Assembly: GCA_019448385.1 (NCBI GenBank)
Contig: JAGTXO010000003.1
Span: forward strand, 1,550,001 to 1,614,000
From: Diacronema lutheri
Taxonomy: Eukaryota; Haptophyta; Pavlovophyceae; Pavlovales; Pavlovaceae
DNA: 64,000 bases
Direction of reading: 5' to 3'
A model generated the notes under the pieces. That model was given only the letters and a program-made list of their open reading frames with translations, did not search any database and was not told the DNA's origin. A program made the position numbers and the translations under genes. The number at the start of each line of letters is the position of its first letter. Position 1 is the first letter of the stretch. Below are positions 1-64,000 of this stretch, in pieces.

Positions 1-2143
1 TGAACTCAGGGTGGTCGCGGATGTCGGACAGGTCGAGCAGCTCCCAGCATTCGAGCCACTTTGCGTGCTCCTCGTCCGACTCGTTGGGCAGCGGGCGCGA
101 GTCGCGCTTGGCAAGGAAGGTGGACTGCGCGCGCACGAGCGTCGCGGCCGTCATCACGCTCGGCACATCCATACGGCTAAGCACGTTGAGGATGAGCGCG
201 GTCACGCGGTCTGCGGGCTTCATCTGCTCAATCAGCTCGTACTTGAGCAGCCCGCACCGCCCTATGCACTCCAGGAATTCCTCGTAATCGAGCTCCGTCG
301 CCAGCTCAAAGCCCGTTAAGGAGCCCATCTGCGCCTCATCCACGCGCTGGCTCTCGACAAACGAACGCTTCGCCTTGGCCACCGTCAGCACCGCGCGGTA
401 CGTCTTGAGCGTGTGCTTGGGCACGCGCACCTCCGAAAGCTGCCGCACGCTCACGTCACCGATGATGCCGCGCGATTGGAGCAGCTCGAGGTACTGCTCC
501 ATTGAGATGGTCGGCCTCTCGTTCGCGTCGACGCTGCGCCGCTGACGGGCCAGGTGTGCATGCAGCAGGTAAAGCGCCTCGCCGTACACCTCAAAGGCCT
601 TGCGCACGCCCGGATCCGCCTCGAGCATCTGCCGGACTGCGTGCGACATATCGCGCTGCGCGTACGGCAGCACGCACTCCTCCAGAATATCGCGCACACA
701 CTCGGGCAGCGGCACATGCCGCTTGAGCGACGAATAGTTCTCGCGCAAATGCGCGCACCGGCAGATCGCCTCGACAAACTCGTAGAAGGCCATCGACCTG
801 TCCGCGTCGCCGAGCGCCTTGGGCCGGTTGACGTGGCTTGTCGCCGTCACAAACACGTTCTCGGCGAGCCCGCGGTTGAAGCTCTTGCTCGCGACCTTGC
901 AGTCGCGGATGAAGACGAGCCACTCCTGCATGTCCATCAGCTCGGCGTCGCGCGCCGTCTCCGCGCCCGAGATGGACTACGACGTGCGCGTAACGGGAAG
1001 GCGGTGCACGCGCACGGTCAACGGCCGATGCGCGTGTGCAGTGGTGAGCGAAATGGCAGTCGCGAACGTGGGAGCGCGGGCACGCCGCGCGCGCACCTTG
1101 CAGTAAAAGGGGAAGATAAGGCGCAGCTGCGCAAACGATGCGTGCAGCACGTCGTGCAGGTCGTGGTTGAACTCAGGGTGGTCGCGGATGTCGGACAGGT
1201 CAAGCAGCTCCCAGCATTCGAGCCACTTCGCGTGCTCCTCGTCCGACTCGTTGGGCAGCGGGCGCGAGTCGCGCTTGGCAAGGAAGGTGGACTGCGCGCG
1301 CACGAGCGTCGCGGCCGTCATCACGCTCGGCACATCCATACGGCTAAGCACGTTGAGGATGAGCGCGGTCACGCGGTCTGCGGGCTTCATCTGCTCAATC
1401 AGCTCGTACTTGAGCAGCCCGCACCGCCCTATGCACTCCAGGAATTCCTCGTAATCGAGCTCCGTCGCCAGCTCAAAGCCCGTCAAGGAGCCCATCTGCG
1501 CCTCATCCACGCGCTGGCTCTCGACAAACGAACGCTTCGCCTTGGCCACCGTCAGCACCGCGCGGTACGTCTTGAGCGTGTGCTTGGGCACGCGCACCTC
1601 CGAAAGCTGCCGCACGCTCACGTCACCGATGATGCCGCGCGATTGGAGCAGCTCGAGGTACTGCTCCATCGAGATGGTCGGCCTCTCGTTCGCGTCGACG
1701 CTGCGCCGCTGACGGGCCAGGTGTGCATGCAGCAGGTAAAGCGCCTCGCCGTACACCTCAAAGGCCTTGCGCACGCCCGGATCCGCCTCGAGCATCTGCC
1801 GGACTGCGTGCGACATGTCGCGCTGCGCGTACGGCAGCACGCACTCGTCGAGCAAATACTCGACGCACGCGTCGAGGGGCACCACCTTCCGCACGGACGA
1901 ATAGTTCTCGCGCAAATGCGCGCAGCGGCAGATCGCCTCGACAAACTCGTAGAAGGCCATCGACCTGTCCGCGTCGCCGAGCGCCTTGGGCCGATTGATG
2001 TGGCTTGTCGCCGTCACAAACACGTTCTCGGCGAGCCCGCGGTTGAAGCTCTTGCTTGCGACCTTGCAGTCGCGGATGAAGACGAGCCACTCCTGCATGT
2101 CCATCAGCTCGGCATCGCGCGCCGTCTCCGCGCCCGAGATGGA
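1..2143 (-). repeat. Near-identical tandem exon-module duplication (period 1167 bp)
   Basis: Positions 1 to about 976 match 1168-2143 almost base for base at a fixed offset of 1167, covering a whole 1047-nt exon in the right copy. The intron between the copies (977-1096, 120 nt) differs from the next intron (2144-2240, 97 nt) except for short splice-site-proximal stretches. Inside the duplicated exon, one patch (about 679-733 against 1846-1900) is strongly different while keeping length and frame. The remaining differences are a handful of single bases. This is a recent duplication or a conversion-homogenised pair. Confidence 0.9.
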
Positions 2144-2910
2144 CTGCGCGGCGGCGCGTGCGCGCGAAGAGCGCGCGCATCCTCGAAGGTTGGCATGAAC
2201 GGCGCGTGCGGGCCGGCCGCACGACGCGGGCGAAGCGCACCTTGCAGTAGTGGGTGAAGATGCTGTGCAGCTCGTGAAACGAGTTGAAAAGCACGTCGTG
2301 CAGGTCCATCAGCCAGAGCGGGTGGTCGCGAACGTCAGAGAGGTCGAGCAGCTTCCACGCCTCCTCCCATTTCGCATCCTTGAAGCGCGTCGGCGACGGC
2401 GGCAGCGTTGCGTTGGACGCGCGGCGCAGCGGCGAGCGCAGCGCGACGGGCGCAGATCTGGGCAAGCCGACAGGCGCAGATCTAGGCGAGCCGCTCGGCC
2501 TGCGCGCACGCGACGCGCGGCGAGCGCGAAGGCCACCTTGAGCGTCGCGCAGCGCCGTGGGCGCACGCGGCGCCGGGCACGGGGCGTGCGCATGCGCGTG
2601 CGCGTGCGCAGCTGCTCACCGAGAAGTCGGCTTAGGCGGCTCCAACGAGGCACGCTTACCCTCGCTGATGTGCGCGTATACCTGCGATGCGCCGAGCGGC
2701 GCGCGCGACGCAGCCGCTCGCACAGCTCAGAGCATGCACGCGCGCTCCACGCGCGTATCGCGCGGCGCCGCACGCGCACGCGCGCACCTCGTCGAGCATG
2801 GCCTCCTGCTGTGCGCGCGTCTTGCCCTCGAGCTCGAACAAGACTACCTTTTTATCCTCCGGGTCGAGCTGGTCGAGCACGTCGCTCCAGCGCGCCGCGA
2901 GCTCGTCCAT
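1..2910 (-). CDS. EF-hand-like helical module protein, 3' end outside window
   Basis: Proposed exons on the minus strand are 2788-2910, 2241-2378, 1097-2143 and 1-976 (running off the edge). All junctions are GT-AG and phase 0: exon lengths of 123, 138 and 1047 nt divide by three. The start ATG at 2910 opens MDELAARWSDVLDQLD. Each large exon encodes a 349-residue module with two sub-repeats: a line beginning MDMQEWLVFIRDC that ends FYEFVEAICRCA, and one beginning ISMEQYLELL that ends LDYEEFLECIGRCGL. The pattern of a long helix, a spacer and a '(F/Y)xEFxEAhxRhA' helix resembles EF-hand-like/p25-alpha-type folds common in protist cytoskeletal or calcium-related proteins. I see no canonical DxDxDG calcium loop. 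Function is unknown. The 409-nt first intron contains a 24-bp direct repeat with two AGATCT sites. It may hide another small exon. Confidence 0.6.
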
Positions 2911-3057
2911 CTGCTCCACCTCCCCGTCGAGCGCGGAAGCCCTCACGGGCGGTTTCAAAAACGAAAAAGTCTGGGTGTGGTTACGAAAAGTGCGATCTAA
3001 ATGCGATCCCTTCCCGCGCCCATTCTGCCCACGCACGGTCAGGTCGTCGCGGCTCGG
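2911..3057. promoter_or_regulatory. Short divergent promoter region
   Basis: This 147-bp gap lies between the start codons of the EF-hand-like module gene (minus) and the biuret-hydrolase-like gene (plus), so both promoters and 5' leaders must share it. It is relatively A/T-rich around 2955-3000. I see no TATA box or other motif that I can name with confidence. An upstream in-frame ATG at 3001 would extend the plus-strand gene into it. Confidence 0.45.
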
Positions 3058-4563
3058 ATGTCGGCGTACCGCGCGCCGCTGGCGAACGTCCCGTCGGCCG
3101 AGCCGTACGTTTGGCCCTACGACGGCGCAGTGGAGCGCAACTCAGTCGCGCTGATCATCATCGACATGCAGGTGGACTTTTGCGGCCGCGGCGGCTACGT
3201 CGACACCATGGGCTACGACATCGCGCTCACGCGCGCGCCAATCGAGCCGCTGTCGCGCGTGCTCGCGGCGGCGCGCGAGGCGGGCGTGCGCGTGATCCAC
3301 ACGCGCGAGGGGCACCGGCCAAGCCTCTCCGATTTGCCGGCGAACAAGCGCTTCCGCTCCGCCAAGATCGGCGCGGAGATCGGCCAGCCCGGTCCGTGCG
3401 GCCGCGTGCTCACGCGCGGTGAGCCGGGCTGGGAGATCATCCCCGAGCTCGCGCCGCTCCAGAGTGAGGACGTCATTGACAAGCCGGGCAAAGGGTGCTT
3501 CATGGCCACGGACCTGGACCACATCCTCCGTACCGCTGGCATCCGGCACATCCTCCTCGGCGGCATCACCACCGACGTGTGCGTGCACACGACGCTGCGC
3601 GACGCGAACGACTTGGGCTTTGAGTGCCTCCTCCTCGCCGACGGCACGGCCGCGACCGACGTGAGCAACCATATGGCAGCGCTGCACATGGTCAAGATGC
3701 AAGGCAGCGTGTTTGGCGCCGTCGCGACGTGCGACGCCGCCGCGCTCGCGCTCGCCGCTCTCGGCCCCAAGCCCGCGCCGCCGCCTCCAATGCCGACCGA
3801 GCAGCCGCGCTCGTCGGCCGACAGCGCCGCTGCGCACGCGCGCGTGAGCATGCCCGGTGCGATGCCGACGCCATTCTCCGCGCCGGTGGGCAAGCTGGCG
3901 CTCGTCATGATCGACTTTCAGCGCGACTTCATGGAGGAGAAGGGCTTTGCCGCGTCGCTCGGCAACGACGTGAGCCGTTTGCTGCCGGCGGTCGAGCCGG
4001 CGCGCCGCCTGCTCGCTGCGTTCAGGCAGCACGGCCTCACCATCGTGCACACGCTCGAGTGCCACGCGCCCGACCTCTCTGACCTGCACGAGTCGAAGCG
4101 CCAGCGCTGCTCGCGCATCGCGCAGGTCGATTGCCCGGCTCGCGGCCGCATCCTGATCCGCGGCGAGCCTGGCAACGCGATCGTGCCGGCGCTCACGCCG
4201 CAGCCGGGCGAGCTTATCGTGCACAAGCCGGGGAAGGGCTCCTTCTATGCGACGGGGTTGCACGAGCGCCTGCAAGCGCTCGGCATCACGCACCTTGTGT
4301 TCGCCGGCGTGACCACCGAGGTGTGCGTGCAGACGAGCATGCGCGAGGCCAACGACCGTGGGTACGAGTGCGTGCTCGTGACGGACGCGACCGAGTCCTA
4401 CTTCCCGCAGTTCAAGCGGGCGACGATCGAGATGATTGTCGCGCAGAACGGCATCGTTGGCTGGACGGCCGACACCGCCGAGGTCGTCGCCGCGCTCGAT
4501 GTGCTCCCGCGCGCCATGCCTATCGCCGCCGGCGACGGCCGCAGAGGTGCGGCGGCCCTCTAG
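3058..4563 (+). CDS. Tandem-domain isochorismatase-fold hydrolase, biuret amidohydrolase-like
   Basis: The single-exon gene encodes 501 residues from ATG 3058 (an in-frame ATG at 3001 would add 19). Two complete cysteine-hydrolase domains follow each other. The first carries IIIDMQVDF, RGEPGWEIIPELAP, KPGKG and TTDVCVHTTLRDAND. The second carries VMIDFQRDF, RGEPGNAIVPALTP, KPGKG and TTEVCVQTSMREAND. The Asp-Lys-Cys catalytic triad is present in both. The RGEPGxxIxPEL and KPGKG context matches the biuret hydrolase branch of the family, which cleaves biuret to allophanate and ammonia. Ureidoacrylate or N-carbamoyl amide hydrolysis is the alternative. A 50-residue Pro/Ala-rich linker joins the halves. 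Family members are usually single-domain, so this is an internal duplication with both sites kept. No targeting signal is obvious. Confidence 0.85.
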   Translation: MSAYRAPLANVPSAEPYVWPYDGAVERNSVALIIIDMQVDFCGRGGYVDTMGYDIALTRAPIEPLSRVLAAAREAGVRVIHTREGHRPSLSDLPANKRFRSAKIGAEIGQPGPCGRVLTRGEPGWEIIPELAPLQSEDVIDKPGKGCFMATDLDHILRTAGIRHILLGGITTDVCVHTTLRDANDLGFECLLLADGTAATDVSNHMAALHMVKMQGSVFGAVATCDAAALALAALGPKPAPPPPMPTEQPRSSADSAAAHARVSMPGAMPTPFSAPVGKLALVMIDFQRDFMEEKGFAASLGNDVSRLLPAVEPARRLLAAFRQHGLTIVHTLECHAPDLSDLHESKRQRCSRIAQVDCPARGRILIRGEPGNAIVPALTPQPGELIVHKPGKGSFYATGLHERLQALGITHLVFAGVTTEVCVQTSMREANDRGYECVLVTDATESYFPQFKRATIEMIVAQNGIVGWTADTAEVVAALDVLPRAMPIAAGDGRRGAAAL

Positions 4564-4809
4564 CGCGGTAGCGAAGCGGCGCGAAGCCGGTGAATCTGCC
4601 GCGCCCCGCCATGCACGCGTACAGCAGCTCGTCTGTGACGACCTCGCTCGCTCGCTCATCTTATCCATTGCCGGCTGTGTTGGCGATCCCGGCCATGCGT
4701 GCAGCGTGCTTCACGCACGTGAGGACTGAGGACGTCAGACAGTCAGAGACAGCGACACTTTGAACTTGGGCGCCATCGTGCGCGCGTGCGCGCGGCGCGT
4801 TGACGGACG
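4564..4809. other. Intergenic, 3' end and 5' leader
   Basis: 246 bp between two genes in the same direction. I see no gene, repeat or recognisable site. It must hold the 3' end of the hydrolase transcript and the promoter of the PCF11-like gene. Confidence 0.4.
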
Positions 4810-6609
4810 ATGAGCAGCGAGACCCTCGCGGCCTTCGATGCGGAGCTGGACGAGCTGGCGCGGCTGACGAAGCTCAACTGCAAGCCGCTCATCCTCTCGC
4901 TCACGATGATCGCCGAGGAGTCGGTGCAGGCCGCGCCCGCGCTCGTCGCGCTCATCTGCCGGAAGGTCGCGACGCTGCCGCCCGAGCGGATGCTCACGAT
5001 CCTCTACCTGTGGGACTCGCTGTCGCAGTCCAGGGGGGGTGGGCCATACCGCGAGCTCTTCGCGTCGCGCCTCGTGCCCACCATCGGCTCTGCCCTCGAG
5101 CGCGCGCCCCCCGCGATGCGCGCCAACATTGAGAAGCTCTTTGGCGTGTGGCGCGCCGGTCGCGTGTACCCGCCAAATCTGCTCGACGAGCTCGAGGCGC
5201 GCGCGAGGCGGCTGGCCGGGATCATGGACGCGCCATCATCGTCGCCGGCGCCGCCTCCTCCCTCCGCCGTCCCGCACGACGCGGGTGCAAAGCGAGCGCG
5301 AGCGCCCACGCCGCCGCTGCAGCCGCCAAGCCAGCAGCTGCCGCCCGCGTTGTGTCCGATGCCACCGGTGCTCAAGCACCTCGGCCGGCCGCCCGCACCG
5401 CTGAGCAAGCTGCCACCACAGATGGCGGCGCTGCGGCGCGACGTCGGCCCGTTCGTGGGCGCGCCATATCCGAACGCTGAGCTCTTGGCGGATGCTGACG
5501 AATTAATTGGGATGTACGAGTACCTCCTCGCGGTGGAGGGCGAGGGGGCGATCATCTCCGGGCGCACAACCCTCGTCGCCGAGCTCGCCGAGCTCACGCA
5601 GTGGCGGGCGGCGGTCGGCGGCGGAGCGGCGCACGCGTCCACACCTCCGCAGCCGGCGCCAGTGCCGGCCGCGCAGCCGCCGCAAGTCGCGATGCCGAGG
5701 CCGTGTGCCGCGGGGGCGTGCGGCGACGGCGCGGCAGGCTGCGGAAGCGCTTATGGCGGTGCGCGCCGGGCTGCGCACGCCGCCGGTGGCGCGGCGCTCG
5801 CGCGACCTGGCGAGAATGGCGCGCCCGCCGGCGGCAGTCCAGCACCGCCCTTCCCGCCCGGCCCATGTGCGCACGTCTTTGAATTGTTCGGCGCGCTCTC
5901 ACAGCTCGAGATGCTGCCGCTGCCCTCGGCGGTGGGCGTGCCGTCGACGGGTGCAGGCATCGCGCGCGCGCCCGCCATTAAGCGCCCGTTTGATGCTCGT
6001 GCGGCGGTTCACCGTCTGTACGACGGTCTGCCGCTCCAGTGCACGCTCTCCGCCGTCCGCTTCGCGCACGGCGCGCATCGCCAGCTTCGCGCGCACATGG
6101 ACCGGCAGTTCAAGCGCACGCAGCGCAAGCCGGGCGGCCCGCCGCCATCGCGCGCGTGGCTGCGCCCCGCCGCAGAGTGGCTTTCAGTGTACGGCACTGA
6201 GCAGGAGCACGTCAGTGAGGCGCCTACCTCATTCTTTGCGGATCAGGCGGCGGCGGGAGCGGCGGGCGCGGGCGCGGCCGGCGGCAGCGGCGTGGCGCAC
6301 GCCAACGGTGGCGCGCTGGATGGCCTTGCCGAGCGCGCCGAGCCGGACGGCGGCGCGATTGACGCTGATGCGGCCGCGACGCGTGGGACGGCCGTGCCCG
6401 CGCCCGCGGGCGCCGACTTGTCCGGGCTGGTGTGCGCGCTGTCGCGCGAGCCGCTGGAGGCCTTCTACGATCCGGAGGCGGACGAGTGGATGGTCAAGGA
6501 CGCGCAGCTGCTCCCCGACGGTCGGCTCTGCCACGTGAAGAGCTTGCCGTCGTCGAGCACACCCGTAGCACAGGCGCTCTCGCGGCGTGCAAGCTGCGCT
6601 GGCACGTGA
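4810..6609 (+). CDS. PCF11: PCF11-like pre-mRNA cleavage complex subunit
   Basis: 599 residues. Residues about 1-140 form a CID, the domain that binds the phosphorylated RNA polymerase II tail. It reads LNCKPLILSLTMIAEES, then LYLWDSLSQSRGGGPYRELF, matching the 'LYLxDSIxKNxGGPY' core. A Pro/Ala-rich low-complexity middle follows. Near residue 400 the segment YDGLPLQCTLSAVRF...HMDRQFKR followed by SRAW...AAEWLS matches the first zinc knuckle of Pcf11. Near residue 540, VCALSREPLEAFYDPEADEW then VKDA matches the second. In both knuckles the second Cys of the expected C-x2-C is Ser, so zinc binding may be altered. The C-terminus is uncertain: the frame stops at 6607, but a late intron near 6530 is possible. 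It acts in the nucleus in 3'-end formation and transcription termination. Confidence 0.75.
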   Translation: MSSETLAAFDAELDELARLTKLNCKPLILSLTMIAEESVQAAPALVALICRKVATLPPERMLTILYLWDSLSQSRGGGPYRELFASRLVPTIGSALERAPPAMRANIEKLFGVWRAGRVYPPNLLDELEARARRLAGIMDAPSSSPAPPPPSAVPHDAGAKRARAPTPPLQPPSQQLPPALCPMPPVLKHLGRPPAPLSKLPPQMAALRRDVGPFVGAPYPNAELLADADELIGMYEYLLAVEGEGAIISGRTTLVAELAELTQWRAAVGGGAAHASTPPQPAPVPAAQPPQVAMPRPCAAGACGDGAAGCGSAYGGARRAAHAAGGAALARPGENGAPAGGSPAPPFPPGPCAHVFELFGALSQLEMLPLPSAVGVPSTGAGIARAPAIKRPFDARAAVHRLYDGLPLQCTLSAVRFAHGAHRQLRAHMDRQFKRTQRKPGGPPPSRAWLRPAAEWLSVYGTEQEHVSEAPTSFFADQAAAGAAGAGAAGGSGVAHANGGALDGLAERAEPDGGAIDADAAATRGTAVPAPAGADLSGLVCALSREPLEAFYDPEADEWMVKDAQLLPDGRLCHVKSLPSSSTPVAQALSRRASCAGT

Positions 6610-6817
6610 AGCGGCGCTGCGTTGATTTCGAGTCAAAAGCTAGTGTGGGTGGATCCTGTCCTGTCAAGACTAGTTGGCATCCAGCCGCCGGCCGCGTCTC
6701 CCGCGTATTTTGGCCCGTCGTCGTTTGGCCACGTTGCGGGGGAGAGAGCGGGCAGCCGTTCGCCGCGCCGCGCGCCGCCGCGCGCTGCCACGCGCAGCCA
6801 CGGCGGCCGAGTAAGCG
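6610..6817. other. Convergent intergenic region
   Basis: 208 bp between the 3' ends of the PCF11-like and PRMT7-like genes. It should contain both polyadenylation regions. I see no clear AATAAA-type signal and no repeat. Confidence 0.4.
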
Positions 6818-8170
6818 TCAGTGGCCGAGCGGCGGGAAGTCGCGGTCGAATTCGAACGTGCCGCCGCTGCAGCCCGGAGCGGCACGGCCCGCATCGGTGC
6901 CGTTCGCCGCGGGAGCGGGCCGCTTGCCCTTGGCCGCCGCGGTGTGTGCGGGCGACGCACGGCTGCCGTTTTCGTGCGCGCCGGCGGGCAGTGCGCTAGG
7001 TGCCTCGCGCTGCGTGCGTTGCACCACCTTGCCGGTCCGCGCGGGCGCGCCGTCGCGCTCGACCGCGCACTGGAAGTTCACGCCGTCGCGCGCGTACCGA
7101 ACGACGAGCGTCAGGGACTCGCCCTCCGTCACGCGCAGCGGGCGCGGCTGCGGGAGCTCGAGCCCGTCGGTCGTGTCCTCGAGGAGCTGCAGCGCTTGGC
7201 CCCACTGCATGTCGCGCGGGAAGTTGTGACGCGTGTCGTTCGGGTGCGTGGACATGACCTGGCGGCGGTACGGGTCGCTCACATCCCACGACGCGAGGAT
7301 TGCGTGCGCGACGCCGGTGGCGGTCGCGCGGAAGCGGAGTCGGTGCTCCTGCAAGAAGGCGGTCTCCGTGTGCGCCTGCGCAAAGTCGATCGCGAGCACG
7401 GGCAGCTTATCGGAGAGGAAGCGGTGCGCGCACGAGGAGAAGCGGAAGCCATACTGCTTCGTGAATACGAGCGACGTTGTGTCCTGCAGCGCGTTGAAGT
7501 GGCGCAGGTCGATGCCGTCCCACGAGCGGACGGCGGTGATCTGGTGCACCTCGTCCGACTCGATCAGCGAGACGTATTGCGTGCCAAGCGCCGGCAGAAT
7601 CGTCGCGCGCGGCGCGATGAGCCGCGCGCGCGCATCCTGCACGTAGTGCAGCGCGCTCTCGCCGAGCAAGAGCGTGCCCAGGATCTCGGAGACGAGAATG
7701 GTGGGCACGGCGGGGAGCTCGTCGAGGTGCACGTCCGTGCTCATCTTGTTGATCACGCAGATTCGGTCGCTCATCCCGTTCGCCGCGATGATCTGCTGCG
7801 CGAGCACGGCCATCTCGTGGTTGGCCTCGATCGCGATTACGAGCCGCGCGCCGGCCTTGGCGGCCATGATGGAGAGCAGGCCGGAGCCTGCGCCAATCTC
7901 TAGGACCACCGAATTCTCATCGATCGCGTCGTGCAGCAGCGTCTGGTAGAACTTATTCCGATCGAGGTCGTTGATCATCGCAAAATGCCAGTCGTTCACG
8001 GTCTCGATGAGCTCGGTCGGCTTGGTCCGCAGCCGCGTCGGCACAACGAAGTTGATGGGAAGGTACGAGCCAAAGAGGTGCTCTGGCCGGCCGTTGGCTT
8101 CGCACGGCGGCATGTACGGGCCGCCGATGCCCTGCTTGCGTGCGAACACCTCCTCGGCGTTCTCGTCCAT
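6818..8170 (-). CDS. PRMT7: PRMT7-like protein arginine methyltransferase, single domain
   Basis: 450 residues, one exon. WHFAMINDLDRNKFY before the fold is the PRMT7-type signature. Motif I is VLEIGAGSGLLSIMAAKAG (SAM binding) and the acidic end of motif I is VIAIEANHEM. The double-E loop reads SEILGTLLLGESALHY, with both glutamates present. Animal and plant PRMT7 carry two tandem methyltransferase modules, but this protein has one, as in trypanosome PRMT7. The family makes monomethylarginine on histones, Sm proteins and translation factors. The C-terminal 80 residues are Ala/Pro/Gly-rich and end in FEFDRDFPPLGH, a possible short docking motif (inference). The 5' flank holds a 60-bp tandem repeat. 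PRMT9 or another divergent PRMT is a less likely assignment. Confidence 0.8.
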   Translation of the reverse strand: MDENAEEVFARKQGIGGPYMPPCEANGRPEHLFGSYLPINFVVPTRLRTKPTELIETVNDWHFAMINDLDRNKFYQTLLHDAIDENSVVLEIGAGSGLLSIMAAKAGARLVIAIEANHEMAVLAQQIIAANGMSDRICVINKMSTDVHLDELPAVPTILVSEILGTLLLGESALHYVQDARARLIAPRATILPALGTQYVSLIESDEVHQITAVRSWDGIDLRHFNALQDTTSLVFTKQYGFRFSSCAHRFLSDKLPVLAIDFAQAHTETAFLQEHRLRFRATATGVAHAILASWDVSDPYRRQVMSTHPNDTRHNFPRDMQWGQALQLLEDTTDGLELPQPRPLRVTEGESLTLVVRYARDGVNFQCAVERDGAPARTGKVVQRTQREAPSALPAGAHENGSRASPAHTAAAKGKRPAPAANGTDAGRAAPGCSGGTFEFDRDFPPLGH

Positions 8171-8214
8171 AGTTTTCGGTCCGCCGGCCCGTCGCCTCCG
8201 TCACCAAAAACAGG

Positions 8215-8334
8215 GGACGTCCCGCGGAGGCCGTCTTTTCGGCGCGATTTCACTGTCGTCCCCCTCACCCTGCCGGACGTCCCGCGGAGGCCGTCTTTTC
8301 GACGCAATTCGACTGCCATCCCCCCCCTGTCGGA
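8215..8334. repeat. 60-bp tandem direct repeat, two copies
   Basis: Two adjacent 60-bp units (8215-8274, 8275-8334) both begin GGACGTCCCGCGGAGGCC and continue GTCTTTTCG. They differ at about ten positions. GACGTC and CCGCGG palindromes recur at the head of each unit. The pair fills most of the 175-bp gap between the PRMT7 start codon (8170) and the PET100 stop (8346), so it sits where the PRMT7 promoter or the PET100 3' end should be. Confidence 0.9.
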
Positions 8335-8345
8335 GCGAGCGCGCG

Positions 8346-8740
8346 TCACCGCTGCGCTGCGCGCGCGGCGGCTTGTGCCTCGCGAATCTTTGCGGCGCGC
8401 TCCTTGACGTCGTCGAGCGTCGTCGGCGGCCGTTCGCCCTCGGGCGGGTACAGCACGTACATGCGCTGCAGGACGAGGCGCGCGCGCGCGCGCTCCAATG
8501 CGACCGGTCAGACCGGCGCGACGCGCGACGCGAGCGCGCAGCGGTCGCGAAAGGGCGCAGCCTCGCGCGCAAGCGCGCGCGCAAGCGCGCGGAGCGCGCG
8601 CGGACGTTGGTCACGATTTTCTCGACCATGGCGGGCTGCGAGAAGACGAAGACCGTGACGACGGGGCAGAACACGTAGAGCGCGACCTTTGCGTTCTCGA
8701 AGGCGTGGGACCAAAACTTGGACCTGAACCGCGTCGCCAT
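8346..8740 (-). CDS. PET100: PET100 homologue, cytochrome c oxidase assembly
   Basis: Two exons, 8606-8740 and 8346-8465, joined across a 140-nt intron in phase 0, give 84 residues. Exon 1 encodes FENAKVALYVFCPVVTVFVF, a single membrane segment, then SQPAMVEKIVTN. Exon 2 begins RMYVLYPPEGERPPTTLDD. The order membrane segment, 'P-hydrophobic' residues and R(K/M)Y(V)xYPPEG is the PET100 pattern, and the length fits (about 70-110 in other species). PET100 is an inner-mitochondrial-membrane chaperone that brings Cox7a, Cox8 and Cox9-type subunits into complex IV. The splice join is supported because it restores the family sequence exactly at the YPPEG block. It is divergent from the GT77 gene, with 58 bp between start codons. 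Confidence 0.88.
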
Positions 8741-8798
8741 CGTGCCAAGAGTTGGTGGCGGGTCGGTCGCACCGGGCACGCACGCCGCGGAGCGGGGG
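8741..8798. promoter_or_regulatory. 58-bp divergent promoter
   Basis: Only 58 bp separate the start codon of PET100 (minus) from that of the GT77 gene (plus). Core promoters and leaders must overlap each other or the opposite coding region. No TATA-like element is visible. Confidence 0.4.
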
Positions 8799-11565
8799 AT
8801 GCCGCCGCAGCGCGGCGCGGCTGGCGGCGGCACATGCTCGCGCAGCGGGCCGCGCCTCGCGCTGCTCGTCGTCTTTGTCGTGTACTGTGTCATCGTTGTG
8901 CAGAACAGCGGGCAGAACGGCCCGCAGGCGCCGCGGCTGGTGCCCGCTACGCCGCACGGCCTGCGCGCCGCGCACGTGCACGCGGGGATGGCCGCGCTCG
9001 ACGCGGCGCGGCCGGCGTCGCTGGGCGGCGGCGGTGACGGCAGCGGCGGCGTGCCCGCGCCGCGCGTGCCTGCCGCGGCGGCAACCGCTGCCGCTGCGGG
9101 CGGCGACACGGGCTTTTGCACCGGCCCGTTCCTCGCGAACACCGCACAGCCGATCGTGACGGACGAGTCGATGCTCGCGGAGGAGCCGCCGCTCGCGCCG
9201 GGCGACGTGGCGAGCGTGCACGTGCCGCCGCTCACGCGCTCCTTCTGCGAGCGCTACGCGAAGGGCAAGGCGCTCATCACGACCGCCGCCGACCAGCGGT
9301 ACATGACATGGGCGCGCAACTGGGCCAAATCGCTCCAGGCCCACGGCGTCACGAACCTCTTCATCGGCGCGATGGACGCGGACGCGCTGCGCCTCTCGCA
9401 CGCGGAGGGGATCCCCTCCGTTCTCCTCGGCCGCATGCGCGCCGGCACCACGTGGCACTCTGCCAACCGCTACAAGATACGGCTGGTGCAGGGTGTGGTC
9501 GAGCTCGGCTTTGACGTGCTCTTTACTGACGCGGACGTCACATTTGTGCGCGACCCGATGCCTTTCTTGCTCTCGTACCCGGAGGCGGGCGTGCTCATCT
9601 CCACCGACCTCCTCGTCCGCGAGAAGCCCTACCCGATGGTCAACGGCCTGGAGAACACGTACGAGACGGTGGGGCAGTACCGCGCAGACCTCAACGTCGG
9701 CCTCATGTTCGTCCGCTCGACGGCGCACACGGTGCGGATGATGAATCACTGGGCAGACGTGGCGAACGCGGACATGTCCAAGTCGATGCAGACCTTCTTC
9801 GTGAAGCTCGTCCGCGAATACGCCGCCTGCCTGCCGCCCGACCCGAAGCTGCCGCACCTCGCGCCATGCTACAACGGGACGGTCAACATTGGCCTGTTGC
9901 CTATGGACCGTTTCTGCGGCGGGTACATCTACTTTGTGGAGCGGCTGCCGCAGCGTATGGGCATCGAGGCGATCTCGACGCACGCCACCTACCAGGTGCA
10001 CCAGGGCCTCGACGGCAAGCGCGAGCGGCTGCGTCACGCGCACCTGTGGTATCTCGATGGCGCCGAATACTACGCGCCAGCGGGTGGCGTTCTGTCGATG
10101 GCGCCAATGGCGCTGCCGGCGTGGATGGCGGACGAGGCGCTCGTTAGGCGGTACGGCGAGGGCGGCGACCTGCGTGACGCGCACAAGAACCGCACGCTGA
10201 TGCACTTTGAGCTCGTCCACTTCCAGCTGCGCCAGCTGCGCAACGCGCTCGCGCTCGGCGCGATGCTCGGGCGGACGCTTGTGATGCCTGACTTCACCGT
10301 GCTGCTCGACAACACGTGGTATCCGATGAACGGCGCGTGGCCGGGCTTCCGCAAGCTCGGCCCGTTCGTCGCGCCCCTCGATCACGTCCTGCATATGACG
10401 CAGTTGCAGAATAACAACGTTGCCTACCGTGGCTCCACTTTCCTCGACCACCCGTGCATTCGCGACGGCTATGCGACCGCGCAGAGGCTAGCCGTCGCCT
10501 TCGAGCCGGGCGCGCCCGCGCCGACGGCGGAGCAGGCGCGCACAGCGTCGCGCGTCGTGTTGCCCAAGGGCGCCACGCAGGTGCGTCGCGCCGCGTGCGC
10601 GCGCCTCGCCGACGCTACCCCCCCCCCCCCCCCCCCGCCCCTGCTGCTGCTGCTGCTGGCCCGCCGCGCGCCCGCCAAGCTCCCTGCCCCCGAGTGGGCA
10701 TGCAGCGCCCGCTATGTGCCCTGCCCCCGAGTGGGCATGCAGCACCCGCCATGCTGTCCGCTATGCAGCGAGGACGACAATGCACACACGCCAAGCGCGC
10801 GCACCGCTCGCGCTCTGCGGATCGCACGGTTTGTATTCCCTGAGCTGCACGCCGGACAGCATGGCGGGCGCATGGCGGGCGCAGCATGCCGGACAGCACG
10901 GCGGGCGCAGCACGCCGGACAGCATGGCGGGCGCCCGCCTCACGCGCCGGCAGCACGACTTGTTCGCAACCCCCCCCCCAACCCCCCCAAGCCCCTTTTC
11001 CCGTTGGCTGCGGGTGCGCGCGGGCCCACGTGTCGCGCTCACGCGCCCCGCCGTCCGTGCGCAACGCGCCCCGCGCGCCGTCTCTGCCCCTGCTGCGCTG
11101 CGCCTGCAAACACCCGCGCGTGCCACTCTGTCCATTTTGCGCGGGAACGGCGCGCCAGGCTCAGGTGGTCGCTGCGCTGCAGCACCACCCGGCCAAGGTG
11201 ATTCATCTCGAGTCAACGCTCGACATCATCAGCGGGTGCGCGCCATGCCGCGCACGCCGCGCGCCGTCCGCGCACGTGCAAACCTGACACGCCGGGATTC
11301 GCCCGCCCCCGCGTCCTCCCCTCCCTGGCGGATTTGGCGTGGCGCGCGCAGCTTTGATGACCCGGCAGAGCAGGAGCGCTTCGCTTCGCGCATCAATCGC
11401 ACGCCCATGCTGTGGTGCTGCATCACCAAGAACGTGGCAAACGACATGTTCCAACAGCCGTTCCCGCCGGGCCACATCTATTACGACTTTTGGTACGACC
11501 GGCCGCACACCGATCGATTCGGCCGGAGACATACGGATACGTGGCAGCTCCGCGTCGGACCCTGA
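8799..11565 (+). CDS. GT77-family glycosyltransferase (XEG113/RRA-like), type II membrane
   Basis: Exons 8799-10580, 11165-11235 and 11352-11565 give 688 residues, and the junctions keep frame (phases 0 and 2). A short N-terminal tail is followed by a signal anchor LALLVVFVVYCVIVV, then a luminal stem. The catalytic domain carries FTDADVTFVRDP, the DxD metal/sugar-nucleotide motif of the nucleotide-diphospho-sugar transferase family PF03407. Downstream, HFELVHFQLRQLRNALALG and RTLVMPDF match the C-terminal domain of XEG113-type arabinosyltransferases. In plants these enzymes extend arabinosides on extensin hydroxyprolines. In an alga, a Golgi arabinosyl- or galactosyltransferase acting on cell-surface glycoprotein is inferred. 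Intron 1 (584 nt) is unusually long here and full of repeats. Confidence 0.85.
10618..10636 (+). repeat. Poly-C tract in GT77 intron 1
   Basis: A run of about 19 C on the sense strand lies 38 nt after the intron donor, ending in CTG repeats (CTGCTGCTGCTGCTG). Similar C runs occur in other introns of this window. Confidence 0.9.
10684..10935 (+). repeat. Tandem and inverted repeats in GT77 intron 1
   Basis: CCCGAGTGGGCATGCAGC occurs twice about 38 bp apart (near 10687 and 10725). A 26-bp unit starting GCAYGCCGGACAGCAYGGCG recurs at 10847, 10883 and 10909; the first copy is followed by an extra 11 bp. CCCGCCATGCTGTCCG at 10745-10760 is the exact reverse complement of 10853-10868 and 10916-10931, so the intron can fold into a 16-bp hairpin with alternative partners. 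Confidence 0.85.
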
Positions 11566-11598
11566 AGCAGCGCAATCACCGACGCTGATTCCAGTTCC

Positions 11599-11825
11599 GT
11601 ATATAGTTCCGAGGGGTGGCTAGGCGTGTGTGGGTGTCCGCCCATGACGCGTCCTGCCACGTCCTTGCCGTCCCGGCCGTTCCCGATGCAGGCGTGCACA
11701 GGGTCGACGCCCTGATTTCGGCCTGATGTTGCGTGCGCCCTTTCGCTCGCTCCGTTTGTCCAGCCTCGGCCCCGTGCGCGCCCCTCCTGCTGACCCGCCT
11801 GTAAGCGTCGTTAGTATATAGTTCC
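11599..11825. mobile_element. Possible non-autonomous transposon remnant (MITE-like)
   Basis: A 12-bp direct repeat GTATATAGTTCC stands at 11599-11610 and 11814-11825, flanking 203 bp. The right part (about 11720-11820) resembles the 3' flank of the Harbinger transposase at about 42350-42465: both contain TTTCGCTCGCT, then a CGGCCC block, CGCCCCTC, GCTGAC and (G)TTAGTA in the same order. It lies between the convergent ends of the GT77 gene (11565) and the PKS (11830). The 12-bp repeat is longer than the 3-bp duplication expected for Harbinger, so family assignment is tentative. No coding capacity is seen. Confidence 0.4.
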
Positions 11826-11829
11826 ACCG

Positions 11830-14300
11830 TCACTCTTCCTTTGCGTGCTGCCCGCCGCCGGGCGGGGCCGCGCGGCCCGCTTCGACTGCGGGCCGAGCGG
11901 CCCCCGCTGGGCGCGCAGCTGCGGCAGGCGGCGGCGGTGCGAGCGGAGGGAGCGAGCAGAGGCGTTGAGCCATCGAGCCCGACCAGAGCGAGTCGGGCGG
12001 GAGCACCTCCTGCTTGATCACGAGCGTGAGCGCCGTGATCGCGCAGCCAGCGCTCAGCGTGCTGCCCGCCTGCGCGAGCGAGCGCGGACCGACGCACACG
12101 ACGCCCGCGCCGACGCGCACGCGCCGGTGGCGCATGACGCCGTGGTCGACGACGTGCGCGAAGAGCAGCACGCCGTCCGCGACGACCGCGCCCTCGCCGA
12201 TCTCGAGCTGCGTGAGCTCGGCGGGCGTGGGCGCATCGATATAAGCGTGGAGTGGCGCGTCGACGCGCGCGCCGAGCAGGCGCCATGCGCACGCGGCGAA
12301 CGCGGTGCCGCCGATGAGGTGCATGGGTAGCGCGGCGTGTAGCAGGCCGAGCAGTTGCCACGCGCACACGTGCTCAGACGCAAGCGCGTGCTCGCCCTCG
12401 AAGCGCACAGCCGCGCCGACGCGCACGAGCAGCGCGACGGCGAGCACGGCGGCCACAGAGGCCGCGTACACGCATAGCATGCCGCCCGCAGCACCGGGCA
12501 GCGCGACGAGGGCGGCCGCGAGACCGCGCTCCGCCGCCGCGCGGCTGAGCGCCTCCGCGGCCATCGCCGTGCCGACCAGGTTGGGCAGCGACGCGACGAG
12601 GAGCGTGAGCTGGCCTGCGCACGCGCTGAGCAGCGCGAGCGCGCGCAGTCGCAGCGCGGCGCGGCGCTCGGCGCGCCCGTCCGCGTCGGCGGCGCGCTCG
12701 TGCGCGCGCCCGGCCCGCCGCTTGGACAGCGCCTCGAGCGCCTCGAAGTGCGCCTGCACGCCGCAGCCGACGAGCCGCGCGGGCGAGCCGACGATCGTGC
12801 TGGCGCGCAGCACGCGCTCGCCGCTCGGCACGGCGGTCAGCGAGCCGATGGTGGCGCCGCGCTCGAGGCGCGCACCGGAGAGGACGTGCGAGAACTCGGC
12901 GACGAGCACGCGCGCGCCCACGACCACCGCCTGCCGGTGGACGAGCGCGCCGCGCGCGCGCGGGCTGGCCGTGGGCGCGCGCGCGAGGCCGGCGGGTGCG
13001 CCACCATCGCGTCGCTCGCCGTCGACGTCCGGCTCGGCGTCGGCGCCGGACGCGGCGAGCGCCTCAGCGTCGGCGAGCTCGTCCGCCGCGCGAGAGGGCA
13101 GCGGCGTGAACGCGTGCCCGAGCCACGCGCCATCGCCCACGCTGACGAGGTCTGCGTCGGCGCCAACGGCGAGGCCGCCAACAAACGCGCGCACGCCGAT
13201 GCGCGCGCCAAGGGCGCGGTACGTGGCGCGCGCGAACGCGGCGGAGCCGGCCGAGCCGAGCGCCGCGGCAAAGTGCGGCGAGAGGAGCAGAGCGTCCACC
13301 GCCCACGCCGCCGCGCGCGCGCCGTGCCCCTCGCGCGCGGCGCCGGCCCCCACGCGGCCGACGAGCGCGCGCTTCGCGAGCACGCAGAGGGCGACGAAAG
13401 ATAGGGGCGCGATCGACGCGCCGAGCGCCCACGCGCCGAGCGAGCCGGGCAGCGCGCGCGCGAGCGCGAGCGACGGCGCGAGCGACGTGCCGAGCACGCT
13501 GAAGACGGCGCACGCGCCCATCGCGTGCGCGGCGGCGGCGACCGCGCCGCCGCCCGACGGCGCGCGCGCCGAGCAGTGCGCGCGCGCCTCGGGCGCGGCG
13601 TCGGCGCCCAGCGCGCTGTCGAGCAGCTGCGCGGGCGCGCCGGCCGCGTGCGCGCCCGCCGGCACGCCGCCGCGCCCGCCGAGGACGTGCGACAGCGGCG
13701 CTACGGACGCGCGCGCGCCAACGACCGCGCCGGCGGACAGCACGCTGCCCGGCCCGACCGCCGCGTGCGCGCCTACGACGACCGTGTCGAAGCGGATGTG
13801 GCCACGCGTCCACGTGTGGCAGACGACGGCAACATCGCGCCCGAGCGATGCGCCCTCGCCCACCTCGAGGAGCTCGGGCTCGGATACGGCCGCCGTCTCC
13901 ACGACGGCGCCGCGGCCGACGCGCGCGCCGAAGAGCTTCAAGGCCAGCGCGCACGCGGGCGAGCCGCGCAGCAGCAGGAGCGGGACGGTGGCGGCGTGCA
14001 GCAGGCGCTGGGCGAGCCACCAGCGAGCGAACGGCGCCGACCAGATCGCCAGGCACTCGCCGGGCACCGCGCGCGCGCACACGAGCCGGCGGAGCGCGGC
14101 GCACGCGACGATCACGACAACGCTATTCATCAAGACGGCCGCGGGTAGCAGGAGGAGCAGCGTGCGCAGCGGCACGCGCGCGGCGAGGCGGATGAGCGCG
14201 TGCAGCAGCGGCACGAACGTCGCCGCGTGCGCGAGCCACGCGAGGCACACGCACGCCGCCTGCACGCACAGCCGCGCGAGTGGTGGCAGCGGCGGCGCAA
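11830..14300 (-). other. NRPS part: membrane tail with three beta-helix blocks
   Basis: Residues about 6727-7549. Several membrane segments (LCVQAACVCLAWLAHAATF, LLLLLPAAVLMNSVVVIVAC) alternate with three hexapeptide-repeat blocks: one around LLEVGEGASLGRDVAVVCHT and VVVGAHAAVGPGSVLSAGAV, one around LVSVGDGAWLGHAFTPL and VVVGARVLVAEFSHVLSGAR, and one around LTQLEIGEGAVVADGVLLFA and VRVGAGVVCVGPRSLAQAGS. This matches the NRPS terminal domain family (TIGR02353) found in epsilon-poly-lysine synthetase and fungal NRPS-like proteins. Inferred role: membrane-bound acyl/aminoacyl transfer and release. Confidence 0.75.
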
Positions 14301-14458
14301 TGGGCACCGCGTCGCTCGGCGCGCCGCCCGGCGCACCGGGCGGTGCGAAGCGCGCGCGCAGCGCCGCACGCTCGGCGGCGGCGGCGGCGGCGGCGACGGC
14401 GGCGGAGGCGGCGGCCGCGGCGGCGGCGGTGGCGGTGCCACCTGCGCGGTCGCAATCT

Positions 14459-14492
<34 letters not shown>

Positions 14493-17400
14493 TGCCGCCG
14501 CCACCGCAGCCGCCGGCGGCTGTCGAGGCAAGCAGCCGGCGCGCGCTCGCATCCGCGCGCCCGTCCGCGCCGCGCGCGGCCGCCGCGCGCTCGAGCGCGA
14601 GAAGAAGCCGCGCGCCGAGCTCGCGCACCGTGTCGGCGCCGGCGATGTCGACGAGATCGAGCTGCAGCTCGTCCGGCTCGAACTGCCGGCGCATCGCCGA
14701 GAGCAGCTGCATGCGCTGAAACGAGTCCGCACCCGCGCGCTCGGTGAGGGAATCGGTCGGCCCGATCGGCGGCGCGTCCGCGGGCAGCTCCGCGTTGACC
14801 AGCTCAAGCAGCGCGCGCTCGAGCGCGGTGCGCGCGGCCGCGCCGCGCGCGCGCGCGCGCGCGCCGTCGCGCACGTTGTCCGCCGTGCGCGCCGTGATGG
14901 CCGTGCTGTCCGCAACGTCGTCGCGCGTCTCGCGCGCGCGCGCCGAGCGGATACGCACGAACGCCCCGGGCATCAGCTGGCCGCACGCGCCCTCCACTTG
15001 GCACATGGCGGCGTACGCGCGGTCGGCGCCGCGCGCGGCGCCCAGACCGCGTGGCCACGCGATCGACGCGTCGTCGTCATCGTCGCTCGCGCTCGCGCTC
15101 GCGCTTGCGCGCGCGGCGTCACGCGCCAGCGCGCGGCGCGGCGCCGGCCACGGCTGCGTGAGCTGCACAGATGCGACGTACATGTGGCCGACAGCGCCGA
15201 GTGGGACGGGTCGGCGCGAGCCGTCGAGCACGTAGATGCACGAGCCGGCGAGCACCGTGCCGACGGACTCCACCGCGTACGCACGCGAGGCGAGCGCGTC
15301 GAGCTCAGCGGCCGCGTCGACGGCGGCGACGAGCGACGCGTGTGGAGCGCGCCAGCCAAGCGTCAGCCGCACGCGCGCGCGCGCCCACTCGTGCGTGGCG
15401 CGCAGGCTCGGCCGGCCGTTGCACAGCGCCGTGCGCACGTCGGGCAGCGACGCCGGCGTGAGCTCCTCGAGCGCCGCCGCGGGCAGCGCGAGCGCGGACG
15501 CGCGCACGCGCGCGAGCGCGTGCGCGAGCGCGCGCGCGGCGGGTGCAACATCGGCGCCTCGCGCCGCGCTCGCGCTCAGCTCGGCGAGCTGCTCGGCGCA
15601 GAGCGCGAGCGTGGCGCCGGCCGAAAGCGCGGCGGCCGCAACCTCCACAAACTCGACGGACGGCCACGACGCGCCGAGCGCGACAACGTGCGCGCCGCGC
15701 GAGTCGCCGCGCTCGGCGGCCGCGGCCGCGGCGGGCTGCGCGTGCAGCGCGAGCAGGTCGGCGACGTGGCCGGCCGCGTTGGCGAGCGCAGCGTGGGTTG
15801 AGGCGCGCGCCGGCGCGGCCGACGGCGCCGCGCCGGCCGGCGGCTCCTCGCCGCGGTGCGCCAGGATGAGAGCAGCTGCGCGCGGCGCGGGCACGACCGC
15901 GCGCGCGTGCGGGTCGGAGAGCCGAGGCGCCGGCGCGTCCGCATCGCGCGCGTCGCGCCCGTCCCAAAAGTCGATGAGCTCGCCGGCCGCGGTGAGCACG
16001 AGCATGCGCGGCTCAGCGCCGACTTCGCCCGCCGGAGCGCCTGCGGCCGCGGCCGTCCGCTCGGCCGCGCCCTCCTGCGCGACGCGCAGCGCGAGGCGCA
16101 CGGTTGGCGCGCAGCGCTGTGCGCCCGCGCACGGCGCAAGGCCGAGAAGCGCGCAGCCCGCTCGCAGCACGCCGAGCAGGCCGACAAGGATCGCAGCGCC
16201 GTCGACCGCGCAGAGCGCCACCACGGCGGGCGGCGGCTCGACGGCCGCGTTGTTGTCGTCGCCGTCGTCGCCGCCGTCGCCGTCGCCGCCGTCGCCGGCG
16301 GCGCACGCCGCCGCGCCCGCGCCCGTGCCCGCGCCCGCGGCGCGGAGGCGCGCGGCGGCGGCGAGCCGTGCACGCACAGCAGCGGCGAGACGGTTGGCGC
16401 GGTCGTCGAGCTGCGCCCAGCTGAGCGTGGGCGCGCTCTCGCGCATCGCGCACAGCGCGAGGCCCTCGCCGCACTCTGCCGGCGCGTCCCTGCCGCCGTC
16501 GCCGCCGCCGTCGCCGCCGGGCGCCGGCTCGGCGAGGCGCGCGCGCGGCCGCGCCCACGGCAGCGTCTCATGCCCGCACGCCGCTGCGTCGCGCGGGCGG
16601 TGCGCGGCGGCGGCGATGGCAACCTCGTCGGCCGTCGAAGGCAGCGGCTGGCGGATGAGCGCGCACGATGGCTGCTCGACGATCGCACGCAGCAGCGCCG
16701 TGTAATGCGCGGCCATCTGCGCAAGGACGGTCGCATCGTAACTGTCACGGCTGAACTCGAAAGCGCCCGCCGCGCTGCCGTCGGCGAGCAGCGCGAGCTC
16801 GAGCTTGAGCTCGACGTCAAACTCGTTGCGCGCGGACGGCGCCGCGAGCGGCGAGGCGAGCAGCTCGGTGCCCGTCGAGTATCGCCACGTCTCGACGTTG
16901 AAATACGCGAGCCGGCCCCTGCGCCGGCCCTGGCGCACGTGGCGGAGCACCGACGCGAAGAAGGGCGACGCGTGCTCGAGGCCGAAGAGCACGGCCTCGT
17001 GCACGCTCGCGAGGAGCATCGCAAAGTCGGTGCTGCCACCGTCGATCCGCGCGTCGACGCAGAGCAGGTTGGTGATGAAGCCGACGGTGATCGCCTCGTC
17101 ATCCGTGCGGCTGTTGCATGCGATCAGGCAACCGATCGGCCCGCCGTCCACGCTCTCGTACCGCGAGAGGAGCGCGAGGAACGCGCAGAGCAGCGTCGTG
17201 TTCAGCGTGCAGCCCGCGCGCGCGCCGAGCGCGCGCACCGCGCCGAGCAGCGGCGCGCCAATCTGCACGGGCGCGTGGCCGCTCAAAGGGCGCGCCGCGG
17301 GCGCGCCGCGCCCGTCGGCGCAGCCGTCGCCGCCGCCGTCGCCGCCGTCGCCGCCGGCGCCGTCGGCAGGCGGCAGCGCGTGCGCGAGGCGTAAATCGGG

Positions 17401-20400
17401 CAGCGGCACGCCTCGCGTGCCGTAGCGCGCACGCCACGCGTCCCACTCGTCGCCAAAGCCGGCCGCCATCGCTTGCTCCTGCCTGCACACGAAGCAGTCG
17501 TACCCGCCGGGCGGCGCGCCGAGCGCGCTCAGCGCGGCGGACACGGATGCGCCCGCGCGCAGCGCGCGGTAGAGCGGCCAAAGCTCGTCAAAGAGGATCG
17601 CGACCGAGCCGCCATCGTCGATGAGGTGGTGCAGGTTAAGCAGCAGCACGTGCTCGCGCGCGCCCAGCCGCAGAATGGACGCGGTGAAGAGGCGCGGCGG
17701 CCACGCAAAGGCGTCCATCGGCCGCAAAGCCTCGTCGACGAGCGCGCGCGCGAGCAGCGCGTGCGCGCGCTCCGACGGCACTGCGCCACCCTCCGCGGAC
17801 GCGGCGCGCGCCTCCACCTCGAGGTCGCGCACGCACAGCCACGCTGCGTCCGCGCCGTCGTGCGCCGGCGCGGGCGCCTGCCGCTGGAAGAGCGTGCGTC
17901 GATCAAAGCTCGTGCGCAACTGGCCGTGCCGCGCAACGAGCGCGCGCAGCGCGGCGCCGAGTGCGGCCGCGTCGAGCTCGCCGCACAGTCGCGTGGGCAC
18001 AATGTAGCCGTACGTCGGCTCGGCGGTCAGCTCGTGTGCGCTGAGAAGCGTGGTCAGCAGGAAGAACTGCTGCAGCGACGGCGGCGAGACGCTCACGCCG
18101 CCGGCCACGACGAGCGCGCTCGCGGGCGGCGATGCGGGCGATGCGCTGGGCGAGGCGCGCGCGCCGCGCACCGCCCAGCCCGAGTCGCGCAGCTGCGCGG
18201 CGGGAGGCGGCGTCGCGAGCATCGGCGCGCTCCCCTCCTCCCAGCTCGCCGCGCGCGGCGGCGCGCGCGGCGTGCCGCGCGCAGGGCTGTCGGGCGGCGC
18301 GAGGCCGCACAGCTGCGCGCGCGGCGGCGCAGGCGAGCGGCGCGCGGGCGAGCCGAGGGGCGTGTGCGACCGCATGCTCGTCTCGCCACGGAGCTCGCGC
18401 GCGTGCTGCTCGTGCACGTGCGCGGCAATTGCGGACGCGGTGCCCAGATGACCGCGCAGCACATCGCTCAGGCCGAGCGCGGTGCCGCAGCGCGCGTTGA
18501 GCAGGCGGACGAGCGAGACGACGCCGAGCGAATCGACGCCGAGCTGCACGAGCGTGCGCTCGACCCGCCGCACTGCCGCCGGCGAGGGCGCGGCGACCGG
18601 TGGCGACGGCTCGGCGCCGTCGGGCGCGGAGCGCGCGTGCGGCTCGTGTGCGTCGCCGCCGCCGCCACCGCCGCCGCCGCCACTGCCGCCGCCGCCACCA
18701 TCGTCGTCGCCGTCGCGCGCGGCAGCGGCGGCGAGAGCGTCGGCGAGGAGCTGCGCGCCGTCCACGTCGGCGGGCAGCACCTGCCGCACGCACTCGAGCA
18801 CGAGCCGCACGGCCTCCGCCCGGCTGCGCACGAGCGGCCGGCGCGCTGGCGCACCCGCGCCGCCCTCGCCGGCGTCCATGTCGTGTCGCACGCCGCGCTC
18901 GTCGCCATCGGGCGGGTCACGCGCGCGCGGCCATGGCAGCTCGATGCGATGCCACTCGACGCTCAGCGCGTCAGCGTCCGCCGCCGCCTCGAGGCTGCGC
19001 GCCGGGCCACCAGGCGAGGCGGCAGCGCCGTTCTCGGCATGGCCCGCATGCGCTGTGAAGGGCGCGCCAGCCGCGTGCGTCGCCGCCGCTTTCTGCGCTG
19101 CTGCGGCTGCGGGCCCAGTGGGCGGCGGCGCTGACTCGGCGGGCGGCGGCTCGGGCGCGCTCTCGAGGATGAGGTGCACGTTGGTGCCTCCGAAGCCAAA
19201 GCTGGACAGGCCGATGCGCAGCGGCGGCCGCTCCGGCGCGCGCGTTCGCCGACCGGCCGTGCGCTCGACGCGCACGCCCGCGGCGGCGAGTGCATCGAGC
19301 GCAACGTCGAACGCCTCCGCCGCGTCCTCATCGCACGCCTGCAGCCCGACGAGCGCGAGCGGCGGCGCGCCGTGCGGGTGCGGCGGCAAGATGTGCCGAA
19401 CCAGCCCGAGCAGCGTCGCGTGCGGGCCGAGCTCGACGAGCGCCGAGCAGCGCAGCTCGCCGCGCAGCAACCGGCGTGCGGCGCCCTCAAAGCGCACCGG
19501 CTCGAGCAGGTGGCGCACCCAGTGCTCGACGAGGTGCGGCGCGCTCCACGCAGTCGCGCCATCGGCCGCGACGTCGTCGCCCGGCGCGGCAAGGCACGTG
19601 ACGAACAGCGGCGCGTCGGCGGCGCACGCTGCGAACCCCTCGGCCACCGACGCGTCCGCCGCCTCAGCCGGCGCACGCAGCCGCGCGCGCCGCACGTGCT
19701 CGCGGAACGTGCCGACGATCGGCGCGAGAAGCGGCGAGTGGAATGCGTGCGAGACGTGCAGCGCGCGGTGCTTTGCGCCCATCGCCACGACCGTCGCGTC
19801 CACCGCCGCGCGCTCACCAGAGATGGTGACGGCCGCGGGCCCGTTGACCGCGGCGATCGTCGCGCGCCCCTCCGCGCACGTGTCGGCGAGCGCGGCGCGA
19901 ACGCGCGCCTCGGGCGCGAAGACGGCGGCCATCGCACCGACGCCCTCGGGCAGCGCGGCGACGAGCTGGCTGCGCAGCGCGACGAGCCTCGCGCCATCCT
20001 CGACCGACATGACGCCCGCGACGACGGCCGCGACGTACTCGCCGAGCGAATGGCCGCACGCGGCGCTCGGACAAAGGCCGCGGCTCGCGAGCAGCTTGGC
20101 AAGGGCAAACTCAAGAGCGAAGAGGGCGGGCTGCGCGTACAGCGTCGAGGCGAGCGCGCTCGCGCCCGCCGCCTCGTCGCGCACCGCGTCCTCGTCGGCC
20201 AACGCAGCGAGCGCGCCCGACTCGGCGCGTGCGCTCACCGCGCCCGCCGCGCCCGCCGCGCCCGCCGCGCCCATCGCGCCCGCCGCGCGCGCGCGGCCGT
20301 AGCCGAGCACGTCCGCCACGCGCCGCGGCAGGCCGGCGGCGGCGAAGGCGTCATCGCAGCGCCGCACCGCTTCGCGGAAGACGGGCTCGCGCGCATGCAG

Positions 20401-23400
20401 CGCGCGGCCCATCGCCACGTGCTGCGCGCCCTGCCCACCGAAAAGCCACGCGCAGCGCGTGCCGCGCAGCTGCCGCGCGCGCTCTGCAACGAGGTGCACG
20501 CGTGCCTCGCCTCGCTCGCCGTCGTCGCGCGCGGCCTCAAGGACGGCGGGCGCGATCGCGTCAGCGCGCAGGCCGGCGGTCGGTAGCACGGCGCCGCGAT
20601 GCAGCTGCGCGAGCACCTTGAGCAGTGCGGGCACCGCCGCGGCAGCCTCCGAGTTGCCGACCGCGCCCTTGGCGGTCGAGACGGTGAGCGGCGCCGCGCC
20701 GAGCCGCGCGTCGCCGCCAAACACGGCGGCGAGCGCGCCAACCTCGACGGCATCGCCAAGCGGCGTGCCGGACGCGTTCGCCTCGATCGCCGCGATCGCG
20801 TGCGCGGGCAGCCGCGCCGAGGCGAGCGCGCGCGAGAGCAGCGCGCGCTGCGCCGCGCCGTTCGGCGCCACCAACGCGATCGACCGGCCGTTGTGCCCGA
20901 CTGCGCGGCCGGCAAGCGTCGCGAGCGCGCGCCCGCCGGCGGCGCGAGTAGCGCCGTGAGGCGCGCCGTCGGGCGACGCGCCGCCGCGCGCGCGCCTGAG
21001 GACGAAGAAGCCGCAGCTCTCGCCTCGCACGTAGCCGTCCGCTTTTGCTCCGAATGGCGCGGCAACACCCGCGCGCGAGAGTACGCCGAGTCTCGCGAGC
21101 TCGACAAACGTGTGCGGGTGAAGGAGGAGGTTGGCCCCGCCCGCGAGCGCGAGCTCGCAGCCATCGCCATCGCCACCACCGCCGCCCGCCTCCTCGTCCG
21201 CGGCGTCTGCGCGCGCGAGGCAGCCGGCAGCCAAGTCAATTGCAACCGCCGCAGACGCACATGCGCAGTCGACGGTTACCGATGGGCCGTCGAGGCCGAG
21301 GGCGTACGATATGCGATTGGCGGCGAGCGACGCGGCGTGCCCGACGAGCGAGTGCGCGCTTGGCAGTGCGCCCGCCTCGCGCTGCAGCAGCTGCCACTCG
21401 TGGCCGCTCAAGCCGACGAAGACGCCGACGCGCCGGCCGCTCACGTCCGCGCGCGAGTAGCCCGCGCGCGCGAGCGCCTCGACGGCGCACTCGAGGAGAA
21501 GGCGGTGCGCCGGGTCGACGGCGGCCGCCTCGAGCGGCGCGAGCTTGAAGGCCGCCGCGTCGAAGCCGCGCACCACCTCCGCCTCGAGGAAGAAGGCGCG
21601 CGACGCGTGCGCGCAACCTTCGGCAAGCGCGCCGCGGCCGCCGCCGCCATCGTCGAGCGCGCGCGCAGTCGCGGCCGCCCACTTGTCGGCGGACCAGCGC
21701 CAATCCGGCGCGTGCGCGGGCGGCGCGGGCGCGGCAAACGCCGCCCACGCCTCGTCGAGCGTGCGCGCGCCGCCGGGCAGCTGCGCCGCATAGCCAACGA
21801 TCTGCACGGCGCCGGACACCGCGCGCGCCCCCGGAGCGCCGAGCGCGTTGCGGCGCACGACCGTGCCAGCCGGCTCTGGAAGCGTGATTGGCGGGCTCGC
21901 GTGCGGGCCGCCGGCGCGCAGGCCGAGCTGCGCGCGGAGCGCCTCGCCGAGCGAGCGCGCCGTCGGCGTGTCGAAGAGCGCCGTGCCGCCCAGCCGCACG
22001 CGCAGCGCGCCACCCACGAGCGCGCGCAGCTCGACCAGCGCAAGCGAGTCGAGCCCCGCGTCGCCAAACGTCTCGTCCCAACCGACGGGCCGGCCCGCGA
22101 GCTCGGACGCGCACGCGGCGACCACTGCAGCGGGCTCGTCCGCCGCCAAGCTCGGCGCGCGCGCGGCCCCGGCGAGCGGCGGCGCGTCGGCCGACGACGC
22201 GGACGGTGCCGTGTCGGCGTCGGCGCGAGCGGGCGCGCGCCGCTCGACGCCGGCGAAGCGCGCGCTCGGCGGGCGCGTCGCGAGGTAGCGCGCCCAATCG
22301 GCGACGGGCACGACGACGACGTGCTCCAAGTCACCGTCGAGCGCCGCGCCGAGCGCGCGCAGCATCAGCCGCGGCGGCACCGCGCCGAGCCCGCGCCGCT
22401 CGAGCGCCGCGTCCGCGCCTGAGCGCGAGGCCATGCCGACGGAGGCGACCGCGCCGAGTTGGAGCGACGTGGCGCGCAACCCGGCCGAGCGGCGCGCGGC
22501 GGCGAGCGCGTCGAGCGCAGCGTTCGCCGCCGCGTAGTTCGCCTGGCCGGCCGACCCGAGCGTCGACGCGATCGAGCTGAAGACGACGAAGGCGTCGAGG
22601 CCATCGGGCGCGCCATCGGGCGCGCCCACGTCCGCCGCGCGGGCGAGCACCGCCGCGCGCGCGGCCGCATGCGCGAGCGCAAGCGCGCCAGCTGCCTTGG
22701 GCTGCCAGACGGTGCGAAGCGACGCGCGCGTCTGCGCGCTCAGCGTGGCGTCGGCGAGCACGCCGGCCGCGTGCAGGACACCGCGCAGCGGCGGTGCGGG
22801 CGGCGTCGCGCGCGCGGGCGCGCCGAGCGCGTCGGCGAGCTCGCGCGGGTCGGCCACGTCGCACCGCACGTCGAGCACGCGCGCTCCCGACGCGACGAGC
22901 GCAGCCCAGTCCGCCTCCGAGCCGGCGGGCACCGCACCCGAACGCGAGAGCAGCAGCACGCAGCCGACGCGCACCTCCTCCGCCAGCCAGCGCGCCGCGA
23001 CAAGGCCGAGCGCGCCCTTCCCGCCCGTGATCGCGTACGTGCCGTCGCGCGCGCGCTCGCGCCAGCGCGGTGCGCGCGGTGCGCGCACGCGCGCGGCAGC
23101 GTCGGCGCGCGCGCGCGCGCGCGACGGCGCGAGGCGCGGCGCGAGCCACGCGCCGCCACGCACGGCGAGCTCGGCCTCCGCGGCCGAAGCGCCGGCCGCG
23201 CGCGGCTCGGCGGCTTCGCGCGGCGCGCCGAGCGCGAGCGCGGCGCACGAGAGCGCGAGCGGCAACGAGACCGTACCGGGCGGCAGGTCGAGCGAGACGG
23301 CGCGCAGCTCGGGCATCTCGGCGCGCGCCGAGCGGAGCAAGCCCCACAGCCCGCCGAGCAACGCCGCCGAGGCGGGCGCGCACGGTGGCGGCGCGCGGCC

Positions 23401-26400
23401 GTTCGGCGGCGCGGGCGGCGCGTCGCTCTCCGCCATCACACGCGCGTCCACCTCGCCCTCCGCCATCGCATACGCCTCCACCTCGCCCTCCGCCGGCTGC
23501 GAGCCCGCCGTGAGTACGAGCAGCGGTGGCGGCAGAGGCCCGCGCCCACCCTCCGCGTTGCGCGCCATCGCCACGAGCGCGTGCACGAGCGCAAGCGCGT
23601 CGCCAAGCGCGCCAAGCGCGCGCTCGGCGCACGCGCCGCCGCCGTCGTCTGACGCGTCGATGTCCGGCGTCGCGGCGTCGTCGAGCGGCCGCGCGAACAC
23701 GACACCGGCCCATGGCTCTGACGAGAGCAGCGCGATAAGCGCATCGCCGCCCATCGCGCACGCCTCCGCCGGACCAACGACCACGCCGCTCGCTGCGTAC
23801 ACGGCCGCCCATGCCGCCTCGGCGTCGCCGCACGCCACAGCGTCCGGCGCGCGTCCGCCCTTCGCCGCGCCGTCCGCCGAGCCGCACGCCGGCGCGGAGC
23901 CGGCGAGCAGCTCAGACATGCGCAGCGCATCCTCGCCGCCCTGCTCTCCGCGCGCGGCGGCGGCAACGGCGGCGGCTGGCGGCGCGTGCGTGCGCGCGCT
24001 GCCACCAATCTGCAGCAGCCGCGCGCAAGGGCGAGCGGCTGTCACCGCGCGCGCCAGTGTCGGCGCCGCAAGCCGGCGCCACTCGACGGCCCACAGCGAG
24101 CCCTCGTCCCAGCTGCGCGTTGCGCCATCCGGCCGCGTCTCGTCGGCCGCGTTGCTCGTCGCGAGCTGAGGGCCGCGCGCGCCCGCGCCCGTCGACTCGG
24201 CGTCGGCCGCCCACGGCACGTGCGCGGCGCGCTCAGGCGCGAGCGGCGCGCGGGGCAGCAGCTCGGCGACGGGGAAGGGCGGCCACGGGAAGGCTTGAGG
24301 CGCGCGCTCGGGCGCGTCCTCGGTCGCCGCCTCCCGCGCGCGCGCCGCGCGCGCTCTCTCGTCGAGCTCGCGAGCGAAGGCGCCGTCGCCCGCGCGCGCG
24401 GTGCGGCGCGCGCGCGCGCGCGGCGCGCCGCGGACGAGCGCGTGCGCGTTTGTGCCGCCAAAGCCAAAGGACGAGACGCCGCCGATGAGCGGCGCGTCGG
24501 CGTCGGCGCGAGTGGACGCGGCGTCCGCGCGCGGCGCGGGCAGCGGCGTGAGCTCCTTGGGCAGGCGCACGTCGAAGCCGTCGAGCGGCAGGGCAGCGTG
24601 GACCGCGTCGAGCCCGCCGATCGGCGGCGCCGCGCGCTCGCCGAGCGCGAGGAGGAGCTTGAGCATGCCCGCGGCGCCGGCGGCGCCCTCGAGGTGGCCG
24701 ATCGCCGTCTTGGCCGTGCCTACCACCAGCGCGCCCGCAAAAGACGCCGCCGGCCTCGCGTGCGCGCCAAAGAGCTCGCGCAGCGCGCCGACTTCAATTT
24801 GGTCGCCGAGGCGCGTGGCTGTGCCATGCGCCTCGATCAGATCGACGTCGGCGGGCTCGAGGGACGCATCGGCGAGGGCGGCGCGCAGGACGGCTTGCTG
24901 CGCGGGCCCGTTCGGCGCGGTCAGCGTCGCCGACCGCCCGTCCTGGTTCGTCGCGCAGCCGAGAAGCTCGCCGAGCGGAGGCGGCATCCCGGCGGCGCGC
25001 TCGCCCGCGCGCGTGAGCACGAGCGCGCACGCGCCCTCGCCGCGCACGTACCCGTCGGCGGACGCGTCGAAGGTGGCGTTGCGCCCGCGGCGCGAGAGCA
25101 TGCCCGCGCGGGAGAAGGCGACGAAGAGATGCGGCGTCAGGCAGAGATTCACGCCGCCCACGAGCGCAACGTCGCACGCGCGCGCGCGCAGGTGCGCGGA
25201 CGCGACGTCGACGGCGACGAGCGACGACGAGCACGCGGTGTCGATCGTGATCGCGGGGCCGGTGAGGCCCAGCGCAAAGGCGATGCGGCTCGACACGAGC
25301 GACGCGGAGAAGCCCGAGTGCCCCGTCCCGCTGTACGCGCCCGCGTCCATCCGCGCGGCGACGAGCGGCCAATCGTTCGAGCAGACGCCGATGTACACGC
25401 CCACCCGCTTGCCGCGCAGCTCGTCGCGCGTGTAGCCGGCGGTGCGCAGCGCGGCCCAACCGACGTCGAGCATCAGGCGCTGCTTTGGATCCATGCACGC
25501 CGCCTCGCGCGCGCTGATGCCCCACGCGCGCGCGTCGAAGCGCTCGGCGCCGTCGACGAAGGCGCCGTGCCGCGCGAGGTCGCAACCGCCGCCCCAGCCG
25601 TCCGCGCGCGCGTCGTCCTCGCCGCCGCCGCACGCAGCGCGCTCAGCCGCGCAGCCGTCGCCGCCGTCGGCCGGCGGCGCGCACAGCGCGGCGTGGTCCC
25701 ACCTGTCGCGTGGCACGTGCCCGATGGCGTGAGCGCCCGCCGCGAGCATCGCCCAGAAGCGCTCGAACGAGGAGCCGCAGCCCGGCAGGAGCGAGGCCGT
25801 GCCGACGATCTCGAGCCGCGCGCGCGCGCCTCCGGCGCGCGGATCGCCGGCGCGCGACGCGCCGAGCGCGCGCGCCGGCCGACCGGCGCCGACGGCCGCG
25901 AGGTGCGCTGCGAGCGCGCGCGGCGTTGGAAAGTCGAAGACGGCCGAGCCCGGCAGGGGCACGCGCAGCCTGCCGCCAAGGAGCCGCCCAAACTCGACGG
26001 AGGCGAGCGAGTCGATGCCCGCGCTCACGAGCGACTCGTCAAAGGACGGAGGCACAGCGCCGCCCGTCACCTCGAGCACCACCTCGCCGATCGTGCGCAG
26101 GAGCGCCGCCTCGCCGCCGTCGGAGGCGCCGCGCGCCGCGCCGACCGCGCCGTCGTCCACGCCGTCGTCCGCGTGGCGCGCGGCCGCGCGGCAGCGCTCC
26201 CGCGTGAGCGCGCCCTTGGGCGTCGCGCCGCTCGCGCCGTACGCGCGCCAATCGACGACGGGGAAGGCGCACACGACCGCCTCGTCGAGCGGCGCGCCGA
26301 GCGCGACGGCGCTCGCGCTCGCGTACGGCCGCCGCGCGCAGGGCGGCCGCTGCGCGCGCATGAGCGCACCGAGCGCGCCAAGCGCCGCGGCGGGCGCGAG

Positions 26401-29400
26401 CATGGCCATGCCCTGCGCGCGCCAGTGCGCAGCGAAGCGCGCGCCGAGCGAGTGCGCCATCCCCGCGTCGGCCCAGAGCCCCCAGCGCACCGTCAGCGCC
26501 GCGTCGCCGCGCAGCCGGCGCCACTCGCCGAGCGCGTCCTGGAAGGCGTTCGCCGCCGCGTAGTGCGTCAGCTGCGCGTAGCCGAGGAGGGCGTACACCG
26601 ACGACCACTGCACAAAGTGGCGCGGCGGCACGCGCAGCGCTGCGCACGCGTCGTGCAGCGCGGCCGAGCCGCGCACCTTTGGCGCGAGCACGCGCGAGAA
26701 GGCGCGCCAGCTCAGGTCGGCCAGGCGGCCGTCGGCAAGCACGCCCGCGAGGTGGAAGACGGCGTGCACGCGCGCGCCCGCGGCGCGCAGCGCGGCGCGC
26801 ACCGCCGCCGCGTCGGCCACGTCCACCGCCGCGTCGTCGACGCGCACGCCGAGCGCGCGCGCGGCGGCGACGGCGCGCTCGGCCGCGCAGTCACCCCCGC
26901 CGTCGTGTGCACCGCGCCGCGAGAGGAGCACGAGGTGGCGCGCGCCGCGCGCGCACAGCCAAGCGAGCAGCGCGCAGCCCACGCCGCCGCGCGCGCCCGT
27001 CACGACGTACGCGCCGTCGGGCCGCAGCTCGGGCGGTCGGGCGCTGAGCGCGGCGGCGCGCGCGGCACGCGGCAACGGGCGCAGCCGTGGCGCGTGCCAC
27101 GCACCACGGCGCACGGCCCATTCGTCGTCGTCGTCCGCGCCGTTCACGCGGTCGCTCGACACGACGGCGGCGAGCGCGAGCGGCGCGGCCCAGCCGGCGC
27201 ATCGCTCCGCGCTCGCGTCGGGGCAGAGGTCGAGCAGGCGGAGGCGCGCCGCGCCGCGCGCGTCGCCCGCTTCCGCGCCAAACGCGTCGCCCAGCTCGCG
27301 GCGGAGCGCGCGTGCCGCGCCCCACATGGCCGCACCGGCGGGCGATACGCGCTCGTCCTCGGGCAGCCGGTGCGCGCCCCTCGTGCACACGAGCACCGAT
27401 GCGGACTGCGGGCGAGCGCGCTCGAGTGCGCGCGCGACGGCGAGCAGAGGGCGCAGGGTGGCCTCCGCCTCGGCCGCGAGGCAGGACGCTTCGCCACGCG
27501 TGCCGTCGGCCGGTGTGCACGCGTCGCCGGCAAGTTCGGCGCCGACGTCGCCCTCGTCGCCGCCCGCCGCGCCGCCGCTCTCGCCGTCGCTCTCGCCCTC
27601 GCCCGCGTCCTCGGCGTCGTCGAGCTCGTCCGCGTCGCGCGCGTGCGCTGCGCTCGCCGGCGCGTGCGCGCGGGCCACGCCGCCCGCCACGCGCGCTCGC
27701 CGTTCCTCGGCGCGCGACGCTCGCGTCGGTAGCGAGCGCGCGCCGTTCGAAGCGCCGCCCGCAACGGGCGCAGACGCGGGCCATGCGCACACGACGCACG
27801 CGCGCTGCGCGCTCGGCGCGGCGCGGCCGTCATCCGCCGAGAGCGCGCGGAGCAGCGCTTGCGCAAGCGCCTCGTCGCGCGCATCGTCCGTCGCTGCGTC
27901 TGCGTCCTCGCCGCCCCCGCGCGCGTACCCCGGTGGCGCGCCGTCGCCGCCGCGCGCCGCTCCGAGCGCCTCGCCGCACGGCACGAAGCGGACGGTCGCG
28001 CCAGCCAATTGACCGAGCCGCTGGAGCAGCGCCGCTTCGAAGCTTGCCGACGCGCGCGCGCCGTGGGCCCAGCCGACGACCACGACGAGTGCTCGAGCGT
28101 CGGACCCGCCCGGCCCGCACGTCTTGGGCGACGCGCCCGGCGGCGCGACGGGCGCCCACTCGACAACGTGCAGAGCCTCGTGCACGAAGCGCTCGTCCAC
28201 TTGCGCGCCGTGCACGTCGGCGCGCTGCACGCCATCGTCCGCACGCGCGGCCGCGCGCGCGCCCGCGCCGGCTTCGCCGCCGAGCGCGCGGACGTTGTCG
28301 CCGAGCTGGCCGTGCGCCGGTGCGTGCGCGTGCGGCTCGGCGGGCTGGGCGTAGAGCGCGCGCACCTCATCCTTGCGCACCTTGCCCGTCGCGGTGAGCG
28401 GCAACGCGTCCACCCACTGCACGAGCGCCGGCAGCTTGTAGCGCGCGAGCCGCGTGCCGCAGTAGGCGAGCAGCTCGGCGCGCGTCGGCCGCGCAGCCCC
28501 AGGCCGCAGCACGAGCGCCGCCATGACGAGCTCGCCGAGTGAGCCGCCGAGGTCGGGCACGCCGACGACGGCGACGAGCGCGACCGCCGGGTGCGAGCCG
28601 ACGACCGCCTCCACCTCGGCCGCGTGCACGTTCTCGCCGCCGCACACGACGACGTCCTTGGCGCGGTCGACGATCGTGACCGCGCCGCCGCGCCCGACCG
28701 TCGCGAGGTCGCCCGTGCGCAACCAGCCGCCGGTCCAGACGGCCGCACTCGCGAGCGCGTCGGCGCGGTAGGCGTGAGCGCCCGACACGGAGCGCACCAC
28801 CACCTCGCCCACGCTCGCGCCGTCCGCCGGTACCTCGCGCTCCGCGCCACCGCCGCCGCCACCGCCGCCGCCGCCGCCGCCGCGACCGCGTCCGCCGCGC
28901 AGCACGCGCACCGACACGCCGCAAAAGGCGCGCCCGACGCCGAGCGCGTACGCGACGCGCCCCGCGTCGGGCCGCGCGCGCACGTCCGCGGACGGCATCG
29001 CCGTGCAGATCTTGCCGCACGTCTCGGTCATCCCGTAGCTGACGAAGAAGTCGCCCCGCGCGCCCGCCGCCGACGGCCCGGCGCCGGGCGCGCGCGGCGC
29101 GGGCAGCAGCGTGAGGGTGGCCGCACAGACGGCACGGCGCGCGAGGCCCGAGCCGCCGCACGAGAGGAGGCGCAGCGCGCGCAGCTCGCCGCCTACCGCC
29201 GCGCAGCGCTCAGCGTTGCCGCCGGCCTCGGCCGCGCGCGCGCGCTGCGCGAGCACGAGCGCGAGCATCGTCGAAGCCACGTTGGTCACCGTCACGCCGT
29301 GCGAATCGATGGCGCAGAGCGCGGCGCGCGCGTCCCACGCGCGCAGCGTGACGTGCGGCGCGTGCACCGCCGTCGCGCAGAAGATGCCGAACGCGTCGAC

Positions 29401-32400
29401 GAGGTGGAAGGCGGGCGCAAAGTGGCCCCACGCGTCCGCCGCGCCGAATTCAAACTCGGCGCTCGCGCACGCCGCGTGCGCGCTCACGTGCGCGTGGGTG
29501 AGCGCGACGCCCTTGGCGGCACCCGACGTGCCCGACGTGAAGTAGAGCTCGTACGGCCGCGCGCGCGCGTCGCGCAGCGCGGCGGGCGCGCGCGCGGCGA
29601 GCGAGCCGGCGCCGACGGCGGGCGGCGCCGCGCCCTCGTGCAACGCGGCGTCGTATGTCAGCGTCCGGGCCGTCGCCGCGCCTGCGCGCGGCGATGGCCC
29701 GTCGTGCGGCTCGGCGTGCGGCGTGGCGCACGCGGCGGGCACACCGTCAAGCCACACGATCGCGTCGGGCAGCGGCGGCGGCGGCGCGCCCGCAAACTCG
29801 GCACCATCGCCGTAGAGCGCGCCGAGCAGGGCCGTCGCCGCCTCGGCATGCGCGAGGACGACCGCGGGAGGCGCGGCGCGGAGCTGGGCGCGCAGCTCGA
29901 CGGCGGTGAGTCGCGGGTTGAGGTTGAGCACCGCGAGCCGCGCGAGCGCCGCGGCGAAGTGCGCTTCGACCACCTCCGGTGCATTCGCGCACAGCAGCGC
30001 AACGCGCGCGGGCTCAGCGCGCCCGAGCGCGCGCGCGGGGAAGATGGCGCCGGGGCGCGCGTGCGCCGCGGCCAGTCCGGCGGCCGAGCCGGTAGCGTAC
30101 GGCGCCTCCCGCCACGCGCCATCGTCCGCAGGCGCGCCCACCTCATCCTCCTCATCCTCCAACGCGGCGCGCATGCAGCCGACGAGCGGGTTGCACGGCT
30201 TCCAGCCGCCGTCCGCGCCGTCGAGCGCTAAGCCATCCGCGCCGCGCGCGGCGTGCCGCGCGGCGGCGAGCGCGCAAAAGCTGCCGAGCGCGACGGCGCG
30301 GTCGTGCAGCACCGCGTACGTCCACTGCCGGTCGCCGCTCGCGCAGACGGCGGCGAGGGCGAATGGGCTCTCCAACGCCGCGCGCGCGAGGAGACGCCAC
30401 GCGTCTGCTTCGGCGGGCGGCGGCAGCCGCGCGGAGCGGAGCGGGCGGAAGAGCGCGCTGCTCGGCACGGCATCGGGCGGCAGAGCCTCGCGCCACGCGA
30501 CGAGCGGACGCGCACGGCGCGACGCGGCGGCCGGCGTGCGCTCGCGCAGCGCGACGAGCAGCGCGCAGAACGCGCCGCTGCCGCCCGCGGACGCGACGGC
30601 GTCGGCGAGTGCGTCCGCGCTCGCGCAGCCGAGCACGCGGTGGCCGCGCGCCGCGGCGCGCACCCGGCAAAGCGCCCGCTCGAGCCGGCCATCGCCCTCT
30701 CCGGCGCGCTCGCCGTGTGCGCCGTCGTCGGGATCGGCGCGGCGCGCAACGGGCACGATGGCGATGATGGGGGCGAGCTCGGGCGAAGCGAGCGCACACA
30801 CCGGATCGGCCGCGCGCCGTCGCCAGCTGAGCGGCGCCGTCGCCAGCTCCGCCAGCAGCTCGGCCTCCGTGACGACGAGCAGCACGGCCGAAAGGCGTGG
30901 CGCCTCACGTGCGCGGTCGGTCGGTGGACGCTGTGCGCCGAGCGCGCGCGCGACGCCGAGCGCGAGCGCGAGCGCGGGCACGTGCGTGGCGTTCGGGCAG
31001 AGCAGATGGCCGGGCAAGAAGCACACACCACACGGCACGCGCAGCGCCGCCGCGACGCGCCGCGCGCCGTCGCCGCCGCCAACGACGACCGCGGTCGCCA
31101 CGCCCGCCGGCGCAAGCGCCGTGCGCTCGAGGCAGCGCGCGAGCTGCGCCGGGCGCAGCGGCGGCGCGCGCGGTGCTCGCGCGCGCTGCTGCACGCGAGG
31201 CGCGCCGCGCGCGTCGCCAGCGGCCGCCGTCGCCGGCGCCGCCATCGCCGCCACGCCCTCCGCCGCGCGCTCGGGCTCGCACGGCGGTTCGCGCGGCTCG
31301 CGCGGCGGCGCGCCCGCGCCGTCGGCGCGCGGCGCGACGCCGAGCGCCTTGCACAGCGCGCGCGCAAAGGCGCCGCACTCGGCGGTGATCGGCGTCGCCG
31401 AGATGTTCGCCGCGGGCACGCGCAGGTCGGGGTGCACGTGGAAGACGCGCGCCGCGTCCAGATGACGGAGGGCGCGCCTCACGCACGTCGGGCGCTCGAG
31501 CGCGCAGCCGAGCACGAGCGCTGCGTCTGCGCTCGGCGGCGCGGCGCGCGCGACACGCGGCTGCGGCGAGGAACCATGCGCGCCGCCATCGCCCTCCTCG
31601 CCGCTGCTCTCGCCCCCGTCAGATGCGCCCACGTCCGCTGCGCGCGCGCCGCGGTCTTGCACCGCGCTGCACACGCCGCGCGCGTCTGACGACGTCCACA
31701 CGGTCGCGCCAAGCGCGCGCGCGAGCGCACCGACCGCGCCGCCCTCGCACGCGTCGCGCGCGTGCACCCCTACGACGATGAGCGGCGCGCGCGCCGCGGA
31801 CAGCACGGCCGCCGCTTCGCAAACATCCGCGACGTTCGCACGCGGCCGCGCGAGCGCCGGCACGTCGGCGGCGAGCCTCCAAGCTCGCGCGCCGTCGAGC
31901 GGCGCAGACGGCGGGGCCGCACCGGCGGCTGTCGGCAGTGGGACCTCGCGCGCTGCGGCAAGCGCGAGCGTCGCGGCGTGCACGACGACGAGCGTCGGCG
32001 CGCGCGCGCGCACCGCGGCGGCGGCCGCTGCGACGATGGCCGCAGCGCACGAGGACGCCGACGCCAACGTTGACAAATCGTCGCCGGCCGTTGGCGCCTC
32101 GGCGGCGCTCGGCGCGCTCGCGCGCGCGGCGACGGCGGCTGCGTGCGGCGACAGCGCCGCGCCGCACGGCGCGCCGTCCGCCGCGCCATCGCCGCCGTGC
32201 GCTCTGCGCTCCGCGCCGCACGCGTCGCCGCCATCGCCGCGCGCGGGCGACGTCGTCGGCGTGTGCGCCACGTCGGGCGGAGGCGCGGTAAGGTCCGCGC
32301 TCCATGCGCAGACCGCGCAGAGTGCCGCGACGCGCTCATCAAACAGCCTGACGCCCAGGCTGCACGCGCCGCTCGGCGCTCGGCGATGCGCACCGCGCGG

Positions 32401-34479
32401 CGCGCCATCGCCGTCGCCGTCGACGGCGAGCACAATGACGACAGCCGCTCGCGCGCACGCGGCGCGCGACACCGCGCCAGCCGCCGCCGCCCACGCGCGC
32501 GCCGCGCGCACTTCGGCGGCGCGCGCGCCGTCCCAGCGCCACTCGTCGGCACGTGCACGCAAGGCGGCGTCGGGCGCGGGGTAGCGCAGCAGCAGCAACG
32601 CCGCGTGCCCCTCCGCGCCGAGCGCGGCACCGACCACCTCGCACGAAGCCGCCGCGTGCGCGCGCGCGCGCGCACGCCAGAGCGTCGTGCACTCCACGCC
32701 GTCGAGCTGCACCGCACGGACGGCGGGCGTCGCCGCGGCAACGCGCGCGCGCGCGCTCGACGGCACGCCGCACGCGAAGAGCGCGCGCACGCCCGCACGC
32801 CGCGCCGCGCTGACAAGCGTCGAGTCTCGCGCGAGCATCGCGCACGCATCGCGGGACGATGCGGCGTACGCCTCCCGCTGCTCGGGCTGGGCGGAAGACG
32901 CGCGCATAGCGGGTGGCGTCCGCGCGCGGCTCGTGCGCACGGCGATCACGGTGACGTGCGCGCGCGCAGTCGTGCTGCCGCGCGCGCCGTCGGCCCAGGC
33001 CGCTCGGCCGGCGAGCGCGCACGCCACGGCGGCGAGCGTCTCGTCAGAGCGCGCGCGCGCGTCGTCGGCCGTTTGCGCCGTGTCCGCGCGCACGTCGATC
33101 CAACGCGCGCCCGCAGCGGCGCACTGCGCGCGCAGCACGGCGGCTGCATCGTCGCCCTCGCCCTCGCCCTCGCCCTCGCCCTCGCCCTCGCCCTCGCCCT
33201 CGCCCTCGCCCTCGCCCTCGCCCTCGCCCTCGCCCTCAATGCCGCTCGTGCCTGCGTCGTCGTCGCCGCCGTCGCCGCCGATGCCGCCGTCGAGTCGGTG
33301 GCCGCCGTCGGGTCGGTGGCCGCGATTGCCGCCGGCGTCAAGCGCACGCCGGTTGCCGGCAGCAAGGTGCACGAGTAGGACGAGGGGGGTCGCCGCGCGG
33401 CGGAGCACTGCGCCGAGCGCGCCGCCCAGCTCGGCGAGCGGCGCACCGTCGCCGATCCCGATTACGAGCAATGGCGGACGGTCGGCGCGCGCACCGGCCG
33501 AGCGCGCGGGCGCGGGCGCGGCCGCGCTCGCGACGGCCGCGACGAGTGCGCTGGCGCTGCGCGTGTGCGCGGCGGCGGTCGCGTACCAACGCGCGAGCGG
33601 CGCGTCAATGTGCAGCTCGATCGCAGGCGCGGCGAGCAGCGCCGCGGCGACTGTGCCGAAGAGCTCGCCGGCGGGCGCGAAAACGTCGCCGCGCGGCGCG
33701 TGCTCGCTAAACTGCCCCTCATCGCCGCGCGGCGCGCGCATGCTGGTCGGCCCCTCGTCGCCGCGCGGCGGACGCGAGTGCCGCGCGTCGGCGGCATGGC
33801 GCGCGCGCGCCGCCGTGATGAGCAGCAGGTGCGTTGGTCTGCACGCCGCCTCGCGCAACGCGCGCGACAGTTCGGGCGCGCGCACCAGCGCGAGCGCTGC
33901 GTCGGGCGTGCGCGGAGGTGGCGCGCGCGCGAGCGGCCCGACGGCGCCCCAGCCGTCGAGCAGATCGGCGGGCAGCTGCACAAGCACGGGCCCGGCGGGA
34001 TGCGCGCGCGCAAGGCATGCCGCGCGCGCCAGCTCGGGCAGCAGCTCGTCCACCCGCGAGAGCGCGACGCTCGCCTTGAGCGCGGGCGCGAGGAGCGCGC
34101 CGCCCTCGGCGAGGCCCTCGCGCGCAAAGCGGTGAGCGGGCTCGCCGTCCAGGCCAAGGGCGGGCGCGGTCTCGAGCAAGACGAGTATCGGCGCGGCGTC
34201 GAGCAGCGCGCACGCGAGCGCGGGCGCGAGCTCCGCCACGCTTGCCCCCCCGCGGGCGCTCAGGCAGACGAGCGCCGCACGCGACGATGCGAGCGCGCCC
34301 GCGAGCGCGGCTGCCGCGCGCTCATCGCGCACGGGGAGCGCGGCCGGGAGCGCGTCCACAAGGGCGGCCCACAGGCGTGCCGAGTGCCCGGCGGGCACGC
34401 CGACCACCACCGTCACCTCCGCGCTGCGTAGCGCCGACGCGACGAGCGCTGATGCGTGCGCAGGGCTGCCCGTGCGCAT
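11830..34479 (-). CDS. Giant hybrid PKS/NRPS with membrane tail, 7549 residues
   Basis: A single uninterrupted 22,650-nt frame runs from ATG 34479, with no introns although its neighbours have them. Order of parts by residue: degenerate ThDP-enzyme-like region (15-1245); acyl-CoA ligase (1360-2045, Lys2033); KR (Tyr2640); ACP (Ser2824); KS (Cys3083, His3218, His3262); KR (Tyr3982); ACP (Ser4145); KS with Cys4407 but Asn4568 and Asn4609; AT (Ser4811) lying before the KS end motif (about 5091-5103); ACP (Ser5317); condensation domain (His5617-His5618); degenerate adenylation domain; carrier (Ser6586); and a tail of membrane segments plus three beta-helix blocks to 7549. No DH, ER, thioesterase or reductase is seen. 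Inferred chemistry: an acyl starter is activated, extended once or twice with ketoreduction, condensed with an amine or alcohol, and handed to the membrane tail. The product is unknown. Confidence 0.9.
14590..16590 (-). other. NRPS part: degenerate adenylation domain and carrier
   Basis: LSWAQLDDRANRLAAAVRAR, ALCAVDGAAILVGLLGVLRAGCALL and YVLDGSRRPVPLGAVGHMYV trace the adenylation fold. The ATP loop (TSGSTGxPKG), the YxTGD motif and the C-terminal NGK lysine are all absent, so it should not activate an amino acid. The carrier that follows is intact: TERAGADSFQRMQLLSAMRR with Ser6586. Its substrate would have to come from elsewhere. Confidence 0.8.
16640..18105 (-). other. NRPS part: condensation domain
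   Basis: Begins VSVSPPSLQQFFLL. The catalytic HHxxxDG motif is LNLHHLIDDGGSVAILFDEL (His5617-His5618). Later TVGFITNLLCVDARI and ARNEFDVELKLELAL match the late C-domain motifs. It should form an amide or ester between the polyketide on ACP3 and a nucleophile on the following carrier. Confidence 0.85.
18390..18845 (-). other. PKS part: ACP3 with long internal insert
   Basis: A carrier helix AVRLVLECVRQVLPADVD is separated from the attachment site LGVDSLGVVSLVRLLNARCG (Ser5317) by a Gly/Asp-rich insert of roughly 60 residues. The insert is coded by GCC/GTC-rich repeats and is unusual inside a small four-helix domain. Confidence 0.75.
19170..20465 (-). other. PKS part: AT embedded before the KS2 end motif
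   Basis: AT motifs: LFGGQGAQHVAMGRAL, CGHSLGEYVAAVVAGVMS (Ser4811) and HVSHAFHSPLL, where HAFH is the malonyl-CoA type signature. After the AT comes LRIGLSSFGFGGTNVHLILE (19159-19218), which is the C-terminal closing motif of a KS and is missing from its normal place before the AT. The AT therefore interrupts the KS2 fold. Confidence 0.88.
20480..21815 (-). other. PKS part: KS2, both catalytic His replaced
   Basis: Residues about 4222-4667. VDCACASAAVAID keeps the nucleophile Cys4407. The HGTGT site reads EANASGTPLGD (Asn4568) and the second His site reads AVGNSEAAAAV (Asn4609). Condensation needs these His, so this is probably a non-elongating KS that only passes or proofreads the chain. 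A Gly/Asp-rich insert of roughly 25 residues lies between the Cys and the first Asn. Confidence 0.88.
21930..24110 (-). other. PKS part: KR2 and ACP2
   Basis: The structural half starts at SLWAVEWRRL. The catalytic half has YAITGGKGALGLVAARWLAE, HAAGVLADATL, VFSSIASTLGSAGQ and NYAAANAALD (Tyr3982). ACP2 has GLDSLALVELR (Ser4145). All expected residues are present. Confidence 0.88.
24430..25820 (-). other. PKS part: KS1, complete active site
   Basis: Residues about 2887-3350. DTACSSSLVAVD holds Cys3083, EAHGTATRLGD holds His3218 and IGHLEGAAGAAG holds His3262. The end motif GVSSFGFGGTNAH follows immediately, as in ordinary type I KS domains. No AT follows this KS, so malonyl loading of ACP2 must come from the later AT or from a free enzyme. 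Confidence 0.92.
25890..28180 (-). other. PKS part: KR1 and ACP1
   Basis: A KR structural half beginning near VVEWAPVAPPG is followed by the catalytic half: VVTGARGGVGCALLAWL (NADPH loop), HLAGVLADG, WSSVYALLGYAQ and HYAAANAFQD (Tyr2640). It contains an acidic insert in the linker. The ACP follows with GIDSLASVEF; Ser2824 takes the phosphopantetheine. No KS precedes this KR, so the starter may be reduced or held here before the first elongation. Confidence 0.85.
28340..30405 (-). other. PKS part: acyl-CoA ligase (loading) domain
   Basis: Residues about 1360-2045. The AMP/ATP loop is YFTSGTSGAAKGVALTHAHV, followed by FVSYGMTETCGK, then WLRTGDLATVGRGG and DRAKDVVVCGGENVHAAEVE. The catalytic Lys is in TATGKVRKDE (Lys2033). 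All core motifs of an active fatty-acyl-AMP/CoA ligase are present, so this is the probable starter-activating domain. A run of 13 Gly is inserted before the hinge. Confidence 0.88.
30730..34430 (-). other. PKS part: degenerate ThDP-enzyme-like region
   Basis: Residues 15-1245. The N-terminus reads VTVVVGVPAGHSARLWAALV, then LPVRDERAAAALAGAL, then APILVLLETAP and GPVLVQLPADLLDG. This is the N-domain path of acetolactate-synthase-like enzymes, with the activating Glu in RDERA. A second copy-like stretch has GVRALFACGVPSS. A middle-domain-like stretch has ARAPLIVVGVHARDACEGG. A C-domain-like stretch has VPALALALGVARALG then AELLAELATA. The GDG...N cofactor motif of the C-domain is not recognisable, so catalysis is doubtful. 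It is broken up by acidic and Gly-rich inserts. Confidence 0.5.
33154..33237 (-). repeat. Hexanucleotide (GAGGGC)14 coding repeat
   Basis: Fourteen perfect 6-bp units, read as (Glu-Gly)14 in the PKS frame at residues 415-442. It is inserted in the ThDP-like region. Repeat number is likely to vary between alleles (inference). Confidence 0.95.
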
Positions 34480-34842
34480 CGTTTCGCGCGTTCTGCTTCC
34501 TTGTTTGGAGCCGAAAGCAAAGCGGGAAGGAGCTCCTTCCCCTTTGTCAGTGTGAAGGCTGGCTGACAAGTCGAGTCTCAACTCTCAACTCACACTACCG
34601 TGGTGGTCTACGGTCCACCGGCAACGCCGCCCACCCGCGCCGCCTCAACGGCATTCGCGCGCGCGTGTGGGCATCAGCCCTCTCGGGAAAAAAAACCTCT
34701 CCGAACGGACCCTCCCCCCACTGGCGACCCTTCGCGCCGCGCCGCGCGCTGCGCCCCACGTCCGATGCGATGGCGACGGGCAACGCAGCAACGCGGCGCG
34801 CGCGCGCGCCCGCCCAACCAGCGCTCCGTACCGCCTGCCGCC
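34480..34842. other. Promoter region of the giant PKS
   Basis: 363 bp between the PKS start codon and the stop of the upstream CTL gene, which reads in the same direction. AGTGTGA near 34550 pairs with TCACACT near 34591, with direct CTCAACT repeats in the loop. The frame stays open upstream of ATG 34479 to a TTG at 34581, but the acetolactate-synthase-like fold begins just after 34479. No TATA box is evident. Confidence 0.4.
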
Positions 34843-36796
34843 CTAGGCAACGTTGCCGCGCGCGGGCACGGCGTATGCGTGCGGCGGCCCGCCGCTGCCG
34901 TACATGTGCTGCGCGACGGGCGGGCCGGCCGGGTGGCCGTTGGTCGACGGCATCGGCCCGTCGTACGGGTGCTCGGCGAGGTATTCGGCGGTGATCTGCT
35001 CAAAGCGGTCGTGCAGCTCGCGGTTGGACGCCTGCAGCGCGGCCGGGTCCTCGGCGAAGCAGACGAAGAGCGTCGTCGTGCCCGACGTGACCGTGCTCGA
35101 GACCATCGACGCGAAGAAGATCGCGAGGAGCACCGAGACGACGATCACGAGCGCGAACGCGATCGTGTACACCGACTTTGCCGAGTCGCTCAAGCCGCTG
35201 TCCTGCGCGGCGGGTGAGAGGAGGGGGTGGTAGCTGGCAAGCGCGACAACGCCGCCCGTGAGCAGCGCGCCGATCGTCGCGCCGAGGCCGACGGCCGCGC
35301 CGGTCAGGTTCATGTTGACGAGGCCGTCGAGCCCCTTGGACTTGACGAGCTGCATCGTGTCCTTGGCGGCGGTCTTGAAGTCCTTGCCGTAGATGGCGAC
35401 CTGCACGAACGCCCAGTGGTTAAAGAGCTCGAGCAGCCACTCGAGGATCCCGACAAAGCACGAGACGCAGCACAAGATCACCATCGCGATCGGGCTCTCG
35501 CCGCTGTTGCGCTTCGCGTTCTCCACGGCGTTGCGCAGCAGCTGCACGAGGGCGACGAGCAACGAGCCGAGGCAGATCGAGCCGAACGAGGTGCTCAGCG
35601 CGCGGCGCAGCGAGCCGGCCGTCGGGCTCGCGGGCATGTTGTGCTGCATGAAGTACCACGTCGCGACGACGCCCGAGTTGGTCACGTGCACGACATTATT
35701 AATCACCTGCGCGCTCCTGCGCGGCGCCGAGGACCGGGCGGGCGGGCGGGCGGGCGGCGGTGCGCGGCGCGGCGCGGTGCGGCCGACCGCGTGAGCCGTG
35801 CGGCGGCGTGGGAGGCGCGCGGAGCAGCGCATGGCGCGCGGCGCGTGCGGCCGCGCGTGCAGCGCCCGCACCAGTAGAGCGAGAGCGCGAGGAAAGCCAT
35901 GAGCGCCTTGCCCGCGAAGCCAATGTCCTTGCCCTTGTACACATGGCCCTGCTCGTCCACGTGCGTGATGGTCTCGGCGCGCGTGCTGTAGTACGAGTAG
36001 GTGGATGTGAACGCGGCGAAGAGGCCCAGGTGGTACACCGTCGCGGGCACGATCGAAGCGAACGCGGCCATGTAGGTGCCCGGGTACCTGCCGCGCGCAG
36101 GGCGCACGCACGAGACGCACGGTCGACGCGCCGCGTGAGCGCGCCGCAGCGTGCGCGATGCGCGCGTGCACGGGAGCAGTGGGACGCGCACGCGCACGCC
36201 GGCATGACGCCGCGACGCGCGCCGCGCGCGCCCCACTTTTTGATCACTGCCGAGACGGTCGTCAGGCAGAGCTGCGCAAATTGCACGCGCCATGGGTGGC
36301 GTAGGATCCAGAGCGCGTAGAACAGGAAGAAGCCGCCGAGCATGGCGACGAGGAGCGCGGGCATGATTGCACCCGAGCCGACGAGGGACAGCGCCGTCAG
36401 GCCAAAGAACACCGGCGGGGCGAAGAGCGAGACGTAGATGAGTTGCTTTGCAAACGCTTGCACGATCGTGATCCACACGACCGCCCACGCGAGGCCGACG
36501 GCGATACCGACGCCGACAAAGGGGAGCGAGAGGCTGAGCGCATGGTTGAGCGCAGCCACCACCTGCGGGTCAGTCGCGCTCGCGTCCGCCGTCGCGTTCG
36601 CCGACGCGTCCGCGTCGTCCGTCGCGCCTGCGCGCGAGCGGGCGAGCAGCTCGGGCAAGAAGGCAGCGGCGATCGCGACGACGCCGACGAGGTGCGCGAC
36701 GAAGGCGAAGGCCCACTCGACATCCTTGTACGTGCGCGGCGGCTTGGACTCCTCGTCCACCTGCGAGTAGCCGCGCGAGAGCACCGCCTCAGCCAT
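34843..36796 (-). CDS. Choline transporter-like protein (CTL/SLC44)
   Basis: Exons 36237-36796, 35872-36087 and 34843-35716 (560+216+874 nt) give 549 residues. The second join yields LSLYWSAQVINNVVHVTNSG, matching the family motif 'YW..QVI.NvvhVT..G', and the first yields AVIKKYPGTYMAAF. There are about ten membrane segments, including AFAFVAHLVGVVAIAAAFLP, and GIAVGLAWAVVWITIVQAF. The C-terminal half contains LCCVSCFVGILEWLLELFN and AIYGKDF, both typical of CTL/PNS1 proteins. The loop after the first segment is Asp/Ala-rich. The family carries choline or ethanolamine across plasma and organelle membranes; the exact substrate here is not proven. The C-terminal tail is Pro/Gly-rich and cytosolic. 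Confidence 0.88.
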
Positions 36797-37397
36797 GGCC
36801 CCTCTTCCCGACAAGCTGGCGGAAGGCGTGGCGCTTCTCCAAAGGCGTCGCGAAGTATTTTGTCCGAAAGGCAAAATGTTCCCATAGTAAAATTGAAGTC
36901 TCAGGATTTGCGCCGTCTACCGGCGGGATCTGGAAACGATGGCGGTGCTCCTTGCGCGGTTGCGTCTCGCTCCGGTCTGATCGCGCCAGGCCAGCAGCGC
37001 CCACGGTCGAGCTGCGCGCGCCTCTCGCGGACGCGCCGGTTTCGGACGCGAGCCCACCCGAAGCTTGGAACTGCAAGGGGAGCTTGCTGAACCAGCCGGG
37101 CAGTCAACTCCGCGCACTGGCCGTGCGTGCGAGCACGAGGGGCCGGTCATCGACTCATCGTGGAAGTCGATTATTTTTCATTTATTTATTTATTTATTTT
37201 GGTTGGGCGAGAATGGAGGAGGAGCAGGTCGTAAAAGGGATGAGCGATGAGGGAACATCCCGTGAGACGTCGTCGCGGGCTTGACGACCGCCTCGAAGCG
37301 CGGCGCGGCGGTAGTGACTGATCAGGGTGACCAATCGCCAGCGCGCGGCCCCTACGGCGCAACGGTCGACCGCCTGCTGCCGCGCCCTCGGCCCCCG
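36797..37397. promoter_or_regulatory. Divergent intergenic region with TTTA repeat
   Basis: 601 bp between the CTL start (minus) and the BBS6-like start (plus). It is the most A/T-rich stretch of the left half. It contains a (TTTA)n run of almost five units at 37181-37200, within a T-rich patch from about 37170, and another AT-rich patch around 36855-36900. It must carry two promoters. The plus-strand frame is open from a TTG at 37281, but the first ATG is 37398. Confidence 0.45.
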
Positions 37398-39248
37398 ATG
37401 CACGATGGCGACGCGGAATCGGGGCCGGAGGCCTTGCGCCGCTTCGTCTCCGAGGTCGCGGGGCTGCGCGAGGTCGCGGGCTCGTCGATCGGGCCGCTAG
37501 GCCGGCTCAAGATTGTGCGTGGCGGTGCCGACGGTTCGCTCGTGCTCGTCACGTCGTCGTCGCAGCGGCTGCTCGGCGGTGCGAACGCGCAGAGCCCGTT
37601 TGCGCGCTTGCTGCTCGACCTCTGCCGCGCGCAGCGCGGCCGCGGGGGCGACGGCGGCCTGCTCACGCTCGCGCTCGCGGCAAGCCTGATCGTCGACGGT
37701 TTTGCGCTCGGCATGGGCCGCCACGCGCTCTGCGCGACGCTCGAGCGGTGCGTGTCGATCTGCCACGACGAGATGTTCGACGCGCGCTGGCCGCTCGCCG
37801 CGCACATGCACTGGCGCGACCTGGCGCTGCCGACGGCGCTGGCGCGGAGCGTGGTCGGCGCGAAGCGCGCGACTCTGCTCTCCGCCCACGAGCTCGAGCA
37901 CGTGAGCGCGCTCGTCGTCGACGCGTTTGTGCGCACGCACGACGGCGCGGCCGGCGCGGCCGGCGCGCTGCAGTGCGTGCGCACGCAGGCGGTCGTCGGC
38001 GCGTCGCCGATGCGCTCGCACGCGGTCGACGGCGTGCTGATGGACGTGCGACCGCCGAGCGGCTGCCCCGACGCGCTGCCCGACGGCGCGCTGCTCGCCC
38101 TCTTTGAGATCGTGCTCGACGGCTCGCCGCCGCCCGACGACGGGCGCACACCCGTGAAAGTGCAGTACGAGTACAACGAGGGCCGCGCGGCAGGCGGGGC
38201 CGAGGGCGCGGCGCTCACCGACGAGGCGGAGCGCGACGGCGCGTCGCGCCGCGCGCCCGTTCACCGTGGCGGCGCGCAGGCCGAGGGCGCGCGCCTCGCG
38301 CTCGCCGCGCTCGTCGCGTGGCTGTGCGCGCGACACGTCGGGGTCGTCGCGTCGCAGCGGGTGATCTCGAAGCGGCTGCAGGCGATGCTCCTCGCGGCGC
38401 GCATCGTGCCGCTCGAGCGGCTCTCGCTCCGGCACATGGACGCGGTCCGGCGCGTGTCGGGCGCGCGCGTGCTCGGCGGCATCTCCACGCACGCGTTGTG
38501 TGAAGATGCGCTCGGCGCCGTCGGCGAACTGAGCGTGCGGCGCGTCGGCAGCCAGTCGCTCACGCTCCTCACGCGCGCGCGACGCGTGCCGCACGACGCG
38601 CGCGCCAGCGTGGCGCGCGCCGCGCCCGTCGTCACGCTCGTGCTCTGCGGCCGGACGGCCGGCGCACTCGAAGAGCTCACGGCAGCGGTCTCGACCGCGC
38701 AGAACGCGCTCGCAGCGGCGGCGCGCGACCCGCGCGTGTGCCCGGGCGGCGGCGCGACGGAGTGGCGTCTCGCTCGGCGCGTGCGCGATGAGGCGGCGGC
38801 GTGGAGACGCGCGGCCACGCACCCGATCGGCCTGGGCGCGCGCCAGGCGGACGTGCAGGCGGCGAGCGACGTGTTCGCACGCGCGCTCGAGGCAGTCCCG
38901 CTCGCGATGGCGTGCGCGCTCGGTGAGGGCGGCGCGGGCGCAGGCTCGGCGCGCGCGCTCGGCCGCCGCTCCGAGGAGCGCGACGCGAGCGGCGATATCG
39001 ACGCCGTGGGCTACGCGGGCTGCGACGCCGCGCGCGGGCGCGTGTCTTGCGTGATGCGCGCCGTGCGCGTGAGCGGCGACGGTCCGGGCGACCCGGGCTT
39101 CGTCGAGGCGAGTGCGGCCGTCGTGGTCGATCTCGCGGCGGCCAAGATGCACGCGCTCGCGAGCGCCGTGCATGTCGCGTGCGTCCTGCTCAAGGTGGAC
39201 CGCGCGATCGACGCAACGAGCACCGGACTGTCCGGCTGCACGAGTTGA
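37398..39248 (+). CDS. MKKS: MKKS/BBS6-like chaperonin-related protein
   Basis: 616 residues, one exon, TCP-1/chaperonin superfamily. The apical and ATP regions are divergent: SSIGPLGRLKIV matches the GPxG...K strand of MKKS, and the nucleotide loop GDGTT is replaced by GGDGGLLTLAL. CVLCGRTAGALEELTAAVS and VCPGGGATEWRLARRVRDEA are the conserved lower-equatorial helices. BBS6 acts with BBS10 and BBS12 and CCT to assemble the BBSome, a cargo adaptor of cilia, which fits a flagellated cell. BBS10 or another chaperonin-like BBS protein is possible. Loss of the ATPase loop argues against a true CCT subunit. It is convergent with DES1. Confidence 0.62.
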   Translation: MHDGDAESGPEALRRFVSEVAGLREVAGSSIGPLGRLKIVRGGADGSLVLVTSSSQRLLGGANAQSPFARLLLDLCRAQRGRGGDGGLLTLALAASLIVDGFALGMGRHALCATLERCVSICHDEMFDARWPLAAHMHWRDLALPTALARSVVGAKRATLLSAHELEHVSALVVDAFVRTHDGAAGAAGALQCVRTQAVVGASPMRSHAVDGVLMDVRPPSGCPDALPDGALLALFEIVLDGSPPPDDGRTPVKVQYEYNEGRAAGGAEGAALTDEAERDGASRRAPVHRGGAQAEGARLALAALVAWLCARHVGVVASQRVISKRLQAMLLAARIVPLERLSLRHMDAVRRVSGARVLGGISTHALCEDALGAVGELSVRRVGSQSLTLLTRARRVPHDARASVARAAPVVTLVLCGRTAGALEELTAAVSTAQNALAAAARDPRVCPGGGATEWRLARRVRDEAAAWRRAATHPIGLGARQADVQAASDVFARALEAVPLAMACALGEGGAGAGSARALGRRSEERDASGDIDAVGYAGCDAARGRVSCVMRAVRVSGDGPGDPGFVEASAAVVVDLAAAKMHALASAVHVACVLLKVDRAIDATSTGLSGCTS

Positions 39249-39347
39249 GATCTGAACAGCGCGGTCACATCCGATTGCCTGGAACGATCCTGCGCCCGGC
39301 CGAGAGGGGGCGCGGCGGTGGACGCGGTCCCCCTCTCCCGGTCCGTT

Positions 39348-39368
39348 CCCCCCCCCCCCCCCCCCCCC
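39348..39368. repeat. Poly-C tract between convergent genes
   Basis: 21 consecutive C, about 100 bp past the BBS6-like stop and 57 bp before the DES1 stop, in the shared 3' region. Length may be unstable or misassembled. Confidence 0.9.
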
Positions 39369-39424
39369 TTCCGGGTGCTCGGCTCCCGGACCGGCGTTGC
39401 ACACGTAGTGCTCGTCCACTGGCC

Positions 39425-40646
39425 CTACTTTGTGCGCTTCGTGCGAGACCACGTGCTGACATCGTCGCGCATGATGAAATCCCAGATCACGCGCGACCAC
39501 GAGCGGTGCGTCGCGAGCGGCTCGTAAAACTCGGGCGCGAGCGCGCGTAGCGCGGGCAGATTGGACCACGCGACGAACGGGAAGTCGTGGTGCTCATTGT
39601 GGTAGCCCACGTTGAAGGTGAGCAGGTTGAGCGGGCCGTAGTACGAGTACGTCTCCTGCCCCTGCGTGAACACGTAGTGCTCGGCGATGAAATGGCCTGC
39701 GCGTGGCGACGGGTTCGCCCGTGGCGGAGCGCGAATTCGAGCGCGCGCGTGAGCGCCCCGCGCCGCCCGAGACGACGGGGCAGCCCGTGGCGGGGCGCGA
39801 CGTGTGACGGCGCGCGCGCCTGCGATGGGATGCAGGCTGCCGGCGAGCAGAAAGCACGCGACCAGGTAGCGGATCGGCGCCCATCCGTAAAAGTGGACGA
39901 GCGCGCAATTGAACACGCCCTGCACGCACGGGGCGCCCGCGGCGCGCGCGCATGCAGCTCGGGCGATCAGCGCGCGGCGCGGCGCGCGGCGGCGCGCGGC
40001 ACCGCGGGGCCGCCGCCGCGACGATCGCTCAGCGCGCCGCCGATACCTGCGCGGCGAAGTTGAGCGCGTGCATGAGCGTCGGCGTCTGCTTCTTGATGAG
40101 CATCGGCCGGAGCGCGTAGAAGAGGATCTGCGAGAGGCACCAGGCGACCTTACCGAGGCGGCCCTGAAAAATGCGCGCTTCGAGGCGCGCGGGGATGTCC
40201 GTGTCCACGCCGTCCACGCCCTGCTGCTTGTGGTGCTCGATGTGGTACTGCTTGAACGTGACGCAATACGGGACGACGATTGGCAGGTTTGCAAAGATGG
40301 CGATCAGCCGGTTGCTCTCCGGACGCTTGGCGCCGAGGTTGTGCGCGAGCTCGTGGATCGCGAGAAACAGCGCGTGCGTGATCGTCGCGCCAACCACGTA
40401 CGTCGTCGCCGCGTACACCGGCCACGACGCGGCGCGCAGCGCGACGGAGAGCGACACCTGCGCGGCGACGAGCGCGAGCACGATCCACTTGGTGCGCGGT
40501 TCGGGGCCCATCAGCTTGTTGACCTCGGGGTGCGCCTTGAGGATCGCCCTGCGCCGCGCCACGTGCGGCTCTTCCTCATTGGACCAGTAGAATCGATCGC
40601 GCGCACCGCGTGGGGCAACGCCCGCCGATGCCGCGCCTCCGCCCAT
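39425..40646 (-). CDS. DEGS1: Sphingolipid delta-4 desaturase DES1
   Basis: Exons 40047-40646, 39820-39919 and 39425-39696 (600+100+272 nt) give 323 residues, the same length as human DEGS1. The N-terminus [20 protein letters not shown] is the family lipid-desaturase N-domain. Three histidine boxes are present: [18 protein letters not shown] and [33 protein letters not shown] and [12 protein letters not shown] are almost invariant in DES1. It introduces the 4,5-trans double bond into dihydroceramide in the ER, making ceramide. The second intron (39697-39819, 123 nt) starts GC rather than GT and has no in-frame stop, so retention would add 41 residues inside the fold. Confidence 0.94.
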
Positions 40647-40853
40647 CGTGGGTGCGAGAAGCGGCGCCGCTTTTCTAATGTTCTTTTTGAGCCCGCATAG
40701 AGAATGATGAAGATTATTTTCTGATGAGGCCGTTCCCAGCACACTTTTTCAGCTGTTGGGCCGACAGACGCCCGAAGATTCAAAATAATTCAAAATTCGA
40801 CGGGCGTTCGCTGGTTCGAAAAAGTTAAAAGTCGGCTGAACGCGCGGGAAGAA
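40647..40853. other. DES1 5' flank and left side of transposon
   Basis: 207 bp, markedly A/T-rich compared with the rest of the window, including ATTCAAAATAATTCAAAATTC at about 40783-40802. It must hold the DES1 promoter and the left end of the transposon. I could not identify terminal inverted repeats with confidence. Confidence 0.35.
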
Positions 40854-42325
40854 ATGCACTACGACATGGTCGAGGATGCGGCGATGGCACTTCTGTTGGT
40901 AATCATCTCCATCGTCGCCACGCGCAATGCGCGAAAGCTCGAGTGGCGCGAGAGACCGACGGGCCGGATTCACTCCCGCGACCGCCTGCACGTTTTGCGC
41001 AAGCTCGACGAGCTCCCGGAGAAGGAGTTCAAGCGGATATTCCGCGTCGAACGCGCGACGTTCGACGTCATCCTCAAGAAGATCTCGCATCGGATTGAGC
41101 GCCGCATGCCGAGCAGGGCTCACGCGCGTGGTCCGGCGCTACCGCCCGTGCTCATGCTCGCCTGTGCACTGCGATTCCTCGCGGGCGGCTTACACTGCGA
41201 CATCTGCTTCAAGTGGGAGATATCACGGTGCGTGAGCGCGCGCGCGGCGCGCGCGCCACGCGGCCGCGATTACGAACGACTCCACCTCAGTGCCCTTGGC
41301 ACCCTCTTCGGCTCACCAGAGCCCTCGCGCGACGACGTACGCGCTTTTCTCGCTCCCCCGACGCCGTGCGCTCGCTCGCGTTGCGCAGGTCCAGCTTGTA
41401 CCGCGCGGTCGACGATGTCGTGGATGCGATCAATGCCGAGTTCACGTTCGACTTTCACCCTGGAAACCTAGCGCAGGTGCAGCTCCTTTCAAACGAGTGG
41501 GCGCATCTCAAGGGCTCGTACGTGCGAGGCATCGTCGGCGCTGTGGACGGAATCGCGGTCAAGATCCGCCGCCCGAGTGGCGACGTCCTGAACCCGGCTG
41601 CGTACTTCAATCGCCAAGGGTTTTACGCGCTCGCCGTGCAGGCTGTGTGCGATGCGCGCCGTCGGTTCATCTTCGTCTCCGCCAACTCCGAGGGCAGCAT
41701 TCCCGATTCGGTGGCATGGGCTTGCTCTTCCTTTGGTAAATTCCTCAGCAGCACAGGGCTGCCCCCTGGCTATTGCATCGTCGGTGACGCAGCGTACCCG
41801 CTCTCCTCCTCCTTGCTCACACCATATCCTGGCGACACGCTACCGTCCGATAAGGACGCGTTCAACTACTGGCAGTCGTACTACCGCATCGAGATCGAGT
41901 GCGCCTTCGGCATGCTCAACCGCCGCTGGGGCATCTTCTGGCGCCCGCTCGAGATGTCGGTCGGCAAGGCCACTCGAGTCATCACGTGCTGCATGAAGCT
42001 CCACAACATCTGCGTCGATGCCGAGGACGAGGATTTCGAGGTGGACGAGATCGACTGGGACGGCATGCCGGTACCCTCGTCACCGTTCGACCCGCAGGAC
42101 GAGTGCGAACTTGAGGAGCTTTCGCTCGCGCACCGGAGCAACCGCCGCAACGAGAAGAATGATCTGCGCGAGTTCCACCGTAAGAACCTCAAGCAGATGG
42201 GTTTCCAGCGGCCCAAGGTGGGCAGCCGTAAGCGTCATCGCGGAGAACCGCGCGCCGCGTGCGAAAGCTCATCCTCACTCGAGTTGTCGTCATCGACAGG
42301 TCCGTCTCGCTCATCGCACATATAG
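40854..42325 (+). mobile_element. PIF/Harbinger-type DNA transposon, intact transposase
   Basis: Transposase exons are 40854-41227 and 41389-42325 (374+937 nt, GT-AG, 161-nt intron), giving 436 residues. The DDE superfamily 4 nuclease is complete: first Asp in IVGAVDGIAVKI, second Asp in CIVGDAAYPLSSS, Glu in YRIEIECAFGMLNRRWGIF. ITCCMKLHNICVD is the usual closing helix of Harbinger transposases. An N-terminal helical region (FKRIFRVERATFDVILKKI) matches HARBI1-like proteins. The C-terminal tail is charged and Ser-rich. There are no stops or frameshifts, so it may be young or domesticated. No Myb-like partner gene lies beside it, although autonomous Harbinger elements usually carry one. It sits between the DES1 start and the SET gene start. 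Confidence 0.85.
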
Positions 42326-42493
42326 GGGCGCCACGCGCCTCAACATGATCGCAATCCTGGCCCGGATGCTTTGTGCGCGCTCTCTTTCGCTCGCTACGTT
42401 CGTTGCCCCCCGGCCCTATGAACGCCCCTCGCTGACTACGCCGTTATTAGTAGCTGACTGGGGAGAGGGTGAAAATTAAATCAAAATTTGATC
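42326..42493. other. Right flank of transposon and SET gene leader
   Basis: 168 bp. Its stretch from about 42350 to 42465 resembles 11720-11820, suggesting that it is still transposon sequence. The rest, up to the SET gene start at 42494, is A/T-rich (AAAATTAAATCAAAATTTGAT). Confidence 0.4.
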
Positions 42494-43921
42494 ATGCTTG
42501 ACGATGACGTCCTGCGCGCCTTCCGTGACGCGCCAGGCGGCGAGCGCCTCGAGCTGCACGCGGCACTCCGCCTCGAGTGGGGCAGTACCCCCTCCGGACC
42601 GATGCGCCAGCTCGTTTGCGCCGACGACGTGGGCGTGGGCGAGGTCCTGGTCCGGCTGCCGCGCGCGCTCGCGCTCGGCGCGCCCCTGCCGCCCGTGGTG
42701 CAGTCGGCCTTCGACGCGGCGTGCGAGGCGCGCGCGGCGCCCACCATGCTCCGCCAGACGCTCGGTCGTGCCCTCGACCTGCTGACGACCGCGCGCCCAT
42801 CGTGGACGTTGTACAGCAGCCGGCTGCTGCCCGACGAGGCCGCATCCGACCTCAGCTCCGACTCGTTCACGTCGGTGGAATTGGCGGAGCTGCAGAGCGA
42901 GCCGCTCGCCGAGCGCATACGCGCAAGCCGGGCGCTCCTCGACGCCGTGTATGACGCGTTCGATTGGTCTACCGCCGGCATGCCCGCGCGCTTCTCGCGC
43001 GAGCGGTTCGTGTGGGCCGTGCACTGCGTGCGCTCGCGCGCGTTCGCCGTGCGGCGCTGCGAGGGCGAGACGCAGCTCCTGCTCTGCCCGTTCATCGATT
43101 TGGTGAACCACTGCGCCGCGGCGAACGCGCGCGCTGACTTTGCGGCCGACTTGGACGAGTGCGTGCTTGTCGCAACGCAGCCTATTCGCGCCGGCGACGA
43201 AATCGTGCGCGACTACGCTCACGGCAGCCCGGTGCCCGCCTCCAACGAGCGGATGCTCTACGCATACGGCTTCGTCGCGCAGCAAAACGCGCATGACGAG
43301 CTGTACCTCAGCTTCCGCGACGAGATCGCGCTTGCGCTCGATGAGGCCAGGCGGGCGTCGACCAGCGAGACGCGCGCGGGCGCGGGCGCAGCGAGCGCAC
43401 GCCGCCGGGTGCAGCTGCTTCTTCGCGCGCCCAGCGTCGAGGGCCAGAGCCGCGGCGTCGCCGCGATCCGCGCGCGCGACCTCGCTCAGCCGCCCCTCGG
43501 CGCCTGGTCGTCACAGGCCATGTATCTCGCGCGCGCGCTGTGCGCGACCGACCGCGAGCTCGTGTCGTCGACGGCGCTCGCGATCCTCGCAGCCGGCCGG
43601 CCCGTCTCGCGCGCCAACGAGCGCGAAGCCGCGCAGCTCGTCTGGCGCAAGCTCGTGGCTCTCGTCGCTGCGTTCCCGACGACGATCGCGGACGACGAGC
43701 AGCGGCTGCGCGAGCGGAGCGAGGCGCGTGGCGCGTCGCACGCCGCCGATCGGACGGCGCTCGCGCTGCAGCTGCGCATTTCGCGCAAGGTGCTCGTCGA
43801 GTCGGCGCTCTGCGTGTACGCGCGTTACCGGCGAAGCGCGTTGCGGCCCTTTGCGTGCGCTCCGGTGTGCCCCCCGTCTTCGCACGCGCTGCGGTGCTCG
43901 GCCGATCCAAACTCTGACTGA
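42494..43921 (+). CDS. SET-domain lysine methyltransferase, Rubisco-LSMT/SETD type
   Basis: 475 residues, one exon, from ATG 42494. GVGEVLVRLPRALAL opens the SET fold. RFSRERFVWAVHCVRSRAF is the helix of the inserted iSET region, and LCPFIDLVNHC is the conserved DxxNH SAM/active-site motif. EIVRDYAHGSPVPASNERML and YAYGFV supply the closing Tyr region. The C-terminal 200 residues (LYLSFRDEIALALDEAR onward, NEREAAQLVWRKLVALVAAF) are the Rubisco-LSMT substrate-binding domain. Members methylate Rubisco large subunit, aldolases, actin (SETD3) or ribosomal proteins. The substrate here cannot be told. No clear plastid transit peptide is visible. Confidence 0.82.
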   Translation: MLDDDVLRAFRDAPGGERLELHAALRLEWGSTPSGPMRQLVCADDVGVGEVLVRLPRALALGAPLPPVVQSAFDAACEARAAPTMLRQTLGRALDLLTTARPSWTLYSSRLLPDEAASDLSSDSFTSVELAELQSEPLAERIRASRALLDAVYDAFDWSTAGMPARFSRERFVWAVHCVRSRAFAVRRCEGETQLLLCPFIDLVNHCAAANARADFAADLDECVLVATQPIRAGDEIVRDYAHGSPVPASNERMLYAYGFVAQQNAHDELYLSFRDEIALALDEARRASTSETRAGAGAASARRRVQLLLRAPSVEGQSRGVAAIRARDLAQPPLGAWSSQAMYLARALCATDRELVSSTALAILAAGRPVSRANEREAAQLVWRKLVALVAAFPTTIADDEQRLRERSEARGASHAADRTALALQLRISRKVLVESALCVYARYRRSALRPFACAPVCPPSSHALRCSADPNSD

Positions 43922-43972
43922 CCGGTACTGTACTCACTGAGGACAAGAACGAGGGCCTTCCACGTGACGAGA

Positions 43973-46900
43973 ATGGCTCCGTCGCGGAAACGCGCGCGCG
44001 GGCCCGACCTTTCACGTGCGGCGGTCGTCGCGGATGAGGGCCCCGGCGAGAACGGCGAGGCGCGCGCCGATCCCGAGCTTCTGTCGAGCGGGCTCCCGCG
44101 CGTCAGCCTCAAGCTGCCCAAGGGCACGCTGCCCGCCGCGCCCAAGGTGCGGCTGCCGACGGCGGACGAGCAGCTGCAGATGCGCGCGGCCGACTCGTCC
44201 GAGGAGCTCGCGCACGCCAACCTGCTGCACATGCAGTTGGAGGCGCTGCTCGACGAAATTGCCGTCGAGTACGCTGCGCCCGGCGCGCGCGCGCTCGACG
44301 AGTGGCTCCGCGCGCTGCGCGGCGCGCTCCTCGCGCTTCCGCCGTCCGAGCCGCTCGTCGATGGCGACGCGCTCCCGCTCGTCGCGGGCGTCGAGCCGCT
44401 CGAGTGGCAGCCTCCGGCGCGCGTGGTGCTGACAGGCTCCTACCTTCTCCGCACTCAGCTCCTCCCCGCGCTCAACGTCGACCTGGCCGTCGAGCTGCCG
44501 CGCGGCTGCCTGCGCGAGAAGGACCACCTCGACGGCCGGTTCGCCGACCGCCGGCAGCTGTGGCTGCACCACCTCGCGGTGCTGCTCTCGCACCCAAACG
44601 CGGCGGAGGCATGGGAGGCGCCGGCATCCGGCGCGCCCGATCCCGCCGCCGCGCGCGGCGCCATACGCGCCGTCGCGCGCCTGTGCGCGCGTGTGGATGT
44701 GCTCGCATGGGGGGGCGATGGCGGCTGGCCCGTGCTGAGCGTTGCGCCCGCGAGCGTCGATGCGGCGCGCGCACTCGGCGGCGCGCCGCTCGCCGTGCGG
44801 CTGATCCCGTTCATCGCGCTCGACGCGTTGCCGCTCAGCCGCCTCCGCCCGTCGCGCTGCTGCGTGCGTCCACCGGCGGGCGCGGGCGCGGGCGCGGGCG
44901 AGGGCGAGGGCGCGGCGCGTGGCGCGCCGACCGCGCGATACAACGCGCAGATCCTCGCGGACGCGGCGCACGTGCCCGCGCTTGAGGCGATGCACGCCGT
45001 CTTCTCGCGCGACGCGCGCGGCTCGCTGCGCGACGGCGTCCTTCTCGTCAAGGCGTGGGCGCGCCAGCGCGGCTTCTGCGCGCCCGCCGCCGGCGTCGCC
45101 GAACCAGCGTCGGGGCTCACGCCCTTTGCGTGCGCGGCGCTCGTCGCGGCGCTCGCGCAGCGGCGCGTGGTGACGAGCTCGATGAGCGGCGCGCAGGCCT
45201 TCCGCGTGGTGCTGCACTGGCTCGCAGGCGAGGCCGTGCCGCCGCTCGTCCTGCGCCCACCCGCCGGTACGCCTGCGCCCGCCGACGCGGACGTGACGTC
45301 CCTGCTCGCCGAGCACGTCGCGAGCGGCGCGCACGCGCTCATCGTGCTCGAGCCGCGCTCGGGCGCAAACCTGACGAGCGGCATGTCGGCGGGCGCGCTC
45401 GCCGACGTGCGGCACGAGGCGCGCATCGGCATGCGCTTGCTCAGCGCCGCGCTGCCGCTGCGCACGCGGCTCAACCCGGCGTCGGCCGCGGCCGGCGCCG
45501 CGGCGGCGGCATCCGGCGGTGGCGGCGGCGGCAGCGCGGCCGGCGCGGCCGGCGTGACGGCGGACGGGCGCGCGGACGGCGGCGGGGCGGAGGGGGCGCT
45601 CTCGTCCGAGCGGTCGATCGCAATCTTCGAGGCGCTCTTCGTCAAGCGCGTCGAGCCCGCGCTCAAGTGGGACGTGCAGCTGCGCGTGACGCTGCCGCGC
45701 GCCGAGTCGGCGCGGCGCGCCAACACGCTCGCCTCCGATGCGGCGGCCGCGCACCGCGCGCCGGGCACGGCCGGGCTAGACGAGCATGCCGCGCGACTGC
45801 TCGATGCGGAGCACGTGCTGCGCCGCGCGCTCGGCGACCGCGTCCGCCTCGTTCGCGTCGGTAGCGCCGCGCTCGGCCCGTGCGCGCCCGCGCGCGCGCG
45901 CTCGCCGCCGCGCGAGCTGCGCGCGCTTCTGCTCCTCGCGCCCGATCCGCTGACCGTCGCGCGGCAGGTGGATCGAGGGCCGGCGGATGCGGAGGAGGCG
46001 GTTGCGTACGGCGATGCGGCGGCGGCCGACGCGGCGCGCGCCGCCGTCGCCGACTGGCTCGGCTTTTGGGGCGGCGCGTCTGAGCTGCGCCGCTTCAAGG
46101 ACGGGCAGGTCGTGCACGCGGTCGTGTGGCCGCCCGAACGAGCGGACGGCGTGTACGAGCGGAGCGGCGTGCTCTGCCGCATCGCGCAGTACGCGCTCAG
46201 CCGGCACCTGCCCGGTGCGCGCCACGGCGCGCCGCCCGTCCACGTGCACTGGCCGCTCGGCGCGCTGCTCGCGCCGCTCGCGCTCGCGGGCGCGGACGGC
46301 GGGCGCGGCGCGCTCCACGGCGCGGCGCGTGCGGCCGACAAGCTCGCTGGCGCGATCCGGCGGCTGCGCGACCTTCCGCTCGCCGTGCTCGACGTGCGTC
46401 CGACGTCGAGCGCGCTGCGCTACGCCGCCGAGCCGCCGCCGCAGCCGCTCGGCGCCGGCGTTGCGCCACCGGTCGGCGCGAAGCCTCTATGCATCGTCGT
46501 GACGCTCGAGGGCTCGGGCAAGTGGCCGACGGACGCGGATGCGATCGACGCGCTGCGCGCGGCGCTGCACGTGCGGCTCGCGGAGAAGCTGCAGCAGGCG
46601 AGCGGCCTGCCCGGCGTCTTCGAGCCCGGCGGCCCGCCCGACTCGGTCAGCGCGTCCGCGGACCACGTCGACATGCTGCTCGATGGGTACGCGTTGCGCG
46701 TCACCGTCACGCACGACGAGCACCTGCGCGCCGCGCGCGCGGCGGCGGACGCAGCGCGGCGCAACGGCGCCGCCGAGGCGGACGGCGCCGACGCCGACGC
46801 GCGCGCCGCCGCCGACGCGCGCGTCGAGCGCGTCGCGCGCGCGTGCGTCGCGTTGCCTGCGCTCGCGGCCGCGCTGCGCCAAGTCGCGCTCGCGCAGCCC

Positions 46901-48521
46901 GCGTTCGCGCCGTGCGCGCGGCTTGCGAAGCGCTGGTGCGCGCGCCAGCTGCTCTCGCCGCACGTCGGCGACGAGCTGCTCGAGGCGCTCGCCGCGCATG
47001 TCGTCGTGGGCGCAAACTCGCCGTCCGCGCCAACCGGCGGCGACAGCGACAGCTCGTCGGCGTACGAGCCGCCCTTCTCGGCGACGACGGCCTTCCTGCG
47101 GCTGCTCGCGCTGCTCGCGCGGCACGCGTGGGACCAGGGCCCGCTCGACGTGCCGCTCCGCACCGAGCTGCCCGCCAGCTCACTTTCCGGCGCGCTTGAG
47201 CTGGCGGCCGCCGCCGCGCCCACCGCGCGCATGAGCGCGCCGGCGGGCGCGCCGCAGCATCCGCTGCTGCGCGTCTCTCTGCGCGGGCTCGACGCGGCGG
47301 CGAGCAGGCTGGATGTGGGTGCGCTCTGCTGCGCGCAGGCGCCCGCCATCGCCCAGCTGGCGGAAACAGCCGCGTACGATGGCGTCGACGGCGGCCGGCC
47401 TTGCCGCGTGGTCGCGCGTCGGCTGAGCCGCCTGGCTGAGGCGACTCTCGCCGAGCTGTGCGCGCAGCTCCTCTCCGACGCGCCCGCGGAGGAGGACACG
47501 CCTCCGAGCGGCGCCGCGCACGGCGAGGCCGCCGCTCGCCTGCTCGACGGCGCATGCGAGCGCGCGGTCTCGGCCGCGCTCACGCCCGCGCTGCGCGAGT
47601 ACGACGTGTTGCTCGCGCTGAGCAAGCAGGTGCGCGGGAAGACCGTGGGCATGCGGTCGCGCAGGCGCGGGCACGCGCAGGCGTATGGAGTCGGAATGCG
47701 CGCGGCGAGGCGCCAGCGCGCGGCGTTCGCTCGAGGCGCGCGGTCAGCGCGCGGGGTCGCCATGGCGCCATGCAGCGCTCACCGCACCGGATTCGTGCCT
47801 CGCTCCCCCCGCCCCCCCCCCCCCCCCCCCCCCCAACCCACCCACAAACCCCAAATTATCTCGTGCGGCGGTGCTCGTGACGCCAGGCGCTACGCGAGCT
47901 GTCTGCGAACAACGGCCGCGGCCTCTCGGGCTTCAAGAACCTGGACGCGCTCTCCGCCGCGCCCGACTGGCCGAGCCGACTCGGCGTCGACCGCGTGGGC
48001 GCGCTCGTGCGCGAGCTCGAGTCTACGTACGGTCATCTCGCAATCTTCTTCCTCGACCGGTGAGCAGCGCCTGCGAGCGGGAGGTTACGCTCGCACAGGC
48101 GGGCAGACAGACGTGCGCAGGGGGCAAGCGGGCGAGGCGGGTGGAGGGCAGGGCGGCGTGCGGCTCGCGCGATCCCCTCGCGCCGCTTGGTCGGGCCGCG
48201 CGCGGCCTGCTCGGGGCGCGCGCGATGCGTCCGCGTGCACCCGCAGCCACGCGTGCCGGCAGCCGTTTTGAGCCTCGCACGCGATTCCTCCTCTGCGCGC
48301 GTCCGCCGCGCAGGCTCGAGGGCAAGGCGATCGCACTGCGGTGGAAGCCGACCGCGTTCGTGCCCGTCAAGTTCCGCGTAGGCGCCGCGCGCTCGATGAT
48401 TGCGCTGCCAGGCGCGTCGCGCGCCGAGCCGGTGCTGATGGTGCCAAACGTGCTCGAGTTGTTGCAGGACATGCTCGACTTGGGCGAAGGGCTGCTCACC
48501 GTCGCAGAGCCCGTGCGCTGA
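43973..48521 (+). CDS. NOL6: NOL6/Utp22, small-subunit processome protein
   Basis: Exons 43973-47629, 47887-48059 and 48314-48521 give 1345 residues (human NOL6 has 1146). VLTGSYLLRTQLLPALNVDL is the Nrap nucleotidyltransferase-fold strand, followed by LPRGCLREKDHLDGRFADRR. The segment ELRRFKDGQVVHAVVW is the family hallmark. ALLVAALAQRRVVTSSMSG-type helices and the C-terminal IALRWKPTAFVP and VLMVPNVLELLQDMLDLGEG match the NOL6 end. Gly/Ala-rich inserts explain the extra length. Utp22 binds Rrp7 and the 5' pre-rRNA domain in the nucleolar 90S particle. The last intron junctions are inferred from frame and family match. A poly-C tract stands in intron 1. Confidence 0.88.
47812..47834 (+). repeat. 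Poly-C tract in NOL6 intron 1
   Basis: 23 consecutive C on the sense strand, followed by AACCCACCCACAAACCCC, about 52 nt before the inferred acceptor at 47886. Confidence 0.9.
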
Positions 48522-48612
48522 TCGGACTCGCGTTTTAAAAGTTGATCGTTTTGGCCAATCCGACCCACGGAGCCTGCTGCAGAGCACGGACGCAAAGAAA
48601 GTCAGGTGCGCC

Positions 48613-48762
48613 ATGGCCACCGCGTTCGACGTCGAGACGCTCTTCGAGGAGTCACTCGCCGCGCAGGTGCGGATCGAGCCGCAGGCTGCGGTCGAGTCCG
48701 AGGAGGCTGATACTCGGCTTGACACGCGCCCGCTCGACGACGCGCCGGCGTCATCTCCAACT

Positions 48763-48799
<37 letters not shown>

Positions 48800-50537
48800 G
48801 CGACGGACCGGCCGAGAGCCCGTCGGCCAACGGCGGCGAGCGCTCGCGTGGGCCGGCTGGCGCGAGCAGGGAGCCGAGCCTCGGGCGCGGCGCCGAGGAT
48901 CAGGGTGGCGCGCGCCGAAGCACGGAGCGTGGCCACGAGCGCGACTGGCGACGCTCCGCCGCCGGCGCTGACAGCGAGCACGGCGGCCGCGGCCGGCGCG
49001 ACTACCGCGGGCGCGGCGAGCGCGAGCGCGACGACTACCGCGACCGGCGTGGCGAGTACCATCGTGACGGGCGCGGCTACCACGATTCGTACCGCCGCGG
49101 CGACTATTCGCGCGACTATCGCGACTACCGCGACGCGCGCCCGTCTGAGCGCTCGCGCGATTACGGTCGGCGTGACGAGCGCGAGTACGCGACGCGCGAG
49201 CGCAAGCCGTCGCCGACCGACGAGGAGCGCGCGGCGGAGGAGGCGAAGCGCGAGGCGGCAGAGGCGCAGCGCGACGAGCTCACCGTGCTCATCCAGCGCG
49301 TCCACCCTCGCGCCGATGACTTTGAGCTCTTCGACTTCTTCTCGCAGGCGGGGACAGTGAACGACATCCGAGTGATCAAGGACCCTCGCTCCGGCCGCTC
49401 CAAGGGGTGAGCCAATCCAAGCGGCCGACCGATCGACCGACCGACTGACCGACCGACCGACCGACTATGCGTGGCGCGGCGCCATGCGCTCTCACGCGGC
49501 ACGCGCTTGCGCCGCTCATCCACCACCCTGCGCCCACCGCGCCCTCCCCGCAATGCCCTACCCGCTTCCTACCCGCTTCCTACCCCCTTCCTACCCCCTT
49601 CCTACCCCCCGTCGACCGCAGCGTCGCCTACGTCGAGTTTGCGGATGCCGAGTCGGTCGTGCGCGCGATGGCGCTGAACGGGATTCTCTTCATGGGGCAG
49701 CCTCTGCTCGTCTCGCCCTCACACGCTGAGAAGAACCGGCAGGCGCAGCAGGCGAAGAACGCAAGCGCCGCCGCAAAGCTGCTTGGCGAGCAGGCCGGCG
49801 GCGGGCTCGTGCCGTCCGCGACCAAGGTGCGCGTGAGCAATCTGCCCGTCGCGGTGAGCGAGGCGGACCTGCGCGGCGTGCTCGAGGCCTTCGGCCCGCT
49901 CGTCTCCGTGCAGCTCGCCGAGCCGACCAACAGCGCGCGCGAGGCCACCGTCGAGTACGCGCAGCCCGCGGACGCGAGCACTGCCGTTGGGCAGCTCGAC
50001 GGGTACCTGCTCGAGGAGGCGTGCACGCTGCGCGCGGCCTTTGTCTCCGTGCCCAGGCCAGCGGGCGCGTTCTTCGCTCCGCCGCTCGCTGCCGCGTTGC
50101 CCCTGCCCGTCGCGCCGCCTCCGCCGCATGGTGTGCTTGTGCCACCGCCCGTCGCGCCGCCCCTGCAGGCCGCGGCCGAGGCGGCCGCCGCAGCTGCGGC
50201 CGTCCTCGCCATCCAGCCGCCCACGCAGTGCATGCGCTTGCGCAACCTCTTCGATCCGGACTCGGAGGCGGTGCGCGCCGAGCGCGACTTTTTCGTTGAT
50301 TTGCTCGACGACGTGCGCGAGGAGTGTAACGGCTTTGGCAAGGTGCTTGACGCCTTTGTCGACCCGCGGTCGGCGGACGGCTCCTTGCACGTCCGCTTCG
50401 AGAGCGCGGACGCGTGCGCGCGCGCGGCCGTAAGCATGTGCGGCAGGTGGTACTCGGGGAGCCAGCTGACCGCCTCATACCTGTCCTCGGACGCCTTCGA
50501 CGCCGCGCGCGCAGTGCCAGGCATCGTGCACGTTTGA
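48613..50537 (+). CDS. RBM39: RBM39/CAPER-like splicing factor
   Basis: Exons 48613-49406 and 49622-50537 (794+916 nt) give 569 residues. The N-terminal third has a run of 12 Pro and an RS/RD/RY-rich stretch (ERERDDYRDRRGEYHRDG). RRM1 is split by the intron: VLIQRVHPRADDFELFDFFS and VNDIRVIKDPRSGRSKG join VAYVEFADAESVVRAMAL. RRM2 begins TKVRVSNLPVAVSEADLRGV. The C-terminal UHM has CMRLRNLFDPDSEAVRAERD and CNGFGKVLDAFVD. This order (RS, RRM1, RRM2, UHM) is that of RBM39/U2AF65-related factors, which bind ULM peptides of SF3B1 and help 3' splice-site choice. Intron 1 is repeat-rich. Confidence 0.9.
49407..49621 (+). repeat. RBM39 intron with GACC and CTTCCTACCC repeats
   Basis: Near the donor the intron has a run of GACC/GACT tetramers (about 49426-49466). 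Near the acceptor it has four CTTCCTACCC(C) units (about 49565-49610) that form the polypyrimidine tract before GTCGACCGCAG. Confidence 0.85.
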
Positions 50538-51300
50538 GCCGGCAGACGCGACGGTGCGCCCGGCGGGTGGACAGGCGCAATCGCGCGAGGCGGCGAGGTG
50601 CGGCTGCCCGCGCCTCCGCTGCCGCTGCCGTGTGCTCTGCGCGCCGCGCTGGCAGCTGTGTGCAGCGCAGGCGTCTTTCTCGAGCCCTCCAGGACAATGG
50701 CGGTCGCTGCCGGTGCGGCCCGTCGTTCGTGCGGCGCGCTCCAGACGGCCGTGCCGCGCACGTTGCCGGCGTGCGCCGGCGGCCGCACGCCGGCTGACGC
50801 GCGCCGCCTCGCCCCTCAGGCGTGGCGTGGCGTGCTCCATCGGCGCGCTCGCGCTCGGCTGGCTGAGGCGGCGCGCGCAGGCGGCCACGCAGCTCCGCAC
50901 GCGGCCCCGCGCCCGCAGGCCACTCATCCGTGCGCGCGTTTCAGCGCGCTTCGTCCGCGCCGTCCTACGACTCCGGGGGCCTGGGCGTCGTCAGGCAAGG
51001 GCGCAGGGCCCTGGGCGCGGCCCGGCATGGTCCGGTCGTACTCAACGCGTCTGCCCGTCAGCCGACAAATGCCGTGCATTGCGCCCGCGGCCCGCCGCGT
51101 ATTCAAGTTACGTGCCCAATGATTGCTCAGCGCCGACGCGCCTTGCCTCCGGGCAGGCGTGCCTTCGACCGGGCAGGCGCGCTGTGAAAGCACCATGGCG
51201 CCTCCCGCATGTGCAGAGCGCGAACATCAATCTTGGGCCTTGAACACCCACTCCGGCCACTCCCTATTGCCACGACCGCCCGCCCGCAACGGCCGCCCCT
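50538..51300. other. Convergent intergenic region
   Basis: 763 bp between the RBM39 stop and the inferred end of the SANT gene. Several open frames of 60-230 codons cross it, but they are Arg/Ala-rich, match no family I know and look like GC-rich noise. A short repeat pair GGGCAGGCGYG occurs near 51152-51180. No RNA gene is recognised. Confidence 0.4.
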
Positions 51301-54041
51301 TCACGCGTCGCATCCCTCCCCCTGCTCGCGCTGCCGCAACCAGGCGCTCATCGCGCGCAGCGCGGACGCCTCCATCCTGTGCTGCGCGAGCATCGCTGCG
51401 CGCGTCGCCTCGTGGCCGCGCGCGAGCTCAGAGCGCGCGCCCTGCGCGGCCCGCTCCGACCCTGCGCGCGCGGCGCGGCGGGAGCGACGCGGCGCAGCCG
51501 AGCAGCGCGCGCGCGCGCAGGCACGGCATGGGTGAGGGGAATGCCGAGATGCGGCTCATTCGGCACGGCGCTAGTCGGCACGGCGCGCGCGCACACGCGG
51601 CGGCGTTCGAGTGGAGCGCTTTGAAGCGCTTGGCCGAATCGGACGCAAGCGCGGCGCATGCGCGCTCGAAGGGCGAGATGTGGCCAGCGAGGCGAAGCCT
51701 GAGCGCCTCGTGCTGCTCCGCCTCGACCATCGCGAGCCGCGCCTGTTGCAGCTGGCAGTAGTCGTGGTGGGCGCGCAGCTGCGCGAGGAAGAGCGCGCGC
51801 CCCTTGCCCGGCGACAGTTTGAGGCTGGGCGGACTCTTGCGCGCGAGCGAGGCTGGCGCGGGCAGGGCCAGGCCGTGCGGCGCGCTCGCGCACACGTCGA
51901 CGGGCGCAGCCGTCTCGGCGCTAAAGTCGATGCGCGGCGCTGCGCGCGCGGTACGCGCACGGGCACGGAGCGCGGACGGGCGCGCAAGGAGACACGCGTG
52001 AGGTCGCGCGGCGGTGGTGGCGGCAGAGGCCGCGGCCAACGTCTGATCGCGCAGCGCGCGCGTTGCGCTGGCTCGCCACTCGGATTAGCATGACGAGGGG
52101 CACGCAAGTTCCCCTCGGCGCCCCAGCTCGCACGAGCGAGAGTCGGCCTCTGCGTGAGAACGCTGTCGTCATTGCGGCGTGGTGTGACCCGCGCATCGCA
52201 CGATCGCGCGCGCGCGCGCGATCGGGCGATCGGGCGCACCGTAGCATTCAACGGCGGAGCGCGCGCACGGCTCGGCCTCCGAGTCGCATATCGCCGGATC
52301 GTCGCCCGACGGCGCGGCGTGGACGGCAACAGACTCGACATGCGCCGCGCCGTGCGGTTGGCCGTCGTCCTCGCCGATCGGAAGGGGAGGGCGTGGCGCC
52401 GGCGGCGCGTCAGATGTCGCGAGCGTTGGGAGCGCGTCGGCCGTCAGCTGCGAGTCGTGCGGCTGGGCGTCCTCTGCCGCGCCGCCGCACGGCGTGCGCT
52501 CCGGGCCGAGTGCGAGCGCCTCGTCGCCCGACGTGGCGGGCCGCGCGAGGCATTGCACCTCGCCCCCGTCGACGTCGAGACCGCCGCCCGATGGCGGCGT
52601 CGGCGTCGCGAGCACGAGCTCGCACGCGCTCACAAGCGCCGCCATCGTACCGCCGCTCGCGACGGGCTCCTCCGCCGCGGGCGCGCCAGCCGCGCGCCCC
52701 GCATTGCCGCGCTCCGCCTCCGCTGCAGGCGCTGCCGTCGGCTCTGCGCGCGGCGACGCCGCGCGCGCGGCGGCTTCGGACGCGGCGGGCGCTCCGGTAG
52801 CGGCGGGCGCGGGCTGCGCGCCCACGCCCGCCGCTGGCCGCGCGGGCGGCGGCGGCCGCGCGGCCGCGGCCGCGAGCGCGCGCGCGAGCATCGCGCCATG
52901 CGCTGCACTCGCAGCGGCGGCGGCCTCGGCCGCGGCGGGCGTTGTTGCGAGCGGAAGAGGCATCGGAAGGAGCAGAACGGGCGGCTGGTGACGCGCGCTC
53001 TCCTTGTGCTGCATGCGCGGAGCGGCGCGCGCCGTCGGCGCGGCACTCGCGCGCGCCTCGTGCTCCGCCTGCTGGCGGTGCGAAAGCGGCGTGCACTCGG
53101 GCACCGCGCACGGCGCGAGCGCGGCGTGCGCGGGCGCGGGCGTCGACGCGGGCGCGCGGTCCGACGTGGCGGGCGTCGCGTCGGCGGCGTGCGCGCGCGC
53201 CGCCTTGGCGGTCGCGGGCGCGGGCTTGACGCTGTCGGCGTCGCTTGACGTCACCGGCTCGGCGGTAGGCTCGGCGGTGGGCGGCGTGCCCGGCTCGGGC
53301 GATGTGGCGCGCGCAATCGGCTCGTCGGTGGCAACCTCCGCGTCGCCGTCGACGTCGACGTCCGCGTCGGCGTCGGCGTCCGCGTCGTTGTCCGAGCCGG
53401 GAGGCGACGCCTCAACGACGAGCGCGGCTGCGGTGGCTTCCTTGATGCGCCGTCGCTGCGCGCGCTGCGCCGTCATCCGCGCAATTGGCTCGGGCGGCGC
53501 GTCGGCGCCGGAGTCGCCGTTGGCCGCGTGCGGCGCCGAGCTTCTGCGCCTTGGCGAGACCCTCGTAGAACGCCTTGCACTGCAGGCCGGTGCGGCCGCG
53601 GATGTACATGGAGAACAGGCCCCACTTGCCCTCGTACGCAAAACGCCGCTCGCCGAGCATCCGGAGAAAGGTCGCCTCCTCCTCGTCGCTCCACGCGCAC
53701 TCGCGCCCGCGCTCGCCGGGCGGCAAATACTTGAGGTAGTACGCGTCGGGCTGCTCGGGCAGGACGTCCCACGCCGCGCGCCGCTCCTTGCGCCACGACG
53801 CGTACTCGGCGGGAAACCAGCGCCGCCGGTCCGCGGCGAGCGCCGGGTCGACGCACGCGGCCAAGGCCGCGGCCGCGGGCGCCGGCACGCCGCGCGTCGG
53901 CGGCGCGGGCGCCGACAGCGATCCGCTGGCCGAGCGCGCGCGCTTGGCGGCTACAGAGCGATCGGCCGGCTGCCTCGTCTCGTCGGCGACCACGCGCAGC
54001 ACGCCCAGGTGCGGCAGGGAGGACGCGCCCGGGTGCGACAT
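51301..54041 (-). CDS. SANT/Myb-domain protein, unknown function
   Basis: The start ATG is 54041. Residues about 60-165 include WFPAEYASWRKERRAAWDVL and a SANT-like domain CAWSDEEEATFLRMLGERRF ... WGLFSMYIRGRTGLQCKAFY. Downstream of about 53530 the coding pattern continues in the +1 frame (ANGDSGADAPPEPIARMTAQ, then a (DA)n acidic stretch and long Ala/Pro-rich region) to a donor at 52240. The next exon starts at 51939 (PRIDFSAETAAPVDV ... FLAQLRAHHDYCQLQQARLA) and ends near 51596. A last exon ends AMSAWLRQREQGEGCDA at 51301; its acceptor is ambiguous. The frame change near 53530 has no convincing intron: an assembly indel, an odd intron or two separate genes are all possible. Probably a nuclear chromatin or transcription protein. 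Confidence 0.5.
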
Positions 54042-54491
54042 CGACGAGGTTTGGCGCCCAAACGTGCAAACGGCAACAGAGCAGGACGGATTTCCACGGA
54101 TTGATGACTGGACGCCCGGGCCCGGCTGCGCCGTCCGGACACAGACTGTGAGGTCAAGGTCATCACGCGCTGGGGACGGGAGCGCTGCCGCCAACCGTGG
54201 CATCATGCCGCGCGAGTGCCCAGCGATCGGTGCGCGCCCAAGCCACGGCCGGCTGTCCAGTGTCCTCGTCCGTCACGGTCTGACGGTCATCGTCGTCGAT
54301 GTCGTCACCTGGCGCGACATCCGCATCGGCTCCTTTGCCGCTCCTTTCCCGTGCGCTTCCCCCCATGCTGGGCGGATCTCCACCGTCCGCAGGCGCATGG
54401 CTCTCGCCCTCTGCGCGCGCTGTGCTGCACAGCCTCCTGAGCCCTCGTTGCTGAGATCGCTCCAAATCAATCATCGACTTTTTTTTGGGGC
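54042..54491. promoter_or_regulatory. Divergent intergenic region
   Basis: 450 bp between the SANT gene start (minus) and the sulfotransferase start (plus). It ends with a run of T (about 54479-54486) just before the sulfotransferase ATG. It probably holds both promoters; no named motif is seen. Confidence 0.4.
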
Positions 54492-55499
54492 ATGCGCGCA
54501 GTGCTGCTCCTCCTCGCGCCCGCTCTCGCGCTCGAGGACGCGGCCGAGATCGCTCGGCGCCACGCGGCAAGCGCGCCGACGGCCGTGCGCGCTCTGCATG
54601 CGCGGCTCGCGCGCGGGCTCCCGTCGCCACGCAAGCCGTTTGTCTTCTTCCACCTGCGCAAGTCGGCGGGCACGACCATGCGCCAATACCTTCGAGACGA
54701 GGTGGCGCGCGCTCGCGCGCTGAGCCTTTACATCCCTTGCTACGGCGGCGTGCCATGTTCGACTTATCGCTTGCCCTCGGCCGGGCGCCGGCAGCCGGCG
54801 TCGATCATCGCCGGCCATCTGTACTTTGCCGGCGTGGAGACGGCGCTGCGCACGGCGGCCAACCCGCGGCCGACGCTACAGGCCAGGCGGAGGGCCAACT
54901 TCAGCTGCTTCACGATTCTGCGCGAGCCCGTGTCGCGCGTGGAGAGCTGCTGGAATTACCGGCTCGAGCAGCACGGCGTGGCCAAGCCCTTTGCCACGCT
55001 GACCGCCGCGGACATCCGCGCGTATCTCCCGTCCGCGCTCGACGGCTACGGCTTTGGCTGCCGCAACGAGCCGCTACGCATGTTTGCAGATGGCGGCGAG
55101 GCGGAGATGCGCGTCAACACGGCCACGGCAGCGATGCCTGTCGGAAAGTGGATGCTTGAGAGCGCGCTGCGCAACATGGCGACGTGCTTTGTCGGTGTCT
55201 TAGAGCGCTGCGAGGAGACGGCCGACGTGCTCGTACACGCCTTCCCGTGGCTCGGTCGGCTGCCGTGCTCGCGGCGGCGCAACGCGTACGCGAACAGCCG
55301 CACCAATGCGAACGGCACGCGCACGATCAGCGTGGAGCGCGCGCTCCGCCGTCAGACCAGCCTCGAGCAGCACACGTACGCATATGCCAACGCGATGCTC
55401 GACGCAGAGCTGGCGCACCTTCGCCACCAAGCGCTTACGCAGCCGCAGGCGACTCCAACGGCTCGCCGCGGCCAGCCGCGCAAGCTTGGGCGCCCGTGA
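54492..55499 (+). CDS. Secretory-pathway carbohydrate sulfotransferase-like protein
   Basis: 335 residues, one exon. The N-terminus RAVLLLLAPALALEDA is a signal peptide or short anchor. FVFFHLRKSAGTTMRQYL is the 5'-phosphosulfate-binding loop of PAPS-dependent sulfotransferases ('hxKxxGTT'). CFTILREPVSRVESCWNY is the 3'-phosphate-binding 'RxPxxRxxS' motif. The layout resembles Golgi sulfotransferases of the heparan-sulfate 2-O/6-O or Sulfotransfer_2 type, so the likely substrate is a cell-surface glycan. Several Cys (54745-54772, 55265) suggest luminal disulfides. The C-terminus is basic. Its 3' end converges on the GT71-GT32 gene, 103 bp away. Confidence 0.78.
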   Translation: MRAVLLLLAPALALEDAAEIARRHAASAPTAVRALHARLARGLPSPRKPFVFFHLRKSAGTTMRQYLRDEVARARALSLYIPCYGGVPCSTYRLPSAGRRQPASIIAGHLYFAGVETALRTAANPRPTLQARRRANFSCFTILREPVSRVESCWNYRLEQHGVAKPFATLTAADIRAYLPSALDGYGFGCRNEPLRMFADGGEAEMRVNTATAAMPVGKWMLESALRNMATCFVGVLERCEETADVLVHAFPWLGRLPCSRRRNAYANSRTNANGTRTISVERALRRQTSLEQHTYAYANAMLDAELAHLRHQALTQPQATPTARRGQPRKLGRP

Positions 55500-55602
55500 C
55501 CGGGGCTTCTGGGTTACGCACAGCGCTCTGCGGCGAGAGAGTTCTGATTGGGCCATTTCGCGGCGGGGCCCTCAGGCGGTAAAGGTGCGCGCTCGTCGAA
55601 CG

Positions 55603-58600
55603 TCACTCCATGCTGTGAGGCCCTTTGGATCTATGCGAGCCGCGCGCGGGCGAGAGCACGCACGCAGCGGCGCACAGTGCAAGCCCAGCGCCCGCCAGGA
55701 GGACGAGCTTTCTTTCCGTGTAGCCCGACTTGACCGCGCCCGACTTCCACGAGCCCACGCCAGCGTGGATGAAGAAGGCCATGCCGCTGCCGCGGTCGAC
55801 AAAGGCGATGTCCGCGGCGCCGTGCAGCGCGAGAAAGCTGTTCGTTGCGTCGGTGAGCAGCCCTGGGCCGGTCAGCTCGAGGACGCGCGAGTCGCTCGGC
55901 GGCTCGGCGCGTCCCGCGCGCTCCTCGTCCTCGAGGCGCGCAGTTGCGAGTCGGAACGCCGACTCGAGCAGCGGATGAGCGGGTGCAGCCGCAGCAAAGA
56001 TGCAGTTCCGGTATTGCGGGAAGCGCGCAAAATCGGACAGGCCGACCGCGATGGCCAGCTTGCCGAGAAGCGTCGGAATGAAGCTCCAGTTCTCCACGAA
56101 GAGGAGCAGGCCAGGGCGCTGCACGCCGTCGCCACTGCTCGCGTCCAAAGGCATCGCCGCCGCGGCCTCAAGCAGCGCGCGCAGCCGCGGGCGTGGCTCG
56201 ACGTCCGAATCGGCGTAGATGCCGCCTTCGAGCCACACGACCGCGAGCCGCCACATGTCCGCTCGCAACACGGCGGACGGCGCGCGGTCGTACACGCCGA
56301 GCGCCGCCGGCAAGCTCAGCATGTCCGCCGCGCGAGACACGTCGCGACGCGCCTGCGCGTCGTCCGCCACGCGCGTCTGCACGCCGAGCGCACGCCTGTG
56401 CGGCCGCGCGCGCGCGCCGTGTGCAGCGAGCGGCGCACGCGCACGCGGGCGGAGCGGCTCATCGCCAACATGGGCGCCAACATGGGCGCAAGCGAGCGCC
56501 GCGCGCTGCGGAGCGGTGAAGCAGGGCCAGGCGCGCGGTGGCGCGCACGCACCACGCTCCGAGCTCACCGTCCGCCTTGGCCGCGTCCCGCGCAGTCACA
56601 TGCACGACACTCGCCCACAGCCGCGCCGGTTCGGCACTCGACGGCGCGCCGCCGGTCGGCTGCACGCCATCCGCGCGCACCGCGAGCAAGCGCTCGACCG
56701 CGGCGAGCAGCTGCGCGCCGCGGTCGTTGCCTACCGGCGCGCTCGAAAGCTGCGCGAGCGCGCCGAGCGCGCCATCGAAGAAGAGAGGCACGCGCACGGC
56801 GCGCGAGCCCGCGGCGCCGAGCAGCGACGCCGCGAGGGCCGCGGCGAGCACCAGCGCGCAGCGCCTGCCGCGCGCGCACGCGCCGACGCGCGTCTCGACG
56901 TCGGCGCACGGGTCGGCAGAGCCGCGCGCGCGCGGCGGGTGCGGCCGCTGGCGCGCGGCGCGCAGCGCGGCGGGCATGCGGAGCAGCGCGCAGCTGAGCG
57001 CGAGCACGGTGAGCACGGCATAAATGGCGGCCTTGCGCACGCCCACGTCCGACCATGGGCTCGCGCGCTGCGTGAGACGCGAGCCGCTGCCGCCGCGGCG
57101 CGCTCCGCGCGCGCGTCCGCCCGCCGCGCTCTCCGCCGGGGCGGCCTCGCCCACGAGCCCGTTGACGAGCGTGATCGCGTCGCGCGCGGCCGCAAACGAG
57201 CGGCGCATCGCGCCGGGCAGGCCGGCGGGCGAACCGTCCGCGCCGAGCGGGATCGGCGGATGAGGCAGGTCGTGCGGCCCTGCCCGCACCAATGACACGC
57301 GCGCGGCGCAAGCAATCGGCGCGCGGCGCGCAGGACGGCAGCGCGTGAGCATTCGGCCCGCCGCGCAGCCGCGGGCGCGTGGCGCGATCGGCTGCGCATG
57401 AGCGCGCCACCGAGCTGCGCGCGGCGGGCGCACACGCGGCGCGCGCGTGGCGCGCCGCGTGCGGCACGGCGGCGCGACGCAGCGGACCGGCGCCGAGCTG
57501 CGCAAACATTGCGCAGCAGTGCAGTTCGGTGCGGCCATCATCGGCGTCGCGCGACGCCGCGCCGTCGGCGTGTCGCCGCCCATCGACGCCGCTTGCGCCC
57601 GCGCCCTCGCCCTCACCCTGCGCGGCAGCGGCGGCGAAGTCGACAAAGCCTCGCGCGTAGTGTGGCTGCCAGTTGAGCGAGATCGGCCGCCCGTCCACAA
57701 ACTGCACGTGGCCCCAGACCGTCTCGCTCGGTGCATCCGTCGCCACGCCGCGGGCCGGGCCGGCGCGCGGACGCGGCGCGCGCACAAGCCAGCCGACGCG
57801 CGTGCGCGCCGAGACGGGCTCGTCGATGCCGGCGAGCAGCGCGCCAAGCGCCCACGTGTCCTTGTCGCCGTGCATGTGTCGGTACGTCTGCGCGCGTAGC
57901 CGGTTGAGCGCGCAGACCGCGAGCAGAGCGCGCATGCTCGAGCGCTTGTCGATGGCGACGAGCGACGAGTCGATCTCCGCGCCGCGCGTGCCGCGCGCGA
58001 GGGCCGACGTATCAATGTGAATGTGCGAGTGCACGTAGAGCGGGTCGAGCGTGCGGAACAAGCGCACGTAGTCGGAGAAGAGCGCGAGGCCGCGCGCGCT
58101 GCTGCCGCCGATGAGCGCGCCACTCGTGCCTACGCCCGCGCTTGCGCCCGCCGCCGCGCCGCCGCCGCCGCCGTCCACCGGGGGCGCGGGCGGTGCGAAG
58201 AGGATGTGCGGGCTCTCGAAGAAGATGAGGTTGGCGTCGCACAGCACGCACAGCTCGCACGACGCGGCGAGCAGCGCGTACGGCTTCGCGGCGAAGGAGC
58301 GGAGGAGGGACGCGTGCGCGCGCATGTCCATCGAAAGGTGAGGGAGCATGTCAAAGACGCGCACGCCGCCATAGCTCTCGAGCAGGCGGACGGCGTCGGC
58401 AGAGAAGGCTTCCGCCTCGCCCACGTGCAGCACTTCCACGCCCACGCGCGACGCGACCCCCGCGCGCAGCGTGTGCACGCACACGACGACCGGCTGCGCG
58501 TACTGCCACGTGTCGCCGCGCGACGCGATCACGACGGCGATGCGGCCGCGCTCGGCGTTCGGCTCGCCGTGCGAGGCGACGCGCAGCCGATCGAAGGGCG

Positions 58601-59612
58601 GCGCGTCGGCCGTGTGCGCGCCGTACGCCCAGCCGTGCAGTCCGGCGCTCAGCGGCCACGGCTGTCCGATGCGCAAGGCGTGGAGAGGCTCGCCGCGCGC
58701 GCACGCCTCGTCGTCCGCCGAGGGCACGGGCGAGCAGAGGAATGGCGGAGCCCATGTCTTGGCGCGCAGCGCGCAGCCGTAGAGCAGCGCGAGCGCGCAC
58801 GCGAACGCGCTGAGCGGCAGCGAGCTCCGCGCGGCGCTGCACGCACAAGCGCACCCGTGCCCGTCGCTGCCGCGCGCCGGAGCGCGCGCCGCGCCAGCCG
58901 CACGCGATGCGCGCTGTGCCGCTCGAGCGAGCCGGTGCGCCCAGACCAAGGCGGTCTGCGCCATCGCCGAGCGCGCGAGGAGAGCGCGCGCCGCCGCCGC
59001 GGGCAGCGCGGCCGTCGCGCTGCCGACCGCCCGGCACGCGCACGCGCACGCCGTGCCACGCCCGCCGCCGTCGCTGCCGAGCGCGTGCGCCGGCGGCGCG
59101 CCGCGTGCGGGCGGCAGGTGCTCGACGGCGACGGCGTCCTCGTCGCCATCGAACGGTGGGGCGATGGGGCAAGCGAGCCGACTCGCGAGCGCGCCGTACA
59201 GCGTGAAGCTGCCCGCGCACCACGAGTAGAGCGGCCAGAAGGCGAATGCGCCCTTCTCGCCCACCTCGGCGGTGAGCGCGAGCAGGGCGAGCGCGAACGA
59301 GACGGTCGCGCAAAGCCATGCATCGACGAGCACACGGCGCGACGCGTGCTCGCCGAGCGCGGCGCGCACGGCCGGCGCTGGCGCGCCGAGCGCGTGTGCG
59401 AGCGGCAGGCAGAGCGCAAACGCCGCGACGTGCGCGCCCACCGAGTGTGGCGCGAGCGAAGCGGCAAGCGTGTACGTCGTGTAGGCGAGGAGGTCGAGCA
59501 ACGCGCCGGAGCACACGCGCGATGGCGCAAGCGCGCGCGCGCCGATGCCGGCGAGCAGCGCCTCTGCGCACACCAGCCACACGACCGTGGCCGGATGCGC
59601 GAGGTCGGCCAT
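55603..59612 (-). CDS. Bifunctional-looking GT71-GT32 glycosyltransferase fusion
   Basis: Exons 57488-59612, 56553-57279 and 55603-56395 (2125+727+793 nt) join in one frame to 1214 residues. The N-terminal 250 residues hold several membrane segments (VVWLVCAEALLAGIGARALA and others). The MNN1-like GT71 domain follows: ELCVLCDANLIFFESPHILF, SSLVAIDKRSSMRALLAVCA and YRHMHGDKDTWALGALLAG. Exon 2 supplies two further hydrophobic segments (AAIYAVLTVLALSCALL; CALVLAAALAASLLGAA) and WASVVHVTARD. Exon 3 supplies the GT32/OCH1-like core AVLRADMWRLAVVWLEGGIY followed by ADSDVEP (DxD), and a final hydrophobic segment. GT71 enzymes add alpha-1,3-mannose and GT32 alpha-1,6-mannose or related sugars in the Golgi. 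Two genes with an undetected end and start inside exon 2 is the alternative. Confidence 0.7.
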
Positions 59613-59683
59613 CGTGCAGGACGCGTGCCGTCCACCGCGCCCAGCTTGTCCTGCCCGCGTGCGCGATGCTCGAGGCGCGCGCG
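59613..59683. promoter_or_regulatory. 71-bp divergent promoter
   Basis: Only 71 bp separate the start codons of the GT71-GT32 gene (minus) and NMD3 (plus). No TATA box is visible. Confidence 0.4.
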
Positions 59684-61342
59684 ATGAGCGCGATCCCGTG
59701 CTGCACATGCGGCGTGCCGGTCGCTCCCAACGAGCGCGGCCAGTGCTACGAGTGCATTCGCGCCGAAGTCGACATCACCGCTGGCATCTCGAAGACGATC
59801 GCGCTCGATCGATGCTCCGTGTGCGGCGCATACCACCGCAACCCGCAGTGGGTGAGCGTCGAGCCCGATTCGGCGGAGCTGCTCGCGCTCTGCCTGAAGA
59901 AGACGCGTGGCCTCGACGGCGCTGCCGGCGCCAACCACCACCTCAAGCTCGTCGACGCCTCCTTCATCTGGACGGAGCCGCACTCCAAGCGGCTCAAGGT
60001 GAAGGCGACGGTACGCGCCGAGCTCGATGGCGGGCTGCAGCTCGAGCAGCAGTGCGTGATCGAGTACGTGCTGCGCGGTGGGCAATGCAAGGCGTGCGAG
60101 CGCGTCGCTTCACAGCAGCTGTGGAAGGCGTGCGTCCAGCTGCGGCAGCGCGCGAGCACCGCACGCGTGCTTCACCACCTCGAGCAGCTCATCCTACAGG
60201 CGGGGCTCGCGGTGGGCGCGGCCGACATACGGCCGGTGAAGGGCGGGATCGACTTCTTCTTTCTGGGCCGCCACGCCGCCGAGCGGCTGATTGCCTTCGT
60301 CGGCACGTACGCGATGGTGCGCGTGAAGCAGTCCCAGACGCTCGTCACGCACAACGAGAAGGCTGGCACGGCAAACATGCGGCACACGTGGGCGGTTGAG
60401 GTGGCGCCGATCTGCAAGGACGACCTCGTGCTGCTGCCGCGCCCGACCGCCGCCACGCTCGGCCTGCCCACGCCGCTCTGCATCGTCGCCAAGGTCGGGC
60501 GCAGCATCTTGCTCGTCCACCCGCAGTCGGCGCGCGTCGGCTCAGTCTCGGAAGCCGCCTACTGGAAGGCGCCGTTCGCGCCGCTGCTCTCACGCAAGTC
60601 GGCCAAGCACTTCACCGTGCTCGACTGCGAGGCCGACGCGCTCGAGCGCAGCGGCACCGTCGCCGCCGGCTCGGAGCGTGGTTCCGTCGTTTCGGCGTGC
60701 GCGCTTGGCGCAGCCGGCAGCCGCGCGCACCCGCGCGAGGGGCCGCGCTTCGTGCGGGGCGACGCGCAGGTCGTCCGCGGCGACGACTACGAGCACGTGC
60801 TCAGCGTCTTCACGCACCTCGGCCGCGTCCTCTCCGCGGGCGACACGGCCCTCGGCTACGACGTCGCGGCGAGCAGCACGCTCGACGACGTGAGCGCCGA
60901 GCTGCCCGCCGGCGCGGAGGCGCCCGACATTATTCTCTTCGGCAAGCTGCACGCGGGACAGCGCAAGTTCCGCAAGCGCAAGGGGACGCACACGCGCTCG
61001 CGCTTCGGCTCATCAACTGCCGGCTCGGAGCGCGGCTCGGACGCGGCGAGCACGCTCTCGGCCACCGAGTCGCAGGCGGCCGCCGAGCTCGACGCGATGC
61101 TCGACGCGCTCGACCTCGACACGGCGGCCGAGCCGGGCGCGGAGCTCGCGCGGCTCCAGCTGCGGCCGACGCTCGGGCCCGTTGAGGACGAGCCCGAGGA
61201 CGGCGACGAGCCCGAGAGCGAGGGCGAGGAGGGCGAGGAGGGCGAGGAGGGCGAGGACCAGCGGGGCGCCAACGGCGCCGAGCGCACCGCGGGCGGAGTG
61301 CGCGCCGTGGTGGCGCCTCCGTCGACTGCGCACGGAAGCTGA
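59684..61342 (+). CDS. NMD3: NMD3, 60S ribosomal export adaptor
   Basis: 552 residues, one exon, from ATG 59684. The N-terminal zinc region is CCTCGVPVAPNERGQCYECI then DRCSVCGAYH, and the next Cys pair is QCKACERV. VKGGIDFFFLGRHAAERLIAF and QTLVTHNEKAGTANMRHTWA lie in the conserved core shared with archaeal Nmd3. The C-terminal tail is acidic (EDEPEDGDEPESEGEEGEEG), where yeast and human Nmd3 carry shuttling signals. NMD3 binds the 60S joining face and recruits Crm1/Xpo1 for nuclear export. An in-frame ATG lies 18 nt upstream, but MSAIPCCTCG fits family starts better. Confidence 0.93.
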   Translation: MSAIPCCTCGVPVAPNERGQCYECIRAEVDITAGISKTIALDRCSVCGAYHRNPQWVSVEPDSAELLALCLKKTRGLDGAAGANHHLKLVDASFIWTEPHSKRLKVKATVRAELDGGLQLEQQCVIEYVLRGGQCKACERVASQQLWKACVQLRQRASTARVLHHLEQLILQAGLAVGAADIRPVKGGIDFFFLGRHAAERLIAFVGTYAMVRVKQSQTLVTHNEKAGTANMRHTWAVEVAPICKDDLVLLPRPTAATLGLPTPLCIVAKVGRSILLVHPQSARVGSVSEAAYWKAPFAPLLSRKSAKHFTVLDCEADALERSGTVAAGSERGSVVSACALGAAGSRAHPREGPRFVRGDAQVVRGDDYEHVLSVFTHLGRVLSAGDTALGYDVAASSTLDDVSAELPAGAEAPDIILFGKLHAGQRKFRKRKGTHTRSRFGSSTAGSERGSDAASTLSATESQAAAELDAMLDALDLDTAAEPGAELARLQLRPTLGPVEDEPEDGDEPESEGEEGEEGEEGEDQRGANGAERTAGGVRAVVAPPSTAHGS

Positions 61343-61502
61343 GCGCACGGTGGCTGGGCGGCTCGGCTTGGCGCTGGCTCGGATCCTGGCTTGCTCTGGC
61401 ATCGGTTGGATTGTGACAAAACCGGACAGACAACTTCACTTCAGCCAGACTCACAGTCAGACGAGGACTTTGAACTTCCTCCACGGGCGGCCGAGTCCGA
61501 AA

Positions 61503-62159
61503 ATGACGACGATCGACGCCGCGCTCGACGGCTTCTGTGCCAGCACGGGCGTGCCACCGGTGTTGCTGCTTATGATTTGGCCGTGCGTCGTACACTTCAT
61601 GTACGCGCTCGTATGGGTGCACCCCGGCGTCTTCTTCTCGAGCAGCCGTCCGATGGACCGCGTGTGGCACTTCCGCAACATGGCCTACTCAAAGCAGGTC
61701 TGGTTCTACGGCTTGCTGCCGTGGTACCTTGGCAAGGTGGACATGGCGCGCTTGGCCGAGCCCTATTACTGGCGCATCTTTGGGCAGATGCTCGCGCAGC
61801 CGCAGCCCGTCCTAGCGACCGGCCTCGCGATGCTCGCGCTCGGCGTCTTCCTCGAGGTCGCGTCGTTCAACGCGATCGGCGAAGCGGCCATCCTATACGG
61901 CTGCAAGTTTGGCGTGGAGATCGAATGGGTGGACAGCAAGTTCCCATACACGTGGACCAACCACCCGCAGCACATTGGCGTCGCGCTCGTGTACGGCTCT
62001 CTGCTGCTCTTCGGGTGGAACATTTGGCTTGACATGGTGCGAATCGTCGCGTGGTGGTGCGCGCTCTACGGCTTCCAGACGGTCGTCGAGGGCTTCCTTG
62101 CGCAAGACGAGCACGAGGCGCTCAAGGCGAAGGCGGCAAAGGCCGGCAAGGCGCGCTGA
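61503..62159 (+). CDS. PEMT-like small membrane methyltransferase
   Basis: 218 residues, one exon. Four or five hydrophobic segments are visible (VLLLMIWPCVVHFMYALVWV; VLATGLAMLALGVFLEVASF; IGVALVYGSLLLFGWNIWLD; IVAWWCALYGFQTVVEGFL). The segment TNHPQHIGVALVYGSLLLFG resembles the conserved 'HPxYxG' SAM-binding loop of PEMT/isoprenylcysteine-methyltransferase folds, and the acidic EGFLAQDEHE near the end resembles the EE motif. Phosphatidylethanolamine N-methyltransferase in the ER is the best guess; another phospholipid or sterol-type membrane methyltransferase is possible. It ends in a Lys/Ala-rich tail. A 41-G tract lies 67 bp after the stop. Confidence 0.6.
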   Translation: MTTIDAALDGFCASTGVPPVLLLMIWPCVVHFMYALVWVHPGVFFSSSRPMDRVWHFRNMAYSKQVWFYGLLPWYLGKVDMARLAEPYYWRIFGQMLAQPQPVLATGLAMLALGVFLEVASFNAIGEAAILYGCKFGVEIEWVDSKFPYTWTNHPQHIGVALVYGSLLLFGWNIWLDMVRIVAWWCALYGFQTVVEGFLAQDEHEALKAKAAKAGKAR

Positions 62160-62222
62160 GCGCGATCTTGCGCGGGCAGGGACACGTGCCGTTGCTAAAG
62201 GGCGCCCGCCGGCGGGCGCGCG

Positions 62223-62226
<4 letters not shown>

Positions 62227-62267
<41 letters not shown>
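62227..62267. repeat. 41-bp poly-G tract between convergent genes
   Basis: 41 consecutive G on the plus strand between the PEMT-like stop (62159) and the ferlin stop (62445). It is the longest homopolymer in the window. It could form G-quadruplex structure on the plus strand and would be C-rich in the ferlin transcript. True length is uncertain. Confidence 0.9.
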
Positions 62268-62268
<1 letters not shown>

Positions 62269-62444
62269 GAGGTGAAGACGATCGGCGCGCATGACACACC
62301 CGCAGACTCTACGCCTGAATCCGATTCTGAGATGTGCTCCCCGCTTCGCGCGCCAGCTCGACAGAACGCGGGGAACCTGCTCGCAAACCCCCCGCGCTCT
62401 CGAGCGCAGATCCTGCGCGCCCGCGAGCCTCAAGCGCCCGCCGG

Positions 62445-64000
62445 CTACGACGGGCCAACGCCAAACGAGCCGAACGCCTGCTCGAACACGGCGGCGTTCT
62501 GCGCGACAACGATGCAGATGATGATGTTGGCGACGACCTGAAAGAGGATCACCGAGACGAGCACGCACGCGGCGCACGCGCCGCCGCATTGTACGCGCCA
62601 GAGCCGCTCGGGCGTGAGCTGGCGCTGCTGCCGCTGGATCTCAGACTCGATCGCCGCCTTGACGCTCTCGGCCATCGACAGGCGTATCTCGTCGCGCATG
62701 ATCGACGTGAAACGGTCCGAGAAGCCCTTGTTGTTACGCGTGCGCTGCGGCTCGGGCAGCACCGGGTACCGGTTGGGCGGCTCGCGCCCCGTGCCGGCCG
62801 GCCGCTTGCGCGCAACGTCGATCGGCATCGCCTCGAGAGAGATGGCCACCTCGCCCGCGCTTAATGCGCGCTCCTCGTGTGCGCTTGAGCTCATCATCTC
62901 GACCCAGAAGCGCTGCGAGCCGCCCTTTGGCTCGAGAGGCAGCGTGCGGTCGTTCTGCTTGAGCTGCTCCCTCCCAAGCCACGCATTCTTGCACAGCCTG
63001 CTCACGTCGATGCGCGCGCCGGCGATCACCTCACCGTCACCAATCAGCGCGTGGTCCCAGACCTGCATCTCAATGTGCAGCCCTTCGAGCGAGCGGCGCG
63101 AGGTGAGCGGCAAGAAGAGGCGGAAGAGGAAGCGATGGTTGTACAGCGCCTGCCCGTCCACCACGCCCCAGTGCACGTCGGTCTGGTCCTTTTGCGCGGG
63201 CCCGCCGTGCCCAACCAGCCTGCACACAAAATATGGGTCAATTGCGCGGATCGCGCCCGCCTTGCGCAGCCGGCGCGTCTCAAAGATGATCAGCCGCAAT
63301 TCAAACTCCTCGGGCGGTGCAAGAGCGATCTCCTTGTACGGCGCAGCCTTCCACTCCTGGAAGGAGAGTACTTCCACCCACAGGTCGAGCGTGCCCTGAG
63401 CGGCGGCAGCGGTCTCGCGGTAGAGCACCTGCCACACGCACGGGGGGGGGGGGGGGGGGGACCGGCTTTTTTGAGCGGCTTGGGTTTCAGGCGCAGCGCG
63501 CGGCGGGCGGGAGGCAATGCCGCGCGCGCGCGCTGAGCGCTGAGCGCCATGCGTCGGCGCGTGTTTGGCGCGCGTGCGGATCGCACCCTCTTCTCGACGG
63601 GCACCTTTGGCTTCGAGTCGACCCAGCTGCGCGAGAACCAGCGGTCCTCCACATCGAGCTCGGTTGAGCCGAGCTCCTCGTCGAGGAGCGGCACAGCGCC
63701 CGCCTCGATCACCGAGATGCGCACGCGCCCATCGCCCGGCATTCTCGCCTCAAACTCGAAGGATTGGAAGTACTGCGGCTCGAAGGTGCCCTTCACCATC
63801 CGTATCCTGTCCGACACGGTCGTCGAGCCGTGCGTCACGGACAGGTACGTGTTCAAGCCCGTCGGTGCAGCGTCGCCGGAGAGCCACGCAACGTGCGAGC
63901 CGCCACCGCCCACGCCGAATGCGCTCAGTCGCCCGCGCAGCTGACTCGGCGTGCGTGTGCGCGAGAGCTGGTGGCCTCGGAGCACGTACAAACGGATGAA
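62445..64000 (-). CDS. Ferlin, C-terminal part (5' end outside window)
   Basis: Two exons are seen: 63605 to beyond 64000, and 62445-63428, joined in phase 0 across a 176-nt intron. The first holds a C2 domain (FIRLYVLRGHQLSRTRT ... RMVKGTFEPQYFQSFEFEA). The second holds the last C2 domain (FELRLIIFETRRLRKAGAIR, DQTDVHWGVVDGQALYNHRF) and the linker GEVAISLEAMPIDVARKRPA followed by GTGREPPN, which is diagnostic of ferlins. A single membrane anchor VQCGGACAACVLVSVILFQV is followed by IANIIICIVV-like hydrophobics. Ferlins are tail-anchored calcium sensors in vesicle fusion and membrane repair. At least two further C2 domains should lie to the right of the window. Confidence 0.92.
63442..63460 (-). 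repeat. Poly-C polypyrimidine tract in ferlin intron
   Basis: 19 G on the plus strand, which is 19 C on the ferlin sense strand, ending 13 nt before the intron boundary at 63429. It stands exactly where a polypyrimidine tract belongs. Confidence 0.9.

Follow-up and report, generated by a model that had tools for sequence, protein, structure and literature searches.

A single coding frame of 7549 residues

The stretch of DNA under study, hereafter the window, spans 64,000 nucleotides (C4:1550001-1614000) of the nuclear genome of the pavlovophyte haptophyte Diacronema lutheri. The NIVA-4/92 assembly is given as 43,502,671 bases in 103 contigs with 73.25% GC (PMC8379373); as scanned here it comprised 43,492,796 bases in 103 contigs. 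The minus strand carries a single open reading frame at 11830..34581, which encodes 7583 amino acids from a TTG and has its first ATG at residue 35. From this ATG (34479) to the stop the frame covers 11830..34479, or 7549 residues, and the length and limits given in the original prediction match the ORF list exactly. All residue numbers are counted from this ATG, and all features of the megasynthase lie on the minus strand.

The frame is a real coding unit. It contains no stop in 7549 codons, where some 75 would be expected by chance at its base composition (log10 P = -33); in each of the five other frames over this stretch there are between 20 and 87. The GC-by-codon-position pattern is of coding type and persists over the full length: of 375 overlapping windows of sixty codons, 8 departed from it, and these fall in two low-complexity linkers and in the active-site region of the second KS. 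From these features the frame is likely to be one unspliced transcript. It could instead be expressed as several genes, or spliced, with proteins smaller than the ORF as the result, and gene-model problems for such loci are noted in a survey of algal PKSs (PMC4661987, in the text available). We regard this as very improbable: no stop interrupts the frame, periodicity is not lost between domains, and 45% of the coding sequences in D. lutheri consist of a single exon, according to the portion of the genome paper at hand (PMC8379373).

Several low-complexity runs occur within the frame. A (Gly-Glu)13 run lies at 33157-33234 (residues 416-441), the frame being maintained as in coding repeats; other frame-keeping runs, of the poly-Gly type, are found at residues 1867-1878, 5267-5275 and 6664-6673.

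A scan of ten neighbouring ORFs led us to reject bacterial contamination as the source of the gene: one gave no family match, and among the others are genes for a TCP1 chaperonin, a choline-transporter-like protein, a sphingolipid delta-4 desaturase and Nrap. The haptophyte origin first proposed from the letters alone is supported, the host being D. lutheri. Beyond two lipid-related neighbours there is no sign of a biosynthetic cluster around the megasynthase.

The surroundings have features of their own. Pieces of a choline-transporter-like (SLC44/CTL type) gene lie directly upstream on the same strand (34846-36790, minus), followed by pieces of a sphingolipid delta-4 desaturase gene (39458-40592, minus), the N-terminal one of which (40050-40592) matches Lipid_DES. 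A DDE_Tnp_4 transposase-like open frame is found at 41345-42223 (plus), ∼7 kb from the megasynthase. On the other side, a 510-codon frame (3010-4539, plus) has two isochorismatase-domain matches, and coding stretches 2-973 and 1094-2155 (minus), whose translations both start ISGAETARDAELMDMQEWL, form a tandem gene duplication. Outside the window, a 2405-codon frame (C4:1444846-1452060, minus) matches chorismate-binding, three ThDP-enzyme, enolase-like and alpha/beta-hydrolase domains; it looks like the PHYLLO fusion (MenF-MenD-MenC-MenH) of phylloquinone synthesis.

Domain order and the first modules

A Pfam and NCBIfam search of the translated frame bore out the domain list of the original prediction. 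By Pfam the order is TPP_enzyme_N, TPP_enzyme_M, AMP-binding plus AMP-binding_C, KR, PP (carrier), KS, KR, PP, KS, AT, PP, Condensation, a weak AMP-binding and PP; behind the last PP stands a TIGR02353 tail (NCBIfam). This order supports the assignment to PKS/NRPS-type megasynthases.

The sequence was inspected for the usual catalytic motifs of the KR, AT, adenylation and carrier domains. An acyl ligase (AMP-binding and AMP-binding_C, residues 1484-2033, 28381..30030) retains its core motifs. It is followed by KR1 (residues 2489-2671, 26467..27015), in which the K, S, Y and N residues of the catalytic set are present, and by ACP1 (residues 2797-2860, 25900..26091), with GIDSL at 2821. KS1 (residues 2891-3353, 24421..25809) aligns unbroken, at 441.5 bits, to a KS profile built from 123 bacterial KS matches, with its Cys and both His in place; the bacterial KSs found with it are 32-45% identical. 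KR2 (residues 3813-4012, 22444..23043; Pfam and motifs) and ACP2 (residues ∼4105-4170, 21970..22167), with GLDSL at 4142, complete this part of the protein.

Type I PKSs have been defined by at least one KS with the Cys of DTACSSS and the His of HGTGT, plus another PKS domain, and NRPSs by A, C and PCP domains with HHxxxD in C (both PMC4661987, as far as the available text goes). KS1 carries DTACSS at 3080 and EAHGT at 3216, and KR, ACP and AT domains accompany it. Of the NRPS items, a C domain with HHLIDDG and the carrier Ser are present; the A domain is a weak partial match with no core motif visible. Judged by motif, the ligase, both KRs, KS1, the AT and the C domain retain active-type residues, as do four carriers. 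KR1 is the least explained part: it may act on a keto-bearing starter, act later or be idle.

An acyltransferase nested in a probably non-elongating ketosynthase

The second KS departs from this pattern in two ways. Its core (KS2, residues 4225-4638, 20566..21807) keeps the active-site Cys in DCACASA and has lost both catalytic His to Asn, with EANAS in place of EAHGT and GNSEA in place of GHLEG: loss of the catalytic His with retention of the Cys is the sequence pattern of a KS0. Since both His are lost while the Cys is kept, KS2 should not elongate, and chain transfer is the activity predicted for it. On the KS profile, KS2 covers positions 9-323 (266.0 bits) and then, 438 residues further on, positions 346-378 (24.6 bits), with the AT in between. 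The AT (residues 4678-5070, 19270..20448) matches Acyl_transf_1 over 2-318 of 319 positions and contains GHSLG and HAFH, the latter being a signature of malonyl type. Behind it comes the C-terminal piece of KS2 with GFGGTN (residues 5077-5109, 19153..19251), and then ACP3 (residues 5306-5355, 18415..18564), with GVDSL at 5314. The original prediction had listed a KS followed by an AT. Both domains are present as it said; the AT, however, lies within the second KS and not behind it, and this nesting and the loss of both His had been missed.

Nesting of an AT within a KS was seen in none of 128 bacterial KS domains (119 complete, 9 partial) from 80 bacterial loci, which were chosen by likeness to KS1 and not to KS2. 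An AF2 model of KS2-AT has a mean pLDDT of 70.0, with the second half of KS2 and the last strand under 50; in all 26 KS rows of the input alignment the bacterial last strand is misplaced relative to that of KS2. Foldseek matched the model to ordinary KS-AT didomains. Terminal KS domains of green algae, in which the His has become Ser and the Cys is shifted (DCASASG), may have a role in release or transfer, according to the available text of PMC4661987; KS2, with its DCACASA, seems to parallel them.

Alternatively, the nested AT may not be a working unit, KS2 having been broken by insertion or rearrangement in a gene that is decaying as a whole or in part. Key motifs are lost in KS2, in the A domain and in the cofactor half of the head (below), and the absence of nesting from the bacterial set points the same way. 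A decaying gene would nonetheless have to be reconciled with a frame that runs its whole length without a stop and with coding periodicity throughout, and with an AT and a last KS2 strand that are well preserved; we think decay unlikely.

Condensation domain and membrane tail

Downstream of ACP3 lies a condensation domain (residues 5483-5938, 16666..18033) with HHLIDDG at 5617. It resembles ordinary C domains (Txo1/Txo2), the closest PDB sequence being Txo1 (E 3.4e-28), and both condensation matches of the D. lutheri genome fall in the megasynthase ORF. The adenylation domain that follows (residues ∼5970-6450, 15130..16572) is degenerate: its AMP-binding match is partial and borderline, at 26.8 and 30.4 bits against a cut-off of 29.9, and no core adenylation motifs were seen by eye in this region. 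The weak match and the missing motifs agree with the view, already put forward from the sequence, that this domain is dead. The last carrier (residues 6556-6625, 14605..14814) has GADSF at 6583.

The C-terminus is a membrane tail of the Pls/PosA type (residues 6730-7512, 11944..14292). TIGR02353 matches it with 177.7 bits (E 3.5e-52) in the protein scan, short of the NCBIfam cut-off of 423.1; in the genome scan the two matches obtained (120.7 and 56.4 bits) both lie inside the megasynthase ORF. Over its whole length the tail can be aligned to 15 bacterial tails, and it is identical to them at 52 of the 109 columns that are conserved in at least 85% of the 15; His7442 is invariant in all 15. 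Compared with PDB sequences, the tail drew chiefly Gly-linker matches, which were set aside. Hydropathy clusters at 6737-6806, 6978-7041 and 7278-7362, with an extra weak stretch at 6683-6702; hydropathy is a crude guide here because the protein is Ala-rich, and three hydrophobic stretches outside the tail also scored. Alignment and hydropathy together fit six helices in three pairs and three beta-helix segments, which is how the PosA tail is described, with three left-handed beta-helices (PMC10522769, in part). The poly-lysine-synthetase-like tail that had been claimed for this protein is thus upheld by profile match, alignment and hydropathy.

In bacterial genomes, tails above the TIGR02353 cut-off number 19 in 17 of 38 genomes, at least 27 in 24 of 396 and at least 26 in 26 of 398, the second and third counts being lower bounds because scoring was limited there to the best candidates of each genome. 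At least 70 are distinct (two being common to sets), and the frames that carry them measure 824-1707 aa. Of the five such frames scanned whole, each has an A domain (AMP-binding plus AMP-binding_C) and a carrier, and none has a KS or C domain. A fungal Pls of the order A-T-tail is also known (PMC7179176, in the text available). The megasynthase shares with Pls and PosA a carrier followed by a tail of three helix pairs and three beta-helix segments. In contrast to them, it is a protein of 7549 residues, its tail scores under the family cut-off and stands behind PKS and C domains, and a working A domain ahead of the carrier is lacking, the A domain being dead.

These features bear on a different reading of the C-terminal half, in which a separate adenylation enzyme loads an amino acid or amine on the last carrier, condensation with the polyketide follows in the C domain, and the tail releases the amide or repeats its formation, to give an acyl-amino-acid or acyl-oligoamide. 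HHLIDDG is kept in a C domain that resembles ordinary ones, the carrier Ser is present, and Pls and PosA tails polymerise amino acids (PMC10522769, PMC7179176, as far as these texts were available). With the in-cis A domain apparently dead, we nevertheless consider this outcome somewhat unlikely.

A head derived from a ThDP enzyme

The head begins with a domain like the Pyr domain of ThDP enzymes (residues 8-184, 33928..34458). TPP_enzyme_N matches it above the Pfam cut-off, hhalign gives 95.3% and 96.7%, the Glu of the RHE-type motif is retained (RDERA at 51-55), and the best PDB sequence match is carboxyethylarginine synthase (E 2.5e-7). Some 700 residues separate it from a segment like the ThDP-enzyme middle domain (residues ∼877-1050, 31330..31851), recognised by hhalign (82.8%), by TPP_enzyme_M at 24.0 and 29.9 bits, under the Pfam cut-off of 30.4, and by our own ThDP profile, with 17.0 bits at residues 877-939. 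Residues ∼1110-1365 (30385..31152) are a possible remnant of the cofactor (PP) domain: hhalign on residues 520-1400 runs collinearly from the middle domain into this region (50.4%), and in a multiple alignment that is weak here the GDG region of ThDP enzymes falls on VTEAEL. Neither Pfam nor our ThDP profile detected a cofactor domain with a GDG motif in the head. Taken alone, the cofactor half (residues 1060-1365) gave 0.2% in hhalign, like shuffles and four control segments, and -2.2 bits on the ThDP profile; residues 520-1400 have no PDB sequence match up to E 1. An AF2 model of residues 530-1385, made with ThDP rows, has a mean pLDDT of 54.4 and was matched by Foldseek to ThDP enzymes (best E 1e-8), which is not independent evidence because the alignment behind the model consisted of ThDP sequences.

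A second ThDP unit, suggested by eye with residues 230-545 as cofactor domain and 530-870 as a second Pyr domain, was rejected. Values in hhalign of 0.2% and 0.5% compare with maxima of 3.7% and 1.5% for ten shuffles each and with 0.1-0.3% for four unrelated controls, and the ThDP profile gave nothing convincing at either place.

With the acetolactate-synthase / 2-hydroxyacyl-CoA lyase superfamily the head shares the Pyr domain with its Glu and the middle domain; it differs from that superfamily in its long separations and in having no recognisable cofactor domain or GDG. The acetolactate-synthase-like head of the original prediction is weakened: the Pyr and middle domains alone stand out, the cofactor half being within shuffle range and without a GDG that could be found.

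Could the head still be a ThDP enzyme that makes the starter? Keto acids would then be turned into an acetohydroxy acid, which the ligase would load and whose keto group KR1 would reduce, and the presence of a KR in the loading module would be accounted for. The order head, ligase, KR1, ACP1 suits such a route, as do the Pyr domain with its Glu, the middle domain and the 50.4% match that carries on from there into the cofactor-domain region. Set against it are the shuffle-like values of the cofactor domain alone, the lack of GDG at the aligned place, the ∼700 residues between Pyr and middle domain and the absence of a PDB match to residues 520-1400, and we judge an active head decidedly improbable. 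From its sequence, we conclude that the head descends from a ThDP enzyme; ThDP chemistry is doubtful because no GDG cofactor motif was found, and use of ThDP is improbable. Most likely the head is a relic or a scaffold without ThDP catalysis.

Other PKS parts in the genome and comparison with known systems

Outside the megasynthase ORF, KS matches were found on contigs C100, C71, C37 and, weakly, C27, and AT matches on C100 and C37. On C100, a Thioesterase match stands between an ACP-KS-AT and a KR-ACP part; this is a second type I PKS locus (∼22.4-30.0 kb, minus) of at least two frames, one with ACP-KS and another with a KS end, AT, Thioesterase, KR and ACP. Two PPTase-like loci in the genome are available for carrier priming.

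Giant prymnesin PKSs (PKZILLA) exist in another haptophyte. N-terminal ligases, modules without AT and single C domains are known in algal PKSs, and one C domain without A occurs in two E. huxleyi PKSs, EhuPKS1 and EhuPKS2 (Shelest et al. 2015, PMC4661987, in the text available). Compared with the algal type I PKSs described there, the megasynthase shares an N-terminal ligase, an AT-less KS-KR-ACP module, a C domain without a working A and a terminal KS0; the ThDP-like head, the AT nested in KS2 and the Pls-type tail appear, in the available text, in the megasynthase alone. Pelagophyte PKSs offer a further likeness: those of Chrysophaeum taylorii include a left-handed beta-helix (LbH) domain, and others have an N-terminal adenylation domain. 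The AT-containing ones are single-KS, and the likeness to the LbH PKSs is drawn from their description (PMC10366177, in part). In the haptophyte Chrysochromulina tobin, the genes of a hybrid PKS-NRPS likewise include one condensation and one adenylation domain, in three ORFs on one contig as against one here; a tail or ThDP-like head is not mentioned in the available portion of its description (PMC4580454).

The D. lutheri genome paper (PMC8379373) does not use the word 'polyketide' in its main text (0 occurrences). A literature search confined to openly accessible text returned no published account of the megasynthase gene or its domain order, and none of an AT nested in a silenced KS, a Pls-type tail behind C-A-T or a ThDP-derived head. 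The protein had been called undescribed-looking: within that search this holds for the order as a whole, while single features (LbH, C without A, terminal KS0) have algal precedents. In plasmids, a search in which only close relatives are detectable gave no match to tail or head (E 1e-3 and 1e-2), and for the KS1-to-AT stretch there were 1163 matching records, none of which reached 60% identity and which are, by the names shown, ordinary bacterial PKSs. In IMG/VR, tail, KS2-AT and head had no match, close relatives again being all that is detectable.

Proposed action and significance

Taken together, the domain order and motifs suggest, with a probability that we put at roughly 45%, that the product of this nuclear gene is a type I PKS anchored in a membrane, NRPS-like toward its end and equipped for release with a domain of the Pls type; a chain would be loaded, extended once and released at the membrane. 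The ligase would load a carboxylic acid on ACP1, and KR1 would reduce a keto group if the starter carries one. KS1 would add one malonyl unit, leaving the chain on ACP2, whose malonyl loading would fall to the AT nested in KS2 or to a separate AT; further AT matches exist on C100 and C37, so a separate AT could serve ACP2 and the role of the nested one is not fixed. KR2 would then yield a beta-hydroxyacyl thioester, and KS2, without elongating, would shift the chain via its Cys to ACP3. The C domain and last carrier would pass it on, no amino acid being selected in cis, and the tail would transfer it, at the membrane, to an acceptor with an amine or hydroxyl group. Such a release would parallel the amide-bond formation at the membrane that is proposed for the Pls/PosA tail, and a lipoamide is a reasonable guess at the product.

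It is possible, as a more tentative proposal, that the megasynthase represents a new topology: a malonyl AT placed within a silenced KS fold, the resulting KS0-AT unit loading the upstream module and passing the chain on; a Pls-type membrane domain repurposed for the release of polyketides onto membrane acceptors; and a ThDP-derived head. If true, an AT nested in a silenced KS would widen the known arrangements of these domains. Apart from those of the megasynthase, no condensation domain and no TIGR02353-type tail was found in the genome; removal of this single gene, combined with lipid and metabolite profiling, could for that reason reveal the product. How polyketide chains exit from algal megasynthases is poorly known, and the presence of a membrane tail of the Pls type behind a PKS suggests that the chain is passed directly to an acceptor there. 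Should the topology proposed here recur in other pavlovophytes, it would define a distinct class of membrane-releasing PKS.
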